Source: Magnolia sinica (Eukaryota; Streptophyta; Magnoliopsida; Magnoliales; Magnoliaceae). From it: a stretch of DNA of 64,000 bases. How positions within the stretch are numbered: the stretch's first letter is position 1; each line of letters begins with the position of its first letter. The stretch covers positions 5,270,001-5,334,000 of the forward strand of contig NC_080577.1 in assembly GCF_029962835.1 (NCBI RefSeq), read 5' to 3'. Under the pieces are notes generated by a model, which worked only from the letters and a program-made list of their open reading frames with translations, made no database searches and was not told the origin of the DNA. Made by a program: the position numbers and the translations under genes. Shown here piece by piece: positions 1 to 64,000 of this stretch.

Positions 1-117
1 ATGGAAGAGCCCGCGAAGCTTTGACATCGTCTTGTTGGCTAGTGAGTGTTGAGGTAACTAGCCAAACAACCTTTGAGGGCAGTGGGCATGTCCTTTAGAT
101 AGCCACATGTCCTAGAA

Positions 118-320
118 AAGAGGGGGAGTGAGACCTCTCAGGCTCTTTGTTGGGAGTAAATGAGGTGCACCTGGCCTTTTCAGTACATGGTACAACTTAT
201 TTTCTAAAATGAGTGGCAAAACATATGAAAAGGGTGGAAATAATACGAGGTAGGACGTGTCCTACCGCATGGAGTGAGACTCCTCATTTTCTTTGCTGGG
301 AGTGAATTACGTGTGACCTT
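118..320. repeat. Imperfect direct repeat, period about 145 bp
   Basis: Two similar stretches (about 118-178 and 268-320) share GGAGTGAGAC, then TTTGYTGGGAGT, then a GTG-rich end. They look like a diverged tandem duplication. Apart from this and the foldback half at 311-470, the first kilobase holds nothing I recognise. Confidence 0.5.
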
Positions 321-470
321 GATTGTGGGGCCCACCTTAACATATTATATATCGCTGTCAGTATATTTTGCCAGCTCATTTTAAAAGCCCAAATATAGGA
401 GATATCAAAATTTCAAGTCCACACTCCAAGAAACTATAGTGATTGAACACCCACCCTTAAAATTTCAAGT
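311..470. repeat. Half copy of the foldback family
   Basis: Contains the family landmarks in order: GTGGGGCCCACC, GCCAGCTCATTTTA, TTTCAAGTCCACAC and GTGATTGAACACCCACC. Only one arm is present; the loop and second arm are missing. Confidence 0.6.
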
Positions 471-1000
471 CATGCGTCTTGCTAATGTTTACGTTTCCTT
501 TCGTTCGATTAGTAATAATCACCTTATAAATGAGTTGGATGGCATCTACACAATATAATAAGCCGTATGAATGTTTCGATGGTGGGTCACTTGATTTTTT
601 CCTTCTATTCATATTTAGGTTTACGTACTAACACGAGCCGTTGAGATGAATGGTGAGATGGATCGCGCGACAGTTGATTGAGCGGGGCTCACCATGTCCT
701 TTCCACCAACCAAAAAAATGTAATCATATCGTTTGATAGGCAACAGATTTGCAGCAAATGTGGACCGCTGATCCTTTTTTAAACTGTTTTTAGCCAACAC
801 TTTTCATTCATGAGTGGCCCAATGGACGGTCCTGATTTCTTATCAGGTGAGGCCACTTACTGGATTCCTGTTATAGCGACCATTGTACAGGTGATTAGGT
901 TTCTGCATACCCTGCGAGCTGGACAGATGAGTACCTACTGAAGTTGTTCAGGTGCAACCAGAACAAAAATGACACGTAGAGCTAACGGTCTGAAATACTG

Positions 1001-1462
1001 GAGCGGTGAAACCCCGCCCCACCCAAGACGGTACAACCCTTATTGTGAGGCCTACCTTTATTATGTATCCTGTATCCATGCCGTCCATCTGTTTTTCCAG
1101 ATTAATTTAGTGTATTTTTCCAAGAATGAAACAGATCCAATAATCAGGTGGACCATATCATAAGGAAACAATGGTGACTAAATGCCCTACCATTAAAAAC
1201 TTCTCCGGGCACACCTTAATGTTTCCATAGTGTTTATTTGCCATCCAATCCGTTGATAGGGTCACGTTAATAGTTAATCACCACTATTTCCTATGGTATG
1301 GTCCACCTAATAATTGGATCTGCTTCATTTTTGGAATAATGCCCTAAATTAATATGGAAAAAACGGATGGACGGTGTGGATACAAATTGCATACATCAAG
1401 GTGGCCCCCGCGGTAACGGCCGCACCGTCTTAGGCAGTCGGGTCTCACCTAATCCGCTCTCC
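1001..1462. mobile_element. Foldback (MITE-like) element
   Basis: One arm starts with GAGCGGTGAAACC and AAGACGGTAC. The other ends with CACCGTCTTAGGC and CACCTAATCCGCTC, which is the reverse complement with a few changes. Inside are the family core words (AGGTGGACCATATCAT, TTTATTTGCCATCCAATCC, TGGTATGGTCCACCT). No coding capacity. The outer-arm type GAGCGGATTAGGTG recurs at 34 kb, 38 kb and 46.85 kb. Confidence 0.75.
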
Positions 1463-1539
1463 TCAAATGCAGTGGAGCCAAATTGCTACATTCGGTAGGT
1501 CGTCTATCAGTCAGATTATCTAGTGGGACCCACTACTGA

Positions 1540-1830
1540 TGGAAATTTATTTAAGGCCACATGGAATTATCAAACCATATTCGAATCAACGGTGGTAAAT
1601 AAAAACAGTTAATGGTCAACATTAAGAGCTGGAAAGTAAACATAAGTGACGGCCGTGATCTTCTCATAAATATCATTTTGAAAGCATGATCGATCCATAA
1701 CAAGGGCCACAAATCGGACAGTTCAGATTGATGGATAAGCATGCCACGTGCAATGCTTAGAGGTGGCTCACCATGCCTCCGTTCTTCCATTTCTACCGTA
1801 TCATCTCCCTCCCCCAGCTGAAGTGATAGC
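1540..1830 (-). repeat. Dispersed repeat family C, copy 1
   Basis: The reverse complement of GTTCTTCCATTTC..ACCGTATCATCTCCC matches the copy at 35085-35560 (GGGAGATGATACGGTGG, GGCGGAAGAAC). No protein signal. Looser matches to the same family lie at about 6600-7000. Confidence 0.45.
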
Positions 1831-1892
1831 ACCTATTCAACGCCACTGTGGATGGACGCGGATTGCCACCTGCCCACAGTGGACTCGGAGAC

Positions 1893-2297
1893 TATGTGGG
1901 GCCCACCGTGATGGATGTGTTTTATGCAATGCCCTCATTTTAACAGATCATTTCCGGGCATGAGTCCAAAAAAAAGAAGCACATCCAAGGCTCAAGTGGA
2001 ACACACTACATGAAATAAGGCTGATAATGATGACCACCGTTGAGACGTTCTTAATGCCCACCAGGACGTTTAGTTGCCATCGAGCCTGTTCATAAGCTCT
2101 CATAAGCTCACATTCATATAGATGAAGAAACAACAGAAATATCAGCTTGATCAAAAATTCTACAACTCTCAAGAAAAATTTGACGGCGGGCGCTCAGTCC
2201 TCACTGCATAGTCCACTTTGAGTCTTGAATGTATATCAAGAGATAATATGATTAAATGAATGGACAGCATATATAAAACACATAACGGCAGGTCTAA
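1893..2297. mobile_element. Foldback element, diverged
   Basis: Starts TATGTGGGGCCCACCGTGAT, then CATGAGTCC, CTCAAGTGGAACACACTAC, ATATCAGCTTGATC, CCTCACTGCATAGTCCACTT and ATGGACAGCATATATAAAAC. The order matches the family consensus; the distal arm has several small gaps. Confidence 0.65.
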
Positions 2298-2299
2298 TA

Positions 2300-2690
2300 C
2301 ATTATATGTGTTTTACTTGCATTGTTCATTTTTTTTTTTTTTATAGATGATTTAAAAACATGAGCTCAAGAAATAAGGCACGTCCAAAGCTCAAGTGAAC
2401 AATATCATAATAAAAATAGAGACTATTGAAAGAGGATGGTTGTAAAAATTTCTTAAGGCCGATGAAATTACAGATCAAGCTATATATGTGCTTTCCCAAA
2501 ATCCTGTGTATGTGACTTCATAAGCATCATGGTGGGCTTCAAGAATGTTTTAATAATGGTGTCACCGTCCCCACTATATCATATGTAGTGGTCGTGATTT
2601 TTGGGCTCATATCCTAAAGTAAGCCGGCAAAAAGCATGAGTGGCATGAATGAAACATGTCTGTCACACATGCAACATGGTGAACCCAAAA
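2300..2690. mobile_element. Foldback element, diverged
   Basis: Directly follows the previous copy. Landmarks are AAACATGAGCTCAAG, AAGCTCAAGTGAACAATATC, CAGATCAAGCTATATATGTG, GTCCCCACTATATCATATG and GATTTTTGGGCTCATATCCT. No coding sequence. Confidence 0.6.
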
Positions 2691-2875
2691 GGTTGTGACC
2701 TGGTCTTTGAGTAGGGAGTGGATTAGGTGTGCCAGAGCCTTACCTAACCTAGTTAAGCCATGATTATGACCTTCATGTATGCATAGTATATCCATGTCAT
2801 CCATATGCTTTTAGTGATCATTTTTGGACACAAGGTGAAAATGAAGTGGATCCAAATTTCAAGTGGATGACACTC

Positions 2876-3533
2876 TTATGCAAGGGAGGACGTGAGGTCG
2901 AGCACTGTCTTCATCAAGGATAACTACTCTGAATCCACGGAGCTTCTCTGGACTACTCATAAAGACTTCTTGAATCCACGAGAAAAGAAAGCAAGAAAAT
3001 AGAAATAAATTTTAATAAATTCAAGTTTTAATTGATCCATTGAAATAAACGAGTTCACAACCCTTTAAATAGGAATACCAAGCAATAAGAAAGATATCAT
3101 AAGCAAACTGAAATTAAAATTTCTAAAAATTCGTAACTTACTGTAAATACTAAATTTACTTTTTATAGTAAATTTCCTATGTGGCTTAGCCACGATATTC
3201 TCCTAATTATTCTAAGCACTAAAGGCCAACAGATGAAGAGTTATAATCAAACTAAAACTTACTATTCATAATAAAAATGGAAATAAACATGGAATTTGAC
3301 TATCGATATGATGGAATTTCACAAATTCGGCGTAGGTAACCCGTCATAGCTGGGTTGGTTGGCTAAAGTAGCTTGTCCTACCCCAAAATCATATATGGTA
3401 CGTCGAGTAACTTATTCCGATTTATGAGATATGTCTGTTTTAAGGTTTTAACGGTCTTGATGACTTTTGCTTCTGATTGGGCCTTCTTTGGTCCATCTTA
3501 AACATGAAAGTGTCCGTGCCCTACTCTATATCA
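2876..3533 (-). repeat. 3' LTR of the short gypsy-type element
   Basis: Direct repeat of 5027-5705. It shares GAGGTCGAGCAC, ACGGAGCTTCTCTGGACT, CTATGTGGCTT and TACCCCAAAATCA in the same order. Confidence 0.8.
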
Positions 3534-5026
3534 GTCTCCTCCACTTCAAAAGAACTCGTCCTTGAGTTCTCATGCTACTTCAATTCATGATACTTGGTCT
3601 GGTGTGTCGTATTGATACTGGATTAAAAGTTATAATCAATTTACAGTCCACCTTCTTTTAGTCCAACCATGCTAGGAATGTATCTGTAACATGTTCTACA
3701 TAAGACCCATCCGCTTGGAAAAAAACTCATCCTCGAGTAACTCAAGAGGCTTGGTTCATGATTTTGAGATAACTTTTGATGCCGATGTTTATTAGCTTTT
3801 TTCTTGTAATTGCATTAGATTCTTGAGTTGACACAATACATGTACTCATGCTCTCATTGACTTGGCTAGTATAAATTAGTTTCTTCACTTCTGCCATCAC
3901 GATCTTACATTTTTTTTTGATAATGTGGGCAATTAGGCAGACTAATCCATGTGACAAGATCAATGTAGTTTTGTATATCTCGTATGGGAGATAATTTATT
4001 AGAGAGTTCATCGAGCACAATTGCCTTGAACTCCTGCAATACTGGTTTAAAATCCTCTAGGATATTCACAAGCTCCACATATTTTTTCTTTTCAACTAAT
4101 GGATATATCTTTCTCGTTTATTCAGATTGTTTTACAAAGGCCCGTCCTGTTATAAGATATTGTCCCTCCACTTTAGAAGTTTTGGGTTGGTTCTCCGTTC
4201 CCATAGGGGCCATATGTTTACCACTGATGAATCTTATGGCCTGTCGCGATTCCGTTTCGATGAGGAGGTTTCTTGTAGACAAATAATATGATCTTTCTGC
4301 ATAACATTTTACTGATTGGTTATCTTAGTAATAATTTTGGTTTTGTTGGAATAATACCTGATCGTAATCTCGGAGGAGAAATCGCACACATAATAATTGC
4401 TTCATCCGCGACCACGTGCGGATTGACGCATTCATCTGTCTTGTTCGCTCGAGTTGAAATTGTTCCTACCAATCTGAAGCTCTGCTCGTCAATTTGTAGG
4501 CCACGAGTTTAACTTTCTTTTTTTCCACGATGTTCATGCGGTCGAAGAAATGTTTGACTTTAAGCAACCAATTGAGGAAGTTCTTGAAGTAGAGTTGACC
4601 ATTAAAACTAGAAAGATCGACTTTCATCTTGAATTCTTGATCCATCCGATCTATTTTATCAATGTCTCATGTAGGATGTTGTGGAATCATGTCGCCGGAT
4701 CCTACATTCTCAGGAGTGATCTTGTGGTTCATTGATAACATCGCCCTACGATCAGTATAATTACGAATTCTAGCAATTGCTGGTGGTGGATCATTACCAT
4801 GAACACGAAGCTGCCCTAGGGCCTCCGCCTAACGATCAATCAAGCGATCTGTTATGCAATCGATGGAAGCCTACAGCCCTTGCATGACTTGCCAATTTTC
4901 TCGCTGCGCCGCTTCGAAAGCTGTCACCGTTAAAGATAAATTTCGTAGAGCACCGTATATGAGATTGTTGCCCGACCAGTCATTAGAAGTCATCGATCCA
5001 AGGAAAAACCTTGCTTTGATACCAAT

Positions 5027-5705
5027 TGACGTAGGGGAGAACGTGAGGTCGAGCACCGTCTTCCTTAAGGATAACTACTCCGAATTCACGGAGCTTCTCT
5101 GGACTCCTTAAAGAGACTTCTCGAATCCACGAGGAAAAAAGTAAGAAAATAGAAATAAATTCTAATAAATTCGAAATTTAATTGATTCATTGAAATAAAT
5201 GAGTTCACAACCCTTTAAATAAGGATACAAAGTAATAAGAGAGAAATCAGAAGCAAACTAAAACTAAAACTCATAGAAATTCGTAATTTACTACAAATAG
5301 TAAATTTACCTTTTATAGTAAATTTCCTATGTGGCTTGACCATGCTATTCTCCTAATTATTCTAAGCACTTTTCATGTTGGACACAACTCCTAAAGCCCA
5401 ACGGGTGAAGAGTTATAATCAAACTAAAACTTACTATTTATAGTAAAAATGGAAATAAATATGGAATTTGACCGTTGATATGATGGAATCTCGCAAATTC
5501 GGTGTGGGCAACCCGGCATAGCCTGGTTGGTTAGCTAAAGTAACTTGTCCTACCCCAAAATCACATATGGTACGTCTAGTAACTCATTTTGGTTTGTTAG
5601 ATATGTTTGTTTTAAGGTTCTGATGGTGTTGATGATTTCTACCTCTGATAATGCCTTCTCTAGTCCATCTTGAACGTGAAAGTGTCTACAACCCACTCTA
5701 CATCA
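5027..5705 (-). repeat. 5' LTR of the short gypsy-type element
   Basis: Direct repeat of 2876-3533, next to the tRNA-Met-type primer site at about 5012-5026. It carries a stretch (about 5367-5400) that the other LTR lacks. Confidence 0.8.
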
Positions 5706-6064
5706 CACTATAAAAATATATGGTAATTGACCACTAGAAACTTTTTTTGGGCTATAGAAGTTTTGGATCCAACCGATATTTGGTTTTTCTCCTTATCTAG
5801 ATTCTGGTAAGATTATCAATCGGTTGGATGGCAAATAAACATTGCGGTGCACCCTAACAAGTATTCAACTATGGCTGTTCAATTACATTGTTTCTTGTGA
5901 CATGGTCCACCTTAGACATGTATTTGTTTCATTATGGACTCCTGACTTAAATTGAGCCATAAAAATGGACGGACAACATGGATATAATACACACGTAACA
6001 AAGTGGGCCCACTGTCAGGGTTGTACGTTAATGTGCTCTCCTTCCTGCAATTCAGGAAAGCATT

Positions 6065-6565
6065 TCCTAATGAAAGCTAAGCAGGGCTCATTGTAATATT
6101 TGTGAGGAATCCATCCGTCCATCTATTTTTGCCATATCATGTTAGAACATAGCTTAAAATTGAAGTAGATCCAAAACTCAAGGCGGCCATGACACAAAAA
6201 CGTGGGTGGGAAATACCTAGCATTGAAACTTATCCGGAATACAAATGGCTCTTATATGCCTTCCATACCATTCATAAGATAATTCTTATTGTGATCAACT
6301 GAAAAACACCCAAACATTAATTAGATCTAAAATCGAAAAACATAAAAACATTGGCTAGATCCAAAATTTCTATAGCCCCACATGTTTTAACGATAGATGC
6401 TCATTCCTCATTGTTTTCTATTGTACAACCTGACTTCGAGTTTTGGATCTGCTCATTCATGGGAGTACTATATCGTAATATTATCTAGCAAAGTGGATAG
6501 ATAGGGTGGATTTCTCACAAATATCATGGTGGGCCTCACCTAGCTTCCCATTGCAGTAAGTTCCA
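6065..6565. mobile_element. Foldback element
   Basis: The arms pair through AGCTAAGCAGGGCTCA..GTGAGGAATCC at the left and ATATCATGGTGGGCCTCACC plus TAGCTTCCC at the right. The loop holds CCAAAATTTCTATAGCCCC. Non-coding. Confidence 0.6.
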
Positions 6566-8100
6566 GATAAAGGCAATATGCATCCCATGTCGACCGGGTG
6601 GGCCCCACCCAGCCGATGGAAACGCGAGAATACGTTTGTGCGGTTGCTCGATCGTCCTTTTCTCGATGAGATCGGGGATACATTAGCGAGACGGCGGGTT
6701 GAATTCCATGGTACAGCCATCGGGAAAGTGAATCAGCCGTTAGGACCGTTTATCAAGTTACTGGCGTTATGGATCAGATGATCTTAGCCATCTGATCCTT
6801 GGGATTTAATGTGACAATCGAAACAAACGTGAATATTACAACCAAAGATTCAGTACGTGACATTGAAAAAAAAAGAAGCAATGAACAAAATTCTCTAAAT
6901 AGGTGTATTTTTTAACAAAAACCGTCCATCATAGGGTCCACTATATGGACGGCACGTTTAATAGATCAACTTTGCCATGTTTACTGTAGAGAGAGGACAG
7001 CGGTTTGGCTAGTGACGCGGCCACCACCCAGGTGGCTAGTGGTAGGTGCTATGAGGATCCCACCTGAGATTTAGTACGGTTCCGCCAGCTCATCCGCCGT
7101 AGGGTGAATGTGTGTATAAAAGAAATAGACTATGCGGTCCACATTCAAATTTCACATGTGGCCCATCTAACAATTGAATTTAGACTGGCAAGGCTCTAGA
7201 GACCAGCTTGACAAATATCACAATAATCTTGCCAACAATACAATAAACCAATGGATTTTAATAAACCTTTAAAAAAGCTGCTCTATATATTTTTAATTTT
7301 AAATATATTTATTATATTCTATCAAATTATTTATAAATGAAATGGTCTTTAAAGGGGTGAAAGTACTAAACTGCCTTCATTTATTCTTTTCCCTTTCTAT
7401 AACATAGTACCGGATAACCGCAGAATCATGTGTATAACATCCAATCCACCTAACACGTGAAACCCACCAGAATCACACTAACCATGATCTGGGCAATGGA
7501 ATCATCAGATTAGCTGTTGCGGGTCTCTTCGAATAATTTAGAGTGGCGCGTGCTAGATTTTATGGTTTCGCCCATCATATCATTGGATGCGACATATTTT
7601 TGTCCTTTTAACTCATGTAGGATACATCTGTTGAATAGGTTGGATGTTAGACATGTACCTTATGGGCTCTATAATTTTTTATTTACCAGTACTGTTAAAG
7701 AAAAAAACAAAAACAAGTGTTTAGATAATTTCTCTCAAAAACATACTCCTTGGTGATTTTCATTTGTGGAAGCATCATTTGTTAAAATCCGATCTTATGA
7801 AGACTTTTATGGTAAAATACTTTATATTTATTAATCTGTAATAATTTTAAATTCTTTTATGTTTTTAGCAAGATTTTTAAAATTTTCTAATGACATTCCA
7901 AGAAAAATTTCAAGATTTGAAATTCTCTCAAAGAATATGCTGCTACTACCGGGGAAATTGCCAAGGATGAGTTTTGTATCGAGAGAACTCATGGTGATCG
8001 AATCACGCAATGGTCAAACTTTTCTGGGAACGGTGATTGTGGCTGCTGGACACAAATGCACTAACTCACCATTCTATAGCATGGAGAGAAAACTCTAAGG
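6566..8100. other. Intergenic, no gene seen
   Basis: About 6600-7000 resembles dispersed family C (CCGATGGAAACGCG, CCGTCCATCATAGGGTCCA). The rest is AT-rich, with short open frames that have no recognisable protein similarity. Confidence 0.5.
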
Positions 8101-8452
8101 TTCCCACTTCGATGTATGTGTTTCATTTATGTTGTCCGTCTGTTCTTTTTGGTTCACTTTAAGCAATGAGTTTAAATTTGAAGCATATCCAAACCTCAAG
8201 TGGACCACACCATAAAAGTGGTAGGGATAATTACGTCCATTGTTGAAACCTTATTAGGGGCCATAGTGATGTTTATTCATCATCCAATCCACCCGTACGA
8301 TCACACAAATGTTATTATCCCTACTATTTTCCAGGGCACAGTCCACTCAAGCTTTGGATGTGCTTCAGTTTTGGACTCATAGCCTAAATTGAGTTGGAAA
8401 CGGATGGACAATGTGGATAATTACATGTGCATCACAGTGGGCCCCACAAAGT
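8101..8452. mobile_element. Foldback element
   Basis: Left arm GATGTATGTGTTTCATTTAT; middle AACCTCAAGTGGACCACACC; right arm GCACAGTCCACTCAAGCTTT and ATCACAGTGGGCCCCAC. The two arms are reverse complements with scattered changes. The loop is short. Confidence 0.7.
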
Positions 8453-9669
8453 TTATTCACCGCCCTATAACATGGCAAGTTACTACACAATCTGCATCCA
8501 TAGCCACCATGTATGTTTTAGCATATGTTGAAATATATTTTATATGTACTAATATTGGGGTTTCTAATTTTGATTTTCCAGAATAGAAATGCAATGGCTT
8601 TGCTCTTTAGATAGCCTTTAAAATGGACTACTAAAATGAGTTTTATATCCATTCATTTGTTTGGAAGGCTATGCTACACTTTAGGTTAAAGAGTGAAATA
8701 TTCTGATTTTTTGGAACTAAACAATATTGCCCTCTTAATATACAGAAAATGTGTTCTTGTAGACAACGTTATCTACTAAATGGGTCCCCGGTGATGCACG
8801 CAGCTCTACAAATGGTCCACATGCAACATAGAAAATTAAAAAAGGTTAAGGTTGGCTAAGTCTTCCATCCATCAAAATCTCATGTGTATGTCTAGAGGTA
8901 TCTCTCTTTTGCACCCCATTACATTAGAATATCAACCAAAAAATAATCAGAACCAAAGTTCAAGATGCCAGAGAGAGAATTTGCAGAAAGTTGCTTGAAG
9001 TAGATGGAAAGTGGATTGCTTGCGTCACTAGCCACAAGGGGGATATCCCTAGCGTACGACTTTACGAGGTCCACTAATATTTGTGTTTTAGTCATGTATT
9101 GTTGTCTATCTATTTTACCATATCAAACTCAAAGCTTAGATAAACCACATTATAGAAAATAATTAGAATATTGACAACTTCCCACTATGATGTTTGTATT
9201 TTACTCATGTTGTCTATCTTACTAGTTTAGATCCAAAGCTTAAGTGGACCACACTATAGAAAACAATAGGAATATTTAAAACTTAGTGATGCTCACAAAC
9301 CTACCTTAATGAATACAAAATACATTTATAATTGGATACGAAACTTATGTGACCGTAAGTTTTCAACAATAAATGCCCAATTTCAACTAATTTAAATAGA
9401 TAGGCGAATATATCACGTCGGCCCCACGGATTTGTGCCATCATGTTGGCGGGTGCCGCACGCAATCTGCGTCCGGGTGGGGACCTCCCCTTTTTCTTGTG
9501 CGCCCAGTCGCATGATTGCCTCTCTCTCCCGTGCTCTCTTTCCACGTGCATAGCACGTGCCACGCCTAGTAAAGAGCAGTAATCGTTAGACAATTTCTTC
9601 AATCCGTCTTATAAACTATGTGCTTGTTTGGATGCATCGATCCATCTGGGCTAGGAGGTACGCGGGTTG
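8453..9669. other. Intergenic with two half copies of the foldback family
   Basis: Two successive half copies lie at about 9065-9165 and 9185-9300. Each runs from GTATTTTACTCATGTTGTC-like text to AAGTGGACCACACTATAGAA-like text, so one arm appears duplicated in tandem. Nothing else is recognisable. Confidence 0.5.
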
Positions 9670-10085
9670 CACGGCGACTCGCGACTCAATGGTTCCTGTG
9701 CGACCCATATTGGACTATTTTATTTATGCCATCCATCCAAATTTTTTCATCTCAACGTGAGCCAAAATGGGATCTAATTCTCAAGTGGACCACACCACTG
9801 TTTTTAACAGTGGTGATTGAATGCTTATCACAAAAAACTTCATGCGAGTTATAGAAGTTTTGAATTAAGCTGGTATTAGGACTTAAGAAGTTGGATGGGA
9901 AATAAAACAGTGGCTCTGGGAAGTTCGTAACGGTGTGTTCAATCACCACTGTTTTCCAATGGTGTGGTTCACGTTAGATTTGAATCTCCCTTATTTTTAG
10001 GCTCGCGGCCTAACATGAGCTGTCAAAATGAATGGACGGTGTGGATAAAACACACACATCATTGTGGGGCCCACATTGCATCGAC
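9670..10085. mobile_element. Foldback element just upstream of PTAC7
   Basis: Left arm TATGCCATCCATCCAAATTT and AAGTGGACCACACCACTG; right arm CAATGGTGTGGTTCACG and ATCATTGTGGGGCCCACA. Its right end is about 130 bp before the PTAC7 start codon, so it lies in the proximal promoter or upstream leader. Confidence 0.75.
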
Positions 10086-10213
10086 CAGTAGGAACGTCGA
10101 GTATGCAATCTGCATCGTCTGGCGAGAGGTTCACATCCTTCACACGTACGGCTCCCGAGCATGCTTTTCCAAGATGATATAAGCCGATAAACGGCAGAGA
10201 GGGAGAAGCGAGC
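10086..10213 (+). promoter_or_regulatory. Putative PTAC7 proximal promoter and leader
   Basis: The 128 bp between the foldback element and the start codon contain a TATA-like GATATAAG at about 10176-10183. That is only about 30 bp before the ATG, so it may not be the true TATA box. No transcription start can be set from sequence alone. Confidence 0.3.
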
Positions 10214-13200
10214 ATGGCTTTCTCTTCTCTGCATTTCATCAGCTGCCCTTTGTCTTCTCCTGTAAATCCATTTTCTACCCTTTTTTCTCGTTACTCGTTT
10301 CCGTCCGTCTTCGTTTACTTTCTGTAATAGCACCCTAATGCTCTCTTTCTCTCTCTCAGAAAATCGAAGGCAGAGCAGAAATTCCATGGCGTTTGAACAT
10401 CTCCTCCATGGCGCAGGTTAGCAATCTCTCTCTCTCTCTCACTCTATATTATTTCGATATTTTTCCTTTTTCTTGAATTCAAATGGGCATCCGGACCACA
10501 GAAATCGTCGGAGAAGAGCGGACGCGGGAGACGGATATGGCGACGGAGAAAACTGGTACGTTCAATTTACCTAGGGTTTGATTTTCAAGTGAAAGAAAGT
10601 GATTGGATTTTTTCTTTATTCTCATTTTCTCGAATTTCAATGTCAATTCGACTGTGGCTACTGAGCATCTGTTGATGATTATGCTATAGGTCATTTGAGT
10701 GCTCTGTATCAATATCTCAAAGGGAAATTATTGGCCCATGGTTTGGTGATCCAGACTGTTGGTCTGGCGGGCCCCACTGTAGATGGGAGATGCCCCAGAA
10801 AATATCCAAGAGATCCAAATCCATTGATTGGTGGCATTTACATGGATGGTTATGGAAAAAAAAGGGAGGTTATTAGGATTTACAATCTGGGAGGTTTTTG
10901 GGGCCACTCCCCGATGGGACCCATCTAATCAGCTGCATGGATGAACATTGCAAGGCCCCTGAAAGTATGGAATCCTGATGCATTTCCTGCATTGTAGTAT
11001 TTGCTAACACTTGGTAACCCTATTATTCCTCTGTCTTAAAACCCTACTTTCTATTGTGAGATAACATACACACATATACACATGGATGGAAGTGCAATTA
11101 AAAAACACATAAGATACAGAGAACTGATCAACTGCTAATATTGGTCTTGCTTACTACTACAACAACTACCACTACTATTGTATTTGAGAACTAATCTCCT
11201 ACAGGCAATGACACTGTAATTTCTATCATTCCTGCCATATGGCACTTGTATAGAACATCTGCACCATGAAAACAGCAGGCCCCATCACAAAGATCACTCA
11301 TCTCTAAAATCAGGCTCACTCATATGATGGTCCACACCGTTGAGTCTCATTGATTCTAATGGTGTGCTCCACCCGATGAGTGGACCAGTCTGACTTTTGT
11401 GCCAGGTGATCTTCATGATAGAGATACTCTTTGCAACGTGTGGATGTTCTTAAAAAGTGCAATGTTGGCAGCGAAGTTAGGCCTACATGACAAGTTATGG
11501 TGCCATCATCAGTAGGCGATCAACCTTCATTATAGTTTTGGTGACTTAATTGATACAAGTTCAAAGAAGATGATAACGTGTCTCATGAATGTTAGACCAG
11601 ATCATTTTCATACTTTTTACAAACTCCCAAGAAAGTATGCATTAGGTTCTTTGCATTTACATGATTACTAGGGGATATGGGGCGTGTGATGCACGTGGAG
11701 TGAGTGGATAGAGAGAAAAGGGAGGGAGATTTGGAGGGGAGATAAAGAAAGGAGAGAGGTAGAGGGAAAGGTGTGGGCTACACGTAGGGGACATGAATTT
11801 CTCGTAACACCTGTTACAGGGAGTTCCTGTAACCCAAAGCTCTGCTGGCCCACCCCGATGTCTGCATGAAATCCACTCCGTTCATCAATTTCTCCAGCTC
11901 ATGTTAGGATAGCGGCCTAAAAATGAGGCAGATCCAAGACTCAAGTGGGCAACAACATAGGATATCGTGGGGATAGAAACACCCACCATTGAAACCTTCT
12001 TGGGCCATATCGTGGTGTTTATATGCTACCCAACTTATTTGTAAGGTATTCCCACTAGGATGAAGGGAAAATACAAATATTAGCTCGATTCAAAATTTTT
12101 GTGGGCCCTAAGAAGGTTTTGATGGTGGGCATTCAATCCCCCACTGTTTTTTTTTTTTTTTTTAAATTTTTTTTGGTGGTGTGGCCCACTTGGTTATTAG
12201 ATCTATCTCATTTTTGGACTCTCATCCTATTATAAGTTGGCAAAACTGATGGATAGAGTGGATTTCAAATGGACATCTTGGTAGGCATCTAGAGCTTTAG
12301 CTTACAGGAACTCCCTATAACACCTATTACAGGAAACTCACATCCACAAGCAGGTGCATGCTACAAAGAGAAGGGAATTGTGGGCAACTCATCTCATTGT
12401 TCCCCTTGCTGTGGCCAACTTGATGCTTTGATCCGCATAATTTTTGGGTTGATGTCCTAACATGAGCATACGTGATAGACGTACGGAGTGGATGTCACAC
12501 AATCATTAGGATGGGCACACAAAACTTTTGCCTCATGGTCACCCTACTAGCTTAGTGTGGGAGCCAGCTGCACATGGACAGGTTGGTGCGGGCTACGCTC
12601 ATTAAAAGAAGTTAAAGAAAGCAGGTGTTATATCTTTCAAAAAAAAAGAAAGCAGGTGTAATCTACATCGTCCCTTTGCAGTAAAATCTCAACCGTTCCC
12701 TTCCAAGCAGCCACATTTTTATGATGAATTTACCCTCTTAATCAATGCTTTGAACACTAATTGCAAGAGGAAAAGTGCCCAAAGCTATTGGCACTATATT
12801 TAGTAGAGATAAAGCGATTGGCATTATGTTTAGCAGAGATAAAGAATGGAGACGTTCTCATCTTGGTTATTATGTTGCAGAAAGTATTCAAGTAGAAAAC
12901 AAGAAAAAAAAAAGTAATCTTTGAGGAGGTTTTCAACTTGCTTTGTTGTTCTCGTTTGAGAGAAATCTCTACTGAGTATCTCAATGGGGTCTTTTGTTAC
13001 ATAGTCATGTGAAGAAAAATTCAGACACTGAATTTGGGCTTTAAAAAAGCTTCGATGTTCTGGGTTGACATTCTTGGGACTGTTAGAGGGTCTCACAAAC
13101 TTAACATGAGTTTTTTGAGTTTGGATTGATCCTCGACAAGGTCACCTCAGGCATACCGTTAAAGGCAATTTGCATGGCAATCAAACCTAGGTCCATCACC

Positions 13201-15017
13201 TAGGCTATAATGGCTGGGGCTTTGAAGGCCTAAGCAGTCTCTCAAGGTTTTGTGAGATTGCCCAATCACCTAGTAATTAGGTGAGGCCCATGTGACAACC
13301 CATGAAATACAAACTCAGCTTAGCCAGGTCACATAACATTTTCTTATGACTACATATGTGTAAAGTATAAACAACAGTTAGATAAAAATTGTTTTTAGTA
13401 GCACACATTAAAATTGCTAGTCATGTGACTGTAAATGTGTTAAATTAGAAAAACAAAAGTGTTTATAGATTCAAATACCTTCCTTCCCTAATATATCTTC
13501 TTGGGCAGGCAGTTGCATATGCATGGGGCGGCGGGTCTTATTTTGGGCGTCTTGATTACCTTGACCCGGGGCTTCTATTTTGAAGATCCTGACTGCCCTT
13601 TGATTTCTTGGATTATTTCATTTATAAACACTAATAGGATTTAATAGAGATTCAAGACTTGGGTCTTCTTGGCTAGGTATCTTCAGTGAATCAAAATGTC
13701 CTCTTATTTTGAAACCTCAGTCATGATACTTGCTCCATTTCTATCCCTGATAAAAATGGGTATTTGAATCGAAGGACACCATTGGAAAGTGTCAATCTCC
13801 AGTAGTGCATAGATGTGCATGTACATGCACAAGCACACACCAAGAGTCTTACAGGCAAGTTCAGTTGTGGTTGTTTGACTGAAAGAATCTCTTGAACCTA
13901 GATTAATGGGGGCTAGTGGGCATGGAGCTGCATTGCATATGGTCATAGGTGACCTGGGCTTTAAAATGCTTAGAATACTATCAATATCAAGAATGTGTTT
14001 GGATGCACTATTGAATTGAATTGCAATTTTCTAACTATAATAAAGTTGAAAGTACCATATTTCTATCAAGAATCCTTCATTCATATATTGAGGGTGTGGT
14101 CACCAAAATCATTATCATTTTACTTTATAGTTGGACTTGAAAGAAACACAACTGCAATACTACTGCTACTAGTCTATAGATTGGAGGCCTTTGTCATTCT
14201 ATAGAATGAATGGAATTAGTTTTCAATTCTATTATTATTGAGGAGCTGAGTCACCTTTAGGTACTAGATAAGTTGCAGTTTGCCCTTGGTACATAATCGG
14301 CAATAGCTCAATGGAACCTTTGCCCTTGGACAGCTACAGATCTTAGCTCCCTTTGACCATAGAGAAATGGTAAACCTCCAAGTTCAATGGAACCTTTGGG
14401 CACTACCTTTTCTTATAGTTGGGGGAGAACACCAAAACTCCTGACTATGACTACTATGAAACATCATTAATTTTTCATCTCTTCGTACTGAAAGTGAATG
14501 ATGGCATTTCAATTTACTCATACATCCAAACACAGCCCAATGTAGTGGCATTATGACTTTGGCATTGTGGATCAACAGTCATGCTATTGAGATTTTGTGG
14601 CATCTGATTGCGTGCTGCCCTAACAGTTTATCGAAAAAGATCTATAGAATGTCAATTGAGTGGCAAATCTGATTGTGCTTATTTCAGATGAAAAAAGATG
14701 ACAAGCTGCAGTACAAGATGGAGCGGATCCCTTTCCTAGAAGAGCAGGTGAGGAAAATAAAGGAAACGGGAAAGCTTTTGAGTATGGACATTGAGAGGCT
14801 GTTGCTGTCTGAAGATAACAGGTTTGATTTTGTAAATGAGGTGGCGGCGGAGGCGAAATCCTATGTTGAGAACAACCCAGATGAGTATGGGGGGAAGAAA
14901 GCCATATTACATGTGCTCAGCAACCGCATGAACGATGCTGGGGTCCACCGCGAAGAGGCTTACTTGGAATCCGATCCCTTCAAGCCTGGGCCCACCTATC
15001 TCAAAGAAGAATTATAA
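10214..15017 (+). CDS. PTAC7: PTAC7/PAP12, plastid RNA polymerase-associated protein (4 exons)
   Basis: Exons are 10214-10261, 10360-10416, 10502-10555 and 14688-15017, all joined in phase 0 with GT..AG introns, giving 162 residues; the Arabidopsis protein is about the same length as I recall it. The start was chosen because MAFSSLHFISCPLSSP is a typical chloroplast transit sequence, rich in Ser and hydrophobic residues and lacking acids. Exon 3 encodes the basic stretch SGRGRRIWRRRKL. Exon 4 encodes the conserved body with KMERIPFLEEQVRKI, LLLSEDNRFDFVNE and the C-terminus DPFKPGPTYLKEEL. PTAC7 (PAP12) belongs to the set of nuclear-encoded proteins bound to the plastid-encoded RNA polymerase and is needed for plastid gene expression and greening; recent structures describe it as omega-like (recalled, not checked). 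Identification is firm from exons 3 and 4. Exons 1-2 are inferred from splice sites and phase. Confidence 0.85.
10725..10965. repeat. Dispersed repeat family B, copy 1
   Basis: Shares GGCCCATGGTTTGGTGATCC and a following GTTGGTCTG with copies at 16165, 17860 and 24290. Non-coding; lies in PTAC7 intron 3. Confidence 0.5.
11795..12339. mobile_element. Foldback element with long private terminal arms
   Basis: The outer arms (about 50 bp) pair: GGGAGTTCCTGTAACCC and AAAGCTCTG on the left against CAGAGC-like TAGAGCTTTAGCTTACAGG and AACTCCC on the right. Inside is the shared family core. Flanks read ACAT on both sides (11791-11794 and 12340-12343), a possible 4 bp target duplication. A poly-T run lies near 12150. 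It sits in PTAC7 intron 3. Confidence 0.75.
13991..14540. mobile_element. Non-autonomous DNA transposon (hAT-like MITE candidate)
   Basis: The ends are inverted repeats: AATGTGTTTGGATGCAC at the left and CATCCAAACACAGCCCAA at the right. The TGTGTTTGGATG end is common in plant MITEs. No transposase sequence, and no clean target duplication could be read. Confidence 0.5.
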
Positions 15018-16164
15018 GCTGCAAATACCAAAGTCACTCACTGCAATCTCTCAGTTGACAAGAAAATCAAGACTGTTCTGCTCTCGAGCTTGAGGCCCAG
15101 GTTTGAGATTTACTACTATGGAGATTTTCTGTCATCGTTTTACTGTGGAAGTGGGCTGCATTGCACTTTATATTAAAGCTCCTCGTTATGGCTAATGTGA
15201 TCCTCGATGCAGAAATTTTGAAAGATTGAGACAGAATTCCAAAGTTGAATATAACTTTTTTCTCAGGTTATAGCCATAGTTCGAAAACCCTAAAACTCAA
15301 TTCGATGTTTCAGCTGGGTTGGTTCAACTTGAAGACTTGAGTCAATATTTAATAATCATAATTAGAATATTATATATATGAGCATATGTTTAAGATAGTT
15401 AGAAATAGTACACATAGTAAAAAGATTAGTGTATTTTTCTAGAAAATCAAGTTGGCATGTTGGTGTAGTCCATCTCTTTGTTTTGGTGAGGTTGTAGGCT
15501 TGATTCACTCCATCCACATTTACTTTTTTATTAGTATAATTCACTGTGACTCAGTGAATGACTTGGGTTGAGTCTCCATGATGTTGCATCGAGTCGACGA
15601 GTCATCCCAAGCCTGGATCAAGTCAGACCCAGAACCGAGTTTCCTAGAGACTTGGCTCGAGCTAAGATAACTCAGCCAAGTTTTTGAGTGGAGTCGGTGA
15701 GTTTTAACTGTTCCTGTGTGCTGAATAAGCTTTTCTAAGTATGCTTCTCTGTAAAAGAAACGCTATCAATGCTGTGTGCAGCTTGCGTCACAAATTTTAA
15801 GCATCTTCCTCGTGGTATGCGAGGCAAATGTGCGATCATCAGGACTGTTGATCTATTCAACCAACGGTGGTCAGTGGATGGGCTTTAGGCAGGAAATCGC
15901 AGTGGCTGCACTACTCTTCACCATCCTAGTTTGAATTCTGCTTATTGAAAATATACATTTTTCCCAAACCATTTGTTTTGCAGGATTTGTGATCGGATGG
16001 CTGCCATGTTCCAATCCCTTGTTTCTGGGACAAGGCCTGTCCATATGATGGTCCACCAGATCAGCAGTCCCTATCAAAAACATGGGCCACGTGCTGGCAA
16101 GAGGGAGCTGTGTCGAATGCAAGCTGCATGATAGCATTTCTCGGTCACAAAAAGGCAGTATTAT
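15018..16164. other. PTAC7 3' flank and unassigned repeat-like DNA
   Basis: The first 250 bp or so is probably 3' UTR. From about 15280 to 15725 the text is repetitive around GAGTC and AACTCG words, as in plant MITEs, but I could not fix its ends. No gene seen. Confidence 0.4.
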
Positions 16165-16505
16165 ATGATTTGCGACCCGCATATATGCCCAATGCACAGG
16201 TTTTCAATTCTGACAAGTGGGGCCCATGGTTTGATGATCTAGGTCATAGGTCTGTTGCATCCCACTCTGGATGGACCTGTTAAGATCTCCTAGATTGGAA
16301 GATCTCAGAGATCAATCTTGGGACTTTTTTCACCTGACTTTGAACTGAATTGTATTTTCATCTTAACCATCTATCTGCAGGGCCTACAAACTTAAGGTCA
16401 AGATTGTCCATTCAAAGAGATAATTGGGACATAGCCCATCCATGGTGGGACACGACAGATCTATGGTCGTACTTACTAACCATGGGCTGCTTGTAAAATT
16501 GGAAA
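16165..16505. repeat. Dispersed repeat family B, copy 2
   Basis: Contains TTCAATTCTGACAAGTG, GGGCCCATGGTTTGATGATC and TAGGTCTG. The 24290-24600 copy has the same opening words. Both copies also carry a later ATTGGAAGATC. Confidence 0.55.
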
Positions 16506-16643
16506 ACTGAAGAGTGGATTATATAACATAATCTCCGACAGAAAAGCATGCCTTACTCCAAGAAGTGGAGCAAAAGGCTAATGGGTGAAAATGAATTAAG
16601 GATGAGCCAAGGCATGCTACGGTGAGGAGTCGACAGTACGTCA

Positions 16644-17633
16644 TAGGGCTGTCGATGAGCCGGGCAGTTCGTGAGCATTTGGGCTGAGAGCAGGTATTTA
16701 GGGTGGGTTTGGGCATGTTTTTTTGGCCCATGGAGTGGGGTTGGGCTGAGGTATAAAATCTCACTGATATGATGATCTAACCATTCCTTTGATTTTGGCC
16801 TTATTTTCTATAGCCATCCCTTTTCTAAGCCATGGATGGATGGATGGGTTACAATTGCCCAAGAAAAGTAAATTCTTTAAAATCAAAGGCAATCCATGAT
16901 GGGTCCTAAGACATAGATAGATCAAATTGTTTATTGGACCTATTTTTACACAAATGATCTTTACCATCTATAGTATAGGCTATTGATCAAATGGATAATA
17001 TTTGTCTGATTGGTGTGATGTTTGCATGGTAGCCCCATGAAATGTGTGTTGGACCTAATGAACGGTCTAGATAATTGGATTGGACCATCTAAGTGTCCGA
17101 TGCAATTAGGAACAGTATGACTTATAGTGTGCTCTTAGAGCACTAGAGCATTTCTCTACATCAAGTGCTATACAGTACCATTGGCCACATAATGTGCCAC
17201 GTGTCATGCCATAGATTCCTCAACCACATGGACAGTGGGCCTGGAGTTATCATCAGACATGATTGAATTTCATAATTACTTGTAGTGGTAGCGAGACTGC
17301 TAACCTCCCTAGTGCTGCTGGAGTCACCTTCTCCTCGACCTGCGGTGGGAATACTCGGCCCTAGGCCTAAATTTAAGCCCACTTATTAATCAGGCAGGTC
17401 TCCATCTGTGTTTAAAAGCGTATTAGACGGTCCAGCACGTTTAGGGTCTCGATGACAATTCTGTCATATATCAGGCATATTGGGCCACACCTGATTAACC
17501 GCCCTGATCCTCCATGAAATTGGGTGGCCAGGCTCATCACTAGCAGACCTCGGCCCTGTTTGTTTTGGCCCATCACGGGCAGGCTGGTCTTGGACAGACC
17601 ACGGCCCAGCCCGGCCCCGCCAGTTGATAGCCC
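16644..17633. mobile_element. hAT-like non-autonomous element candidate
   Basis: The left end TAGGGCTGTCGATGAGCC and the right end CCAGTTGATAGCCCTA are inverted repeats, followed on both sides by GGGC/GCCC-rich text. This end type is typical of plant hAT derivatives. About 1 kb, no transposase. Target duplication is uncertain (CAGTACGT against CAGTTTGG). Confidence 0.5.
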
Positions 17634-17669
17634 TACAGTTTGGCGATTTTGGCAGAAAGAGGAGTGGGT

Positions 17670-17824
17670 TTGGGGCCGTTTGGACGCACCGTCAAAACCA
17701 GCTTTCAAAAAGAACCGTGGTTTTACGCAATCGTCGATTTTTGGACCCAATGGACAGTTGAATCTTTTTCATGATATGACGGGGGTTGCTCTCCTCAGTC
17801 GACAGTCCGTCCAAATGGGCCCTT
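17670..17824. mobile_element. Short MITE, about 155 bp
   Basis: The left end GGGGCCGTTTGGACGCACC pairs with the right end GGACTGT-like GACAGTCCGTCCAAATGG. No coding capacity. Confidence 0.5.
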
Positions 17825-17859
17825 GATGTTTGGCGTGGACACCAGAAAAGTATACGATG

Positions 17860-18065
17860 CTCATGCTCGGGCTTTCAGTTTGTACAAGTGGGGCCATGGT
17901 TCAGTGATCCAAACCGTTGATATGATGTGACTCACATTGTATTCCTCTGCACCAAAAACTCCTGCAGATTCAATGATCTTTTACTGATTGGATTCCCTTG
18001 AGAGTTTTAGGATTTTTTATTTTTTTTTCTTTTTCATGGGTGGGGTAACTGGAAAACTGAGTCGG
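17860..18065. repeat. Dispersed repeat family B, copy 3 (partial)
   Basis: GTACAAGTGGGGCCATGG, GTGATCCAAACCGTTGATAT and a late TGGAAAACTGA match copy 2 in order. More diverged than copies 2 and 4. Confidence 0.45.
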
Positions 18066-19204
18066 ACTTTTCATAAAAGGAAAGCCCAAAAGGTACGTTG
18101 CAGTCTCTCAGCCAATGAGGTCTAAGTCCATGCCACGGTCTGGGTCTAGCTTTATTTCAGTGGTTGCGCTTTATCTAAAGAAATGTTTTCTTGCCCTTTG
18201 GTCATTATCATTGTTATTTTTGCGATGACTGGGAAAGTCAGGGGTGAGAAAGTGAAAAAGATTTAAAATTTCAGAAATACTACTAATTTATATTAGAAAT
18301 ATCATTTAATATTTGGCCGAATCTCTCCTAAAATAAACTGCATGGGCAAAAATGTCACAGCTCTTTGCTTTATACATTGAAGAGATTAACTATTATTATC
18401 ATTATTATTACTGGCGTGTGCAATGCAGTATAGAGAAAGACTAAGGGAAACGGTGAGGCTACAGGCAACTGCCTGTACATATAGAAAGAATAATTAAATA
18501 GTGGACAGCCCATTCTAACTTTTTAAAAATAATTCTGTGACTTATTTGAACTTTAGATCACTATTTTTTTTCTAAGGATGAAATCTTAAGATATAGGGAA
18601 TGAATGTCATATTATCATCACGATGAGGTCACACAACTAGCTATGAAGAAAGAGGAGGAAAGGTGGGTGTGGGCTACTCGTATAAAAGAGTTAAGGGGGG
18701 TGGACATCACACTATCATCATGCTGGCCCACACAACCAACACAGAGGAGAAAAGGTGGGTATAGACTAGTCAGTGTGAAAGAGTTGAAAATAATAATAAT
18801 AAAAAAAGACCTAGGGTTGGTTGAGTAAACAAAAGGGAGAAAAAACCCCAAGTCCCTCCCATGACTAAATCCTTGGGTAAAATTAGTCAAACGCAGTTGC
18901 TTGTGTTATAAATGATATAGATTAGCCGGGTTTTTTTTTTTTTCATACTGAGTTGTCTATACCTAGTATTTGTAAAAATGATTATGCTTTACAACAAGCA
19001 TATGATGTGATCCTTTTAGGGCAAGTGGAGATATTTTAGCCAAGAGCCAAAACCTAATTACAATCAAGAAATTAAGGCAAAGGCTAGAAATGTAGCCACT
19101 ACTACCCAAGAGAAAGGTAACGAGAGGCAACAACATGGCACTGTCCAAAGAGGATGCCAAACAGATTATTACTCTGGGCGTGGCTTCGGTCGATCCTTAA
19201 CTAT
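18066..19204. other. Intergenic with a tandem duplication
   Basis: At about 18604-18690 and 18714-18795 a stretch of about 110 bp is repeated (ATCATCA, CACACAACYA, AGGTGGGT, AAAGAGTT). A poly-T run sits near 18930. No gene seen. Confidence 0.45.
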
Positions 19205-19640
19205 GGAGCCAAGCCCACCTTGATGTATTGTGCCTACGTTGTTCATCCATTTTCACAGCTCATTTTAGGGCATGATCCAAAAATTGAAGCAGATTCCAAT
19301 CTTCGGTGGACCACAACACAAGAAACGGTGGTTGTTGGCCATTAAAAATTCTTCTCATGGGCCACAAAAGTTTTGTATCAAGCTGATATTTGTGTGGTCC
19401 CTTCGTCCAGGTCTTTGTGACCTTATCAATAGGTTGGGTGGCAAATAAACATTCCGGTGGCCCCCAAGAAGTGTTTAACGGTGAGCATTCAATCACCACG
19501 GTTTCCCGTGGTGTGGTCTACCTAAGTTTTAGATATGCTTCATTTTTGGTATCTTGTCTTTTAATGAGTTTTCAAAATGGATGGACAGAGTGGATGTAAG
19601 GAACATACATCACGGTGGGATCCATAGTCCTGCACCCGGT
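19205..19640. mobile_element. Foldback element
   Basis: Left arm AAGCCCACCTTGATGTATTG and CAGCTCATTTTAGGGCATGA; loop ATCAAGCTGATATTTGTG and AGGTTGGGTGGCAAATAAAC; right arm CGTGGTGTGGTCTACC and ATCACGGTGGGATCC. Non-coding. Confidence 0.7.
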
Positions 19641-20029
19641 TACTCTACCACCATTTGCACACGTGGCATTTGTGCAGGCACATCAGACCATCCGAATTAT
19701 GAAGCATTGTAGATGGGTCATATCTCAAAATTCACAATGATCTAGAAATCGTAACCATGTGATTGATGGTTGTCAAATGGATGGATGGTTGAAAGAAAAA
19801 TTGTGAATACTTCCAATTCTAATAGAGAACAGATGGTTATTACCATATTCCGTGTAGGTTGTCGTTTATGCTAACATTACATCTGGAGTTATTTCAGAGA
19901 TTTGCACGGTCCAGATCGTTTTGAAACTATGTCACGCGTACAATTGAATAATCAATATTCTCAAATGATGGCAGTTTAGTACACACTTAAACGCCTTCAC
20001 CTCGTAATTACCTCAATCCCCTTTATTTT
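19641..20029. other. Intergenic, nothing recognised
   Basis: No open frame of note and no repeat I could match inside the window. Confidence 0.4.
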
Positions 20030-20465
20030 CATTCTCTTTTTTATTTAAGAAAATTTAGAATAATTTTATTTGTTTATTAATTATTTCTTTGATTTATTTA
20101 TCTTTTTTTTTTTTAATGGATGAAGAGGAAAAAGAAGACGAATGAAAAGAAAAAAGTTGTTTTATTTATTTGGCATTTTCATTTTCATTCTCTCTTCTTT
20201 TTTATTTTTTTGTAAAAAAAAAATTAGGAAGATTATTTTTTTCCTGTTTATTAGTTAAAATAACTAATTTATTTATTCTTTTTTCAAAAAATTAAGGAAA
20301 AAGAAAAAAAAAAGAACGAAAAGAAGAAGATAAGTTGTTTTATTTATTTGATATTTTTATTTTCATTCTTTTTTTTCTTTTTTCTTTTTTTCTAAAAAAG
20401 AAGAATAAGAAAATATTGATGGTTATTATTTATTTATTTATTTCAAAAAAAAAAAAAGGAAAAAA
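20030..20465. repeat. AT-rich imperfect tandem repeat
   Basis: The words AAGTTGTTTTATTTATTTG and ATTTTCATTTTCATTC recur about 178 bp apart, separated by A-rich purine runs. Low-complexity DNA. Confidence 0.5.
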
Positions 20466-21456
20466 AAGGAGGAGAGGGTCTTAATTAAGGGGAACTTTGA
20501 ATCTACTTTGGCAATAAACCCCAATTTCTAAGTAATTTTGAAGTGGCTGTTTATCATTCATTTCAATTTTTTCTAGAATGCATAGTTCAAACAATTGGTA
20601 AAACCAAATTGTGCCCTCCGCTCCTCTCAACATACAGGCTAAAGATTAAAGTGGCTAGTAGACTAGGTTGGGACAGGCCAAAGCATGTCCATGTCAAGAC
20701 GTGCCCAAATCTTGGTCAGACTGGACTGGGTTCACCCAAATAGTCAGCCCACCAACACTAAAATAAGGCGAGTGGTAGGGATCCTGCTTCTCAGCCATTT
20801 AGGTCATGGAATGCCAACTCGTCTGATTTAACTCGGCCTCATAAGTTATCCTGACTCATGTAAGTCGGGCTCATAGACTTGAATCAGGACAAGACAGGAT
20901 GAGTCGCCAAGTCAAAAACCATGGTTTAGGCATATTTAAGCATAAAGGTCCGACCAGAATGCCTGAAGGCTCAGCCAATCTGCATGAACCCTGCTCATCA
21001 TGTAATGACCGTGAGACAAACCACACAGACACTTACCAGAATTGTAAGAGTGGTTCTGGTGATTTCGACTAACAATGGGGAACAAACCAATGGCAATGGT
21101 CAATCAAGGACAGAAGAGCTGAGTTTAAAAGAACTGTAATCTCATTACTAGTTTGCAGTGGTTTCTCTTTCAATATTGAAAACATCCATACAAGAGTTTC
21201 AAATCATGCGGGAATGAAGATATACAATGGATTAAGAGGCAAACGATTAAATACTTATTCAGCATACATACCCGAAAATATAAACTATATGCGAGCTCCA
21301 ACCATAACACAAATGTTCAAAAAATAAACAATATAGAGGACGGAAACAAATGAAGGATAAAAATAAGCTCAGAAAGCAGGAAGCCAGCCGATTTCCCATC
21401 CCAACCTTTACACGTTTCTTACTATGTATGTTACAGAGGTGGAGAGGGATTCATTT
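20466..21456. other. 3' flank of the KLCR gene
   Basis: Downstream of the minus-strand KLCR stop codon. The first few hundred bases below 21457 are probably its 3' UTR. No other gene is seen. Confidence 0.4.
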
Positions 21457-24400
21457 TCAGGTTCTGAAACTCAAACCAGACCATCTCCTTGTTCCGTCTT
21501 TCTTTATCCTCTGAGAGTTGGAACCGAGGAGATTCTCAAGCGATTTCGCTTTCCTGTTCCTGGATCTACCAGCTTCCTTCAAGAGCTCACCCAGCCTTTT
21601 CTTTTCGTCGTCCACATCGGGGTTTGCTGTCCCAAGTTTCTCTTCCCTCACTTTGAGGATGTATTCTAAGATTTCAATTGCATCTTCTACCCTGTAATAG
21701 AAACCAAAACAGATATTGTTGAAGCAGATCAAACACGGCAGGATTACATGATTTTACTCTAGCCATGTGATGTGATTCTCGACAGCTCAATGACTTCGTC
21801 TGCAGAGTTCTTGGAGAGAGAAGTCCTCTATTTGAAATAGGCACAGAAAAATTTACTTTTGTTGCAGTGGATACGGAAAGAACAAAGAAGAACACGAGAC
21901 TTCACTAGGATGAGATTAAGAAAATGGCTCTGCATGCCAATATTGATAGATTTTCCTATTAAAATCCAAGCAACTTTCTTATACTTCCAACTGACAAAGT
22001 CGAAAATGAGATCTAAAATCTAAAAGACGACCAGATCTCAGGGTGAAATTCTCGAGTAATTCAAGAACTTCAATTTATAAAGTGACAAAGGTTAAGCAAG
22101 GGAAACTTTGATTACACAATATAAAGACTAACCCTTCCTTCTCTACCATTGAGCTATGGACATGAACCTGTCATACCCAAAATCAACCAGTAGTTCTTAA
22201 AGCCTTTTCACACCTAGATCAGCTCAAATTTGGCTTGAAAAATGACCCATTTCCAACTCATGATGCTGAACATATATTTTTGTAATGATCCCAATAAAAA
22301 ACCATTCAATGCAGACATGCCAAGTGGTCACGTAGAAATGAGGCCTCTAAAACACGGTTGACTGTACTTGCTTCACACTCAGAAGTTGTCTACTTTACGC
22401 CAAGTTCTCATTGACAATCAAAGCCCAACCTTCTCCAATGGCATCACTAACTGATGATGAATCTGGAGCACCAATACAATTCCAACTGAGTAATGTATTG
22501 GGTATATACATTTTGTACCCACACAATGTTATCAGTATGGTGCACCCACGCGAAGCCTTGTCATGTAAACAATTGTATTTAGTCACATAACACTGGCAAA
22601 AATAGCTCCCACAATGGAAGATTGGAAGCAAGGCCCTGCACTTTGAATCACTTTCTGTTGGACCATCCTCTTCCATCTGTTCTTTGGGATTTTCCTCTAG
22701 CTTCATGCATGAAATGAAGTTCATATGATACCATCAGCAATCCATTAGAGGACGTTCTGTTTTCCACTCTCCATTTTGCTATAATCACCCCACCAGTAGT
22801 AAACTCATATAACTTCATGCTCGTTCTACAAATGAAGGTGAATTTCCAAACTGGTGATAGACAATTGAAAGCCAGCATCATCATTCGGTTGAAATTCACC
22901 TGCCCCCACATATGTGAATACATGTGTCCTTAATTATTTTCCTAAGAGTTCAAGGCAGACTAATGGCACAGTATTTTCACAAAAGGTTCAGCATAAGGAT
23001 CACCATATTATTCGACTCCAGCACCATGAGATACCCTAAACTTGCATCCTGTACCTGTATCTATGCTTGTGTCATGAATGGAAAATCAGTTGAAATGAAG
23101 AGGAAAGAAGTGAGACGTCATAATAATCACCAGAAGGACAAGTCATGTCTTATTTGGCAAACTGAGAATGGATATAAATGCAGGTGAAGCAGTAAGTGCA
23201 TTGGTCAGGCATAGCTTCTAGGTGAGAATTTAAACATATATCAAACAGCAGCTCAGATGAGCATAGAAATTTAAACAGGTTCTCTAAATTGAGGATTTCT
23301 TACCTGCCCATGGCATCATAAGTTGCTGCGAGATTGCTATACAGGCCAAGAGTATCTGGATGGTGTGGCCCACACTCCTGCTCCAGAATCCCTCTTGCTT
23401 CTTCAAACAACTCAGCTGCTTCATCTATCTTGTAAAGCTGTACACATGCCAATCCCATCTGGTTCAGCACAATTCCAAAAAATGCTGATTTCCTGTCCCC
23501 ACAGGCTCTGAGCTTTGCCACAGCACTATCGAAGGAGCTCCATGCCTCTGCAAACCTCCCAACCATGTAAAACAGCACGCCCATCTGCGCCTCAATCCCA
23601 GCAATCGTACTCCTCTGCCCAGGTGTGTCCTCCAATAGCTTCATTGCTTTTTGCAAGAGCTTCAATGCCTGCTCGGGTTCATTCATGGCTTCATAGATTC
23701 CTGAAATCTCAGTCAGCCCGTTGGAGATCACCTCGGCAGTGGTACCGGGCACGGGTTTCGCATAAATTCTGAGGGCATTCTCGCAGTAGGATTTGGACTC
23801 ACGGAGCTTGCCAGTCTTGTAGTAGAGGTCAGCAAGGCGTACGAAGACTGAGGCCACTGATGGGTGATTGTCACTCTTGGTAGATTTGAAAACAGTGAGG
23901 GCCTTCTCGTAGGAGAAGATGGCTTCATCAAATCGACCAAGAGAGAGATAGATGTCGCCAATGCTAACGTCAATGGCGGCAACTTCATTTTCTTGGCCAT
24001 TGGCAATCATAGCCATGCTGGCAAGGACAAGGTGCTCAAGTGCAGATTCAAATTCACCCTTGGCTTCGCAGATGAGGGCCATGAGCCGGCGGTCTGCAGC
24101 TTCTTCTAGAGATGCTGGAGCACTGTGCTCACGGTGGATTTCAAGGGTCTTCCGGCAGAGATTCTCAGCTTCATCGAATTGCATTGCTTGGACATAGGCC
24201 TCAGCAAGGTACCTTCCAATTTTTTTTTTCAAAAAACCAGCTATATCTTTAGCACCAATTGCAGGAATTATATGATACATGGCCTGCATCTTTGCACAGC
24301 ATATGCAGGTCTTCAATTCTGACAAGTGCCCATAGTTTGGTAATGTAGACTATTGGTCTGCTGAGTCCCTTCATGGTTGGAGCATGACCAAAAGTCTACT

Positions 24401-26014
24401 TGATTGGAAGATCCAACCCACCAATGCTAGGATTTGGATGCAGGCAGTTATGTATTCTTCTTAGCCATCTAACCGTAGGCCAGAAATGGAAAGGTGACAG
24501 TCTTATCAAGGAGGATATTTAGGCATACTACATCCATAATAGAGAACTACAGATCAATGGACTGGATTACCAAAGCAAGCCACCTGCTTGTTAGAATTGA
24601 CTACTCATGTCTATGAGGCGAAGATGCAGGCCATGTCATACAACTCTTTAGGGTTGTCTGGATACAAGGATAACTGGTTAAGTTACAAGAGGAAAAAAAA
24701 AAGAAAAAAGAAAAAACTGGATATCTCTTAACTAACCATGTTTGGTTAAGAAATAAGAATTGGAGAGGTCTTTGCCTTGGTTAATTTTTTAACCAAAACA
24801 GGCCCAAAATTTGCTATTTCTTTCAAACGGGAGGCATAGAGTTTTTCTTCTTCTGCTTAAAATCACTTCTCTCACCCTCCCTAAACCCTAACACCACCAC
24901 GACCATTCAAGCAAAAGGGGATTGAATGTTGATGGCCAGTTGGTGACTGGATTTTGGTACATCTCTCCCTCCCTAAACCCTAACACCACCACGACCATTC
25001 AAGCAAAGGGGATTGCATGTTGATGGCCAGTTGGTGACCGGATTTTGGTACATCTCTCCCTCCCTAAACCCTAACACCACCACCACTCAAACAATGGGGA
25101 TTGTAGAGAAATGCGTTTGTGTGTGTTTGTAATCCAATGGAGAAAGGTCTGACTCATTTTGTGTGGGGTGTGTGTGTGTGTGTGTGTGTGTTGTTTTGTG
25201 GGAGTTTCCCAACTACTATACGCTTGCACCAAGTTTCAAGTTTTTTTTTTTTTCTTTTCAACATTGAACCGTACCTCTTTGCATTGGCTATGGACGAGTT
25301 AACGAGGTATTTGAACGAAGAGATCTCGTGGTGTATGTTGTTTGTAAATGACAAGATGAAGGATGGTGTGAACACAAAGCTAGATTTATGAAGGGTGCTC
25401 TAGAATCTAAATGATTTGAAATTAGTCAAACTAAAACAAATTATACAAAGTGCAATTTAGTAACAATTGGAGTGAGAACAAGGAATTAGTTAAGATTGCT
25501 GACCAATAAGCTTCCCAAAATGGCCACTTCTGATAGATAATTCACAAGAGTGAGAGATTGAGGAGAATGTTACCCATGGAATTCGAGTGTGGTTGAAGAA
25601 ATGGAGATGTGCCTCTAGAGTTATATGGGATTGTTGTGTACCACTCGAATTGAAAGAGAAATTTTATAGGATAGCCACAAGTACAACCATGCTTTGTGGG
25701 AAAGAAATACGCAAAACATGTCCATAAGATGTGTAGTTGAAATGAGGATGTTGAGAAGGATGAGTGGGATGACAATGAAGCATTGAATTACAAATGAATG
25801 CATTCAAGGGAACTTATGAGTAGCACCAATAAATAATAAGATGAGTGAATGTAGACTTTAAATGGTAACACCCAGGTCCATAGCGCATCTGGCAGACTGA
25901 GTGGAGATACCTCGTTTCAACACTTGAGGTCTTGGTATCGATCCCTGGCAGGGGTGACTAACATGGAGTGTGTGTACTGACATGAGTGTGTACTAACAAG
26001 CTAACAACCCCCCC

Positions 26015-26065
<51 letters not shown>

Positions 26066-28745
26066 TAAATGGTTTGGTGATGTATCAACCAAGAATTGCA
26101 CTAGTTGAAAGGAATGAGTTGGTACAAGTTGAAAGCTTTGAAAAGGAAAAGGGAAGGCTCAAAAGGATGTGGGTGGAGGTAGTAAGGAAAAACTTGAAGA
26201 TCTATGGTCTAATTGAAGTTATGGCTCCTGAGGGAGTAGAATGGTAGAAATTACTTCAACACTTTTTCCATGATTGGAAATATTACTAATCTAGAGAGAG
26301 AAAGATTGGATACTTCGATACATACACATTCGCCTTGTAAGATCATTAATTTGATACATGGCAGAGGATGATTTATGCCCATTTGAGCAGCCAATGTAAA
26401 CATAGGAGATGCGGATCTCCATCCAAACTGTCAAAAATGATATGCCTGCTTAGGCAACGCCTAGCACCAAAATCTAAATGATTAGGCTATCCTAACCTCT
26501 TACTTGTGGACATTTCTCTGTGGAATACATGCCATTGAAAGTTCTTCAATCCAATCGCCCATTACGTAAGATGCAGATTTGGTGGATCAGGCAAACCACC
26601 AAGCTTGGTGGATCTATGACTGTGGGGCCCATTGTGATGAATGTTTTTTTTATATCCATACTATGAATCTGTTTTGCCAGCTCATTTTAGGGCATGAGTC
26701 CAGAAAATGAAGCAGATTCAAATATCAGGTGGACCACACCACAGGAAACGGCTGTGATTGAACGCTTACCGTTAAAAACTTTCAATGGCCTACCGCAATG
26801 TTTATTTGCCATCCAACCTGTTTATAAGGTCACACAGACTTGGATAAATAGAAAAAACAAATATCAGCTCAATCCAAAACTTTTGTGGCCTCAAGAAGTT
26901 TTTAGTGGTGGGCATTCAATCACAGCCATTTCCTGTGATGTGGTCCACCGAACCTGCTTCATTTTTGGTTGCATGCCCTAAACTTAGCTGGCAAAACAGA
27001 TGGGCAGAGTGGATATAAAACACATGCATCACAGTAGGCCCCACAGTCACGGATCTACCGAGCTCGATGGCTCCACATATCCACCGAATCCGGGTCCATC
27101 ACTTGGAAAATATTTGAAATCTAGAATTATCTTCTAGTCAATTTCATGTGGCTCAAAATTCTTACAGGCTACTGTTGATGTACCCGACAAGCTTATAATC
27201 GGTGCCTGCATGCGCATGGACGATCATACTCTGCCATACTATCAATGCCACTCTCTAATAAATGACAATGAATAGAAAAAGGGCCAATGACTCGATCCAA
27301 GGAGTACGCTGCGGGCCACATCTAGCCAAAACAAGCTTGGATCACGTGGACCCACTCGTCGGGTAATCCACATCACGTGCGGATCGTATCAGAAGGTTCT
27401 TCTAGCGTGCGCCAATTGCCTGGTGTCAGCCGACGCCACTTTTTTCTGCTAGCTACGCACGAGATTACATACGAGCACACGATAAACTACGACCGCGAGA
27501 TAGTTATTCTAACGTACGCCGCAGGGAAAGAGACCCTTGTCTCTGTGTTAGGACTCAAGCTCAACTTGCCTAGCCCACACGCAACGATGTCCGGATGATC
27601 ATAACCATTTATGCTGGTCCACTATGCAATAACTACTTGAAGAAGATGATCGCAACCAATGAATGGTCGAATCTCAACCGTAGATATTGACCTCGGGAAC
27701 ATGCGTTCGACGTAAGATTTGGATTATGGCCCAACGACATTAGCTCCAATAAGATGATTGTATTGATCATGGGACCATCTCACCATGTGGATCAAAGTGC
27801 CACGCGTGCTCGAGGATAACACCGCGAGGCGCACGATAGAGCAACTGTCAGCCCTCTTTGGACAAACGCACGTAGCTCCGCATAACTAACGTGCGCCAGA
27901 CTGAGAAGCTTACCCCAAAATGAAAACAATCAGTACACGTTAGCACACTAGCTGATCTGCGCCGCGGAGGGGCCGAACCCAGCCGAAACGAGAACAGGCG
28001 GCGCATGTTAAGCTCAAGCGGCTAACGTGCGCCGAAGAGTGGAGGAAAAGAGAACGGAGGAACGGGCGCGCCTTTACCTGCAAGTCTCCGCGACCCTCGG
28101 ATCCGTCTCCCCCAGCGTCTCCATCTGGATCTTCAGCCCCGCGTCGTAGCACGCGATGGACCGTTCCATCTGCCCCAGCATAGAGTGCGTGTCGCCAAGC
28201 TGCATGAACCCAGAGAAGGCCGCAAGCGCGTGGTCGGGCCCATGCGCCACGTCGGGCACCCCGACCGCCTGCTCCAGCACCGGCACCGCCTCCTCGAACC
28301 GGCCCAAGCTGCAGTGGATCGCGGCCACCACGTGTAGGCTCATGGCCAGCTCCAGGCTCGGCTCCCCTTCCCCGGCGCACCGCTCGAATGATCTCGACGC
28401 TCGGATCGCGAAATCCAGGGCCTGGTGGGCGTTGCCGCCGGATGCGATCGCATCGCGCGCTTGCTTGAGAAGGAAAGGGCCGAGATCGGGGTTTTCGAGC
28501 GACGAATCATCGGATATCGACTTCTCGGGCTGTGGCGAGGTTTTCTTCCTGACGCGGGAGGACGAGGAGGGGGATGGAGAAGGGGTTTTCTTCGGAATCG
28601 GGGATCTGGATTTGGTTTGTTGGGAGGCGGGACGGTCTTCTTCTTCTTCTTGATGGGTTTGGATGGGAGGATCTGAGCCGTTTGGGAGGAGAATTTGGAG
28701 AGGTGGGGTTTTGGGAGGGGTTTTGATGGAAACCAGGCCAGGCAT
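21457..28745 (-). CDS. KLCR1: Kinesin-light-chain-related TPR protein (KLCR1/CMU type), 3 exons
   Basis: Exons on the minus strand are 28745-28078, 24212-23304 and 21691-21457, joining codons split as AG|G at both junctions with GT..AG introns; 603 residues. Residues 1-90 are disordered and rich in Pro, Ser and Lys, starting MPGLVSIKTPPKTPP. From about 90 to 565 come TPR helices, seen as recurring A..LGRFEEA, LGRFDEAIFSYEKAL, MGRVEDAIEILEYIL and YKIDEAAELFEEA. The end is basic (RSRNRKAKSLENLL). Plant KLCR/CMU proteins bind cortical microtubules and IQD scaffolds and hold microtubules in place during cellulose deposition. Length and N-terminus fit the KLCR1 subgroup best (recalled, not aligned). 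Exon 1 is GC-rich against AT-rich introns. No damage seen. Confidence 0.9.
21692..23303 (-). other. KLCR intron 2 (1.6 kb)
   Basis: Donor GTAAGA at 23303; acceptor TATTACAG beside 21691. Several short open frames occur, but none shows a protein family or codon pattern. No repeat family recognised. Confidence 0.7.
24290..24600. repeat. Dispersed repeat family B, copy 4
   Basis: CAGGTCTTCAATTCTGACAA, ATTGGTCTG and GATTGGAAGATCC match copy 2 in order. Lies just inside the KLCR intron 1 acceptor. Confidence 0.55.
24870..25104. repeat. 91 bp tandem repeat with telobox-like CCCTAAACCCTAA
   Basis: About 2.5 copies with the CCCTAAA word at 24879, 24971 and 25062. Each unit runs CCCTAAACCCTAACACCACC, then ACGACCATTCAAGC, then TTGATGGCCAGTTGGTGAC. 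Units are nearly identical, so the duplication is recent. Confidence 0.75.
25169..25192. repeat. (GT)n microsatellite
   Basis: About twelve GT units, next to the start of the LINE fragment. Confidence 0.85.
25245..26330 (+). mobile_element. 5'-truncated LINE (non-LTR retrotransposon, RTE-like) in KLCR intron 1
   Basis: The + strand encodes PYLFALAMDELTRYLNEE followed by SWCMLFVNDK, the finger-palm region and YxDD-box area of plant LINE reverse transcriptases. The box reads FVND where FADD is usual. Further on, in shifting frames, come LNDLKLVKLKQ-like text, EMRMLRRMSGMT and a VAPEGVEW-like end, the usual C-terminal order of such RTs. The 5' part of the RT and the whole endonuclease domain are missing. 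Several stops and frame changes are present, and a SINE (25866-26059) interrupts it. It lies antisense to the host gene. Confidence 0.75.
25866..26059 (+). mobile_element. tRNA-derived SINE, copy 1 (full length)
   Basis: 194 bp flanked by a perfect 13 bp duplication AGACTTTAAATGG (25853-25865 and 26060-26072). Near its 5' end are an A-box-like TAGCGCATCTGG and, about 50 bp on, a B-box-like GGTATCGATCCC, the spacing of a tRNA-type pol III promoter. It ends in C-run plus AAAA and a long (GA)n tail (26018 onward). It inserted into the LINE fragment. Two more copies are at 30257 and 34009. Confidence 0.85.
26574..27100. mobile_element. Foldback element in KLCR intron 1, well preserved
   Basis: The outer arms pair over more than 60 bp: GATTTGGTGGAT, CACCAAGCTTGGTGGATC, TGACTGTGGGGCCCA against GATCTACCGAGCTCG and ATCCACCGAATCC. 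The core holds AGGTGGACCACACCACAGG and TTTATTTGCCATCCAACCTG. One of the least diverged copies in the window; its RNA could form a long hairpin. Confidence 0.8.
27101..28077. other. 5' part of KLCR intron 1, CpG-rich with a recurring motif
   Basis: The word GTGCGCC occurs at about 27407, 27892 and 28027, twice as AACGTGCGCC, with related AACGTACGCCG at 27513. The stretch is rich in CpG compared with the rest of the intron. No open frame. It may be a diverged transposon end or simply GC-rich DNA next to the first exon. Confidence 0.4.
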
Positions 28746-28920
28746 GGCTGCGAAGAGAAAGGGGATTTTGATGAGAGAGAGAGAGAGGATTTCAGGAAGA
28801 AAGATGGAGAGACGCCATTAACGACGGGAGAGAGATGGAAGAAAATGGGATTATAACTCGCTACCGTTCTCTCTCCGGATTGCTTGCGACTTACTGCTTC
28901 TCAGTGAAGGTGAAATGATT
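28746..28920 (-). promoter_or_regulatory. Putative KLCR 5' UTR and core promoter
   Basis: Upstream of the ATG on the minus strand lies a (CT)n pyrimidine tract (about 28772-28787), common in plant leaders. A TATA-like TTATAATC follows at about 28850-28857. The start site is not determinable here. Confidence 0.4.
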
Positions 28921-30256
28921 CAGTACGGTCGTCCACCTACTCACGATCATATACGTGTTAGCCCCGCACACGTGTGTAATGTCAGATCCGTTCGCCACGT
29001 ATACCTTAGTCGTACGTGCCCCACAACAAATCCGATTGGTGGCTTCATCAGGTATTCTATGACCCGAATCGTCCACAACACCTGTTTTACGCTGCTGCGT
29101 GAAACACCCAAGCTCGGTGGCCAACATATTTTATATATAAATCTAGTCGGTCCATCTGGTGAGAACCATTATTTTTAAACGTATACCCAAAAGATCAGCC
29201 TTAAAATAAATAAATAAATAAATAAATAAACCAGTCTAATTGGCTACACCTGGGGATAATGTAAAACTCATCCTAATATCTCTAAGTTCATGGGTGTGGC
29301 CCTCTTTACATTAAGATATGCTGATTTTTGGATTTCCACTTTATTCCGGTGAGCTTCACCTGCTTTAACGGAGTTGATGAAAGATACATACCATAGTGGC
29401 CCCAGATAAACCTATGGTTGGTATTCCATTCCCATTTTAAGCTATGGTGTGGCCCACCTGAGTTGTGGATCTCGTTAATTACTCCTTCCAGGTCTTAGGA
29501 TACAAGATAAACCTGTTCTACGGAATGGATTTTACATATACAATACAACATGATGGGCCCTACAAGCTTGGGTTTTTCTTGTCCCTGCATAAAACAGGTG
29601 GTGAAGAGGATTCTGGTATTCCACGGTGGACGACTTTTCATCCGCAGCGACCCCCGTCCACGGTCCTATCACCTGTATTTGAGTAGGTTATCACACCCTC
29701 TATTTCAATGCATTCCTGGTTTTCTGACCAGGACATGGATTTTACGAAGTAACTCACCTTATGAGTAAACTTTGTGGGGTTTAATGTGATATGCTTATCG
29801 AGATGTGTTACTATTAAATTACAAATTTATAATTACAATAAAATATAAGAAAATTAGAAACTTAAAATTTAAAAGATTAAAGACAAATTGAAGAATGTGT
29901 AATCATGATGTTTTTAAAAGCATCATTTGCCCATTCTCAAGATAATTAAAAATGTTGATAGGTTGTAGTTAAATAACTTTGAAAAAAAATGGAAAGAAAT
30001 GTAAAGAAAAAAGATTAGTTTTATTAGCTTAGACTATTGCAGTAGTTTGATTCTTGTAGACTTTTTTTTGTCTTGACAATCTTAGGTTAACATTGAACCT
30101 ATTGGCTTGAACAAAGAACCTTTAGAGCTTATTGATTCAGTGAGAGAATGAATTAGTCTTAGATTCACATTGTACCTACTAGCTTGAACAAGGAACATTT
30201 AAATCTTGTTAGTTTATATGAGAGAATAAATTAGATAGTTGATCATAATGATCAAC
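28921..30256. other. Intergenic, no gene seen
   Basis: AT-rich toward 29760-30060, with an (ATAA)n run near 29205-29230. No open frame with protein similarity. Confidence 0.45.
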
Positions 30257-30408
30257 GTTTTTTTTTTTTGGTTGGCTTGTTAGTACAACACCTCACTGTG
30301 AGTTCACACTCCACTGTTAGCCACCCCAGCTATGGATCAATACCAAGACTTTAGTGTCAAAACGAGATATCTTTCACTCAATCTACCACTTAAGCTATGG
30401 ATCAGAGT
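30257..30408 (-). mobile_element. tRNA-derived SINE, copy 2
   Basis: The reverse complement matches copy 1: GGTCTTGGTATTGATCC-like B box, GGGGTGGCTAACAGTGG, GTACTAACAAGCC and an A-rich tail. Flanks GTTGATCATAATGAT and GTTGATAATGAT form an imperfect target duplication (30238-30252 and 30409-30420). Confidence 0.75.
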
Positions 30409-30849
30409 GTTGATAATGATTAATTGAACAAGCTAAGTTCTGTTTATATAAGCAAAGTTGGCCGGATCAATTTTTTTTATTGTTGAGAGAAACTAATCAT
30501 TTTTTGGCAATTTGTTTTTTAATTATTTTGCATGTGGGATACTAATTGTTCCAATCTAGCCATTTAACCCATCATTTTACCATTGTCACATTGTGACTTA
30601 TACCTACTTTATATTGGTCTTTACCACCACACTGTATCACATGCTCACGCCTTCGCACTAAGATGAAGTCTAAGCATGCTGTGTATTCTAATGCAAACCG
30701 TAAATATTAATGTACTCAACACCATGCTTACAAAAAATTTTTTCTTCCCTCTATTCTGATATGACAGTACTTCCAAATGTGAAAAAATCAAATCAAATTA
30801 TATATATTATAAATTTAAACAAATTTAACTTTCCATAACATGTGAATTA
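30409..30849. other. Intergenic, nothing recognised
   Basis: AT-rich DNA without open frames of note. Confidence 0.4.
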
Positions 30850-31170
30850 TTTGTATTATCGGTACATTTTTCCAACTCATTTTAGCCTGCAATCTCTTAC
30901 TTGAAGCATCTCCAAAGCTCAAGTGAACTACACCACAGCTGAAATCTTCTCGGGAAGCGTGGTTTTGGACTGATATTTGTGATTAAAAATAAGCATTTGT
31001 TAACTTTAAGAAGGTTTTAATGGTAGATGTCATTATCCCCATTATTTCTTATAATATGGTATATGTAAGCTTGGATGTAACCCATTTTGGGCTAACGCCC
31101 TAAAATGATTTGCTAATAAAGATGAACGGAGTAGATAATGTCAAATACATTATGATGGGCCCGCAGAATT
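30850..31170. mobile_element. Foldback element, diverged
   Basis: CCAACTCATTTTAGCC, AAGCTCAAGTGAACTACACC, GGTTTTAATGGTAGATG, CCCTAAAATGATTTGC and ATTATGATGGGCCC occur in family order. The left outer arm is missing or unreadable. Confidence 0.6.
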
Positions 31171-32896
31171 TACTGAATACGCAATATCGTAATGAGTTGC
31201 TCTGATACGTAATCCACATCTATCCGGGGGGTCCTAACCATGGATTAGCACTAGCCAAAAAAATCACTCTAAGATGGGGGGTGATCTAACCCAGCAATTG
31301 GAGGACTTTTGATGATTGAAAATGGACGAATAGAAACTTTTAAGCAAGCTTTTAACATTCGAGGGCCAAAATTCATAAACTTACAAGGCCCACCTACCAG
31401 CCAGTATCATCAGAATGCTTTGGTCCTTCGCGAAGCTCCAATCCATCAAATGCTTACGCTATCTTGCACGTGTAAAGAGGGGTGAGATTAACTATCCGCG
31501 TTGGACACGGGATGTTCTTTCTCAGAGAAAGCTTTGATACTCCAGCAGAGTCTTGAAGAATGATACACAGGCACTAAGAGATTGCACATTTCCGTATAAT
31601 CAATGCACGTAATTAAAATTTCATTGATTTGTTTTTCTAATTAGCTGTTGCTGAATGATTAATGAACGGTCAAGATGAAAGACAGCCAACTGGTTGGAAT
31701 TCAACAAAAAAAAAAGTGCTTTAATTAGAGATTAGTATGATTTAATGGGTAAGTGGATGTTGACAGTGTATCCAGCAAATTGACAATTAATCTGAGTTAA
31801 GATGTGACACGTGTCAATATCTGAGTACCTGTGTATATAGCATCCGGGTATGCTAGAGTATAAAAAAAACTCTCCTCTAATCAATCCATTTTTCAGAACA
31901 CCTGCCCCACCAGGTAAGTGGACGGGCCCATCTTTTCGCCAAGGAACATACACGATGGGCCCACCTGAAGAACAGCCCAGATCACACGCAAAAATGTGCC
32001 ATGGTAGCACGTTTTACTGCAAGTATAATACTTCTCGCGCGCGCGGGAAATCAAAAGAATCTAATTCAATCTTCATTTAGAAATTTCAAAAACTATGTGA
32101 CTCTGACAAACAGTATCTAGAGTTTTGTCTGGAATTCCTTCCGCGTCGAACTCCAGGCAGTAGTACACGGTTTTTCGTACTAGCTTCTCACACGTGCATA
32201 GCTTGTGAACTTGAATGGAATCCAAGCCGTTCATCATGTAGGTCGTACCGAATAGATTCATTGAACAAAAAATCGTGCTCGAGTGATGATGAGGCAAACC
32301 ACACAACTACTAAAGGATGAACGGTTGAAATAATTTGCTCAACCGTCCATATTCAACGTACATTTGCCTGACTTTTTTCCCCAGGACATATCCAAGGTGG
32401 GCCTTAACTAATGAATCTTCTGATTTCATCAACATGTGCCATTTAAGAACATTTTATCCTTATGTGATTTCCAATGTCCGGGACTAAAAAACTAACATTG
32501 AAAACTCGCTATACGTGATGCCGTTAATGTAAGTAGTCAGACAATTTGAATGGCTAAGATAGGTGGGTCTAGCTGTGTTCTGATCAACTGGGTCCAACTA
32601 GCAAAATTTAGAAGTATGTGGGATAATGTAGCGTGAGTTGCACGTATAGTTGTGGTTACAACTGTACATGCTTAAATAGGTAGATAAATGCTTTCATGTC
32701 ATTATCCTTGTATATATTTGGAATTATTACCAGCGTAATGACATCCAAACGTTACACAATATAATTTCCTTAAGTTCCTGGTCATTAGGTGAGATCTACC
32801 CTGTAGATGACGTGGCACAAAAGTAAGAATGGACTGCTCATCGAATGGGCCTACATGTGTCTCGTCAGTCTGGACAGTTGACAATTTTTGAACTGG
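31171..32896. other. Intergenic, no gene seen
   Basis: Short open frames only. A GGGCCCA-containing stretch at 31920-31970 has no partner arm that I could find. Confidence 0.4.
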
Positions 32897-33412
32897 CAAA
32901 TGTTTTGGAAACGGATTGGCTACTCCCCCTGTCACCAGCCAATGGCTGGTGATCGGTGCTCTATGGGCCCCACTATGATGTATGTGTTTCATCCATGCTG
33001 TCCATATATTTTTCTAGATCATTTTATATTATTAGACTAAAAATAAGGTATATTTCAATATCAAGTAGACTACATTATAGGAAACAGTGTTGAATTAATG
33101 TCTACCATTAAAAACTTTTTGGGGGCAATAAAAGTTTTGGATCAATCTTACAGATGACCTAATTAATAGATTGAATGTCAAATAAACCGTACAGTCGGCC
33201 TTAGGAGGATTTTAATGGTGGATATCCAATCACTATTGTTTTCATGTGGTGTGGTCCACCTGAGATTTATATCTCCTCATTTTTGGGTATCAAGCGTTAA
33301 AATAATCTTAAAAAATGGATGCAACAAATACGCTGTGGTGGGCCCACAGAGAACCGACCATCAGCCATCGGGCTGGTGGCAGGGGAGTAGCCAATCCGTT
33401 TCCCGATGTTTC
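32897..33412. mobile_element. Foldback element with private arms GGAAACGGATTGGCTACTCC
   Basis: The left arm carries GGAAACGGATTGGCTACTCC and CACCAGCCAATGGCTGGTG. The right arm carries the reverse complement GGAGTAGCCAATCCGTTTCC and CAGCCATCGGGCTGGTG. These outer words occur in no other copy in the window, whereas the core (CAAGTAGACTACATTATAGG, GTGGTGTGGTCCACC) is shared. Confidence 0.8.
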
Positions 33413-33475
33413 CGTGAGATTGTTCAACTTTGGCCAGGTCATGTACGGACATGACCTGCGCTGAAATGGATTGCA

Positions 33476-33975
33476 TGCTGAGTAACTCAGTGTGCTTAGT
33501 CTAATGAGTAAGTTCTGTGAGGCATGTGACGCCCACCACGTGTTATGTGTCTTATCCACCCTTTTAATCTGTTTTAACAGCTTATTTTAGGGTAGTAGCT
33601 CAAAATCCAAATATATCATATCAAGTGGACCACACCACAGGAGACGGAACACCTACCATTGAAATTTTAATGGGGCTACAAAGGTTATAAATCAAGCTGA
33701 CATTTGTGTTTTCCCTTCAACCATTATCATTGTCTGTGTGGTCTTAGCAACAGATTGCATGACAAATTAACATCACCGTGGGCTCTAGAAAGATTTTGAC
33801 GGTGGACATCATTATCCTCACTGTTTCCGTGATGGGTTCCCCATGAGCTTTGGATATACTTCAATTTTAGGCTCAACTCCTAAAACTAGATGAAAAAACG
33901 GATGGACAACGTGGATGAGCCACGTACATTCATCGTAGGGTCAAAACAGATTACTCAACACCATAAAAGGATACT
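33476..33975. mobile_element. Foldback element
   Basis: The outer arms pair GATTGCATGCTGAGTAACTC with GAGTTGCATCC and GATTACTCAAC. The core has CAAGTGGACCACACCACAGG and AATCAAGCTGACATTTGTG. It lies tail to head with the copies on both sides. Confidence 0.65.
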
Positions 33976-33993
33976 GAGTTGCATCCATTGTGG

Positions 33994-34612
33994 AGCGAAT
34001 TAGATGTTTTTTTTGTTAGCTTGTCAGTACACACCAACTGTCAGTACACACTCCACCGTTAGTCACCCCGCGAATCGATACCGAGTGCGGATTAGATGTT
34101 ATCCGTGTAACAAGTTAGCCGTGTTTCCCTGACCGTGCCGCCTACCTTGATGTGTGCGTTGTATATATACATGCCGTCCATCATTTTTTCTCGATCATTT
34201 TAGGCATGGGCCCAAAACTGAATTAGATCGAAATTTCAAGTGGACCACACCAAAAGAAATAGTGGTAATTGAATCCTCACCATTAAAAGCTTCCTAGAGC
34301 TCAACTTATTTTTTTATTGCCATCCAAACTGTTGGTAAGGTCAATCAGACCTGGACAAAAAGAAAACATAACTATCAACTTGATCCAAAATTTCCATAGC
34401 CCCCAAAAGGTTTTTAATGATGGGAGTTCAATCCCTAATGTGTAGGTCCACTTGAGATTCGAATATATTTTATTTTTCGTGATCAGGACCTAGAATGAAC
34501 TGGAAAGCTGATGGACGGCTTGGATACATAACAAATAAATCAAGGTGTGTCCCACGGTCTGAGAAACACCCACTAAAATATTGTCCGGGTAACACCTAAT
34601 CCAGCAGCGGAA
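33994..34612. mobile_element. Foldback element carrying a SINE in its left arm
   Basis: Left arm GAGCGAATTAGATGTT, interrupted by the SINE at 34009-34086 and resuming GCGGATTAGATGTTATCC. Right arm GGGTAACACCTAATCC. The core holds CAAGTGGACCACACC and TTGCCATCCAAACTGTTGG. Confidence 0.75.
34009..34086 (-). mobile_element. tRNA-derived SINE, copy 3 (5'-truncated)
   Basis: The reverse complement has the B-box-like GGTATCGATTCGC, GGGGTGACTAACGGTGG, GTGTACTGACAAGCTAAC and an A tail. The A-box half is missing. The 14 bp flanks GCGAATTAGATGTT and GCGGATTAGATGTT (33995-34008 and 34087-34100) differ at one base. Confidence 0.8.
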
Positions 34613-35065
34613 AATACGTGGGCGCCACCGTGATGTAACATTTTATAACATTCTCTCCGTCCATTAATTCCCCTAGCTCACTTAAGTGCACTGTCCCGTA
34701 AGTGAGTCAGTTCAATATCTCAGGTGGGCCACACCAGAGGAAAGAGAAAAGATGGAAACGACAATAGTTGAAACCTTCCGGGGCCCACCGTGATGTTTAC
34801 ATGCCATCCAAACAGGTCACGAGGTTATGTCCATTGGGATAAACGGAAAATTCAAACATTAGCATGATCCAAAACTTTTGTGACCACACAAAGGTTTCAA
34901 TGGTGGGCGTTCAATCCCCACAGTTTCCCACGGTGTCGGGCAGTTTAGTTTTGGATCTGCCTCATTGTTGGAATAATGTTAGTATGAACCGTAGAAACCG
35001 ATGGATGGAGTTGATTTCAGATAGACATCACGGTGGGCCCTACGGCTTCCGCTGCAGTGCAGAGG
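34613..35065. mobile_element. Foldback element
   Basis: Left arm GGGCGCCACCGTGATGT and ATCTCAGGTGGGCCACACC; loop TGATGTTTACATGCCATCC; right arm TGGTGGGCGTTCAATCCCCA and ATCACGGTGGGCCCTACGG. It abuts the previous element almost without spacer. Confidence 0.75.
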
Positions 35066-35084
35066 CAATTCTCCTCCGTCATCC

Positions 35085-35560
35085 ACAAGGTGGTAGCCTC
35101 CCGATGGAAACGCAGATAAAGGCATTTCAGCGTTCGGATGTTCGCGAGCTGTCCTACAGTTGGAAGATCACCTTCCACTTACATCCATGGGAGATGATAC
35201 GGTGGAGGCGGAAGAACCTGGATATGGTAGAGCAATCTCTCTGCATTACACCTGGCTGGCGTATGTCTTAATCTGGACTGTCCATCCGCCGGGCCTGACT
35301 ATAGATTGCCTATTTTCCGAAAATCATACGGATCAAGATCACAGCAACCAGTTTTATGCAATTTCTGTCACTTACTGATAAACATTAACGTTTTTTTTTT
35401 TTCCACTAGATCGATAGATCATCCGATCCATATGTATCTTGAACCATTTGCCGTCCATAATAGGGTCCATTAAATTGACAGTCCAGATGTATCAATCACC
35501 CGTAACTAATTCTGCAAAGTGATTGCTCTACCGTATTCCGGTTATTGTGGCTATACGTAT
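35085..35560. repeat. Dispersed repeat family C, copy 2, with inverted ends
   Basis: Carries GGGAGATGATACGGTGG and GGCGGAAGAAC, shared with 1540-1830 in reverse. GGATATGGTAGAGCAATC near 35219 is inverted as GATTGCTCTACCGTATTCC near 35521, so the copy has its own hairpin. Confidence 0.5.
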
Positions 35561-37659
35561 CATCTTCCTACTCGGTGGGGTTAGGGGTGTCAACGGGCCA
35601 GGCCTGGGTTTGGTATTGGCCTTTTGAACTGTTTCTGGCGGAGTCATCGGGGCTGTCTATTCAAATATTTTATTTTGTAGGCATAGGCCGGTTGATTGAC
35701 GATCCTCAGTAGAGTTTTTGGTTCAAATGGGCTTATACCATGACATGGTTAACTTTAATGTTTTGTAGTCCTAAAACAATTTGTTTATTTTCCAAAGAAC
35801 AAAATGTACATACGACACAAAATAAAATGTACTTTTAAAAATGAATGTGAACCTTACCAAAAATTGAAAATTGGTAATTTGATTCATTTATTTTAATTAT
35901 ATAGTTGTAAACCTATGGTAAGGCCTCTTTTTTTTCAAAGCTTTATATAATATATAATTACACTAATGTTATGCATTAATTCTGAAATATTTTCACCATC
36001 GTGATTTATCTTTAATAAGTTTTGTCTTCAAACTTTGATAAATGGCTAAATTTGCTTCATGGCTTGTGCGCGTGTCATTTGATTGTTTATTTATTTCTTT
36101 CTTACATATATTTTTATTTTCAATGGAGGGAAGGATGATGTTTTTTGGTTTCATTCATTCTTTATTCCTTGATTTTCTTTATAATTATTTTTAAAATTTT
36201 AAATTTATTTAATTTTTATTTTTTAAAAAATTTTAAAGTTTTTTTTAATTTTTTTTTTTGTATAATTAATGAGAGTTTGTAAAATGAAATAAGATGTAGA
36301 AGAATACAGTAATGAATGCCTTATGACATATATTAAATGAGCTAATTTATGAACCTACTGTGGCTAAGCCAGGGTCCAAAAATCAGATTAGTTGAAGCTT
36401 CCAAACCTTCAATTCATTGACAATTGCTTGAGACAGGACTACTAGTATTTTCATTATTAATTATCTAATAAAGAACACTATGCAATAACCGGATTACCTG
36501 TGTGTTTTTTTCTTTTCTTTTTTGTCATATTACATCATATTGGAGACCAATATTTTTTAACAGTTCTAATTTTGACTTACTAGCCTGCTATGCAATTTCT
36601 ATGAAAATTTTAAGCGCCTGTATTTCATCCATAGCATTCCGCAGGAGTATAAAAAGCTAACCTACCATAAAGTGCTTTTGCACACACGAGTAGCCAGATC
36701 AGCAATCTAGACTGTTGGTAAAAGCCCCACTTCTGATGGGCTTTCACCAAAAACTCATCACTGTTGGCCACTTGCATTGCTATGGTGATTTCATCAAACG
36801 TTTTTTTGTTTTTTTGGAAGTATGTGTTATTCAAAGTGGACCCAAATCAACCGACTATTCATGTTGATTATTGGACTTGTTTGATCTAGACCGTCCACTT
36901 TTAAATGTCGGATGGAAAAGTTCCTTTAGTTGATGTGATTTACAACCATAGTGAAGTCGAGCCTATATTTATTTACATTACTCGATGAATTTTCGAGAAT
37001 TACAATAGGCTCTTTATTCCTGAAAAGCAAGCATGGAAAACTTGTCTCCAAAAGGGCTTTCCAGAGGTAGGTGATTGGATAAGCCAAAGCCTCAGTCTCC
37101 AAAAGGGGCTTTTAAGAGGTTGGTGGTTAGATATTAGTGAAATTGACTCCCATTCAAGGATTAAAAATCAGTTTCTGTCTTCCCATAGAAACTCTACTCC
37201 GTCTTGGAGAGATGTTCCATGAATGGTGGGTCCCACACTTTAAATGGTTTACATGGCTGTATGTAAGTGCCACGAGAAGGATGAGTCACCACCGTCGTCC
37301 AATGATCTATTTCAACATCCAATATTCACCAGTCAGATGTCTGGATTGCTCAACCAATCTGATTTTTTGGGACGTGAATCGCTTGTAAGCCTTGAAATTC
37401 TAAACTCCTAAACCCTTACATGGCACAATAAAAATGTGAATCCGGATCCTCTACTTGTCATGAGCAGGGAAATCCTACTTTCCTGCTTCGTGATTAGTCC
37501 ACATCATCACTTACATTGTCACCATGATGTGATTCAATTAGATTGCAACGAGCAGGATTTTTCCGTGGCAAGCAAAGGATCTGGTTTCTAAAATGTACCA
37601 TGTGTACGTCATAAGTTGGCTGGCGAAAAAAGGTGCACTTGATATTTTTAGATTATGAG
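35561..37659. other. Intergenic, AT-rich; possible hAT end
   Basis: TAGGGGTGTCAACGGGCC at about 35583 resembles the end of hAT-like elements and recurs at about 40364, but no matching right end was found for either. 35860-36320 is very AT-rich. No gene. Confidence 0.4.
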
Positions 37660-38118
37660 CAAATTAGGTACAGACCTAACCTTACTCAAGATAGTGCGGC
37701 ACCTATTATGAGCCATGCAAATAATATGTATTCACGGGTTGTTCATCTAGTTTTAAATATTATTTTAAAGCATGAGCTGAAAAATGAAGTAGATTCAATT
37801 CTTGAGTGGACATGGAAAGCAACATTGATTGAACAAGCTTTAATTCAAAACTTCCCAAGGCTTACTCCAATGTTTCCACAATTATTATTTTCCATCCAAC
37901 CTATTGATAAGGTCACGTGAACCAACCCGGATGAGGGGAAAAAACAAATATCAGCTTGATTCAAAACTTTTGTAGCTCATCAAAGGTCAATCAAAACTGT
38001 TTTCTATGATATGGTCCACCTCAAAATTAAATATATTTTATTTTTAGGTTCATGCTCTAAAATAATCTGGTAAAATATAATATATGTACCAAGGTGGGTC
38101 CCACGGTCGGTCAAGGGT
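37660..38118. mobile_element. Foldback element
   Basis: AAAGCATGAGCTGAAAAATG, CCATCCAACCTATTGATAAG, AATATCAGCTTGATTC, GATATGGTCCACCTC and AAGGTGGGTCCCACGG in family order. AT-enriched and fairly diverged. Confidence 0.65.
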
Positions 38119-38199
38119 TCAAGTATCCAGAGGTGGTGAAATCCTACTACAGGGTGAGTGTGCGTGTAAAGAAAAACAATAAAAAAGAAAAGAAAAAAA

Positions 38200-38850
38200 A
38201 AAGGTGGCCCACCCGCTAACGGCCGCACCATCTTGGATGAGAGCATGGCAGCACCTAATCCGCTCCTTTTCGTTAGGCCAACTCACTTCCAATTTTGGTA
38301 TTGTGATACAGCAACAGTGGATTACCACTCGTGCGATTTTTGGGTGTATGATATCAAGCGTCATATCTTGGTACACCGACACTTTAGGAGGTTTTTTGGC
38401 CCCATCTTGGGGTGATGTATGTGTGGCATCGAAACCATGGATCATTTGTGGTCCACTATGAAATTGACACCCAAATAATCCAGCTGATCCAAAACTCAAG
38501 TGGGCCACAACAAAGGAAGCACTATAAATGTGCCTTAAACCTCTAAATTTAAGTGTCGTGACTTACATGAGTCTTGGATTAGTCTTTTATTTAAAGGTCA
38601 TTTCATCTTGATATGGCACACCTTATATATGATTGGTATGGATGGGTACCTGGGCACAATGTTGGCCCCAAACACAATTATATAATTTTCTACTGTGGAC
38701 ATTCTCCACTGTGACTCCGAGGGTTGTGGCCCACCTGAGTTTTGAATTAGCATGATATTTTGGACACACCTTATGAACGGTTGGAAGGGTCTATAGACAC
38801 AACGGTGGGCCCCAAACACAATTGGACAGCTTTCTTTGTTAGGCAGTCCT
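38200..38850. repeat. Foldback-related composite
   Basis: 38205-38273 is an isolated outer arm (CGGCCGCACCATCTTGG, GCACCTAATCCGCTCC) of the 1001-1462 type. 38385-38840 is a hairpin-like unit with AAACTCAAGTGGGCCACAAC against TGTGGCCCACCTGAGTTTTG and GTTGGCCCCAAACACAATT repeated as GTGGGCCCCAAACACAATT. Confidence 0.5.
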
Positions 38851-39084
38851 CTCCGTTTGGCCCCATCATGGCTTGCTTGCGTCTGGTTTCGTCCTTTCTG
38901 AACAATGGCTAATCATAGATGGGTGCACCAGATGAATTGAATGAATTTCATGTAAATCAAAGAAGCATGGGCCAGTCGTAGAAGGGTGGCTCAATCAGAC
39001 TCATCCTGACTGGGATAATTCAAAAACTGGGTTTTTCGTGGGTAGTGGGTCTAAACTCGTCCTACCATATCAACCCTGTCATCA

Positions 39085-39360
39085 CCACCATGAATTAATA
39101 GTTAAATTAATTAAAATCATGAGAAAGATAAAGTTGACATTTTCCTATCCAAAATGCCTGGGTAGAAAGGATCCTATCCACACGTGTGAAATAGGGCGGT
39201 CCAGATCCAAAATCAGTCCACGTAGAGAGGGTCAACGGTTCAGTCCAAATCAGTCTGGAATTTAAAACATTGCTAAAATTAAGTCCTTATTAATGTTATC
39301 ATAAGGCACCAAATCAAGGTTTCTAAATTACCTCTTCATGTGGACATGGCACGAGTATAG
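39085..39360. repeat. Dispersed repeat family D, copy 1
   Basis: AAAATGCCTGGG, GGTCCA-ATCCAAAATCAGT, TTTAAAACATTGCTAAAAT and TTATCATAAGGCA recur in the same order and orientation at 43435-43765. Confidence 0.6.
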
Positions 39361-39385
39361 TACACATTGGTTGATATTGGTTGTG

Positions 39386-39388
<3 letters not shown>

Positions 39389-39418
<30 letters not shown>
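39389..39418. repeat. (GA)n microsatellite
   Basis: About fifteen GA units, followed by a short (GT)n. Confidence 0.9.
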
Positions 39419-39421
<3 letters not shown>

Positions 39422-39499
39422 TAGGTGTGTGTGTGTGTCATGCTCACCTATGAACCTATGCACGTGCACACCTTTGTACGCGTGTCATGGTTGTCTAAT

Positions 39500-40030
39500 C
39501 CGAACGGTCCATGTGATGTGGAATCAAATTTTCACCTTGATCTGAAATTCTTGTGGGCCATAGCAAAAAGAAATGCAAATCAAGGAAACTGTTTTCATTT
39601 TCCATGTGTTTCATGAGGTGCTGCTTCATGTGGACCATTCAAATTTTGGAGTCACATCATGTATGACAAGTTCTCAAAAAAGTTTGCACTAGTTCCATGT
39701 GAACTGATGGGCAGCTGATCATTCAGCTATATATATATATATATTATATTATATAGAGGAATGCTCACGTGGGTACCCTTTCTCATTAGAACTTGTGAGA
39801 ACTTTATTAGAACTCGTCTCCTTTGATACGAGTCTAAAATTTAAATCACTCATGTGATGCAGCACCCCATGAAACCCTTAGGATCCAACTTTCACCTTGG
39901 TCCAAAATTTTGGTGAGCCATGGCAAAAGAGAGCGATTAATCAAGGGATGGTTCAGATTTTATACTGATATCATTGAAGATGAGTTCTCAAAAAAGTTCT
40001 CATGAGTTCTCATGTGGACCAGTGCACAGG
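39500..40030. repeat. Tandem pair, about 300 bp period
   Basis: TTTTCACCTTGATC..AAATTC with GTGGGCCATAGCAAAA in the first unit matches TTTCACCTTGGTCCAAAATT with GTGAGCCATGGCAAAA in the second. Both units end in GTTCTCAAAAAAGTT and ATGTG-AC text. Confidence 0.55.
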
Positions 40031-42659
40031 TAAGCATTCGTAGTGTGTATTTGTACTTGACTTGATTATGGTCCGTTCCCAAACCTAACTCCGTGTCATC
40101 GATTCCAAGGAATGAGAGAAAAATCTGCAGGGTGTTGGTTCTTTCTTCTTTGCCTTGTTTTTACTTATTTTGATACTCTACCAAGCCCACGTACTTGTAA
40201 AAGAGAATCTAAGACTATCTTTGATACTTACTCTTAGAGAATGAGTTTGAACGCTTAGATCAATGATGTTGAGCATACGGTGGGTTGGGTCTCACGCAAT
40301 GGTAGTTGTACATATAGTGTGTGTGGACCTAATGTACCTTACCATACACCAGTGGAGATAGGGGTGTCAACGGGCTGGGTTTGGACTGGCCGGTTGGGCT
40401 AACCCGCTTCCCTCCTGACGTGTTTATGCTTGGCCCAAGCCCTTTCCATTTTGGTGGAGAGAGATATAAGTTTTTGAGCAAAGGATTTGAAGAGAGAGAG
40501 ATGAGTTTTTGAGAGAGGGAAAGAGAGAGGGTGTGCTAGTTGCTAACGGAGGGAGTTTTTCAAATTTCAGAAATTTTTTAATCCTAATGAGTTAGGCCAG
40601 GCTGATGGGCTGTTAGATTTATCCTGGGCCTGTATCATTTAAAAAACGAACTTCAGATTTAAGCCCGAGCTGGCCCGTGGGCGTGTTATTGCAATCCAAG
40701 CGCTGGCCCATTGCGAGCCCGGCCTGCAAGCCTGATGGGCCAACCCAACCCATTGCGGGCTAGGTGGAGAGCAGTAGGAAATGGGAGGTGTGGAGACTCG
40801 TAGCCTACGAAGACACTGGTTCATGGGTTTTCTCAAGGAAGCTCTTATTGATGTAGCTTTTAATCTCCACTCTACCATATGTTTGCAATCGGCTTTCCAT
40901 TAGCATTACATGCAGATGAACAGTTGAAAAGGAATAGTAATATAAGAGATGGAGATCATTTGCATTCGTCATCTTCTTCATCGAAGACCAAGAACACAAG
41001 TATACCTTTGGATTAAAATGCATGATTCTTGGGATTGGGAGTATCTCTGCTTATCTATAAGCCACCTCATTGCCAAAGTGGTGCACGTCTTTGAGATCCA
41101 AGATATTTGTTGGGTGTGTGCTCCACTTCGTGGATTCCCTTGCAAGAAATCAAAATCATTTTTAATGAAGAGCATTCTAAATACTGAAAAATGTGACTAT
41201 CGTCTTACATACCATTTTACATTTCATCTGCAAAAGCCTTACAACAGCTCAGATTTCACCGGCAATCAACTATATTTGTCTTTTCAATTCCTTGATTGGA
41301 GTATCTTTCTGAAGCTTCTGATTATCTTTGTGTAGCGCGTAAAGAGTGTAGTAGCAGAGGAGCCATGTAAAAATAGCTTTGTGGGGCCAGCTATATGATG
41401 ATTATGTGAAATCCATACCGCATCTCTATTCGATTGTGCTGGCGATGTTAGAATGCCAGTGCAAAAGTATGACAGATGTAAAACTCATGTAAGGCACAAC
41501 ATAAGAAAATATGGATATAGATCACCTTCCGTTAGACTACCTTTTAATTATTATTATTATTATTATTATAAATTTTTTTTTTTATTCTCTACGTTTAAAA
41601 TTTCTACCACTTTTCTATGATCTTAGTTGCATTAGGACAATTACATAAACTAATTAATCGATCTAGACCACTTACCAGGCTCAATAGCTATTTCACTGAA
41701 TACATTGTCCAAATCACACTGAACGGACATCTAACTATCCGTTAGTTAGACTTTTATTAAAGCCATCTATTTCCCAATCCATGGATGAGATGATCCTATT
41801 TCTGCAACACATGCGACGTGAATCACTAGCCAGGATTGTTAGAAGGAATTTGATTTTATTATACTACCAGTAATAACATTGAGTCACCCAATCTAACTTG
41901 AGTGTTTTTTCTTCTTCTTTAAATTGATTTAGGAGCATAATACATGTAACTTTGTTGATTTGAAATATTTGACTAACATACGTTTGGGAGGGTGCTACAA
42001 AAAGAAACATGCCTCACATATTGTATAATCTACACAAAAATCAACAAACTTGGCAAAAGGAAACAACAGAACCCAGGCGTGATGAAAATAATAAGCCTGT
42101 GCCATCCAGAAGTGTAGCAGACATGACCCCACCAATCCAAATGTCTTCCTACATTCAGCTCAATTGCTAAAAAAGCCAACATAAACACATAAACTCGTAG
42201 AGTACTAAGAAAACACTTCTGCAGCAATTACATCTAGCCCCTACAATAATTGATCGCTATGGCATAACCTCCATGGGGTCTCTACTCATGACTTAGTTGT
42301 ATACTTTGAAGAGTTTCAACAACAAGGTCATGGGTTCAAGTACCCAATCCTCTTAATTTTTGGGACCATGGCTTAAAATGGTACGGAGAAATGGATGGGT
42401 AGCAAGGATATATAACACATTCAATAAGGCGTGCCCCGTGATGAGGGTAACACCCACTAACATGCGGTGTTTAAAGTATTGGTATTGCTACAAGTTTTGT
42501 TAGCCTTATAACATCATTGGGATCTATAAACGTGGGGAAATGAAAGAAAATAATAGAACTTTTCAATGAAACTCTAGGAGATACAAAAAATACATATATT
42601 AGCATATTTATGATTAAAAAATTACAAAAGTGATGCATTCATAATAAGTTTTTGACTAT

Positions 42660-43075
42660 CTAATCATCCATCTCATCCATCCACCCAACCATCCCAAACA
42701 TACATCCATCCACCCACCCATCTCATCCATCTATCCATCCTTCCATCCATCCACCCACCCATCTCATCCATCTATCCATCCTTCCATCCATCCAACAAAG
42801 CATCCAACCATCCTATCCACCCATCCAAACAAGCATCCATCCAACCAAATATCCATCCATCCAACAACCAATCATCCAACCATCCATCCAATTGTACCTC
42901 CATTCAGCCATCCCATCAATCCAACCAAGCACCCATCCCATCCCATCTCGTCATCCAACCACATCCATCTATCTAACCATCCCATCAATCAATCCACCCA
43001 TCTAACCATCCACATGCTTATACTAATCCATCTATACATACAACCATCCCATCCATCCATTCATCTATTGGACAG
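42660..43075. repeat. Degenerate (ATCC)n minisatellite, about 415 bp
   Basis: Long run of CATCCATC, CACCCACC, AACCATCC and CTATCCATC words in tetranucleotide rhythm on one strand. Confidence 0.9.
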
Positions 43076-43114
43076 TGCTATGTGGTCCCTCCATGGATAT
43101 ATATATATATATAT

Positions 43115-43235
43115 GTCTCTATCCACGTCATCCATCCATTTTTCAAGATCATTTCAGGGCATGAGCCCAAAAATGAGAGAGATCAAAGTCTCTAGTAGAC
43201 CACACTACAGGAAAACAATGGTGATTGAATGAGGG
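43115..43235. repeat. Half copy of the foldback family
   Basis: ATCCACGTCATCCATCC, TCAGGGCATGAGCCCAAAAA, GTAGACCACACTACAGG and ATGGTGATTGAATG; no loop and no second arm. It follows the (ATCC)n array directly. Confidence 0.6.
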
Positions 43236-43434
43236 TAGTTTTATCATTTTAAAAAATATAGTTCATAAACAGCGTATAACTCTTAACGGTATATCATGGC
43301 AAGCGGTTAGATGTCTAAAGGTAAACCTCATACGTTTTACTTCAAATATTTTGAAAGCATATATTTACTTCAGATATTTTGAAAGCATAATTTTATTCCA
43401 AAATAGCCTAAGAAGGTAAGTGGTTACATAGAAA

Positions 43435-43765
43435 ATTTCCTTAAATTAATTAAAATCAAGAAAATTTCCTTGAATTAATTAAAATCGAGAAAAAGATAAA
43501 AGTTGACTTTTTCCTTTTTTAATTCAAAATGCCTGGGCTGAAAGGGATCCACAGTTGGAGTAGAGGACACGTGTGAACTTAGGTGGTCCAAATCCAAAAT
43601 CAGTTCACCTAGAGAGGGCCAACAGTCCAGTACTGCAAACCAGTCTGGATTTTAAAACATTGCTAAAATCAACATATGGCAATTACGGTCTTATTAATAT
43701 TATCATAAGGCATAAAACGGAGGTTTATAAATCATCTCTTCACGTGGACAGGCATGGGAACCCAA
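43435..43765. repeat. Dispersed repeat family D, copy 2
   Basis: Direct match to 39085-39360 with a few insertions. Ends in CTCTTCACGTGGACA against CTCTTCATGTGGACA in copy 1. Confidence 0.6.
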
Positions 43766-44029
43766 TTAAAATATTTATTACACATTTGTGTATTTGTGTA
43801 TATGTATTTCCCGTACTTCAATTGATGCATATAATGAGTAATTACTAATTATCAGTAGTATTTGTCTTTTTTTTTAATTCATAAACCCATATATCATAAA
43901 AAGATGTTAACACCTCTGCACTTTATATGATGTGTCCACCACCGTAGCGTGTGCAATGTGTATGTCATCCGACTCGTCCAATAGGATTGCCCCATCATAA
44001 AGCGGGACACCCCAAAGTTTGAGTCTATC

Positions 44030-44730
44030 CAACTATTAGGTGGTCATAACGTGAATTTGGAGATTTTGGATGGTCATCCATTGCTTATGTGTGAATTTAG
44101 ACCATCCACCTTCAATGTAGGCTATTCATCATGCAGGGCTCACCTTTGATGTGAGCCGTCCATAATGTCAAACGTTGGATTTGGGCCATCCATCATCAGG
44201 GACCGTCCATCATGTCATACATTGGATTTAGGCCCTCTATGATGTGGGGCCTACCTTAAACGTGAATTGTCCATCATGCGGGGTCCAACTTCAAATTGGG
44301 CCATCCATAATGTACGGCCCACTTTCGATGTAGGTCATTCATCATTAGAGGCTGAGCTTTGGTGTGAGTTGTCCTCATGTGAGGCACACCATCAATGTAT
44401 TGTCCATGATGTGAGACCCACCTTTAATACCCACAACCCCTTATGTAGAGCCCACTTTTGATATGAACCATCCATTGTGTGGGCCCCACCTTGGATGTAG
44501 GGTTGTCCGTAATGCAGGGCCACTTTGGACGTGAATCATTCATACTAAGGGCCATCCTTGATGTGCATCGGTCATCCATCATGTGGTCACACCATAATGT
44601 TATTATTCATCATGTGGGGCCCAAATTCAATATTCACTGCTGGTCATGTGGAGCACACCTCTAATGTGAACCGTCCATCGTGTGAGCCTACCTTCTTCAA
44701 TATAGGCTGTACATAATATGGGGCCACCTT
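44030..44730. repeat. Degenerate tandem array of CCATCATGTGGGGCCCACC-like units
   Basis: About 15-18 units of 35-45 bp, each combining CCATCCATCATG, GGGGCCCACCTT and GATGTGAACCGT in variable states. The words resemble the outer arm of the foldback family (GTGGGGCCCACC..TGATGTATG). Confidence 0.7.
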
Positions 44731-45009
44731 TGATACGGAATATCTTGTACGTGGAGAAAGTAAATGGTAAGAATTAAAAAAAAGAAGAAGAAAAAGAAAA
44801 GATCCCGTTATCAACTTTTCAAAGTTTCTTTTACGGCCTGTTTGGTTTTCACTTGTTTGAAAATGAGGGAGTAATTCCACCGAGAAAACCGGTCCAGTAT
44901 TAAAGATAACAATGTTTCACGTTCCGTCAATTTTCTTTCACGTCTTTGTATACTCTACAATTTGATTAATATATCCTTGAAGGACATGGATTGCGTCCTA
45001 CCCCCGCTC

Positions 45010-45490
45010 CAATGGCAATCTGTCCGGGTAAGGATTTGTGAGGCCAACTGTGATGTAAGTGTTTTATCCACACCGTTCATCGCTTTTATCAAATCGTTTT
45101 AAGGTATGAACTTAAAAATGGAGCAAGTCAGCAATTGCAGTGGACTACACCAAAGGAAGGTGTAGTGATAATGACACTTACTGTTGAAACCTTTTTAAAG
45201 GCCAACATGATTTTTATTTTTTATTTTTTTATCGATCCAACCTATTCATAATGCCCCGTAGATGCAGATGAAATGAAAAAACAAATATCAAATTGATCCT
45301 AAACTTCTCCAGCTCATAAGAAGTTTTTAATGGTGGACTTTCAATCCCCACTTTGTGGTCAACTTAAGCCCTGGACCTACTGCATTTTTTTCGTAATACC
45401 TTGAAATGAACTGAAAAAAACTATTAACGGCGTGGATAAAATATTTACATCACAGTGGGCCCTACAGATCCCTGCCCGGACGGGGTAGTT
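45010..45490. mobile_element. Foldback element with private arms CTGTCCGGGTAAGG
   Basis: Left CTGTCCGGGTAAGGATTTGT and CAACTGTGATGTAAGTG; right CATCACAGTGGGCCCTACAG and ATCCCTGCCCGGACGGG. The core has AGTGGACTACACCAAAGG and ATCGATCCAACCTATTCATA. Confidence 0.75.
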
Positions 45491-45679
45491 TTGTTTTTCG
45501 GGGGGCGGGGGTAGGGTTGACCGTGAATCACGGGTGTGGATTCCATACACTTTTTTGAAAGACGTTGGAAACGCTTTTTTACAGTGGTAAACTTTGAAAA
45601 GACATTTAATTTTTAAAATGAAGAGATTTAGGACGCATCAATTTTTGGTAACCAATGGAAAAACCTTGCCTGCGAATTA

Positions 45680-45880
45680 TTGGATATGTCCAGCCCAAGG
45701 TCTCTTTTTGTGACTACAAGAACCACCGGATAAACTTAGAACAATGAAAAGAGTCCTTCAACTGGATTCCATTCAACTATAAAAATCCAAAATTAGCACG
45801 GTTTTCTTTCCATAAAAGTGAGAGGACAGCCTTATAACTTTGTTAAATAAAGAAGTATTTTTGTTTTTTTACATAAAACC
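45680..45880. repeat. Dispersed repeat family E, copy 1
   Basis: TATGTCCAGCCCAAGGTCTC, TTAGAACAATGAAAA and GAGAGGACAGCCTTATAACT recur in order at 60515-60705. Confidence 0.65.
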
Positions 45881-46109
45881 GCTCCTGGTTAAGGCTATTG
45901 GGAAAAAAATGTCTGCTGTCAAATTATTTAAAGCAAACTGTCTAATCTTTAAAAATACGGAGAAAAACCAATCCATTGACTCTGATCAATGATTGCATAC
46001 GGAAAATTGCCATTGAAGTGTCAAAATAATAATAATAATCCAAATTAAAGTCTAAATTGCCCCTCAGCCCTTTCATTTTCACAATTATACCCTATTTGAA
46101 AGGGTTGTG

Positions 46110-46445
46110 CAGGCGTGAAATACTATGGGCCCATCGACAGTTTATGAAATCAATGCTGTCTATTTATTTTGTCATCTCATTTTAAGCCATGAGCCCAAAA
46201 ATGAGGCAAACCTGAATTGAAAATGGACTACACTCAAGGAAATAGTGGTGAATGAATGACTACCATTGAAATAATGTTGGGGCCATAAAAGTTTCTCATT
46301 AAGCAGTTTTCCCTTTATCCACGTCCGTATGACCTTATGAATAGGTTGGATGGCCCTGATAAATATCAGGGTGGGCCCTAGGAAGTTTTCAATGGTGGTC
46401 ATCAATATCCCCACCATTTTGTCTAGTGCAGTCCACCTACCCCTT
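46110..46445. mobile_element. Foldback element
   Basis: TCATCTCATTTTAAGCCATG, AAAATGGACTACACTCAAGG, GAATAGGTTGGATGGCC and GTCTAGTGCAGTCCACC in family order. Its right arm runs into the triplication listed next. Confidence 0.6.
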
Positions 46446-46805
46446 CCATCTGGGCCATTTCCTGGATCGTGGCCTAAATTGAACTGGCCTATTTAATGGA
46501 TGTATTTGATCAGACCCATACATCACGTGCCCTAGGAAACTTTCAACAGCTGGCGTCAATATTTCCACTGTTTTGTGTGGTGCGGTTCACATGGCCTAAA
46601 TGGGTTGGTGTATTCAATGGATGGGTTTAATCACACCCATATAGGCCCTAGGAAACTTTCAATGGTTGGCGTCAATATCGTGACTGTTCCATCTAGTGCG
46701 GTCCACCCATGTTTTGGATCTACACCATTTCTAAACTCATAGCATAAAATGATATGACTTATTTAATGAACGGGCTTGATCAGATCCATAGGTCATGGTA
46801 GGCCT
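46374..46805. repeat. Three tandem copies of a foldback right arm
   Basis: GCCCTAGGAAACTTTCAA recurs at about 46376, 46530 and 46646, each followed by CAATATYNCCACTGTT, a GTGCGGTCCAC-like word and a TTTAATGGATG..GATCAGACCCATA-like end. Units are 115-155 bp. Confidence 0.7.
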
Positions 46806-46849
46806 AACTTCCGACCCAGACACATCCATCTCCCTCTCGGGAGCGGATT

Positions 46850-47515
46850 AGGTGCTACCAGGATTCGCCCGACAAGTGCAACCCTCGCAGTGGGGCAATC
46901 TTGATGTATGCATTATATATCCATGTCATTCATCCATTTTTCTAAATCATTTTAAAGCATGAGTGCAAAAAATAAGTAGATCCATATCACATGAGAGACA
47001 TCATAAGAAATAGTGGTAATTGAACGCCCACCATTAAAGCTACCTAAGGTAGATCATAATGTTTATTTTCAATCTATCCTGTTGATAAGGTCATAGACCT
47101 GGATGAAAGAAAAGAATAATATCAACTTGATCAAAAAAATTTATTGCCCACAACAAGTTTTTAACACATAAATATCAGCCTATAATTACAGCTCCTACTA
47201 AGATACAAGCAAATCATGCCCATGTGAAACTCCTGTGGGCCACACGATTAGAAACAGTTAAAAGAGATCAATGATTATAAGAAATCCAAACTATTCATAA
47301 CACGGGGCAATGGGTGAACTATATATAAAGAGATCGATGATTATAAGAAATCCAAACTATTCATAACGTGGGGCAATGGGTGAACTCTATATATATATAT
47401 CACACACACACAAAGCTTCTATGGCCCCACGAAAGTTTCAACCGTCAGCATGTAGTCTCTATTGTGTCTCTCACTTAAGTTTTGGATCTACTTCATTTTT
47501 TAGTATTGTGAACGC
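46850..47515. mobile_element. Foldback element, interrupted in its loop
   Basis: Left arm GAGCGGATTAGGTGCTACC and GGGGCAATCTTGATGTATGC; loop ATCAACTTGATC; after unrelated DNA (about 47170-47400) the right arm resumes CTTCTATGGCCCCACG and GTTTTGGATCTACTTCATTT. The right outer arm is lost. Confidence 0.6.
47262..47392. repeat. 66 bp tandem duplication
   Basis: AAGAGATCRATGATTATAAG..CAATGGGTGAACT occurs twice with only a few differences, ending in (TA)n and (CA)n runs. Confidence 0.85.
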
Positions 47516-47622
47516 AGGAAATCGGCTCCCATGTAGATTTATGTTTATTTTAGGGGTGATTTGGCTAGTTTCGATTGATGCCACTAGCCACTTAGTTCAA
47601 AATCTTGCAGTCAGCTAGAACA

Positions 47623-49022
47623 TGTAGAATATGTAAAGCTAAAGAATTCGAAGACTCTTTTACTTTAAATTGACTCCTGATCTGCAATTTGGGATTCTGA
47701 GTAAAGGAACTCGGTTACAAAGAGGGAAGGTGTTAGGCACCCTCTCTGCCTGTACAGATGTACAGCCTCTACTTCATGTGGTAAGCTGATCTTAGGAGAT
47801 AAAATAGTAGTATATAAAGTACTAAAAATGGACTAAGCAGACTCAGATTTCTGATATGGTAAGGTCTGAAATTCTGGAAAGCTACAAATCATATATCCAA
47901 AGAATGTCTAGAAGAGTTTTGAAGAGATGTTATGGTGCTAAAATATCATTAAAAATATACTAGGCCACCATGAGTTTCTGATGTGACAGGATCCAGAGTT
48001 CTGGCAAGTCACAGAGCATACATTTAATAGTAATCTAGAGGAGCACAGGAGTTGAGAAGAGAAGTAATGATGTGATATCATAAAATATGAATGTTAGTGA
48101 TAATTGCATGATCTTTGGCTTATACTTGAAATGGCTTGGATGTTTGGGTGCACATGGTTGGGAATGATTAGCTTGAGTAGGATTAGGAGGCTAAGAGATG
48201 GTTGGAGAAAGCTAGAGGGGGGCTAAAGATGGGAGCTTGAGAACTTAAGCACTCCCTCTCACTTTCACTCACTTACCCTCTCTCTCTCACTCTTAGTGGA
48301 TTAGTAGTTGATTATTGTTGTGTGAAATGAAGAGAAGTAAAGACTATTTATAGCCTTTTGGGATGACATTTTGGTAATTCTAGGATTTATGGAGAGTAAA
48401 TACTGATGTGGCAGCTTGTGATTGGTTGAGGGGAGGGTAATGCCGCATGGCATGCTTTCGTAGGCTCTTGGGTTTTGGTAGGATGGTAAATAAAGTGAAT
48501 GTTGGGGATATGTTTATAAAAGAGCTGACTTTTGGAGGGAGGTTTAGTAGCAGGTAAATACAGTGAATGTTAGAGGTAATTTTGTAGGAGAGTTGACTTT
48601 GGGAGGGGAGACAACTGTGTGCTTAAATGAGACACCTGTTGAATAGGGGGCGGTAGTCTGATTACCGCCGGCAGTAGTCTGACTACCGCTCAGGTACGGT
48701 TGCTCTCGTGGTTTGGTCGGTGGGCCTATTTCAGGCCCTGAGAGCAACCCGAAGCCTGTTTTGGATATTTTGGCTCAGAAATGGCTCGATATTGGCTCCA
48801 AAATAGCTTGGAAATGGTTAGAAAAATGGATCAATTTTTAGGCATGCTCCGGCTTAAATGATGGCTCGTAATGACTCAGGTTTGGTTAGGGTTTAGATCA
48901 GGTTTGGAAAATGACTTCGATTTTTAGTAGGGTGTGAGGTTTAGGTTCAGCTCATAAGGATCATACATGCCTTACCAAGTTGCTAGCCTGGGTGGGGTGT
49001 TTATAGATGCCCCTCTTTGGCA
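47623..49022 (-). mobile_element. LTR of a Tat-like gypsy element (fossil), minus strand
   Basis: On the minus strand it starts TGCCAAAGAGGGGCATC, carries a TATA box CTATAAATAG near 48340, and near its end has GAGGGTGCCTAACACCTTCC and GAGTCTTCGAATTC. These phrases are familiar from LTRs of the Tat lineage (recall). It ends ..ATTCTACA. About 1.4 kb; ends approximate. It does not match the LTR at 58603-59371. Confidence 0.6.
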
Positions 49023-50310
49023 GAGATTGCGAGCAATTAAATTCCAAAGCAAGTGGATACCCCACCCCTCTAGTCAGAAAAGATTATGGTCTAAATCTGT
49101 TGCCTGCATAATATCTTTGTCAGTTTATTGTCTGGAAAAGAGATAACTTGTACATATCACGGAGGTTTGAGGAAAACGTTGTGATTGTTTCTGCACTTTC
49201 TACGGCATTTTGGGCCACGAATCACAACCTTTTCACATCAGATTGATAATAGCATCAGACGATAAGTCTGAAAAGTAGGACTCCTGCACGTTTTATAGCT
49301 TTAGGGGGATCCCCGTACTGTTTGGATCTTGTTGTTTCCTTTGCTACGTAATTACTCTAGGAGTACTTGTTCCGTTTAATTGTCAAAGTAGTTAGCTGCC
49401 CTGCGCGTTCTGCGGCCTTATGGGGAACTCACTACGCCGACTTGGACTCGATCAGATTTTCCAAGTGTCCCGGACTAGGTATGTGCGGGTGACCTATTTT
49501 CCATGCAGTCTTCTGATTTTGATATGTTGGTTACAATTTGATCTTTTTCATTCTTTTGAAATGATCACTCTAACCATAGTTGGATCGTACTTACCATCAC
49601 TTTGCATTGAACTTCATCATTGTACGGCCGTCCTAACATTGAGATCCAGGCCAACCATGCTTGTATCGCATACGGATTTAACAACTCCTAAGAAAATCGA
49701 AAGTGGTCGAATCTTATTTTGTTGTTTACGTTGGATACCATTAAGAGGTATAAAACACCTCCCAGTATCTTGTATACCAAGCACCATGTTTTTTGAAAAT
49801 TTTTGTTTTGAAAATTATCTCACATGAGGAGCTACACTCCTTGGGGATTTTATTGCAAAATTTGAAGATTTTTTTGAGGCCTTAAAAGATCTGTCCAATC
49901 TCGCAGGAGGGCGTCATTATTGGATTTTTATTGCGGCCCTTTTTTTTTTGAATAAGTCCAAATAGTTCTGTTGCCTCCACTAGTGCTCTCGTGAGACTTT
50001 TTACTAATCTGGTTTTTATTGGAATTGTATCAAAGATGTATTTTGTGATTTTTTAAAAAAATGATCCGATCCGTCATTTCGCACTCTAATAGTTGCGATC
50101 GAGATTAGATTCACTGAGGATGCATTTTTTTTTTGTAATATCTTTTCCAAGGGATGAGATTATATATGAAAATAAAATGAAATTTTTTTATGCCATATAT
50201 GTCTGTGTGTGCTTGTGTCTGAACTTGTGCTTGGATAGTGGAATCAGAACATTGAACTCAGCCCACGTCGAATCTGGTATTCTGAGTTATTTACCAGGGA
50301 TCTCGGTTCA
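49023..50310. other. Probable internal DNA of a Tat-like element, no recognised protein
   Basis: Lies between the LTR at 47623-49022 and the + strand open frame at 50311. A purine-rich tract on the minus strand (GAGGGGTGGGG, about 49062-49072) could be a polypurine tract. An open frame at 49420-49827 (+) has no family I know. Confidence 0.4.
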
Positions 50311-50760
50311 TTGAGAGTAGCAAAAGAGAAGCTCGAGACAGAGCGACAAATGGCGGCGGACCAGTTGGTTCAGCAACGGAGGGTCCTTGAGTTTACTACG
50401 TCCGCGGACAAGGCGTCTTTACGGGCAGAGCTTGAGGTGCGAGCGGTATCACAGGCGGCCGAGGCAGTGGCCGAATACAAGGATTCGGCTGAAAGGGCCA
50501 AGGAGTTGGATAAATTATATTGCTTTGGCTATGATACTGGCTTTAATGCTTTCCCGGTTGAGGTTAGAAGACTTTATCCGACTCTCAACCTTAACGCCCT
50601 TACGACTGACATCGCCGATGACGCCGTGCCTGTTGTGACAGACGAGCCCGAGAATGTCCCTCCTGCTGTGGAAATCGCCCCAGATGCTCCTGTCTTAAAA
50701 GCCACCGCCAACACCCAACCCTTCAGCTCGGTAGCTAGTCCCTCGATTCAGAGGGAATGA
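50311..50760 (+). mobile_element. Antisense accessory ORF of a Tat-like gypsy element (fossil fragment)
   Basis: Codes on the + strand for an Ala/Glu-rich, coiled-coil-like stretch (ERQMAADQLVQQRRVLEF, AEAVAEYKDSAERAKELDKL) and then FGYDTGFNAFPVEVRRLYP with a Pro-rich tail. It lies between the integrase end and the LTR, in opposite sense to pol. Some Tat-lineage elements, such as Grande, are known to carry an antisense ORF in this place. Only a C-terminal part seems present. Confidence 0.5.
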
Positions 50761-52641
50761 ATTTTAATTTTTTTTGCAATGTAAATGGATTTTTTCCCTT
50801 TTTTTATCAATGATGATTACTGGCAGACGGTTTGTTTGCGTGGGTTGATTGTCATGATAATTCTTAAATGTTATTGTTTTAAGGACTGACCCCTTGAGGG
50901 GTCAACCCCCCACAAATGGCACGCTCAGTTACTTTTGTAGATTAGTCGTTGCGTGACAAGCCAACCCCTTTCTCAGGGAATCGGGTCGTCTTTCAGGTTT
51001 TTTTCCTACATGTGAGGGGATCCCCATGTAGATTTTTGTGGGTTTAACGTCCTGACCCCTTTTTGAAGGGATCAATCCGTTAAGTTAACCTCTGCTTATG
51101 AGAGATAACTTCTTTCGTTCATATATTGCACATGTAAGAAAGGAGAAACTTTTATTAGAGGCCTCAAAAGGCTAGTAGCTCTAGGCAGTACATTCATTAA
51201 GGGCCTTCAATAGCCGGTAGATTCTCACTAATAGTATATCTTCAAGTGCTCGACGTTCCAGGGATGGGAGAGTGGATGTCCCTTGAGGTCTTCCAAGTGA
51301 TAGGAGCCTGGTTGGGTTGATCTAATCACACGATAGGGCCCTTCCCAATTGGGCCCAAGTGTCCTAGCCCCCGATTCTGCTGTATTTTGAAAGATAAGAT
51401 GAAAGACCAAGTCCTGTGGCTGGAACCACCTTGTCTTAACCCTTGAGTTATAGAATCGTGCCACTTGGTGATGTGTGGCAGCGACTCGGAGTCGAGCGAT
51501 ATCTCTGGCTTCTTTGAGCAAGTCGAGGTTTGCTGTGATGTTCTCTGCATTCTGATCTTCCTGATAGTTTCTGACTTGAGCTGTCGGGAGGCCGATCTCA
51601 ACTCAGACGATCGCCTCCTAGCCATAGGATAGCAAAAAGGGGCTCTCCTCAGTAGATGACTGGGTCGTGGTCCGATATGCCCATAGGACAAATGGGAACT
51701 CCTCGACCTAATTGCCCTGCCCTTTTTCTAACTTCGTTTTAGGTGGTGCTTGATGACCTTATTTATAGCTTCCACCTGCCCATTGGACTGCGGATGCCGA
51801 GGCGAGGAATAAGCGTTCGAGATGCCAAGCCCCCTGCACATGCCCCTGAACTTGTCATTGTCGATGTAAGACCCGTATCTTAGTCCGTACCGCTCCGTTA
51901 GCTTCCGCGGTCCTTCCAGTCAAATTTCGGCAACCTTCGCACCATAACCGACGTTTACGCGCGATCTTAAGCCAGGTCCTGCACACCGACGTCGGCTCGA
52001 TCTGAAACCTATGTCTTGGCGACCGTGTCGTCGCCATGATTCCAACGCCGCGACTCACGCACCGAACCGATACCCTGGCAAGAAGATGTCAATCTGCGTT
52101 TATTCCGAAAGAAACACTGCATGTTGCGGATTTCGAGGGAATCTCTACAATTAGTCCCATCAATCAACCATTAATGTAAGCCTTACCTCAAGTACAATAA
52201 CCCATTCCCTCCTTTTTTAAAAGTCTACCCTCTTTCCACCTCACTATTCCTCTTTTTCCAAATTTCAACCATAACCATACCACTTTTACAAAATTTTTAA
52301 CCCAACCCATCACCCATCTATATCTTCTCTCTCTCCCTCATTTCTCCAAAAAAAAATCTCTCCAAGCAACTAAGAACCCCAAAACGTCCAAGCTTTCCTC
52401 TTCCTCCCAAGTGTGGTCCACCTTCTCATCTTCCATATTAACCATCTAAACCCCATCAACCTCCATCAAAGTTGAAGCTAAGGAGCATTGGAGTCTAAGG
52501 GACCAAGAAGAAAGAAGATAAGGTGGGTGATTTACCATTATTTTAAATTTTAGGGCCACTTGTTGGTGGGACCCAATTGGATGTATGTGATTTAATCAAG
52601 AGGGCGCATAGTGGCGGGGTTCCTCTATCTCACCATATATT

Positions 52642-52644
<3 letters not shown>

Positions 52645-52676
<32 letters not shown>
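52645..52676. repeat. (CT)n microsatellite
   Basis: About sixteen CT units inside the 4.0 kb element. Confidence 0.9.
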
Positions 52677-52681
<5 letters not shown>

Positions 52682-52826
52682 GTGATGGTGTGGATCCCAC
52701 CAATATGTGTTATATCTACCCGTTCATCTACATCAGACGGCGTGGCCCGTCATATTGTAGGTGATGATCCACACCATCCACTGTTTGGATGGACCCAATA
52801 CATCCCTTTTCTATGTATCATATTTC

Positions 52827-52828
<2 letters not shown>

Positions 52829-52858
<30 letters not shown>
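52829..52858. repeat. (TA)n microsatellite
   Basis: About fifteen TA units inside the 4.0 kb element. Confidence 0.9.
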
Positions 52859-52863
<5 letters not shown>

Positions 52864-53062
52864 AAATATATACATATAGGTGGGCCACGTCCAAGTGGGA
52901 CCCACCACAATGCTTGTATTGTATGTGGACCGTCCAGCGTGCCTGGACGCTGGACGTGGAGTGGTAAAAGAGGGAAGTGCTAGTTCACAGCTAGCTTTAG
53001 AAAAAAAAGAAAAAGGTAAGAAGATATAATAATAAAATAATATATTTTTTTTGGCCACTCAT

Positions 53063-53315
53063 GCAGGCCCCACCTTGATGTTTTTATGCAATCCAAGCCG
53101 TCCATCCCCTTTCACAGATCATTTTAGGCATTGAGCCGAAAAATGATCTCAATCTGAACTTATGGTGGGCCATAGTATAGCGAACAAGTTTCCTACCATT
53201 GAAATACACCCCGGTGTTGCTGTACATCAGAAAACCATTCAATATTGGTGTCAATAAATTTGTATTGAGCCATAGGGGTCAATGGATGGAGTGGATCTTG
53301 CTGATGCGGGCCCCA
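53063..53315. repeat. Foldback family piece inside the 4.0 kb element
   Basis: GGCCCCACCTTGATGTTTTT, ACAGATCATTTTAGGCATTG and TATGGTGGGCCATAGTATAG match one arm. ATGGATGGAGTGGATC and GCGGGCCCCACC match the other arm's end. Confidence 0.6.
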
Positions 53316-53744
53316 CCTGTAAAACCACGGGAAAACGAATTTTTCAAAAAAAAAAAACAAGCAGCAGGCGCTGACGCTGCTGCTGCTACAGACACAGGCA
53401 GCGCCTGCGCCTGATGGACGAGCGGGCGGGCTGCCCATTACGGCCCCGCTGTGGGCCCCACTTTGATGCGTTTCGGCAATCAAAACCGTGCATTTGATGG
53501 GTCCCCACGGACCAGCCGTCCACCCCAAAAGTCAGCTGTATACGGAACTCCGGTGGGCCACATCATTTAAAATCATGTGAAGATATGCCTAAACATATAA
53601 AAACACTTGGTGGGGCCTACCTGAAATTTGGATGAAGCTGAAACTTGGTCTGGACTTTCAGCCAAGTGGGACGCACCCAATGAGTGGGCTGGATCTGAGG
53701 ACCACATCGCGGTGGGCCCCTGACTTTGACCATATGGTCAGTTT

Positions 53745-54080
53745 GGATTGCAATAAACATTACCACAGGCCCTAGTCCGCACGGACCGTGAACAGCTTGG
53801 ATGGTAAACAAATAAACATTCCAGTAGGCCCATTTTGGACGGAAAATAAATATAACAGTGGGCCCTATCCAGGCCCACGTGACCTTATGAATAGATTGGG
53901 TGATAAATAAATATTATAGTGGGCCCTACCCTGGTCCACATGACCTTATGAGCAGTTGGTTGGAAAATAAACATTATGTTGGGCCCTAGGTTGCTTGGAA
54001 AGTAAACACTACTGTAGGCCCCGGTCTGAATGACCTTATCAATGGGTTGGATGGAAAATAAACATTATGGTAGACCCCAC
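53745..54080. repeat. Tandem array derived from the foldback loop
   Basis: Five to six units of about 60 bp. Each has AAATAAACATTATAGTGGGC, then CCTA, then a GTCCACATGACCTTATGAAT-like word and GGTTGGATGG. These are the reverse of the foldback loop words GCCATCCAACC..GATAAGGTC and TAATGTTTATT. Confidence 0.7.
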
Positions 54081-54129
54081 ATGGGACCCACTTATGTATG
54101 TAACCATACCCTCCATTAGAGTGGGCTCC

Positions 54130-54420
54130 ATCATGATGCATGTGTTTCATCCAACTGTCCAACCATTTTGGAGATAATTTAAGGCCCATTGTTGAGGCCC
54201 ACCTTGATTTGTATAGGGCCCATATTATGAGGCCCACTGTGATGTATGCAAGGCCCATGTGAATAGGCTCATGTTGATGCATTTGTGGCCCGTCATTGAA
54301 GCCCACCTTGATATGTATATGGGAGACCCATGTATGAGGCCATTTGATGTATTAGAGGCCCATGGGTCGAGGCCCAATATGATGAACATAATGTCCCTTG
54401 TAGTGTGACTCCACCATAAC
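54130..54420. repeat. Tandem array of GGCCCACCTTGATGTATG-like units
   Basis: About nine units of 28-35 bp with GAGGCCCA and TTGATGTATN words, resembling the foldback outer arm and the array at 44030-44730. Confidence 0.65.
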
Positions 54421-57400
54421 ATATGTATTGACATTCATAGCGGTCACGCCTTAGGAGCAATGCTGGTTTGACGTCCACATTGATAATGTTGGTTAAATGT
54501 CCGCATTATAACTCTCCCTAAGGCCCACTTACAGGCCCATACCTGTGGAAAGTAGGCCGTCTAGGCCCATCTTCATTTTGATCAGATCTCATCAGCACAT
54601 AACATGTAAAGCATAGATCCATGATTCATGATCATACGCATCATATATATGCCTGATATGAGAGGTAATTGATCATAGCATATGCTTCCGGGCAGATCGT
54701 TTATGGACTCCCGGATAAGCGGAGTCGCCCCACATGAGCGCACGGTACGCGCAGGATTGTTGCATGCTTGGTAGGGTGATTCATGCACTTACATTTGTGT
54801 GATCATGATCACTGTATGCCCTATCGACATCAGGGCCATAGCCTCCACAGACACATCGTGGATGACAAGATTGGATACCGAAAATATTTGGTTCTAGCAT
54901 ACGGGCGCCATAGATGTCCCTGAGTGAAAATCCCTAAACCCGATGGTACCAGAGGATGACTGCAACGTCGAGACCGAGTTGATATATGAGCGCATGAGGG
55001 CCGAATACCAGGAGGCCGCATCTCCCAGTGTCGTGGTCGGTTAAAAAGGAGTGTGGCCTTACTCACCAGAGGGTAGGGGCAATACTAGGCTGAGTTTGAC
55101 CAGCTCGCGAATGGATCCGCTATCGACGTGCCGGATAGGTATTAGCAGATTATTGGCCAGGCGGATAATGAGGTTTCTTACGCTCACTTGGACTGTGCGG
55201 CTAGGAGAGCGACAGTGCCATTTGGAGTGTATTGAACCCCGGTGATTATCCAGAATGAGAACTGTACTGATACATGATGAGGATTGGCATGCTTGAGTTG
55301 CATCTCGCATCGCATGGCCGTGTTATGGCCGATAGCATTCATATCTTGCACCGCATAGCCTTGGTACGGCTGATTGCATTCATGTGCTCATCACCATGAT
55401 TCCGCATTACTCTGACCTTGCATTTTGAGCACGCTTATATTACGCACATACTTACACCACCCTCTAAGCTTTCTATAAGCTTATGCACGATTGATGCATG
55501 CAGGTGACGCCAGGACGCAATCGCAGCCATAGTCTCGCCGTAGTTGGAGTGTGCAGCCGAGCTTCTGGAGTTTTATTTCTTTCGTTACATTGTATTTTCC
55601 CTTTCAGACGCATTGTACTCAAAAGTTTTTGATCATAGTGGATTTTGTGGTGGTGTTCTTGTGGTTATTGTTCGTGGGTTATGCTTTTGGTTATGCTCAT
55701 TATGAATCAGACTGATGATTATAAATCCTCCTTGTAGTATCTCAGGATCGGAACCTAGTGAATGGGTGCCGGGATCCGAGAATGGAGTTCTACGGAGGCT
55801 GTCGGCGCCGGATTTGGCGATCGTGAATTCTGTAGCCCGATTTCCGAGTTCGGGGCTGACAGTCGAACTATTTGTCGTTTTCAGAAACGATAGTGCACGG
55901 AATTCCAAATCGACAAATGATATTCTTCTAAATAAAGTTGACCACTTTCTGTTCAGTTATCTTAGCCACGGGTTCGGCCTCGGCCCATTTGGTGAAGTAA
56001 TCGACCGCAACAATAGCAAACTTCACTTGTCCTTTCCCTATGGGCAGAGGTCCAATGATGTCGATCCTCCACTGAGTGAACGGTCACGGCCCACTCATAA
56101 GGGCCATTTCTTCCATGGGTTGCCTCGGTATTGTTACAAACCTCTGACATTTGTCGTACCATCGGACATAATCTTTGGTATGTTACCCCAGCATTCTTTT
56201 GGCCAAAAGGCATGACCCGGTAATAATAGAGCCCTTTGTTGGTGACGAAGGTAATCTTCTGCCTGTCTGGGGGATGCATCGGGATATGATTATACCTGAA
56301 ATAGGCATCCAGGAAGGAGAGGCGTTCCTAACTAGCCGTGCTGTCGACCAGTCGATCGATTCGAGGTATGAGAAAACTATCTTTAGGACAAGCTTTGTTT
56401 AGATCCGAGTAGTCGACACAGACCCGCCACTTCCCGTTTGCTTTCTTTACCAGGACCACGTTGGCGATCCAATCTGGATAATGTATTTCTTCGATGAAGC
56501 CGACGCTGAGGAGATTGGAAACTTCATCAGCTATGGACCATGACATTGGGAGAAATGCCAGGCATATCCCTGTGCAACCACGCGAAGACGTCCTTATGCT
56601 GTTGTAAGAAAGTTAGTATTTGAAACCTCTGCTCAGAATTCAGCGAAGATCCAAGTTGAACAATTTTGCTCGGGTCAGCTTCCTTAAGTGGGATGGTCTT
56701 CAAGTCCTCGAGGGGTTCTTCCGTAGGATCGAGAGTGTTGATGGTGAGGGCTGACTTTACCAACCCTTTTCTTACAGTTATCGCATAGCATATCTAGGCT
56801 TCACGCTGATCCCCTCGGAGGTATCTGATCCCTCCTTCAGCGGGGAACTTCAAAATCAAATGGCATGTGGACACGACCGCTCTCATTGGATTAAGGGAAG
56901 GTCGGCCCAGAATGACGTTGTACACTCACGGCACATTGATGACAAGAAAGTCCGCAAGAAGTGTGGCTTGGTGCTGTCCTTCACCGGCTGTCACCGGATG
57001 AGTAATGGCTCCCTCAGAGATCACCTTATCTCCGACAAAGCCGTGTAGGGGATTTTCACAGGTCAGAGTTGTGACCTATTGATACTCATTCTCTCGAATG
57101 CCTCAAAGTAAATGACGTTGACTGAACTTCCCATGTCAACCAGGATGCGGAAGACCTTGCGGTTAGCTATGGTCATAGCCACCACAAGAGCATCGTCGTG
57201 CGGATGCTGGATTCCGCGCGCATCATCTTCTATGAAAGTCAAGCTGCAGGGGCTGAGACGGAGCTCTTTCCTTGGCCTTTCGGTTAAATGGACATAATGT
57301 TCGAGGTCTAAACTCTGAGGGTGGGCTTTGCGAGCCCTATTCAAATCGCCTCCACTAGATGACATTTCAGCAGCTTGGATGTTCCTGTGGGTGTTGGAGA

Positions 57401-58602
57401 ATTCCTTGGCAATGGTATACTTCTGAGCCCTGCTGATGAGCTCGGCCAAGGTAGTCGGTGGATTTTTCCTAATTAAGAAGGTGAACTTTCCTTCTTTGAG
57501 GCTGCTGAACATGACTGAGAGCGCCATTTTGTTGCCGTAATCTTCCACTAACAACGCTTGCTCGTTGAAGCGGGCAATGTAATTCCTCAGTGGTTCTTTG
57601 TTCCCTTGTTTAAGGGTGAATAGATGAGTAATCGGCTTCTAACTCTTCTTACCAAAGATGAACTAGGTAAGGAACAATTTGCTGAGCTCCGCGAAGAAGC
57701 TAATCAATTTTGGTTTAAGTTGTCGACACCAACTCCGAGCAGACCCGGAGAGAGTTATCGAGAAGGCTTGGCAAATCATGGCATCCGTGGCCGACTTGAT
57801 CTGCATCCACGATTAGTATGATTCAACATGTTCTAAGGGGTCTCCGAATCCAGAGAAGTGGATGACAGGGGGCATCATGAACCTCGACGGCATTACCTTG
57901 TCTATGATTGCTAAGGTGAAAGGAGGCTCGGTCTCTTCCATCATTGTCTGAATTATTGTTGAGACAGACACAGATCGCTGGTCCTTCTGAAACGCCTTAA
58001 ACTGGTCTCGGAGTTCTTTAAGCTATGCTTCCAAAGGATTTGATTCTCAGCTATTGTCTCTTGGGAGGCACCCATCACCTCGGATGTTCTGCCGCATCTG
58101 CTCCTTTCTAGCCGATGACGGAGGTCTGTAGGTGCCAGAGCCGAAGCGACAGACACATAAGACTGTTCCACGTCCAATAGCGAGTTCTGGGATTCGGGCG
58201 AATTGCTCTTGGGGCACTATGTTGTGCGCAGGGTCGGGAGCGCGTGCAGACTATGCTTAGGATCCTCTGGCCTGGGAGCTGACTGACTGCGGTCGTACTT
58301 CAGGCATCGGGGTGGCTTTCACCAGGTTTAATGGCGGCTGTTAATTTTATTGCGCCTTCATTCGGCTGATTTCGTCTTTTAGTATCTGGACTTCGTTTTG
58401 CAATGCCTTGTATTTTCCTCCTCGGTTCCGAGTCCGTTGAGAAGGTCCTATTGGAGCCGACTTGGTGTGTAGTAACGAAGAGGATTGGTGTTGCCTGCTA
58501 GGTTCGGGTTTCACCACTATCGGCTTTTTCTTTCCTTTCATCATTTCCAGTAAAACCTTCTAGTTTTTCGTTTCAGATTCCCACAGATGGCGCCAAGAAA
58601 AT

Positions 58603-59371
58603 GTCGAGGTCAAAATCCGGATCACCCTCCAGTCAATGTAGCGGACCTTCGATGAACCCTGATCCAGCACAAAAGGGTAAACAAAGGAAACCCTGGCTAA
58701 GCCGGGGACCCTTTAATGCCTAAATCAGGCTAGGGAATCTGGGTCTAAGTCATATGTAGAGAGAGGGTGAGAGATCTTGTATACCTGTATCAATGGAGTC
58801 CCTTGGTATTTATACCTGTGGGTCGGGCGGATCGCGTCCGTCAATCTCGGCATGATTTACTCAATCAAGCGGATATTGCAATCGGGGAGATATCCTCCAC
58901 AATCTTTGGACCGCGCGCCATATCGTGTCTTAATAGTGCGTATCTTTGGGCGAGATCGTCAGTCACAGTTGCGTTCAGGCTGATCTCCAGACTCGGCGTG
59001 TGGAGTTCCACCACAGGCTCGTCCTCAGCCTCGACACATAATACGCCCACGCCTGAGCTCTACCTCGACCTCTATGCATGCAATATGCATGTCCTGACTT
59101 GGCCTCAGATCATACCGAGTTCCAAGGGTCGAAGTCCATCGATAAGTTACTGAGGTTGGAGTTCGTTGTTTGATACCAAGAATGGAGGTCAGGGCTCGGC
59201 GCAACCATCCCCCTTCGGATGAGGATGAGATTCCATGTTCGCGAATTAGAATGGCAGTTTCGAGTCGTGACTTGAGAGTTGGGCCCTGATGTTGCATTCT
59301 CCTTCTGAAGCCTCATCATCCGAGGCGTGTAGCTCAGGCCAACCCCAATTGTCCTTGCACAAATTTCCCCA
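58603..59371 (-). repeat. 5' LTR of the Tat/RIRE2-like gypsy element
   Basis: On the minus strand it begins TGGGGAAATTTGTGC and ends CCTCGACA, directly followed by the primer-site region. A TATA-like AGGTATAAATACC lies near 58810. About 770 bp. Confidence 0.65.
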
Positions 59372-60514
59372 TAATAGTTAAATCAATCGATGTTTTGTAA
59401 TTTAGCCTATCTAGAATGGATCACCTAATTTAGACAGTTTGGATGGAGTCAAAATATGCTATATTAACAATCTAGGAGTGCCTATTTATTAACTATAACA
59501 CTGCTAGAGTACAATACAATTCTAAATTCATTATTCTCGCAATAGGCGCGGATTGCGTGCAGACCACTTTAGGGATTCCTGCAGCCCTGAAATTTGTGGG
59601 GTCTACATTATTATATGTGTTATATCTATTCCATTGATCCGTTTCTCCTTCCCATTTTAGAATATTACAAAACTCAAGTGGACCACAAAACACACACACA
59701 CACACACAAAAAGTGGATATTGAATGCTCACCATTAAAAACTTTTCCGCAGGGGACAGAAATTTTGGATAAGCTGATGTTTATGTTTTCCTTTCATTCAT
59801 ATAGGATTCACCTTATGAACGGTTTAGCAATTTTATCTATTGAAATTAATTTATTGGGTAAACTTGCATACATAAGTTTAATTAGTAATTTTACATCTAA
59901 AAAGGCAAAAAGCAAATTTATGATTTAATTTTAATTTTATTATTATTATTATTATTTATTTCTTAAACTGAAAAGCCTGATTTTCATGACTTTCCTAAGG
60001 CCCCGAAAATGTTGACCCGCCCCTGCTTGTTGAGCAGCAGCTTGCAAAAAAGACAGCAGCTCCAAATTACAAACACCACCGTGTAACTTAGTTAATATAT
60101 TCGACGTTTACAATTTCTCAGCGCCAGCATATAACCGCTTCTGTCACTAGCCTCACCATGGTGAAGAGAACACATGTGCATGATTGGACAGGCCCATCAG
60201 ACGATCCCTATTGAATAGATACCTTATCTAAAGATCTGCTTTTTGCTTTTTCAAAAGATCTACCTCATATGGATGTGATGATCATGTGAGCTAAACATAT
60301 TTAAGAAAAATTAACATTTTACAGAAATTAAACAACGGCCTACATTCAATTTACACTTGTGGCCATTCAGTAGATCAGATAAAGCGCGTCTGCACAGTAG
60401 GGATAGTCTGCTGAGAGAGTCTGATAAGGCATCATTTTTATTTTAAATTTTATCGTCCATTGCAAATAAAATAAAATAAAATAAGAAAATTAAAGTCCAC
60501 TGCAGTATGTGTGA
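59372..60514. other. Intergenic, with a foldback half copy
   Basis: About 59590-59830 reads GTGGGGTCTACATTATTATA, CAAGTGGACCAC, a (CA)n run, GAATGCTCACCATTAAAAAC and ACCTTATGAACGG, one arm plus loop of the foldback family. The rest is AT-rich and shows no gene. Confidence 0.5.
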
Positions 60515-60705
60515 ATTATTGGGTATGTCCAGGCCAAGGTCTCTCTTTCTGACTGCAACCACACTATCTATAGATAAATTTAGAACAATGAAAATAGATT
60601 TTCAAAGGGATTCCATTCAAAAAACAAATCAAAGGTTAGTATTTTTATTTCTTTCCACAAAGGTGAGAGGACGGCCTTATAACTTTGTTAAATAAAAAAT
60701 GGTTA
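60515..60705. repeat. Dispersed repeat family E, copy 2, upstream of the receptor kinase
   Basis: TATGTCCAGGCCAAGGTCTC, TTTAGAACAATGAAAA and GAGAGGACGGCCTTATAACT match 45680-45880 in order and orientation. It ends about 250 bp before the kinase start codon. Confidence 0.65.
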
Positions 60706-60867
60706 AACAAACATTTCGAGTGGGCCCACAGAAAGACGAGCGACACCTATCTTACCATCTATAACACGGACGGTTCAAATCAACGGACCATCTCAGCAAA
60801 TGGATCACTGTCTGTGGCGACGCATGCTGCAGGTTTGTGAGTCGCGACGGATGCAAAACCAACTCCT

Positions 60868-60878
60868 ATAATAAATAC
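60868..60878 (+). promoter_or_regulatory. Putative TATA box of the receptor kinase gene
   Basis: TATAATAAATA lies about 78 bp before the ATG at 60956, a normal distance for a short leader. No other promoter signal could be fixed. Confidence 0.45.
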
Positions 60879-60955
60879 ACGAAGGGTAGAATGCATCCCC
60901 CAACAGACGCTGGTGGCAGTTTTCTTTATCTGTAGCCCTCCGATTGAGAAGAAGA

Positions 60956-63653
60956 ATGGAGGTTGGACATTTACGTCCAGGGTCATTTTGGTCATTACTC
61001 TTTGTTTTTCTTCTTCTATGCCTGAACTGCGTAGGAATGGGGTCCCCCGCCTTTGGAAACGAGACGGATCGACTCGCCTTAATCGCATTCAAGGATCGGA
61101 TATCCGACGATCCTTCTCGGGTCTTCAGCTCATGGAACGTTTCCCTCCATTTCTGCAACTGGGAAGGAATCACATGCGGTCGCCGACATCCTCAAAGGGT
61201 CACCGCTTTGAATCTTGCTTCCCGCAGTCTGGTGGGGTTCATATCACCTGGCGTAGCTAACCTCACATTCCTCAGGAGCATCAACCTCTCGAGCAACAGC
61301 TTCCATGGCGAAATCCCACCTGAAATCGGCTGGCTCTTCCGGCTTCGGGTTCTTGACCTGAGCGATAATGGGTTGCAAGGGGGTATCCCTGAAAACCTGT
61401 CCCACTGCTCAGAAATCAGATCCATTAGTTTACATAAAAACAAGCTCGCAGGGAGAATTCCCGTCCAGCTTCACTCTTTATCAAAGCTCCAGTTGTTGAA
61501 GCTTGGTTATAACAATCTCATCGGCAACATCCCACCACCCTTCGGAAACATCACGTCTCTTGTCGGTCTCTATCTAGATTACAACAGTTTGGAAGGAAGT
61601 ATCCCAGATGAGCTAGGACGGCTAGTGAAGTTACAATTCCTTCAAATCCCTGTAAATAAATTGTCTGGTCTGATCCCACCATCTCTTTACAACCTCTCAT
61701 CCATCGTTTATATTTCTGTCGTTGGTAACAGACTTCATGGAAACCTTCCAGCCAGTCTAGGTCTCACCCTTCCTAATCTCAAATACATTCTCTTTGGAAG
61801 AAATCAATTTACGGGACCGATACCAGTTTCATTACCCAATGCGTCAAGACTTTTTATAGTTGATTTAGATTCTAATAAATTTCGAGGACCTGTGCCTGTG
61901 AATTTCGGAAGACTACGGGAACTCCATATCCTAAATTTAGGTTTTAATCAGCTTGGAGGCGGAGAAGGAGACGATGACTTGAGTCTCCTCACCTCCTTGA
62001 TCAATTGTACCCGTTTGGAAGTATTAGACCTGTATTCCAATCGGCTGAGAGGAACAATGCCTGCTACCATCGTCAATCTCTCTACCCACCTAACCAAACT
62101 AGCGTTAGGAGGAAGCCCAATATCTGGAAGCATTCCGACAGAGATTAGCAATCTCCATAACTTGTATAGACTAGTTATAGGTGAGAGCCTTGTTACGGGT
62201 ACCATTCCTATTGGCATTGGGAAGCTTCAAAATTTGGAAGGATTGTATTTGTACAGAAACAGACTTTCTGGACAAATCCCATCTTCCATTGGCAACATCA
62301 CTAGATTGGTTATACTCTCTTTACTTGAAAATCGTTTGCATGGAAGTATCCCTTCAAGTCTTGGAAACTGTCGTAGTCTTTTAGGAATAGGCCTTAATGG
62401 AAACAAGCTGAGCGGTATCATACCGAAAGAAGTTTTAAGTATTCCTACGCTGATTGATATTAGTGTATATGAGAATTCTTTGGTCGGATCTTTACCGTCG
62501 GAAGTTGGTGACTTGAAACAGCTTCAAAAGTTGAATATTTCTTCCAACAAAATGACAGGTGAAATTCCCAGCACGCTAGCCAATTGTCCGAGTCTGGAAA
62601 TACTTGATTTGCACGATAACCTGTTTCAAGGAACCATTCCTCCATCTTTGAACAACTTAAAAAGTGTTCTGCTGATAGATCTTTCTCATAATAACTTGTC
62701 TGGAAATATTCCACAAGTTCTGGAGAAATTTCCATTCTTGCAGTTTTTGAATCTGTCTTTCAATGATCTCGATGGCCAAGTCCCAAGTCAAGGGATTTTC
62801 AAAAATTTAAGTGCATTTTCAGTCCTCGGAAACAAGCACCTTTGTGGAGGAATCTCACAATTACGGTTGCCAGCATGCCCCCCGAAGAAAGATCCTAAGA
62901 AACATGGAAGGTCGATTTCTGTTACAGTTATATTCTCTGTGGTCGGTGCAGTTTTATGTTCTGTTCTTTTATCATTTCTCCTTGCTATTTGGGCAAGAAG
63001 AAAGGTCAACAAGAAGCCTTTGTCAGCGTCTTTTTTGGAGGGCCAATTTTTAAATGTTTCTTATGCGGATCTCTTTAAAGCGACTGGTGGGTTTTCTTCG
63101 GACAATTTGATTGGTATGGGAAGTTATGGTTCTGTATACAAAGGAATTCTAGATCACAATGAAACACTTGTTGCAGTGAAAGTTGTCAATCTTCAAAAAC
63201 ATGGAGCTTCTCTGAGTTTCATGGCCGAATGTGAAGCTTTGAGAAATATCCGGCATCGGAATCTAGTGAAAACCATAACTGCTTGCTCAAGCATTGATTT
63301 TCAAGGCAATGATTTCAAAGCTCTAGTGTTTGAGTACATGTCTAATGGGAGTTTAGAGATGTGGTTGCATCCAAATGTACATGGGCAGCAAGAGTTGAGG
63401 AGCTTGAACCTTATTCAAAGACTAGATATAGCTGTTGATGTCGCTTATGCATTGGAGTATCTTCATCATCATTGCGGCACACCAATCGTTCATCGCGATC
63501 TAAAACCAAGCAATGTTCTACTGGATGATGACATGTGCGCCCATGTGAGTGATTTCGGATTAGCAAGGTTCCTTTCTAATACTGCCAGTAATACCTCTCA
63601 AGATCAAACCAGCTCAACTGGCATCAAGGGATCTTTTGGCTATGTTCCTCCAG
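60956..63653 (+). CDS. LRR receptor-like kinase, EFR/Xa21 class (LRR-XII), exon 1; gene continues past the window
   Basis: Exon 1 codes for 899 residues plus one base and ends GTTCCTCCAG|GTAACA, the usual LRR-XII intron position before the PEYG motif. Residues 1-28 are a signal peptide. An N-terminal LRR cap (NETDRLALIAFKDRI..WEGITC) spans 35-75, and about 20 LRRs follow to about 630 with many N-glycosylation sites. A transmembrane helix lies at about 654-677, followed by the basic stop ARRK. The kinase domain shows the glycine loop GMGSYGSVYKG (720-730), Lys742 in VAVKVV, HRD at 846-848 and DFG at 866-868. The last part of the kinase lies on exon 2 outside the window. These receptors sense microbial ligands at the cell surface. 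The ATG was chosen over an upstream in-frame TTG. The frame is fully open. Confidence 0.9.
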
Positions 63654-64000
63654 GTAACAATTTCAAACGTCTTCTTTCTTCTTTTGTCTTTTTTAAATGT
63701 TTTGCAAAAATTTGAAGATATATATTTCGAATTAGCCATGTTCTTCTTTTTATTGCTTTTTTTTCTCTCTCTCTCTCTCTTTTCAGAAAGGTTCGAGTAT
63801 TATAAAGAAGAAGAAAAAAAACCACTATTTGTTTGTGAGCACCAAATCATATCACATAAATAATAGCAGCAGCAGCAACAAAACTACCCAGTTTGGTAGT
63901 CACTGAAAAATGAGTTCGTTTCATTTTGGTGAATATTGGTTATTTAGTGGAGCTTATATAAATTGTTGATTATCAGGATCTTTTTTAAAACTTATAAAAA
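63654..64000 (+). other. Start of the receptor kinase intron
   Basis: Begins GTAACAATTTC. It holds a (CT)n run near 63766-63781 and an (AGC)n run near 63866-63878. The acceptor and second exon are beyond the window. Confidence 0.7.

Follow-up and report, generated by a model that had tools for sequence, protein, structure and literature searches.

Introduction

The Mu elements of maize share their ends and differ in their interiors, and MURA has its site ∼25–56 bp from the Mu end. About a dozen distinct Mu elements are described, with similar inverted repeats of ∼215 bp and 9-bp duplications (PMC2774946), and MURA is reported to bind a conserved motif of ∼32 bp in the Mu inverted repeat (PMC3310237). 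For MULEs the same source gives target-site duplications (TSDs) of 9–11 bp and inverted repeats typically of 100–500 bp, and it describes multiple-TIR MULEs (Ferguson and Jiang 2012) as mostly having whole inverted repeats in tandem (PMC3310237). Of the MITEs surveyed in 207 plant genomes, 41.5% are of the Mutator type (PMC12550479). Foldback forms are described outside plants as well: Galileo of Drosophila, in the P superfamily, has subfamilies with divergent inverted repeats and 12 mixed copies among 170 (PMC3573991), and Tm1 of root-knot nematodes is presented as a Mutator/foldback family (PMC3169594).

Here we describe a foldback family from a window of 64,000 nucleotides, the whole stretch of DNA analysed. 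Like plant MULEs and MULE-derived MITEs it has long terminal inverted repeats and 9-bp duplications; unlike them, it consists largely of its arms, and subfamilies with a common core have unrelated sequence in one subterminal stretch. Where Mu elements share their ends, this family shares its interior and differs in the subterminal part. As in multiple-TIR MULEs, inverted-repeat modules are repeated, but here the resemblance of loop to arm is weak and was seen in the consensus. Galileo, as described, differs in its 7-bp TSD, its superfamily and its mixed copies (1 of 72 here), and the likeness to Tm1, a Mutator-type family of foldback form, is one of published description, not of sequence. Among the titles and abstract openings searched, none points to the present family. 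We consider it highly probable (about 85%) that the family consists of non-autonomous DNA transposons that form hairpins and belong to the Mutator (MULE) superfamily, in many old subfamilies with inherited ends.

Sampling and classification of copies

Sampled loci. Copies outside the window were taken from loci L021–L100 (80 of 95 places), which have an exact core word within 4.9 Mb from the start of contig C1; subfamily S1 is over-represented in part because the loci were picked in this way.

Arm pairing. Arms were paired at 300–640 bp and then at 300–520 bp, and 2 of 74 pairs, lacking 60 bp on both sides, were dropped. This replaced a first pairing of half-arms, in which the likeness of loop to arm produced many pairs at ∼265 bp; on the consensus the loop weakly repeats the arm in direct orientation (69% over 42 bp, E = 0.002).

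Arm classes. Arms were clustered by single linkage, which left 52 of 144 arms single. For comparison of arm segments a few copies were assigned to classes by eye, and L082 by its core clade.

The family in the window and in the genome

The first-pass annotation had proposed a family of foldbacks built around a common core, and such a family is real. An iterated profile resolves it into 42 merged intervals that cover 13,269 bp (20.7%) of the window; in a 200-kb sample of the host genome (1.84 Gb) its share is 5.3%. The core word TGGTGTGGTCCACC occurs exactly at 19,930 places genome-wide (10,039 + 9,891), the same pattern read backwards at 3 + 5. On both strands of the window the exact counts are four for AAGTGGACCACACCA, two for TGGTGTGGTCCACC, three for GCCATCCAACC and none for ATCAGCTTGATCC; with up to two mismatches they rise to 18, 25, 66 and 10, respectively, which for words so short is surely partly chance. 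The better-defined copies are collected in Table 1.

Table 1. Copies of the foldback family and associated features in the window
Feature	Position	Strand	Remarks
S3 copy	1005..1463		GAGCGGATTAGGTG end on right arm at 1446
Copy with right-arm tip GGATGCAGATT	8103..8501		Profile match, tip match
Copy with right-arm tip CGATGCAGATT	9687..10117		Profile match, tip match
S8 copy (GGGAGTTCCTGTAACCC arm)	11789..12345		Inverted arms 169 nt, 73% (11789–11957/12177–12345); 30-base arm stretch at 25 places
S7 copy (GGTGGATCC-type arm)	19187..19678		Profile match, arm analysis
S7b copy (GATTTGGTGGATC arm)	26567..27100		Right-arm tip GGACCCGGATT; blended pattern matches both its arms
TSD remnant (9-bp), left of S1 copy	32898..32906		Flank comparison
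S1 complete copy, tip to tip, 497 bp	32907..33403		Both tips GGAAACGGATTGGCTACTCC; best-defined element in window
S1 subfamily-specific subterminal segment, left arm	32918..32963	+	Mirror ∼33347–33392; S1 end at 6,765 places, many facing pairs
TSD remnant (9-bp), right of S1 copy	33404..33412		Flank comparison
S2 copy (ACTCAGT-type arm)	33463..33987		Next to S1 copy
S9 copy (GAGTGCGGATTAGATGTTATCC)	34084..34603		Profile match, arm analysis
Near-full further copy	34616..35056		Profile match, arm analysis
Near-full further copy	37658..38127		Minus-strand GAGCGGATTAGGTG at 38252, in separate short match 38201–38269
S14 copy (CTGTCCGGGTAAGG arm)	44979..45495		Left-arm tip GGACATGGATT; blended pattern matches its left arm
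Left part of copy with GAGCGGATTAGGTG end	46839..47165		Exact at 46841; second fragment then 47186–47503

A complete element is ∼500–550 bp long. The elements have the features of MITEs, being short, non-coding and high in copy number, with ends that are defined within a subfamily; the S1 copy in the window is overlapped by no stop-to-stop frame of at least 130 aa, and the window has no Rfam match at gathering scores. Inverted repeats in the Mutator range of about 100–500 bp are found in the S8 copy (Table 1) and at locus L107, whose arms, 24–202 and 1026–1203, are 84% identical.

Recurrence of the outer arms and agreement with the core

The outer arms named in the first-pass annotation are present and differ among copies, as word matches in the window confirm. 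It had further held that each arm is private to its copy and mirrored at the other end in every copy, and neither part is confirmed. Mirroring is clear in some copies: the S1 copy has GGAAACGGATTGGCTACTCC without mismatch on each arm, and with up to two mismatches GGGAGTTCCTGTAACCC at 11819 is mirrored at 12299 and GATTTGGTGGATC at 26576 at 27078. At the same tolerance CTGTCCGGGTAAGG at 45020 is without a mirror, the opposite arm reading GTCCGGGCAGGGATCTGT. When two 60-bp outer segments per copy were compared against the 99.9% level of shuffles, 41 of 72 copies passed and 31 failed.

Nor are the arms copy-specific: each of the five named arm types yields a pattern that is repeated in the genome, at 25 to 6,765 places, with 0 to 29 for reversed controls. 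The S1 end GGAAACGGATTGGCTACTCC accounts for the highest count (exact; control 0), and GAGCGGATTAGGTG is found at 3,488 places (control 29). Within the window the latter is exact at 46841 on the plus strand and at 1446 and 38252 on the minus strand, with further matches of up to two mismatches at 2716, 33993 and 34085. For the copy at 45010 a pattern blended from both arms and the first core bases gives 172 places (control 0), and for that at 26574 a blend of both arms gives 79 (control 0), these counts being of the blends and not of CTGTCCGGGTAAGG or GATTTGGTGGATC themselves. Five of the 79 places form one tandem array. The 30-base stretch of the 11795 arm recurs at up to three mismatches (control 0), while an exact 17-base word from it is found at only three places; this S8 copy has both arms and core in common with L106, and left arm and core with L105. 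Mirrored outer arms private to a single copy were found neither among the five named arm types nor among the classes of the tree test below, the unclustered arms of the sample standing apart from both.

Arm classes and cores agree. On a tree built from the core only, the outer-arm classes of 45 sampled copies (five classes, labelled from arm clusters only, so that L032 and L079, S4 by eye, carry the label S1) require four changes of label, which is the minimum; 1,000 shuffles never gave fewer than nine. With S1 removed, 12 copies require three changes, a value matched by 3 of 5,000 shuffles. Core likeness is 0.842 among S1 copies and 0.671 between S1 and others. Arms of mixed class occur in 1 of 72 copies, L044 (left S1-like, right S2); its S1-like match is confined to the inner end of the arm. 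The other possibility raised in the first-pass annotation, that one core is common to many subfamilies, is the one supported: the arms are found again elsewhere in the genome, their classes track the core tree, the termini of S1 are constant, and a tip like that of S1 is present in some of the other copies.

The subterminal segment

The stretch in which subfamilies have no likeness left is short. Between the tip GGANNCGGATT and the core lie ∼47 bp that are unrelated from one subfamily to another (0.57, against 0.56 when shuffled), while the core next to them keeps 0.66–0.71. The two arms of one copy match over these outer ∼47 bp at 0.72 (52 copies), or 0.66 in the 24 copies outside S1. Pairs within a class, mostly S1, score 0.76 in the segment and 0.82 and 0.72 in the neighbouring core. 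The tip itself was scored outside the copies that are S1 on both arms: at least seven of nine positions agree in 28 of 88 arms, compared with 5.5% of shuffles and with 5 of 87 flanks, and at least eight in 11 of 88, against 0.3% and 0 of 87; the remaining 60 of these 88 arms have no match at seven of nine.

An element would be ordered, in the arrangement that we propose, as a tip (like GGANNCGGATT), ∼45 bp of subfamily-specific sequence, the shared arm or hairpin core, the loop, the mirrored arm, the mirrored specific sequence and a tip, with a 9-bp TSD expected to flank each element. A MULE-type transposase provided in trans would have cut and moved the elements, and each subfamily would descend from its own source copies, with ends inherited and not made anew. 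The subfamily-specific segment may be the transposase-recognition site, a suggestion that we make more weakly. Recognition there would explain why a source copy needs two matching arms, and why the segment would be replaced when a lineage comes to depend on a different transposase.

The difficulty that remains is why so short a stretch falls to the shuffled level beside a core that does not. A quite possible answer, though we would put it below an even chance, is that the segment is unconstrained and simply drifts faster, the core being held by some other constraint, such as sites for host factors, small RNA made from the hairpin or exchange between copies, so that recognition is not needed. 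Palindromes would fit with this in being little enriched: several arms have a small one in the segment (e.g. CCACCAAGCTTGGTGG), but the excess is weak and was set aside, a stem that at most 1 of 20 shuffles reaches being present in 7 of 30 arms there and in 2 and 9 of 30, respectively, in the two neighbouring core pieces. Drift fits less well with the position of the segment between two better-kept parts, tip and core, and with its conservation within a class, which is close to that of the core.

Recognition by transposase leads to a more specific idea, which is tentative and on the whole doubtful: that the ∼45 bp are an exchangeable recognition cassette, with the cleavage tip and the core kept while both mirrored cassettes were replaced several times, so that lineages came to use a different MULE transposase each time. 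The family would in that case be a record of serial switches of helper, with each replacement copied from arm to arm through the hairpin, and if the segment is a transposase-binding site, old MITE families could reveal the history of transposase specificity.

New subfamilies might instead have arisen by recombination between copies that swapped terminal blocks, as proposed for Galileo, and not by stepwise change. Chimeric copies are described in Galileo of Drosophila mojavensis (PMC3573991), L044 has arms of two classes, and others could be missed among the unclustered arms. We think this unlikely, given that L044 is the only mixed copy and is S1-like over a limited part of the arm, that block replacement would be needed on each of the two arms, and that the three MULE loci searched yielded no donor of a segment.

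Search for an autonomous partner

MULE transposase domains are abundant in the genome, with 150 scored matches listed of 1,104 candidates. Three of the listed loci (L101–L103) were examined for an autonomous element with the tips of the family, and in none of the three were these found at the ends. Around the genes at L101 and L103 there are no inverted pairs of exact 12-mers save one simple-sequence word. L102 was the best candidate in form, a MULE/FAR1 gene between inverted repeats that hold foldback copies, and was rejected since the end of its repeat (1.68 kb, 97.3% identical, ending in (TA)n GAGGAACGCTCAGC) differs from the family's tip.

Termini and target-site duplications

In S1, the commonest subfamily, the ends of the arms are the true termini: they are constant and are flanked by 9-bp TSDs. 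Of 22 tip pairs, 21 with distinct left flanks were used, representing ∼19 independent insertions (L073 and L075 have their left flank in common and one was dropped; L074 looks like the same insertion in opposite orientation, and L023 and L083 look alike). Flank identity on the 9-bp diagonal is 116/189 (0.61), against 0.19–0.39 at the other lengths from 2 to 14, and the TSD is exact in 6 of the 21 copies (L031, L047, L068, L077, L094 and L099). Outside S1, all tip positions were tried in 44 copies not S1 on both arms, and one, L092, is clear, with an exact 9-bp TSD and tips GCACGCGGTTT/GGACGCGGTTT; among the others most yielded nothing, and the candidates seen in a few are at a level that, by a rough estimate, could arise by chance. 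A duplication in the Mutator range of 9–11 bp is thus seen in S1, with L077, and in L092.

Foldback form by itself is not diagnostic, and another superfamily with long inverted repeats (hAT, or P/Galileo-like foldbacks or FB) might be considered; it is very unlikely, as flank identity is 0.39 both at the 8 bp of hAT and at the 7 bp of Galileo and P-type foldbacks.

Placement in the Mutator superfamily with inherited ends is also supported by one unoccupied site. The S1 copy of L077 lies inside an S5-type arm, as ...GGTCAGTAGCCAAATAG, S1, GCCAAATAGCTACTGAAGTGACGTCACC..., and the unoccupied form, GGTCAGTAGCCCAATCGCTACTGAAGTGACGTCACC, which is without S1 arm sequence, is present in L004, a paralogous arm. 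Renewal of ends by inverted copying, one of the two possibilities in the first-pass annotation, here taken as a hairpin intermediate that would capture neighbouring DNA in each copy and copy it inverted to the other end to give private mirrored arms, could account for outer segments that match within a copy and are unrelated between subfamilies, and might be sought among the single arms, but it is hardly credible against the recurrence of all named arm types, the agreement of arm class with the core tree, the L077 site, and S1 arms that lie inside the element because the 9-bp duplications abut them. As a proposed new mechanism it is removed for the tested arms, and the ordinary account is a very abundant Mutator-type MITE family.

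Two copies in the window bear on the 9-bp duplication. The copy at 11795, with tips GGACATGAATT/GGATGTGAGTT, agrees at seven of nine TSD positions, which is compatible with such a duplication, not decisive. The flanks of the S1 copy, AAATGTTTT and CGATGTTTC, are identical at six of nine positions in the 9-bp register.

Abundance and recurrence of the outer arms

The host assembly (1,838,573,281 bases in 127 contigs, of which C1 to C19, at 69 to 142 Mb apiece, jointly make up nearly the whole) contains the core word TGGTGTGGTCCACC at 10,039 + 9,891 exact places, with 3 + 5 for the control, the pattern read backwards. In the window the family profile matches 42 merged intervals totalling 13,269 bp (20.7%). 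On 20 sampled 10-kb genome pieces it covers 10,636 bp (5.3%), with matches in 12 of the 20 and none when the same pieces are reversed. Density is patchy, so that 5% can serve only as a rough genome-wide estimate.

The first-pass annotation took the outermost arms to be private to each copy and mirrored in every one. Its words are present in the window, most with few mismatches; many window copies are marked by long inverted repeats, and outer arms vary among copies and are frequently mirrored. Arm matching found 74 pairs, two of which were dropped, leaving 72 copies in which the two outer segments could be compared. Mutual match exceeded the 99.9% shuffle level in 41 of these, so that mirrored arms are real but do not extend to every copy; the annotation is borne out in part.

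Nor are the arm types tested copy-specific; they recur in the genome. GGAAACGGATTGGCTACTCC has 6,765 exact matches (control 0), often as facing pairs ∼500–530 bp apart, and GAGCGGATTAGGTG has 3,488 (control 29). For the window copies at 45010 and 26574, counts refer to blended patterns, not to the exact words GATTTGGTGGATC and CTGTCCGGGTAAGG. The 45010 pattern, both arms blended plus the first core bases (which the reversed control does not cover), has 172 places at ≤3 mismatches (control 0). The 26574 pattern, blended from both arms, has 79 (control 0), including both arms of the window copy, and also forms facing pairs ∼420–440 bp apart on C10 and C17. For the 11795 arm, a stretch of 30 bases has 25 places at ≤3 mismatches (control 0), and its exact 17-base word has three. 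Two siblings of the 11795 copy were compared (mean column identity 70%): L106 has both arms and the core in common with it, L105 the core and the left arm. On C13 the 26574-type arm pattern lies at five places with a regular spacing of ∼2.64 kb, which suggests a tandem array with one copy per unit.

Subterminal segment and core

Outside the core anchor, tips like GGANNCGGATT agree at ≥7 of 9 positions in 28 of 88 arms (5.5% of shuffles, 5 of 87 flanks) and at ≥8 of 9 in 11 of 88 (0.3% of shuffles, 0 of 87 flanks). This sample comprised arms of copies not S1 (the commonest subfamily) on both sides, and at least one of the 11 best (L059) is an S1 arm. Nine of those 11 sit 54–59 bp from the anchor. 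The 47-bp piece between tip and core is 0.57 alike between classes (shuffled 0.56), and the following two 47-bp core pieces reach 0.71 and 0.66, against shuffled values of 0.57 and 0.58. For the three pieces in order, identities are 0.62, 0.76 and 0.71 when the best arm pair is taken for all 105 class pairs, and 0.76, 0.82 and 0.72 within classes, mostly from S1 pairs. By these values the shared core with a differing subterminal segment is real, and it divides subfamilies, not single copies; of the two explanations first offered, that of many subfamilies with the same core was right.

Read in direct orientation, the loop is similar to the arm (69% over 42 bp, E=0.002), and the arm profile also matches loop stretches of two copies, L061 and L074; the element looks as if it might once have arisen from repeated arm modules.

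Arm classes and the core tree

Only the outer 60 bp went into the arm classes, and only the cores into the tree. Clustering left 52 of 144 arms unclustered, and single linkage gave an S1 label to L032 and L079, both of which we would assign to another subfamily. The 45 labelled copies, in five classes of at least two copies each, show four label changes on the core tree, which is the minimum; 1,000 shuffles never gave fewer than nine. Without S1, 12 copies show three changes, equalled by 3 of 5,000 shuffles. Cores average 0.842 identity within S1; comparing S1 with all other copies gives 0.671, and comparing copies from different non-S1 classes gives 0.627. At the cluster threshold used, one copy of 72 (L044) has mixed arms.

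In at least 12 S1 copies, judged by eye, CCAAT stands in the middle of a small palindrome in one arm and a different sequence in the other, L107 being an exception. Such a difference is what inheritance of both arms from source copies predicts; making one arm anew from the other at every insertion would not be expected to leave it.

Element ends and target-site duplications

Of the 22 S1 tip pairs searched for duplications, 21 differ in their left flanks and represent ∼19 independent insertions. Flank identity on the 9-bp diagonal is 116/189 (0.61), against 0.19–0.39 at lengths 2–8 and 10–14. Six S1 copies have exact 9-bp duplications (L031, L047, L068, L077, L094 and L099); outside S1, L092 is the sole clear case, also exact, among 44 copies examined. 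The L077 copy is inserted within an S5-type arm, where the duplicated target is GCCAAATAG; L004 holds a paralogous counterpart of its site that is unoccupied. The duplications and this site make the outer arms part of the element. As the site before insertion carried no S1 arm, and tested arms recur genome-wide, the proposed renewal of ends by inverted copying is unsupported.

Another S1 copy, L107, is interrupted by several hundred bp of other sequence, flanked by a direct duplication of ∼55 bp of core (by eye), which exceeds an ordinary target duplication.

Classification and mechanism

According to PMC3310237, 9–11 bp duplications and long inverted repeats are marks of Mutator-like elements. 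The genome is rich in MULE transposase domains (150 scored matches listed, 1,104 candidates), and from these together with the inverted repeats and 9-bp duplications we interpret the family as foldback MITEs, non-autonomous members of the MULE superfamily. Because no autonomous element with the family's ends was found among the three MULE genes fetched, we only infer that the MITEs would be moved in trans by MULE transposase.

Between subfamilies the short subterminal segment has turned over completely. The motif bound by maize MURA lies ∼25–56 bp from the end. Transposase recognition is the most likely cause of the subterminal divergence, by analogy with this binding, for which PMC3310237 gives a motif of ∼32 bp within the inverted repeat; free drift of the segment is a serious rival to recognition.

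Other features

Coordinates of the window, loci and features discussed
Feature	Location	Strand	Remarks
Window	G000 (host assembly) C5:5270001-5334000
Long open frame	window 23300-28817	-	by eye, resembles a TPR (kinesin-light-chain-like) protein
S1 copy	window 32907-33403		flanks agree at 6 of 9
Low-complexity stretch	window 42648-43232		many ATCCATCC-like repeats; reads as an open frame with abundant HP(S/T)
Long open frame	window 60890-63715	+	by eye, resembles an LRR receptor kinase
L044	G000 C1:1918290-1919200		S1-like left arm end, S2-type right arm
L107	G000 C1:16872615-16873825		interrupted S1 copy
Putative 26574-type arm array	G000 C13:6957100-6967699
L102+L104	G000 C3:47319000-47328300		MULE gene
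Inverted repeats of L102	380-2058 and 7034-8712 of L102+L104
Loop-arm likeness	consensus positions 58-99 and 214-255

The L102 gene, an open frame of 772 aa encoding MULE, FAR1 and SWIM domains, lies between 1.68 kb inverted repeats that are 97.3% identical. Each repeat holds three foldback copies, of which one is truncated at the inner edge, and terminates in (TA)n GAGGAACGCTCAGC. The structure could represent either an inverted duplication or a large TA-associated element.

The core arm words GTGGGGCCCACC and GTGGACCACACC of the window resemble TCP transcription factor binding sites, and so abundant a family could have spread such putative sites. Roughly half of the near-matches of GCCATCCAACC on the plus strand fall in the low-complexity stretch.
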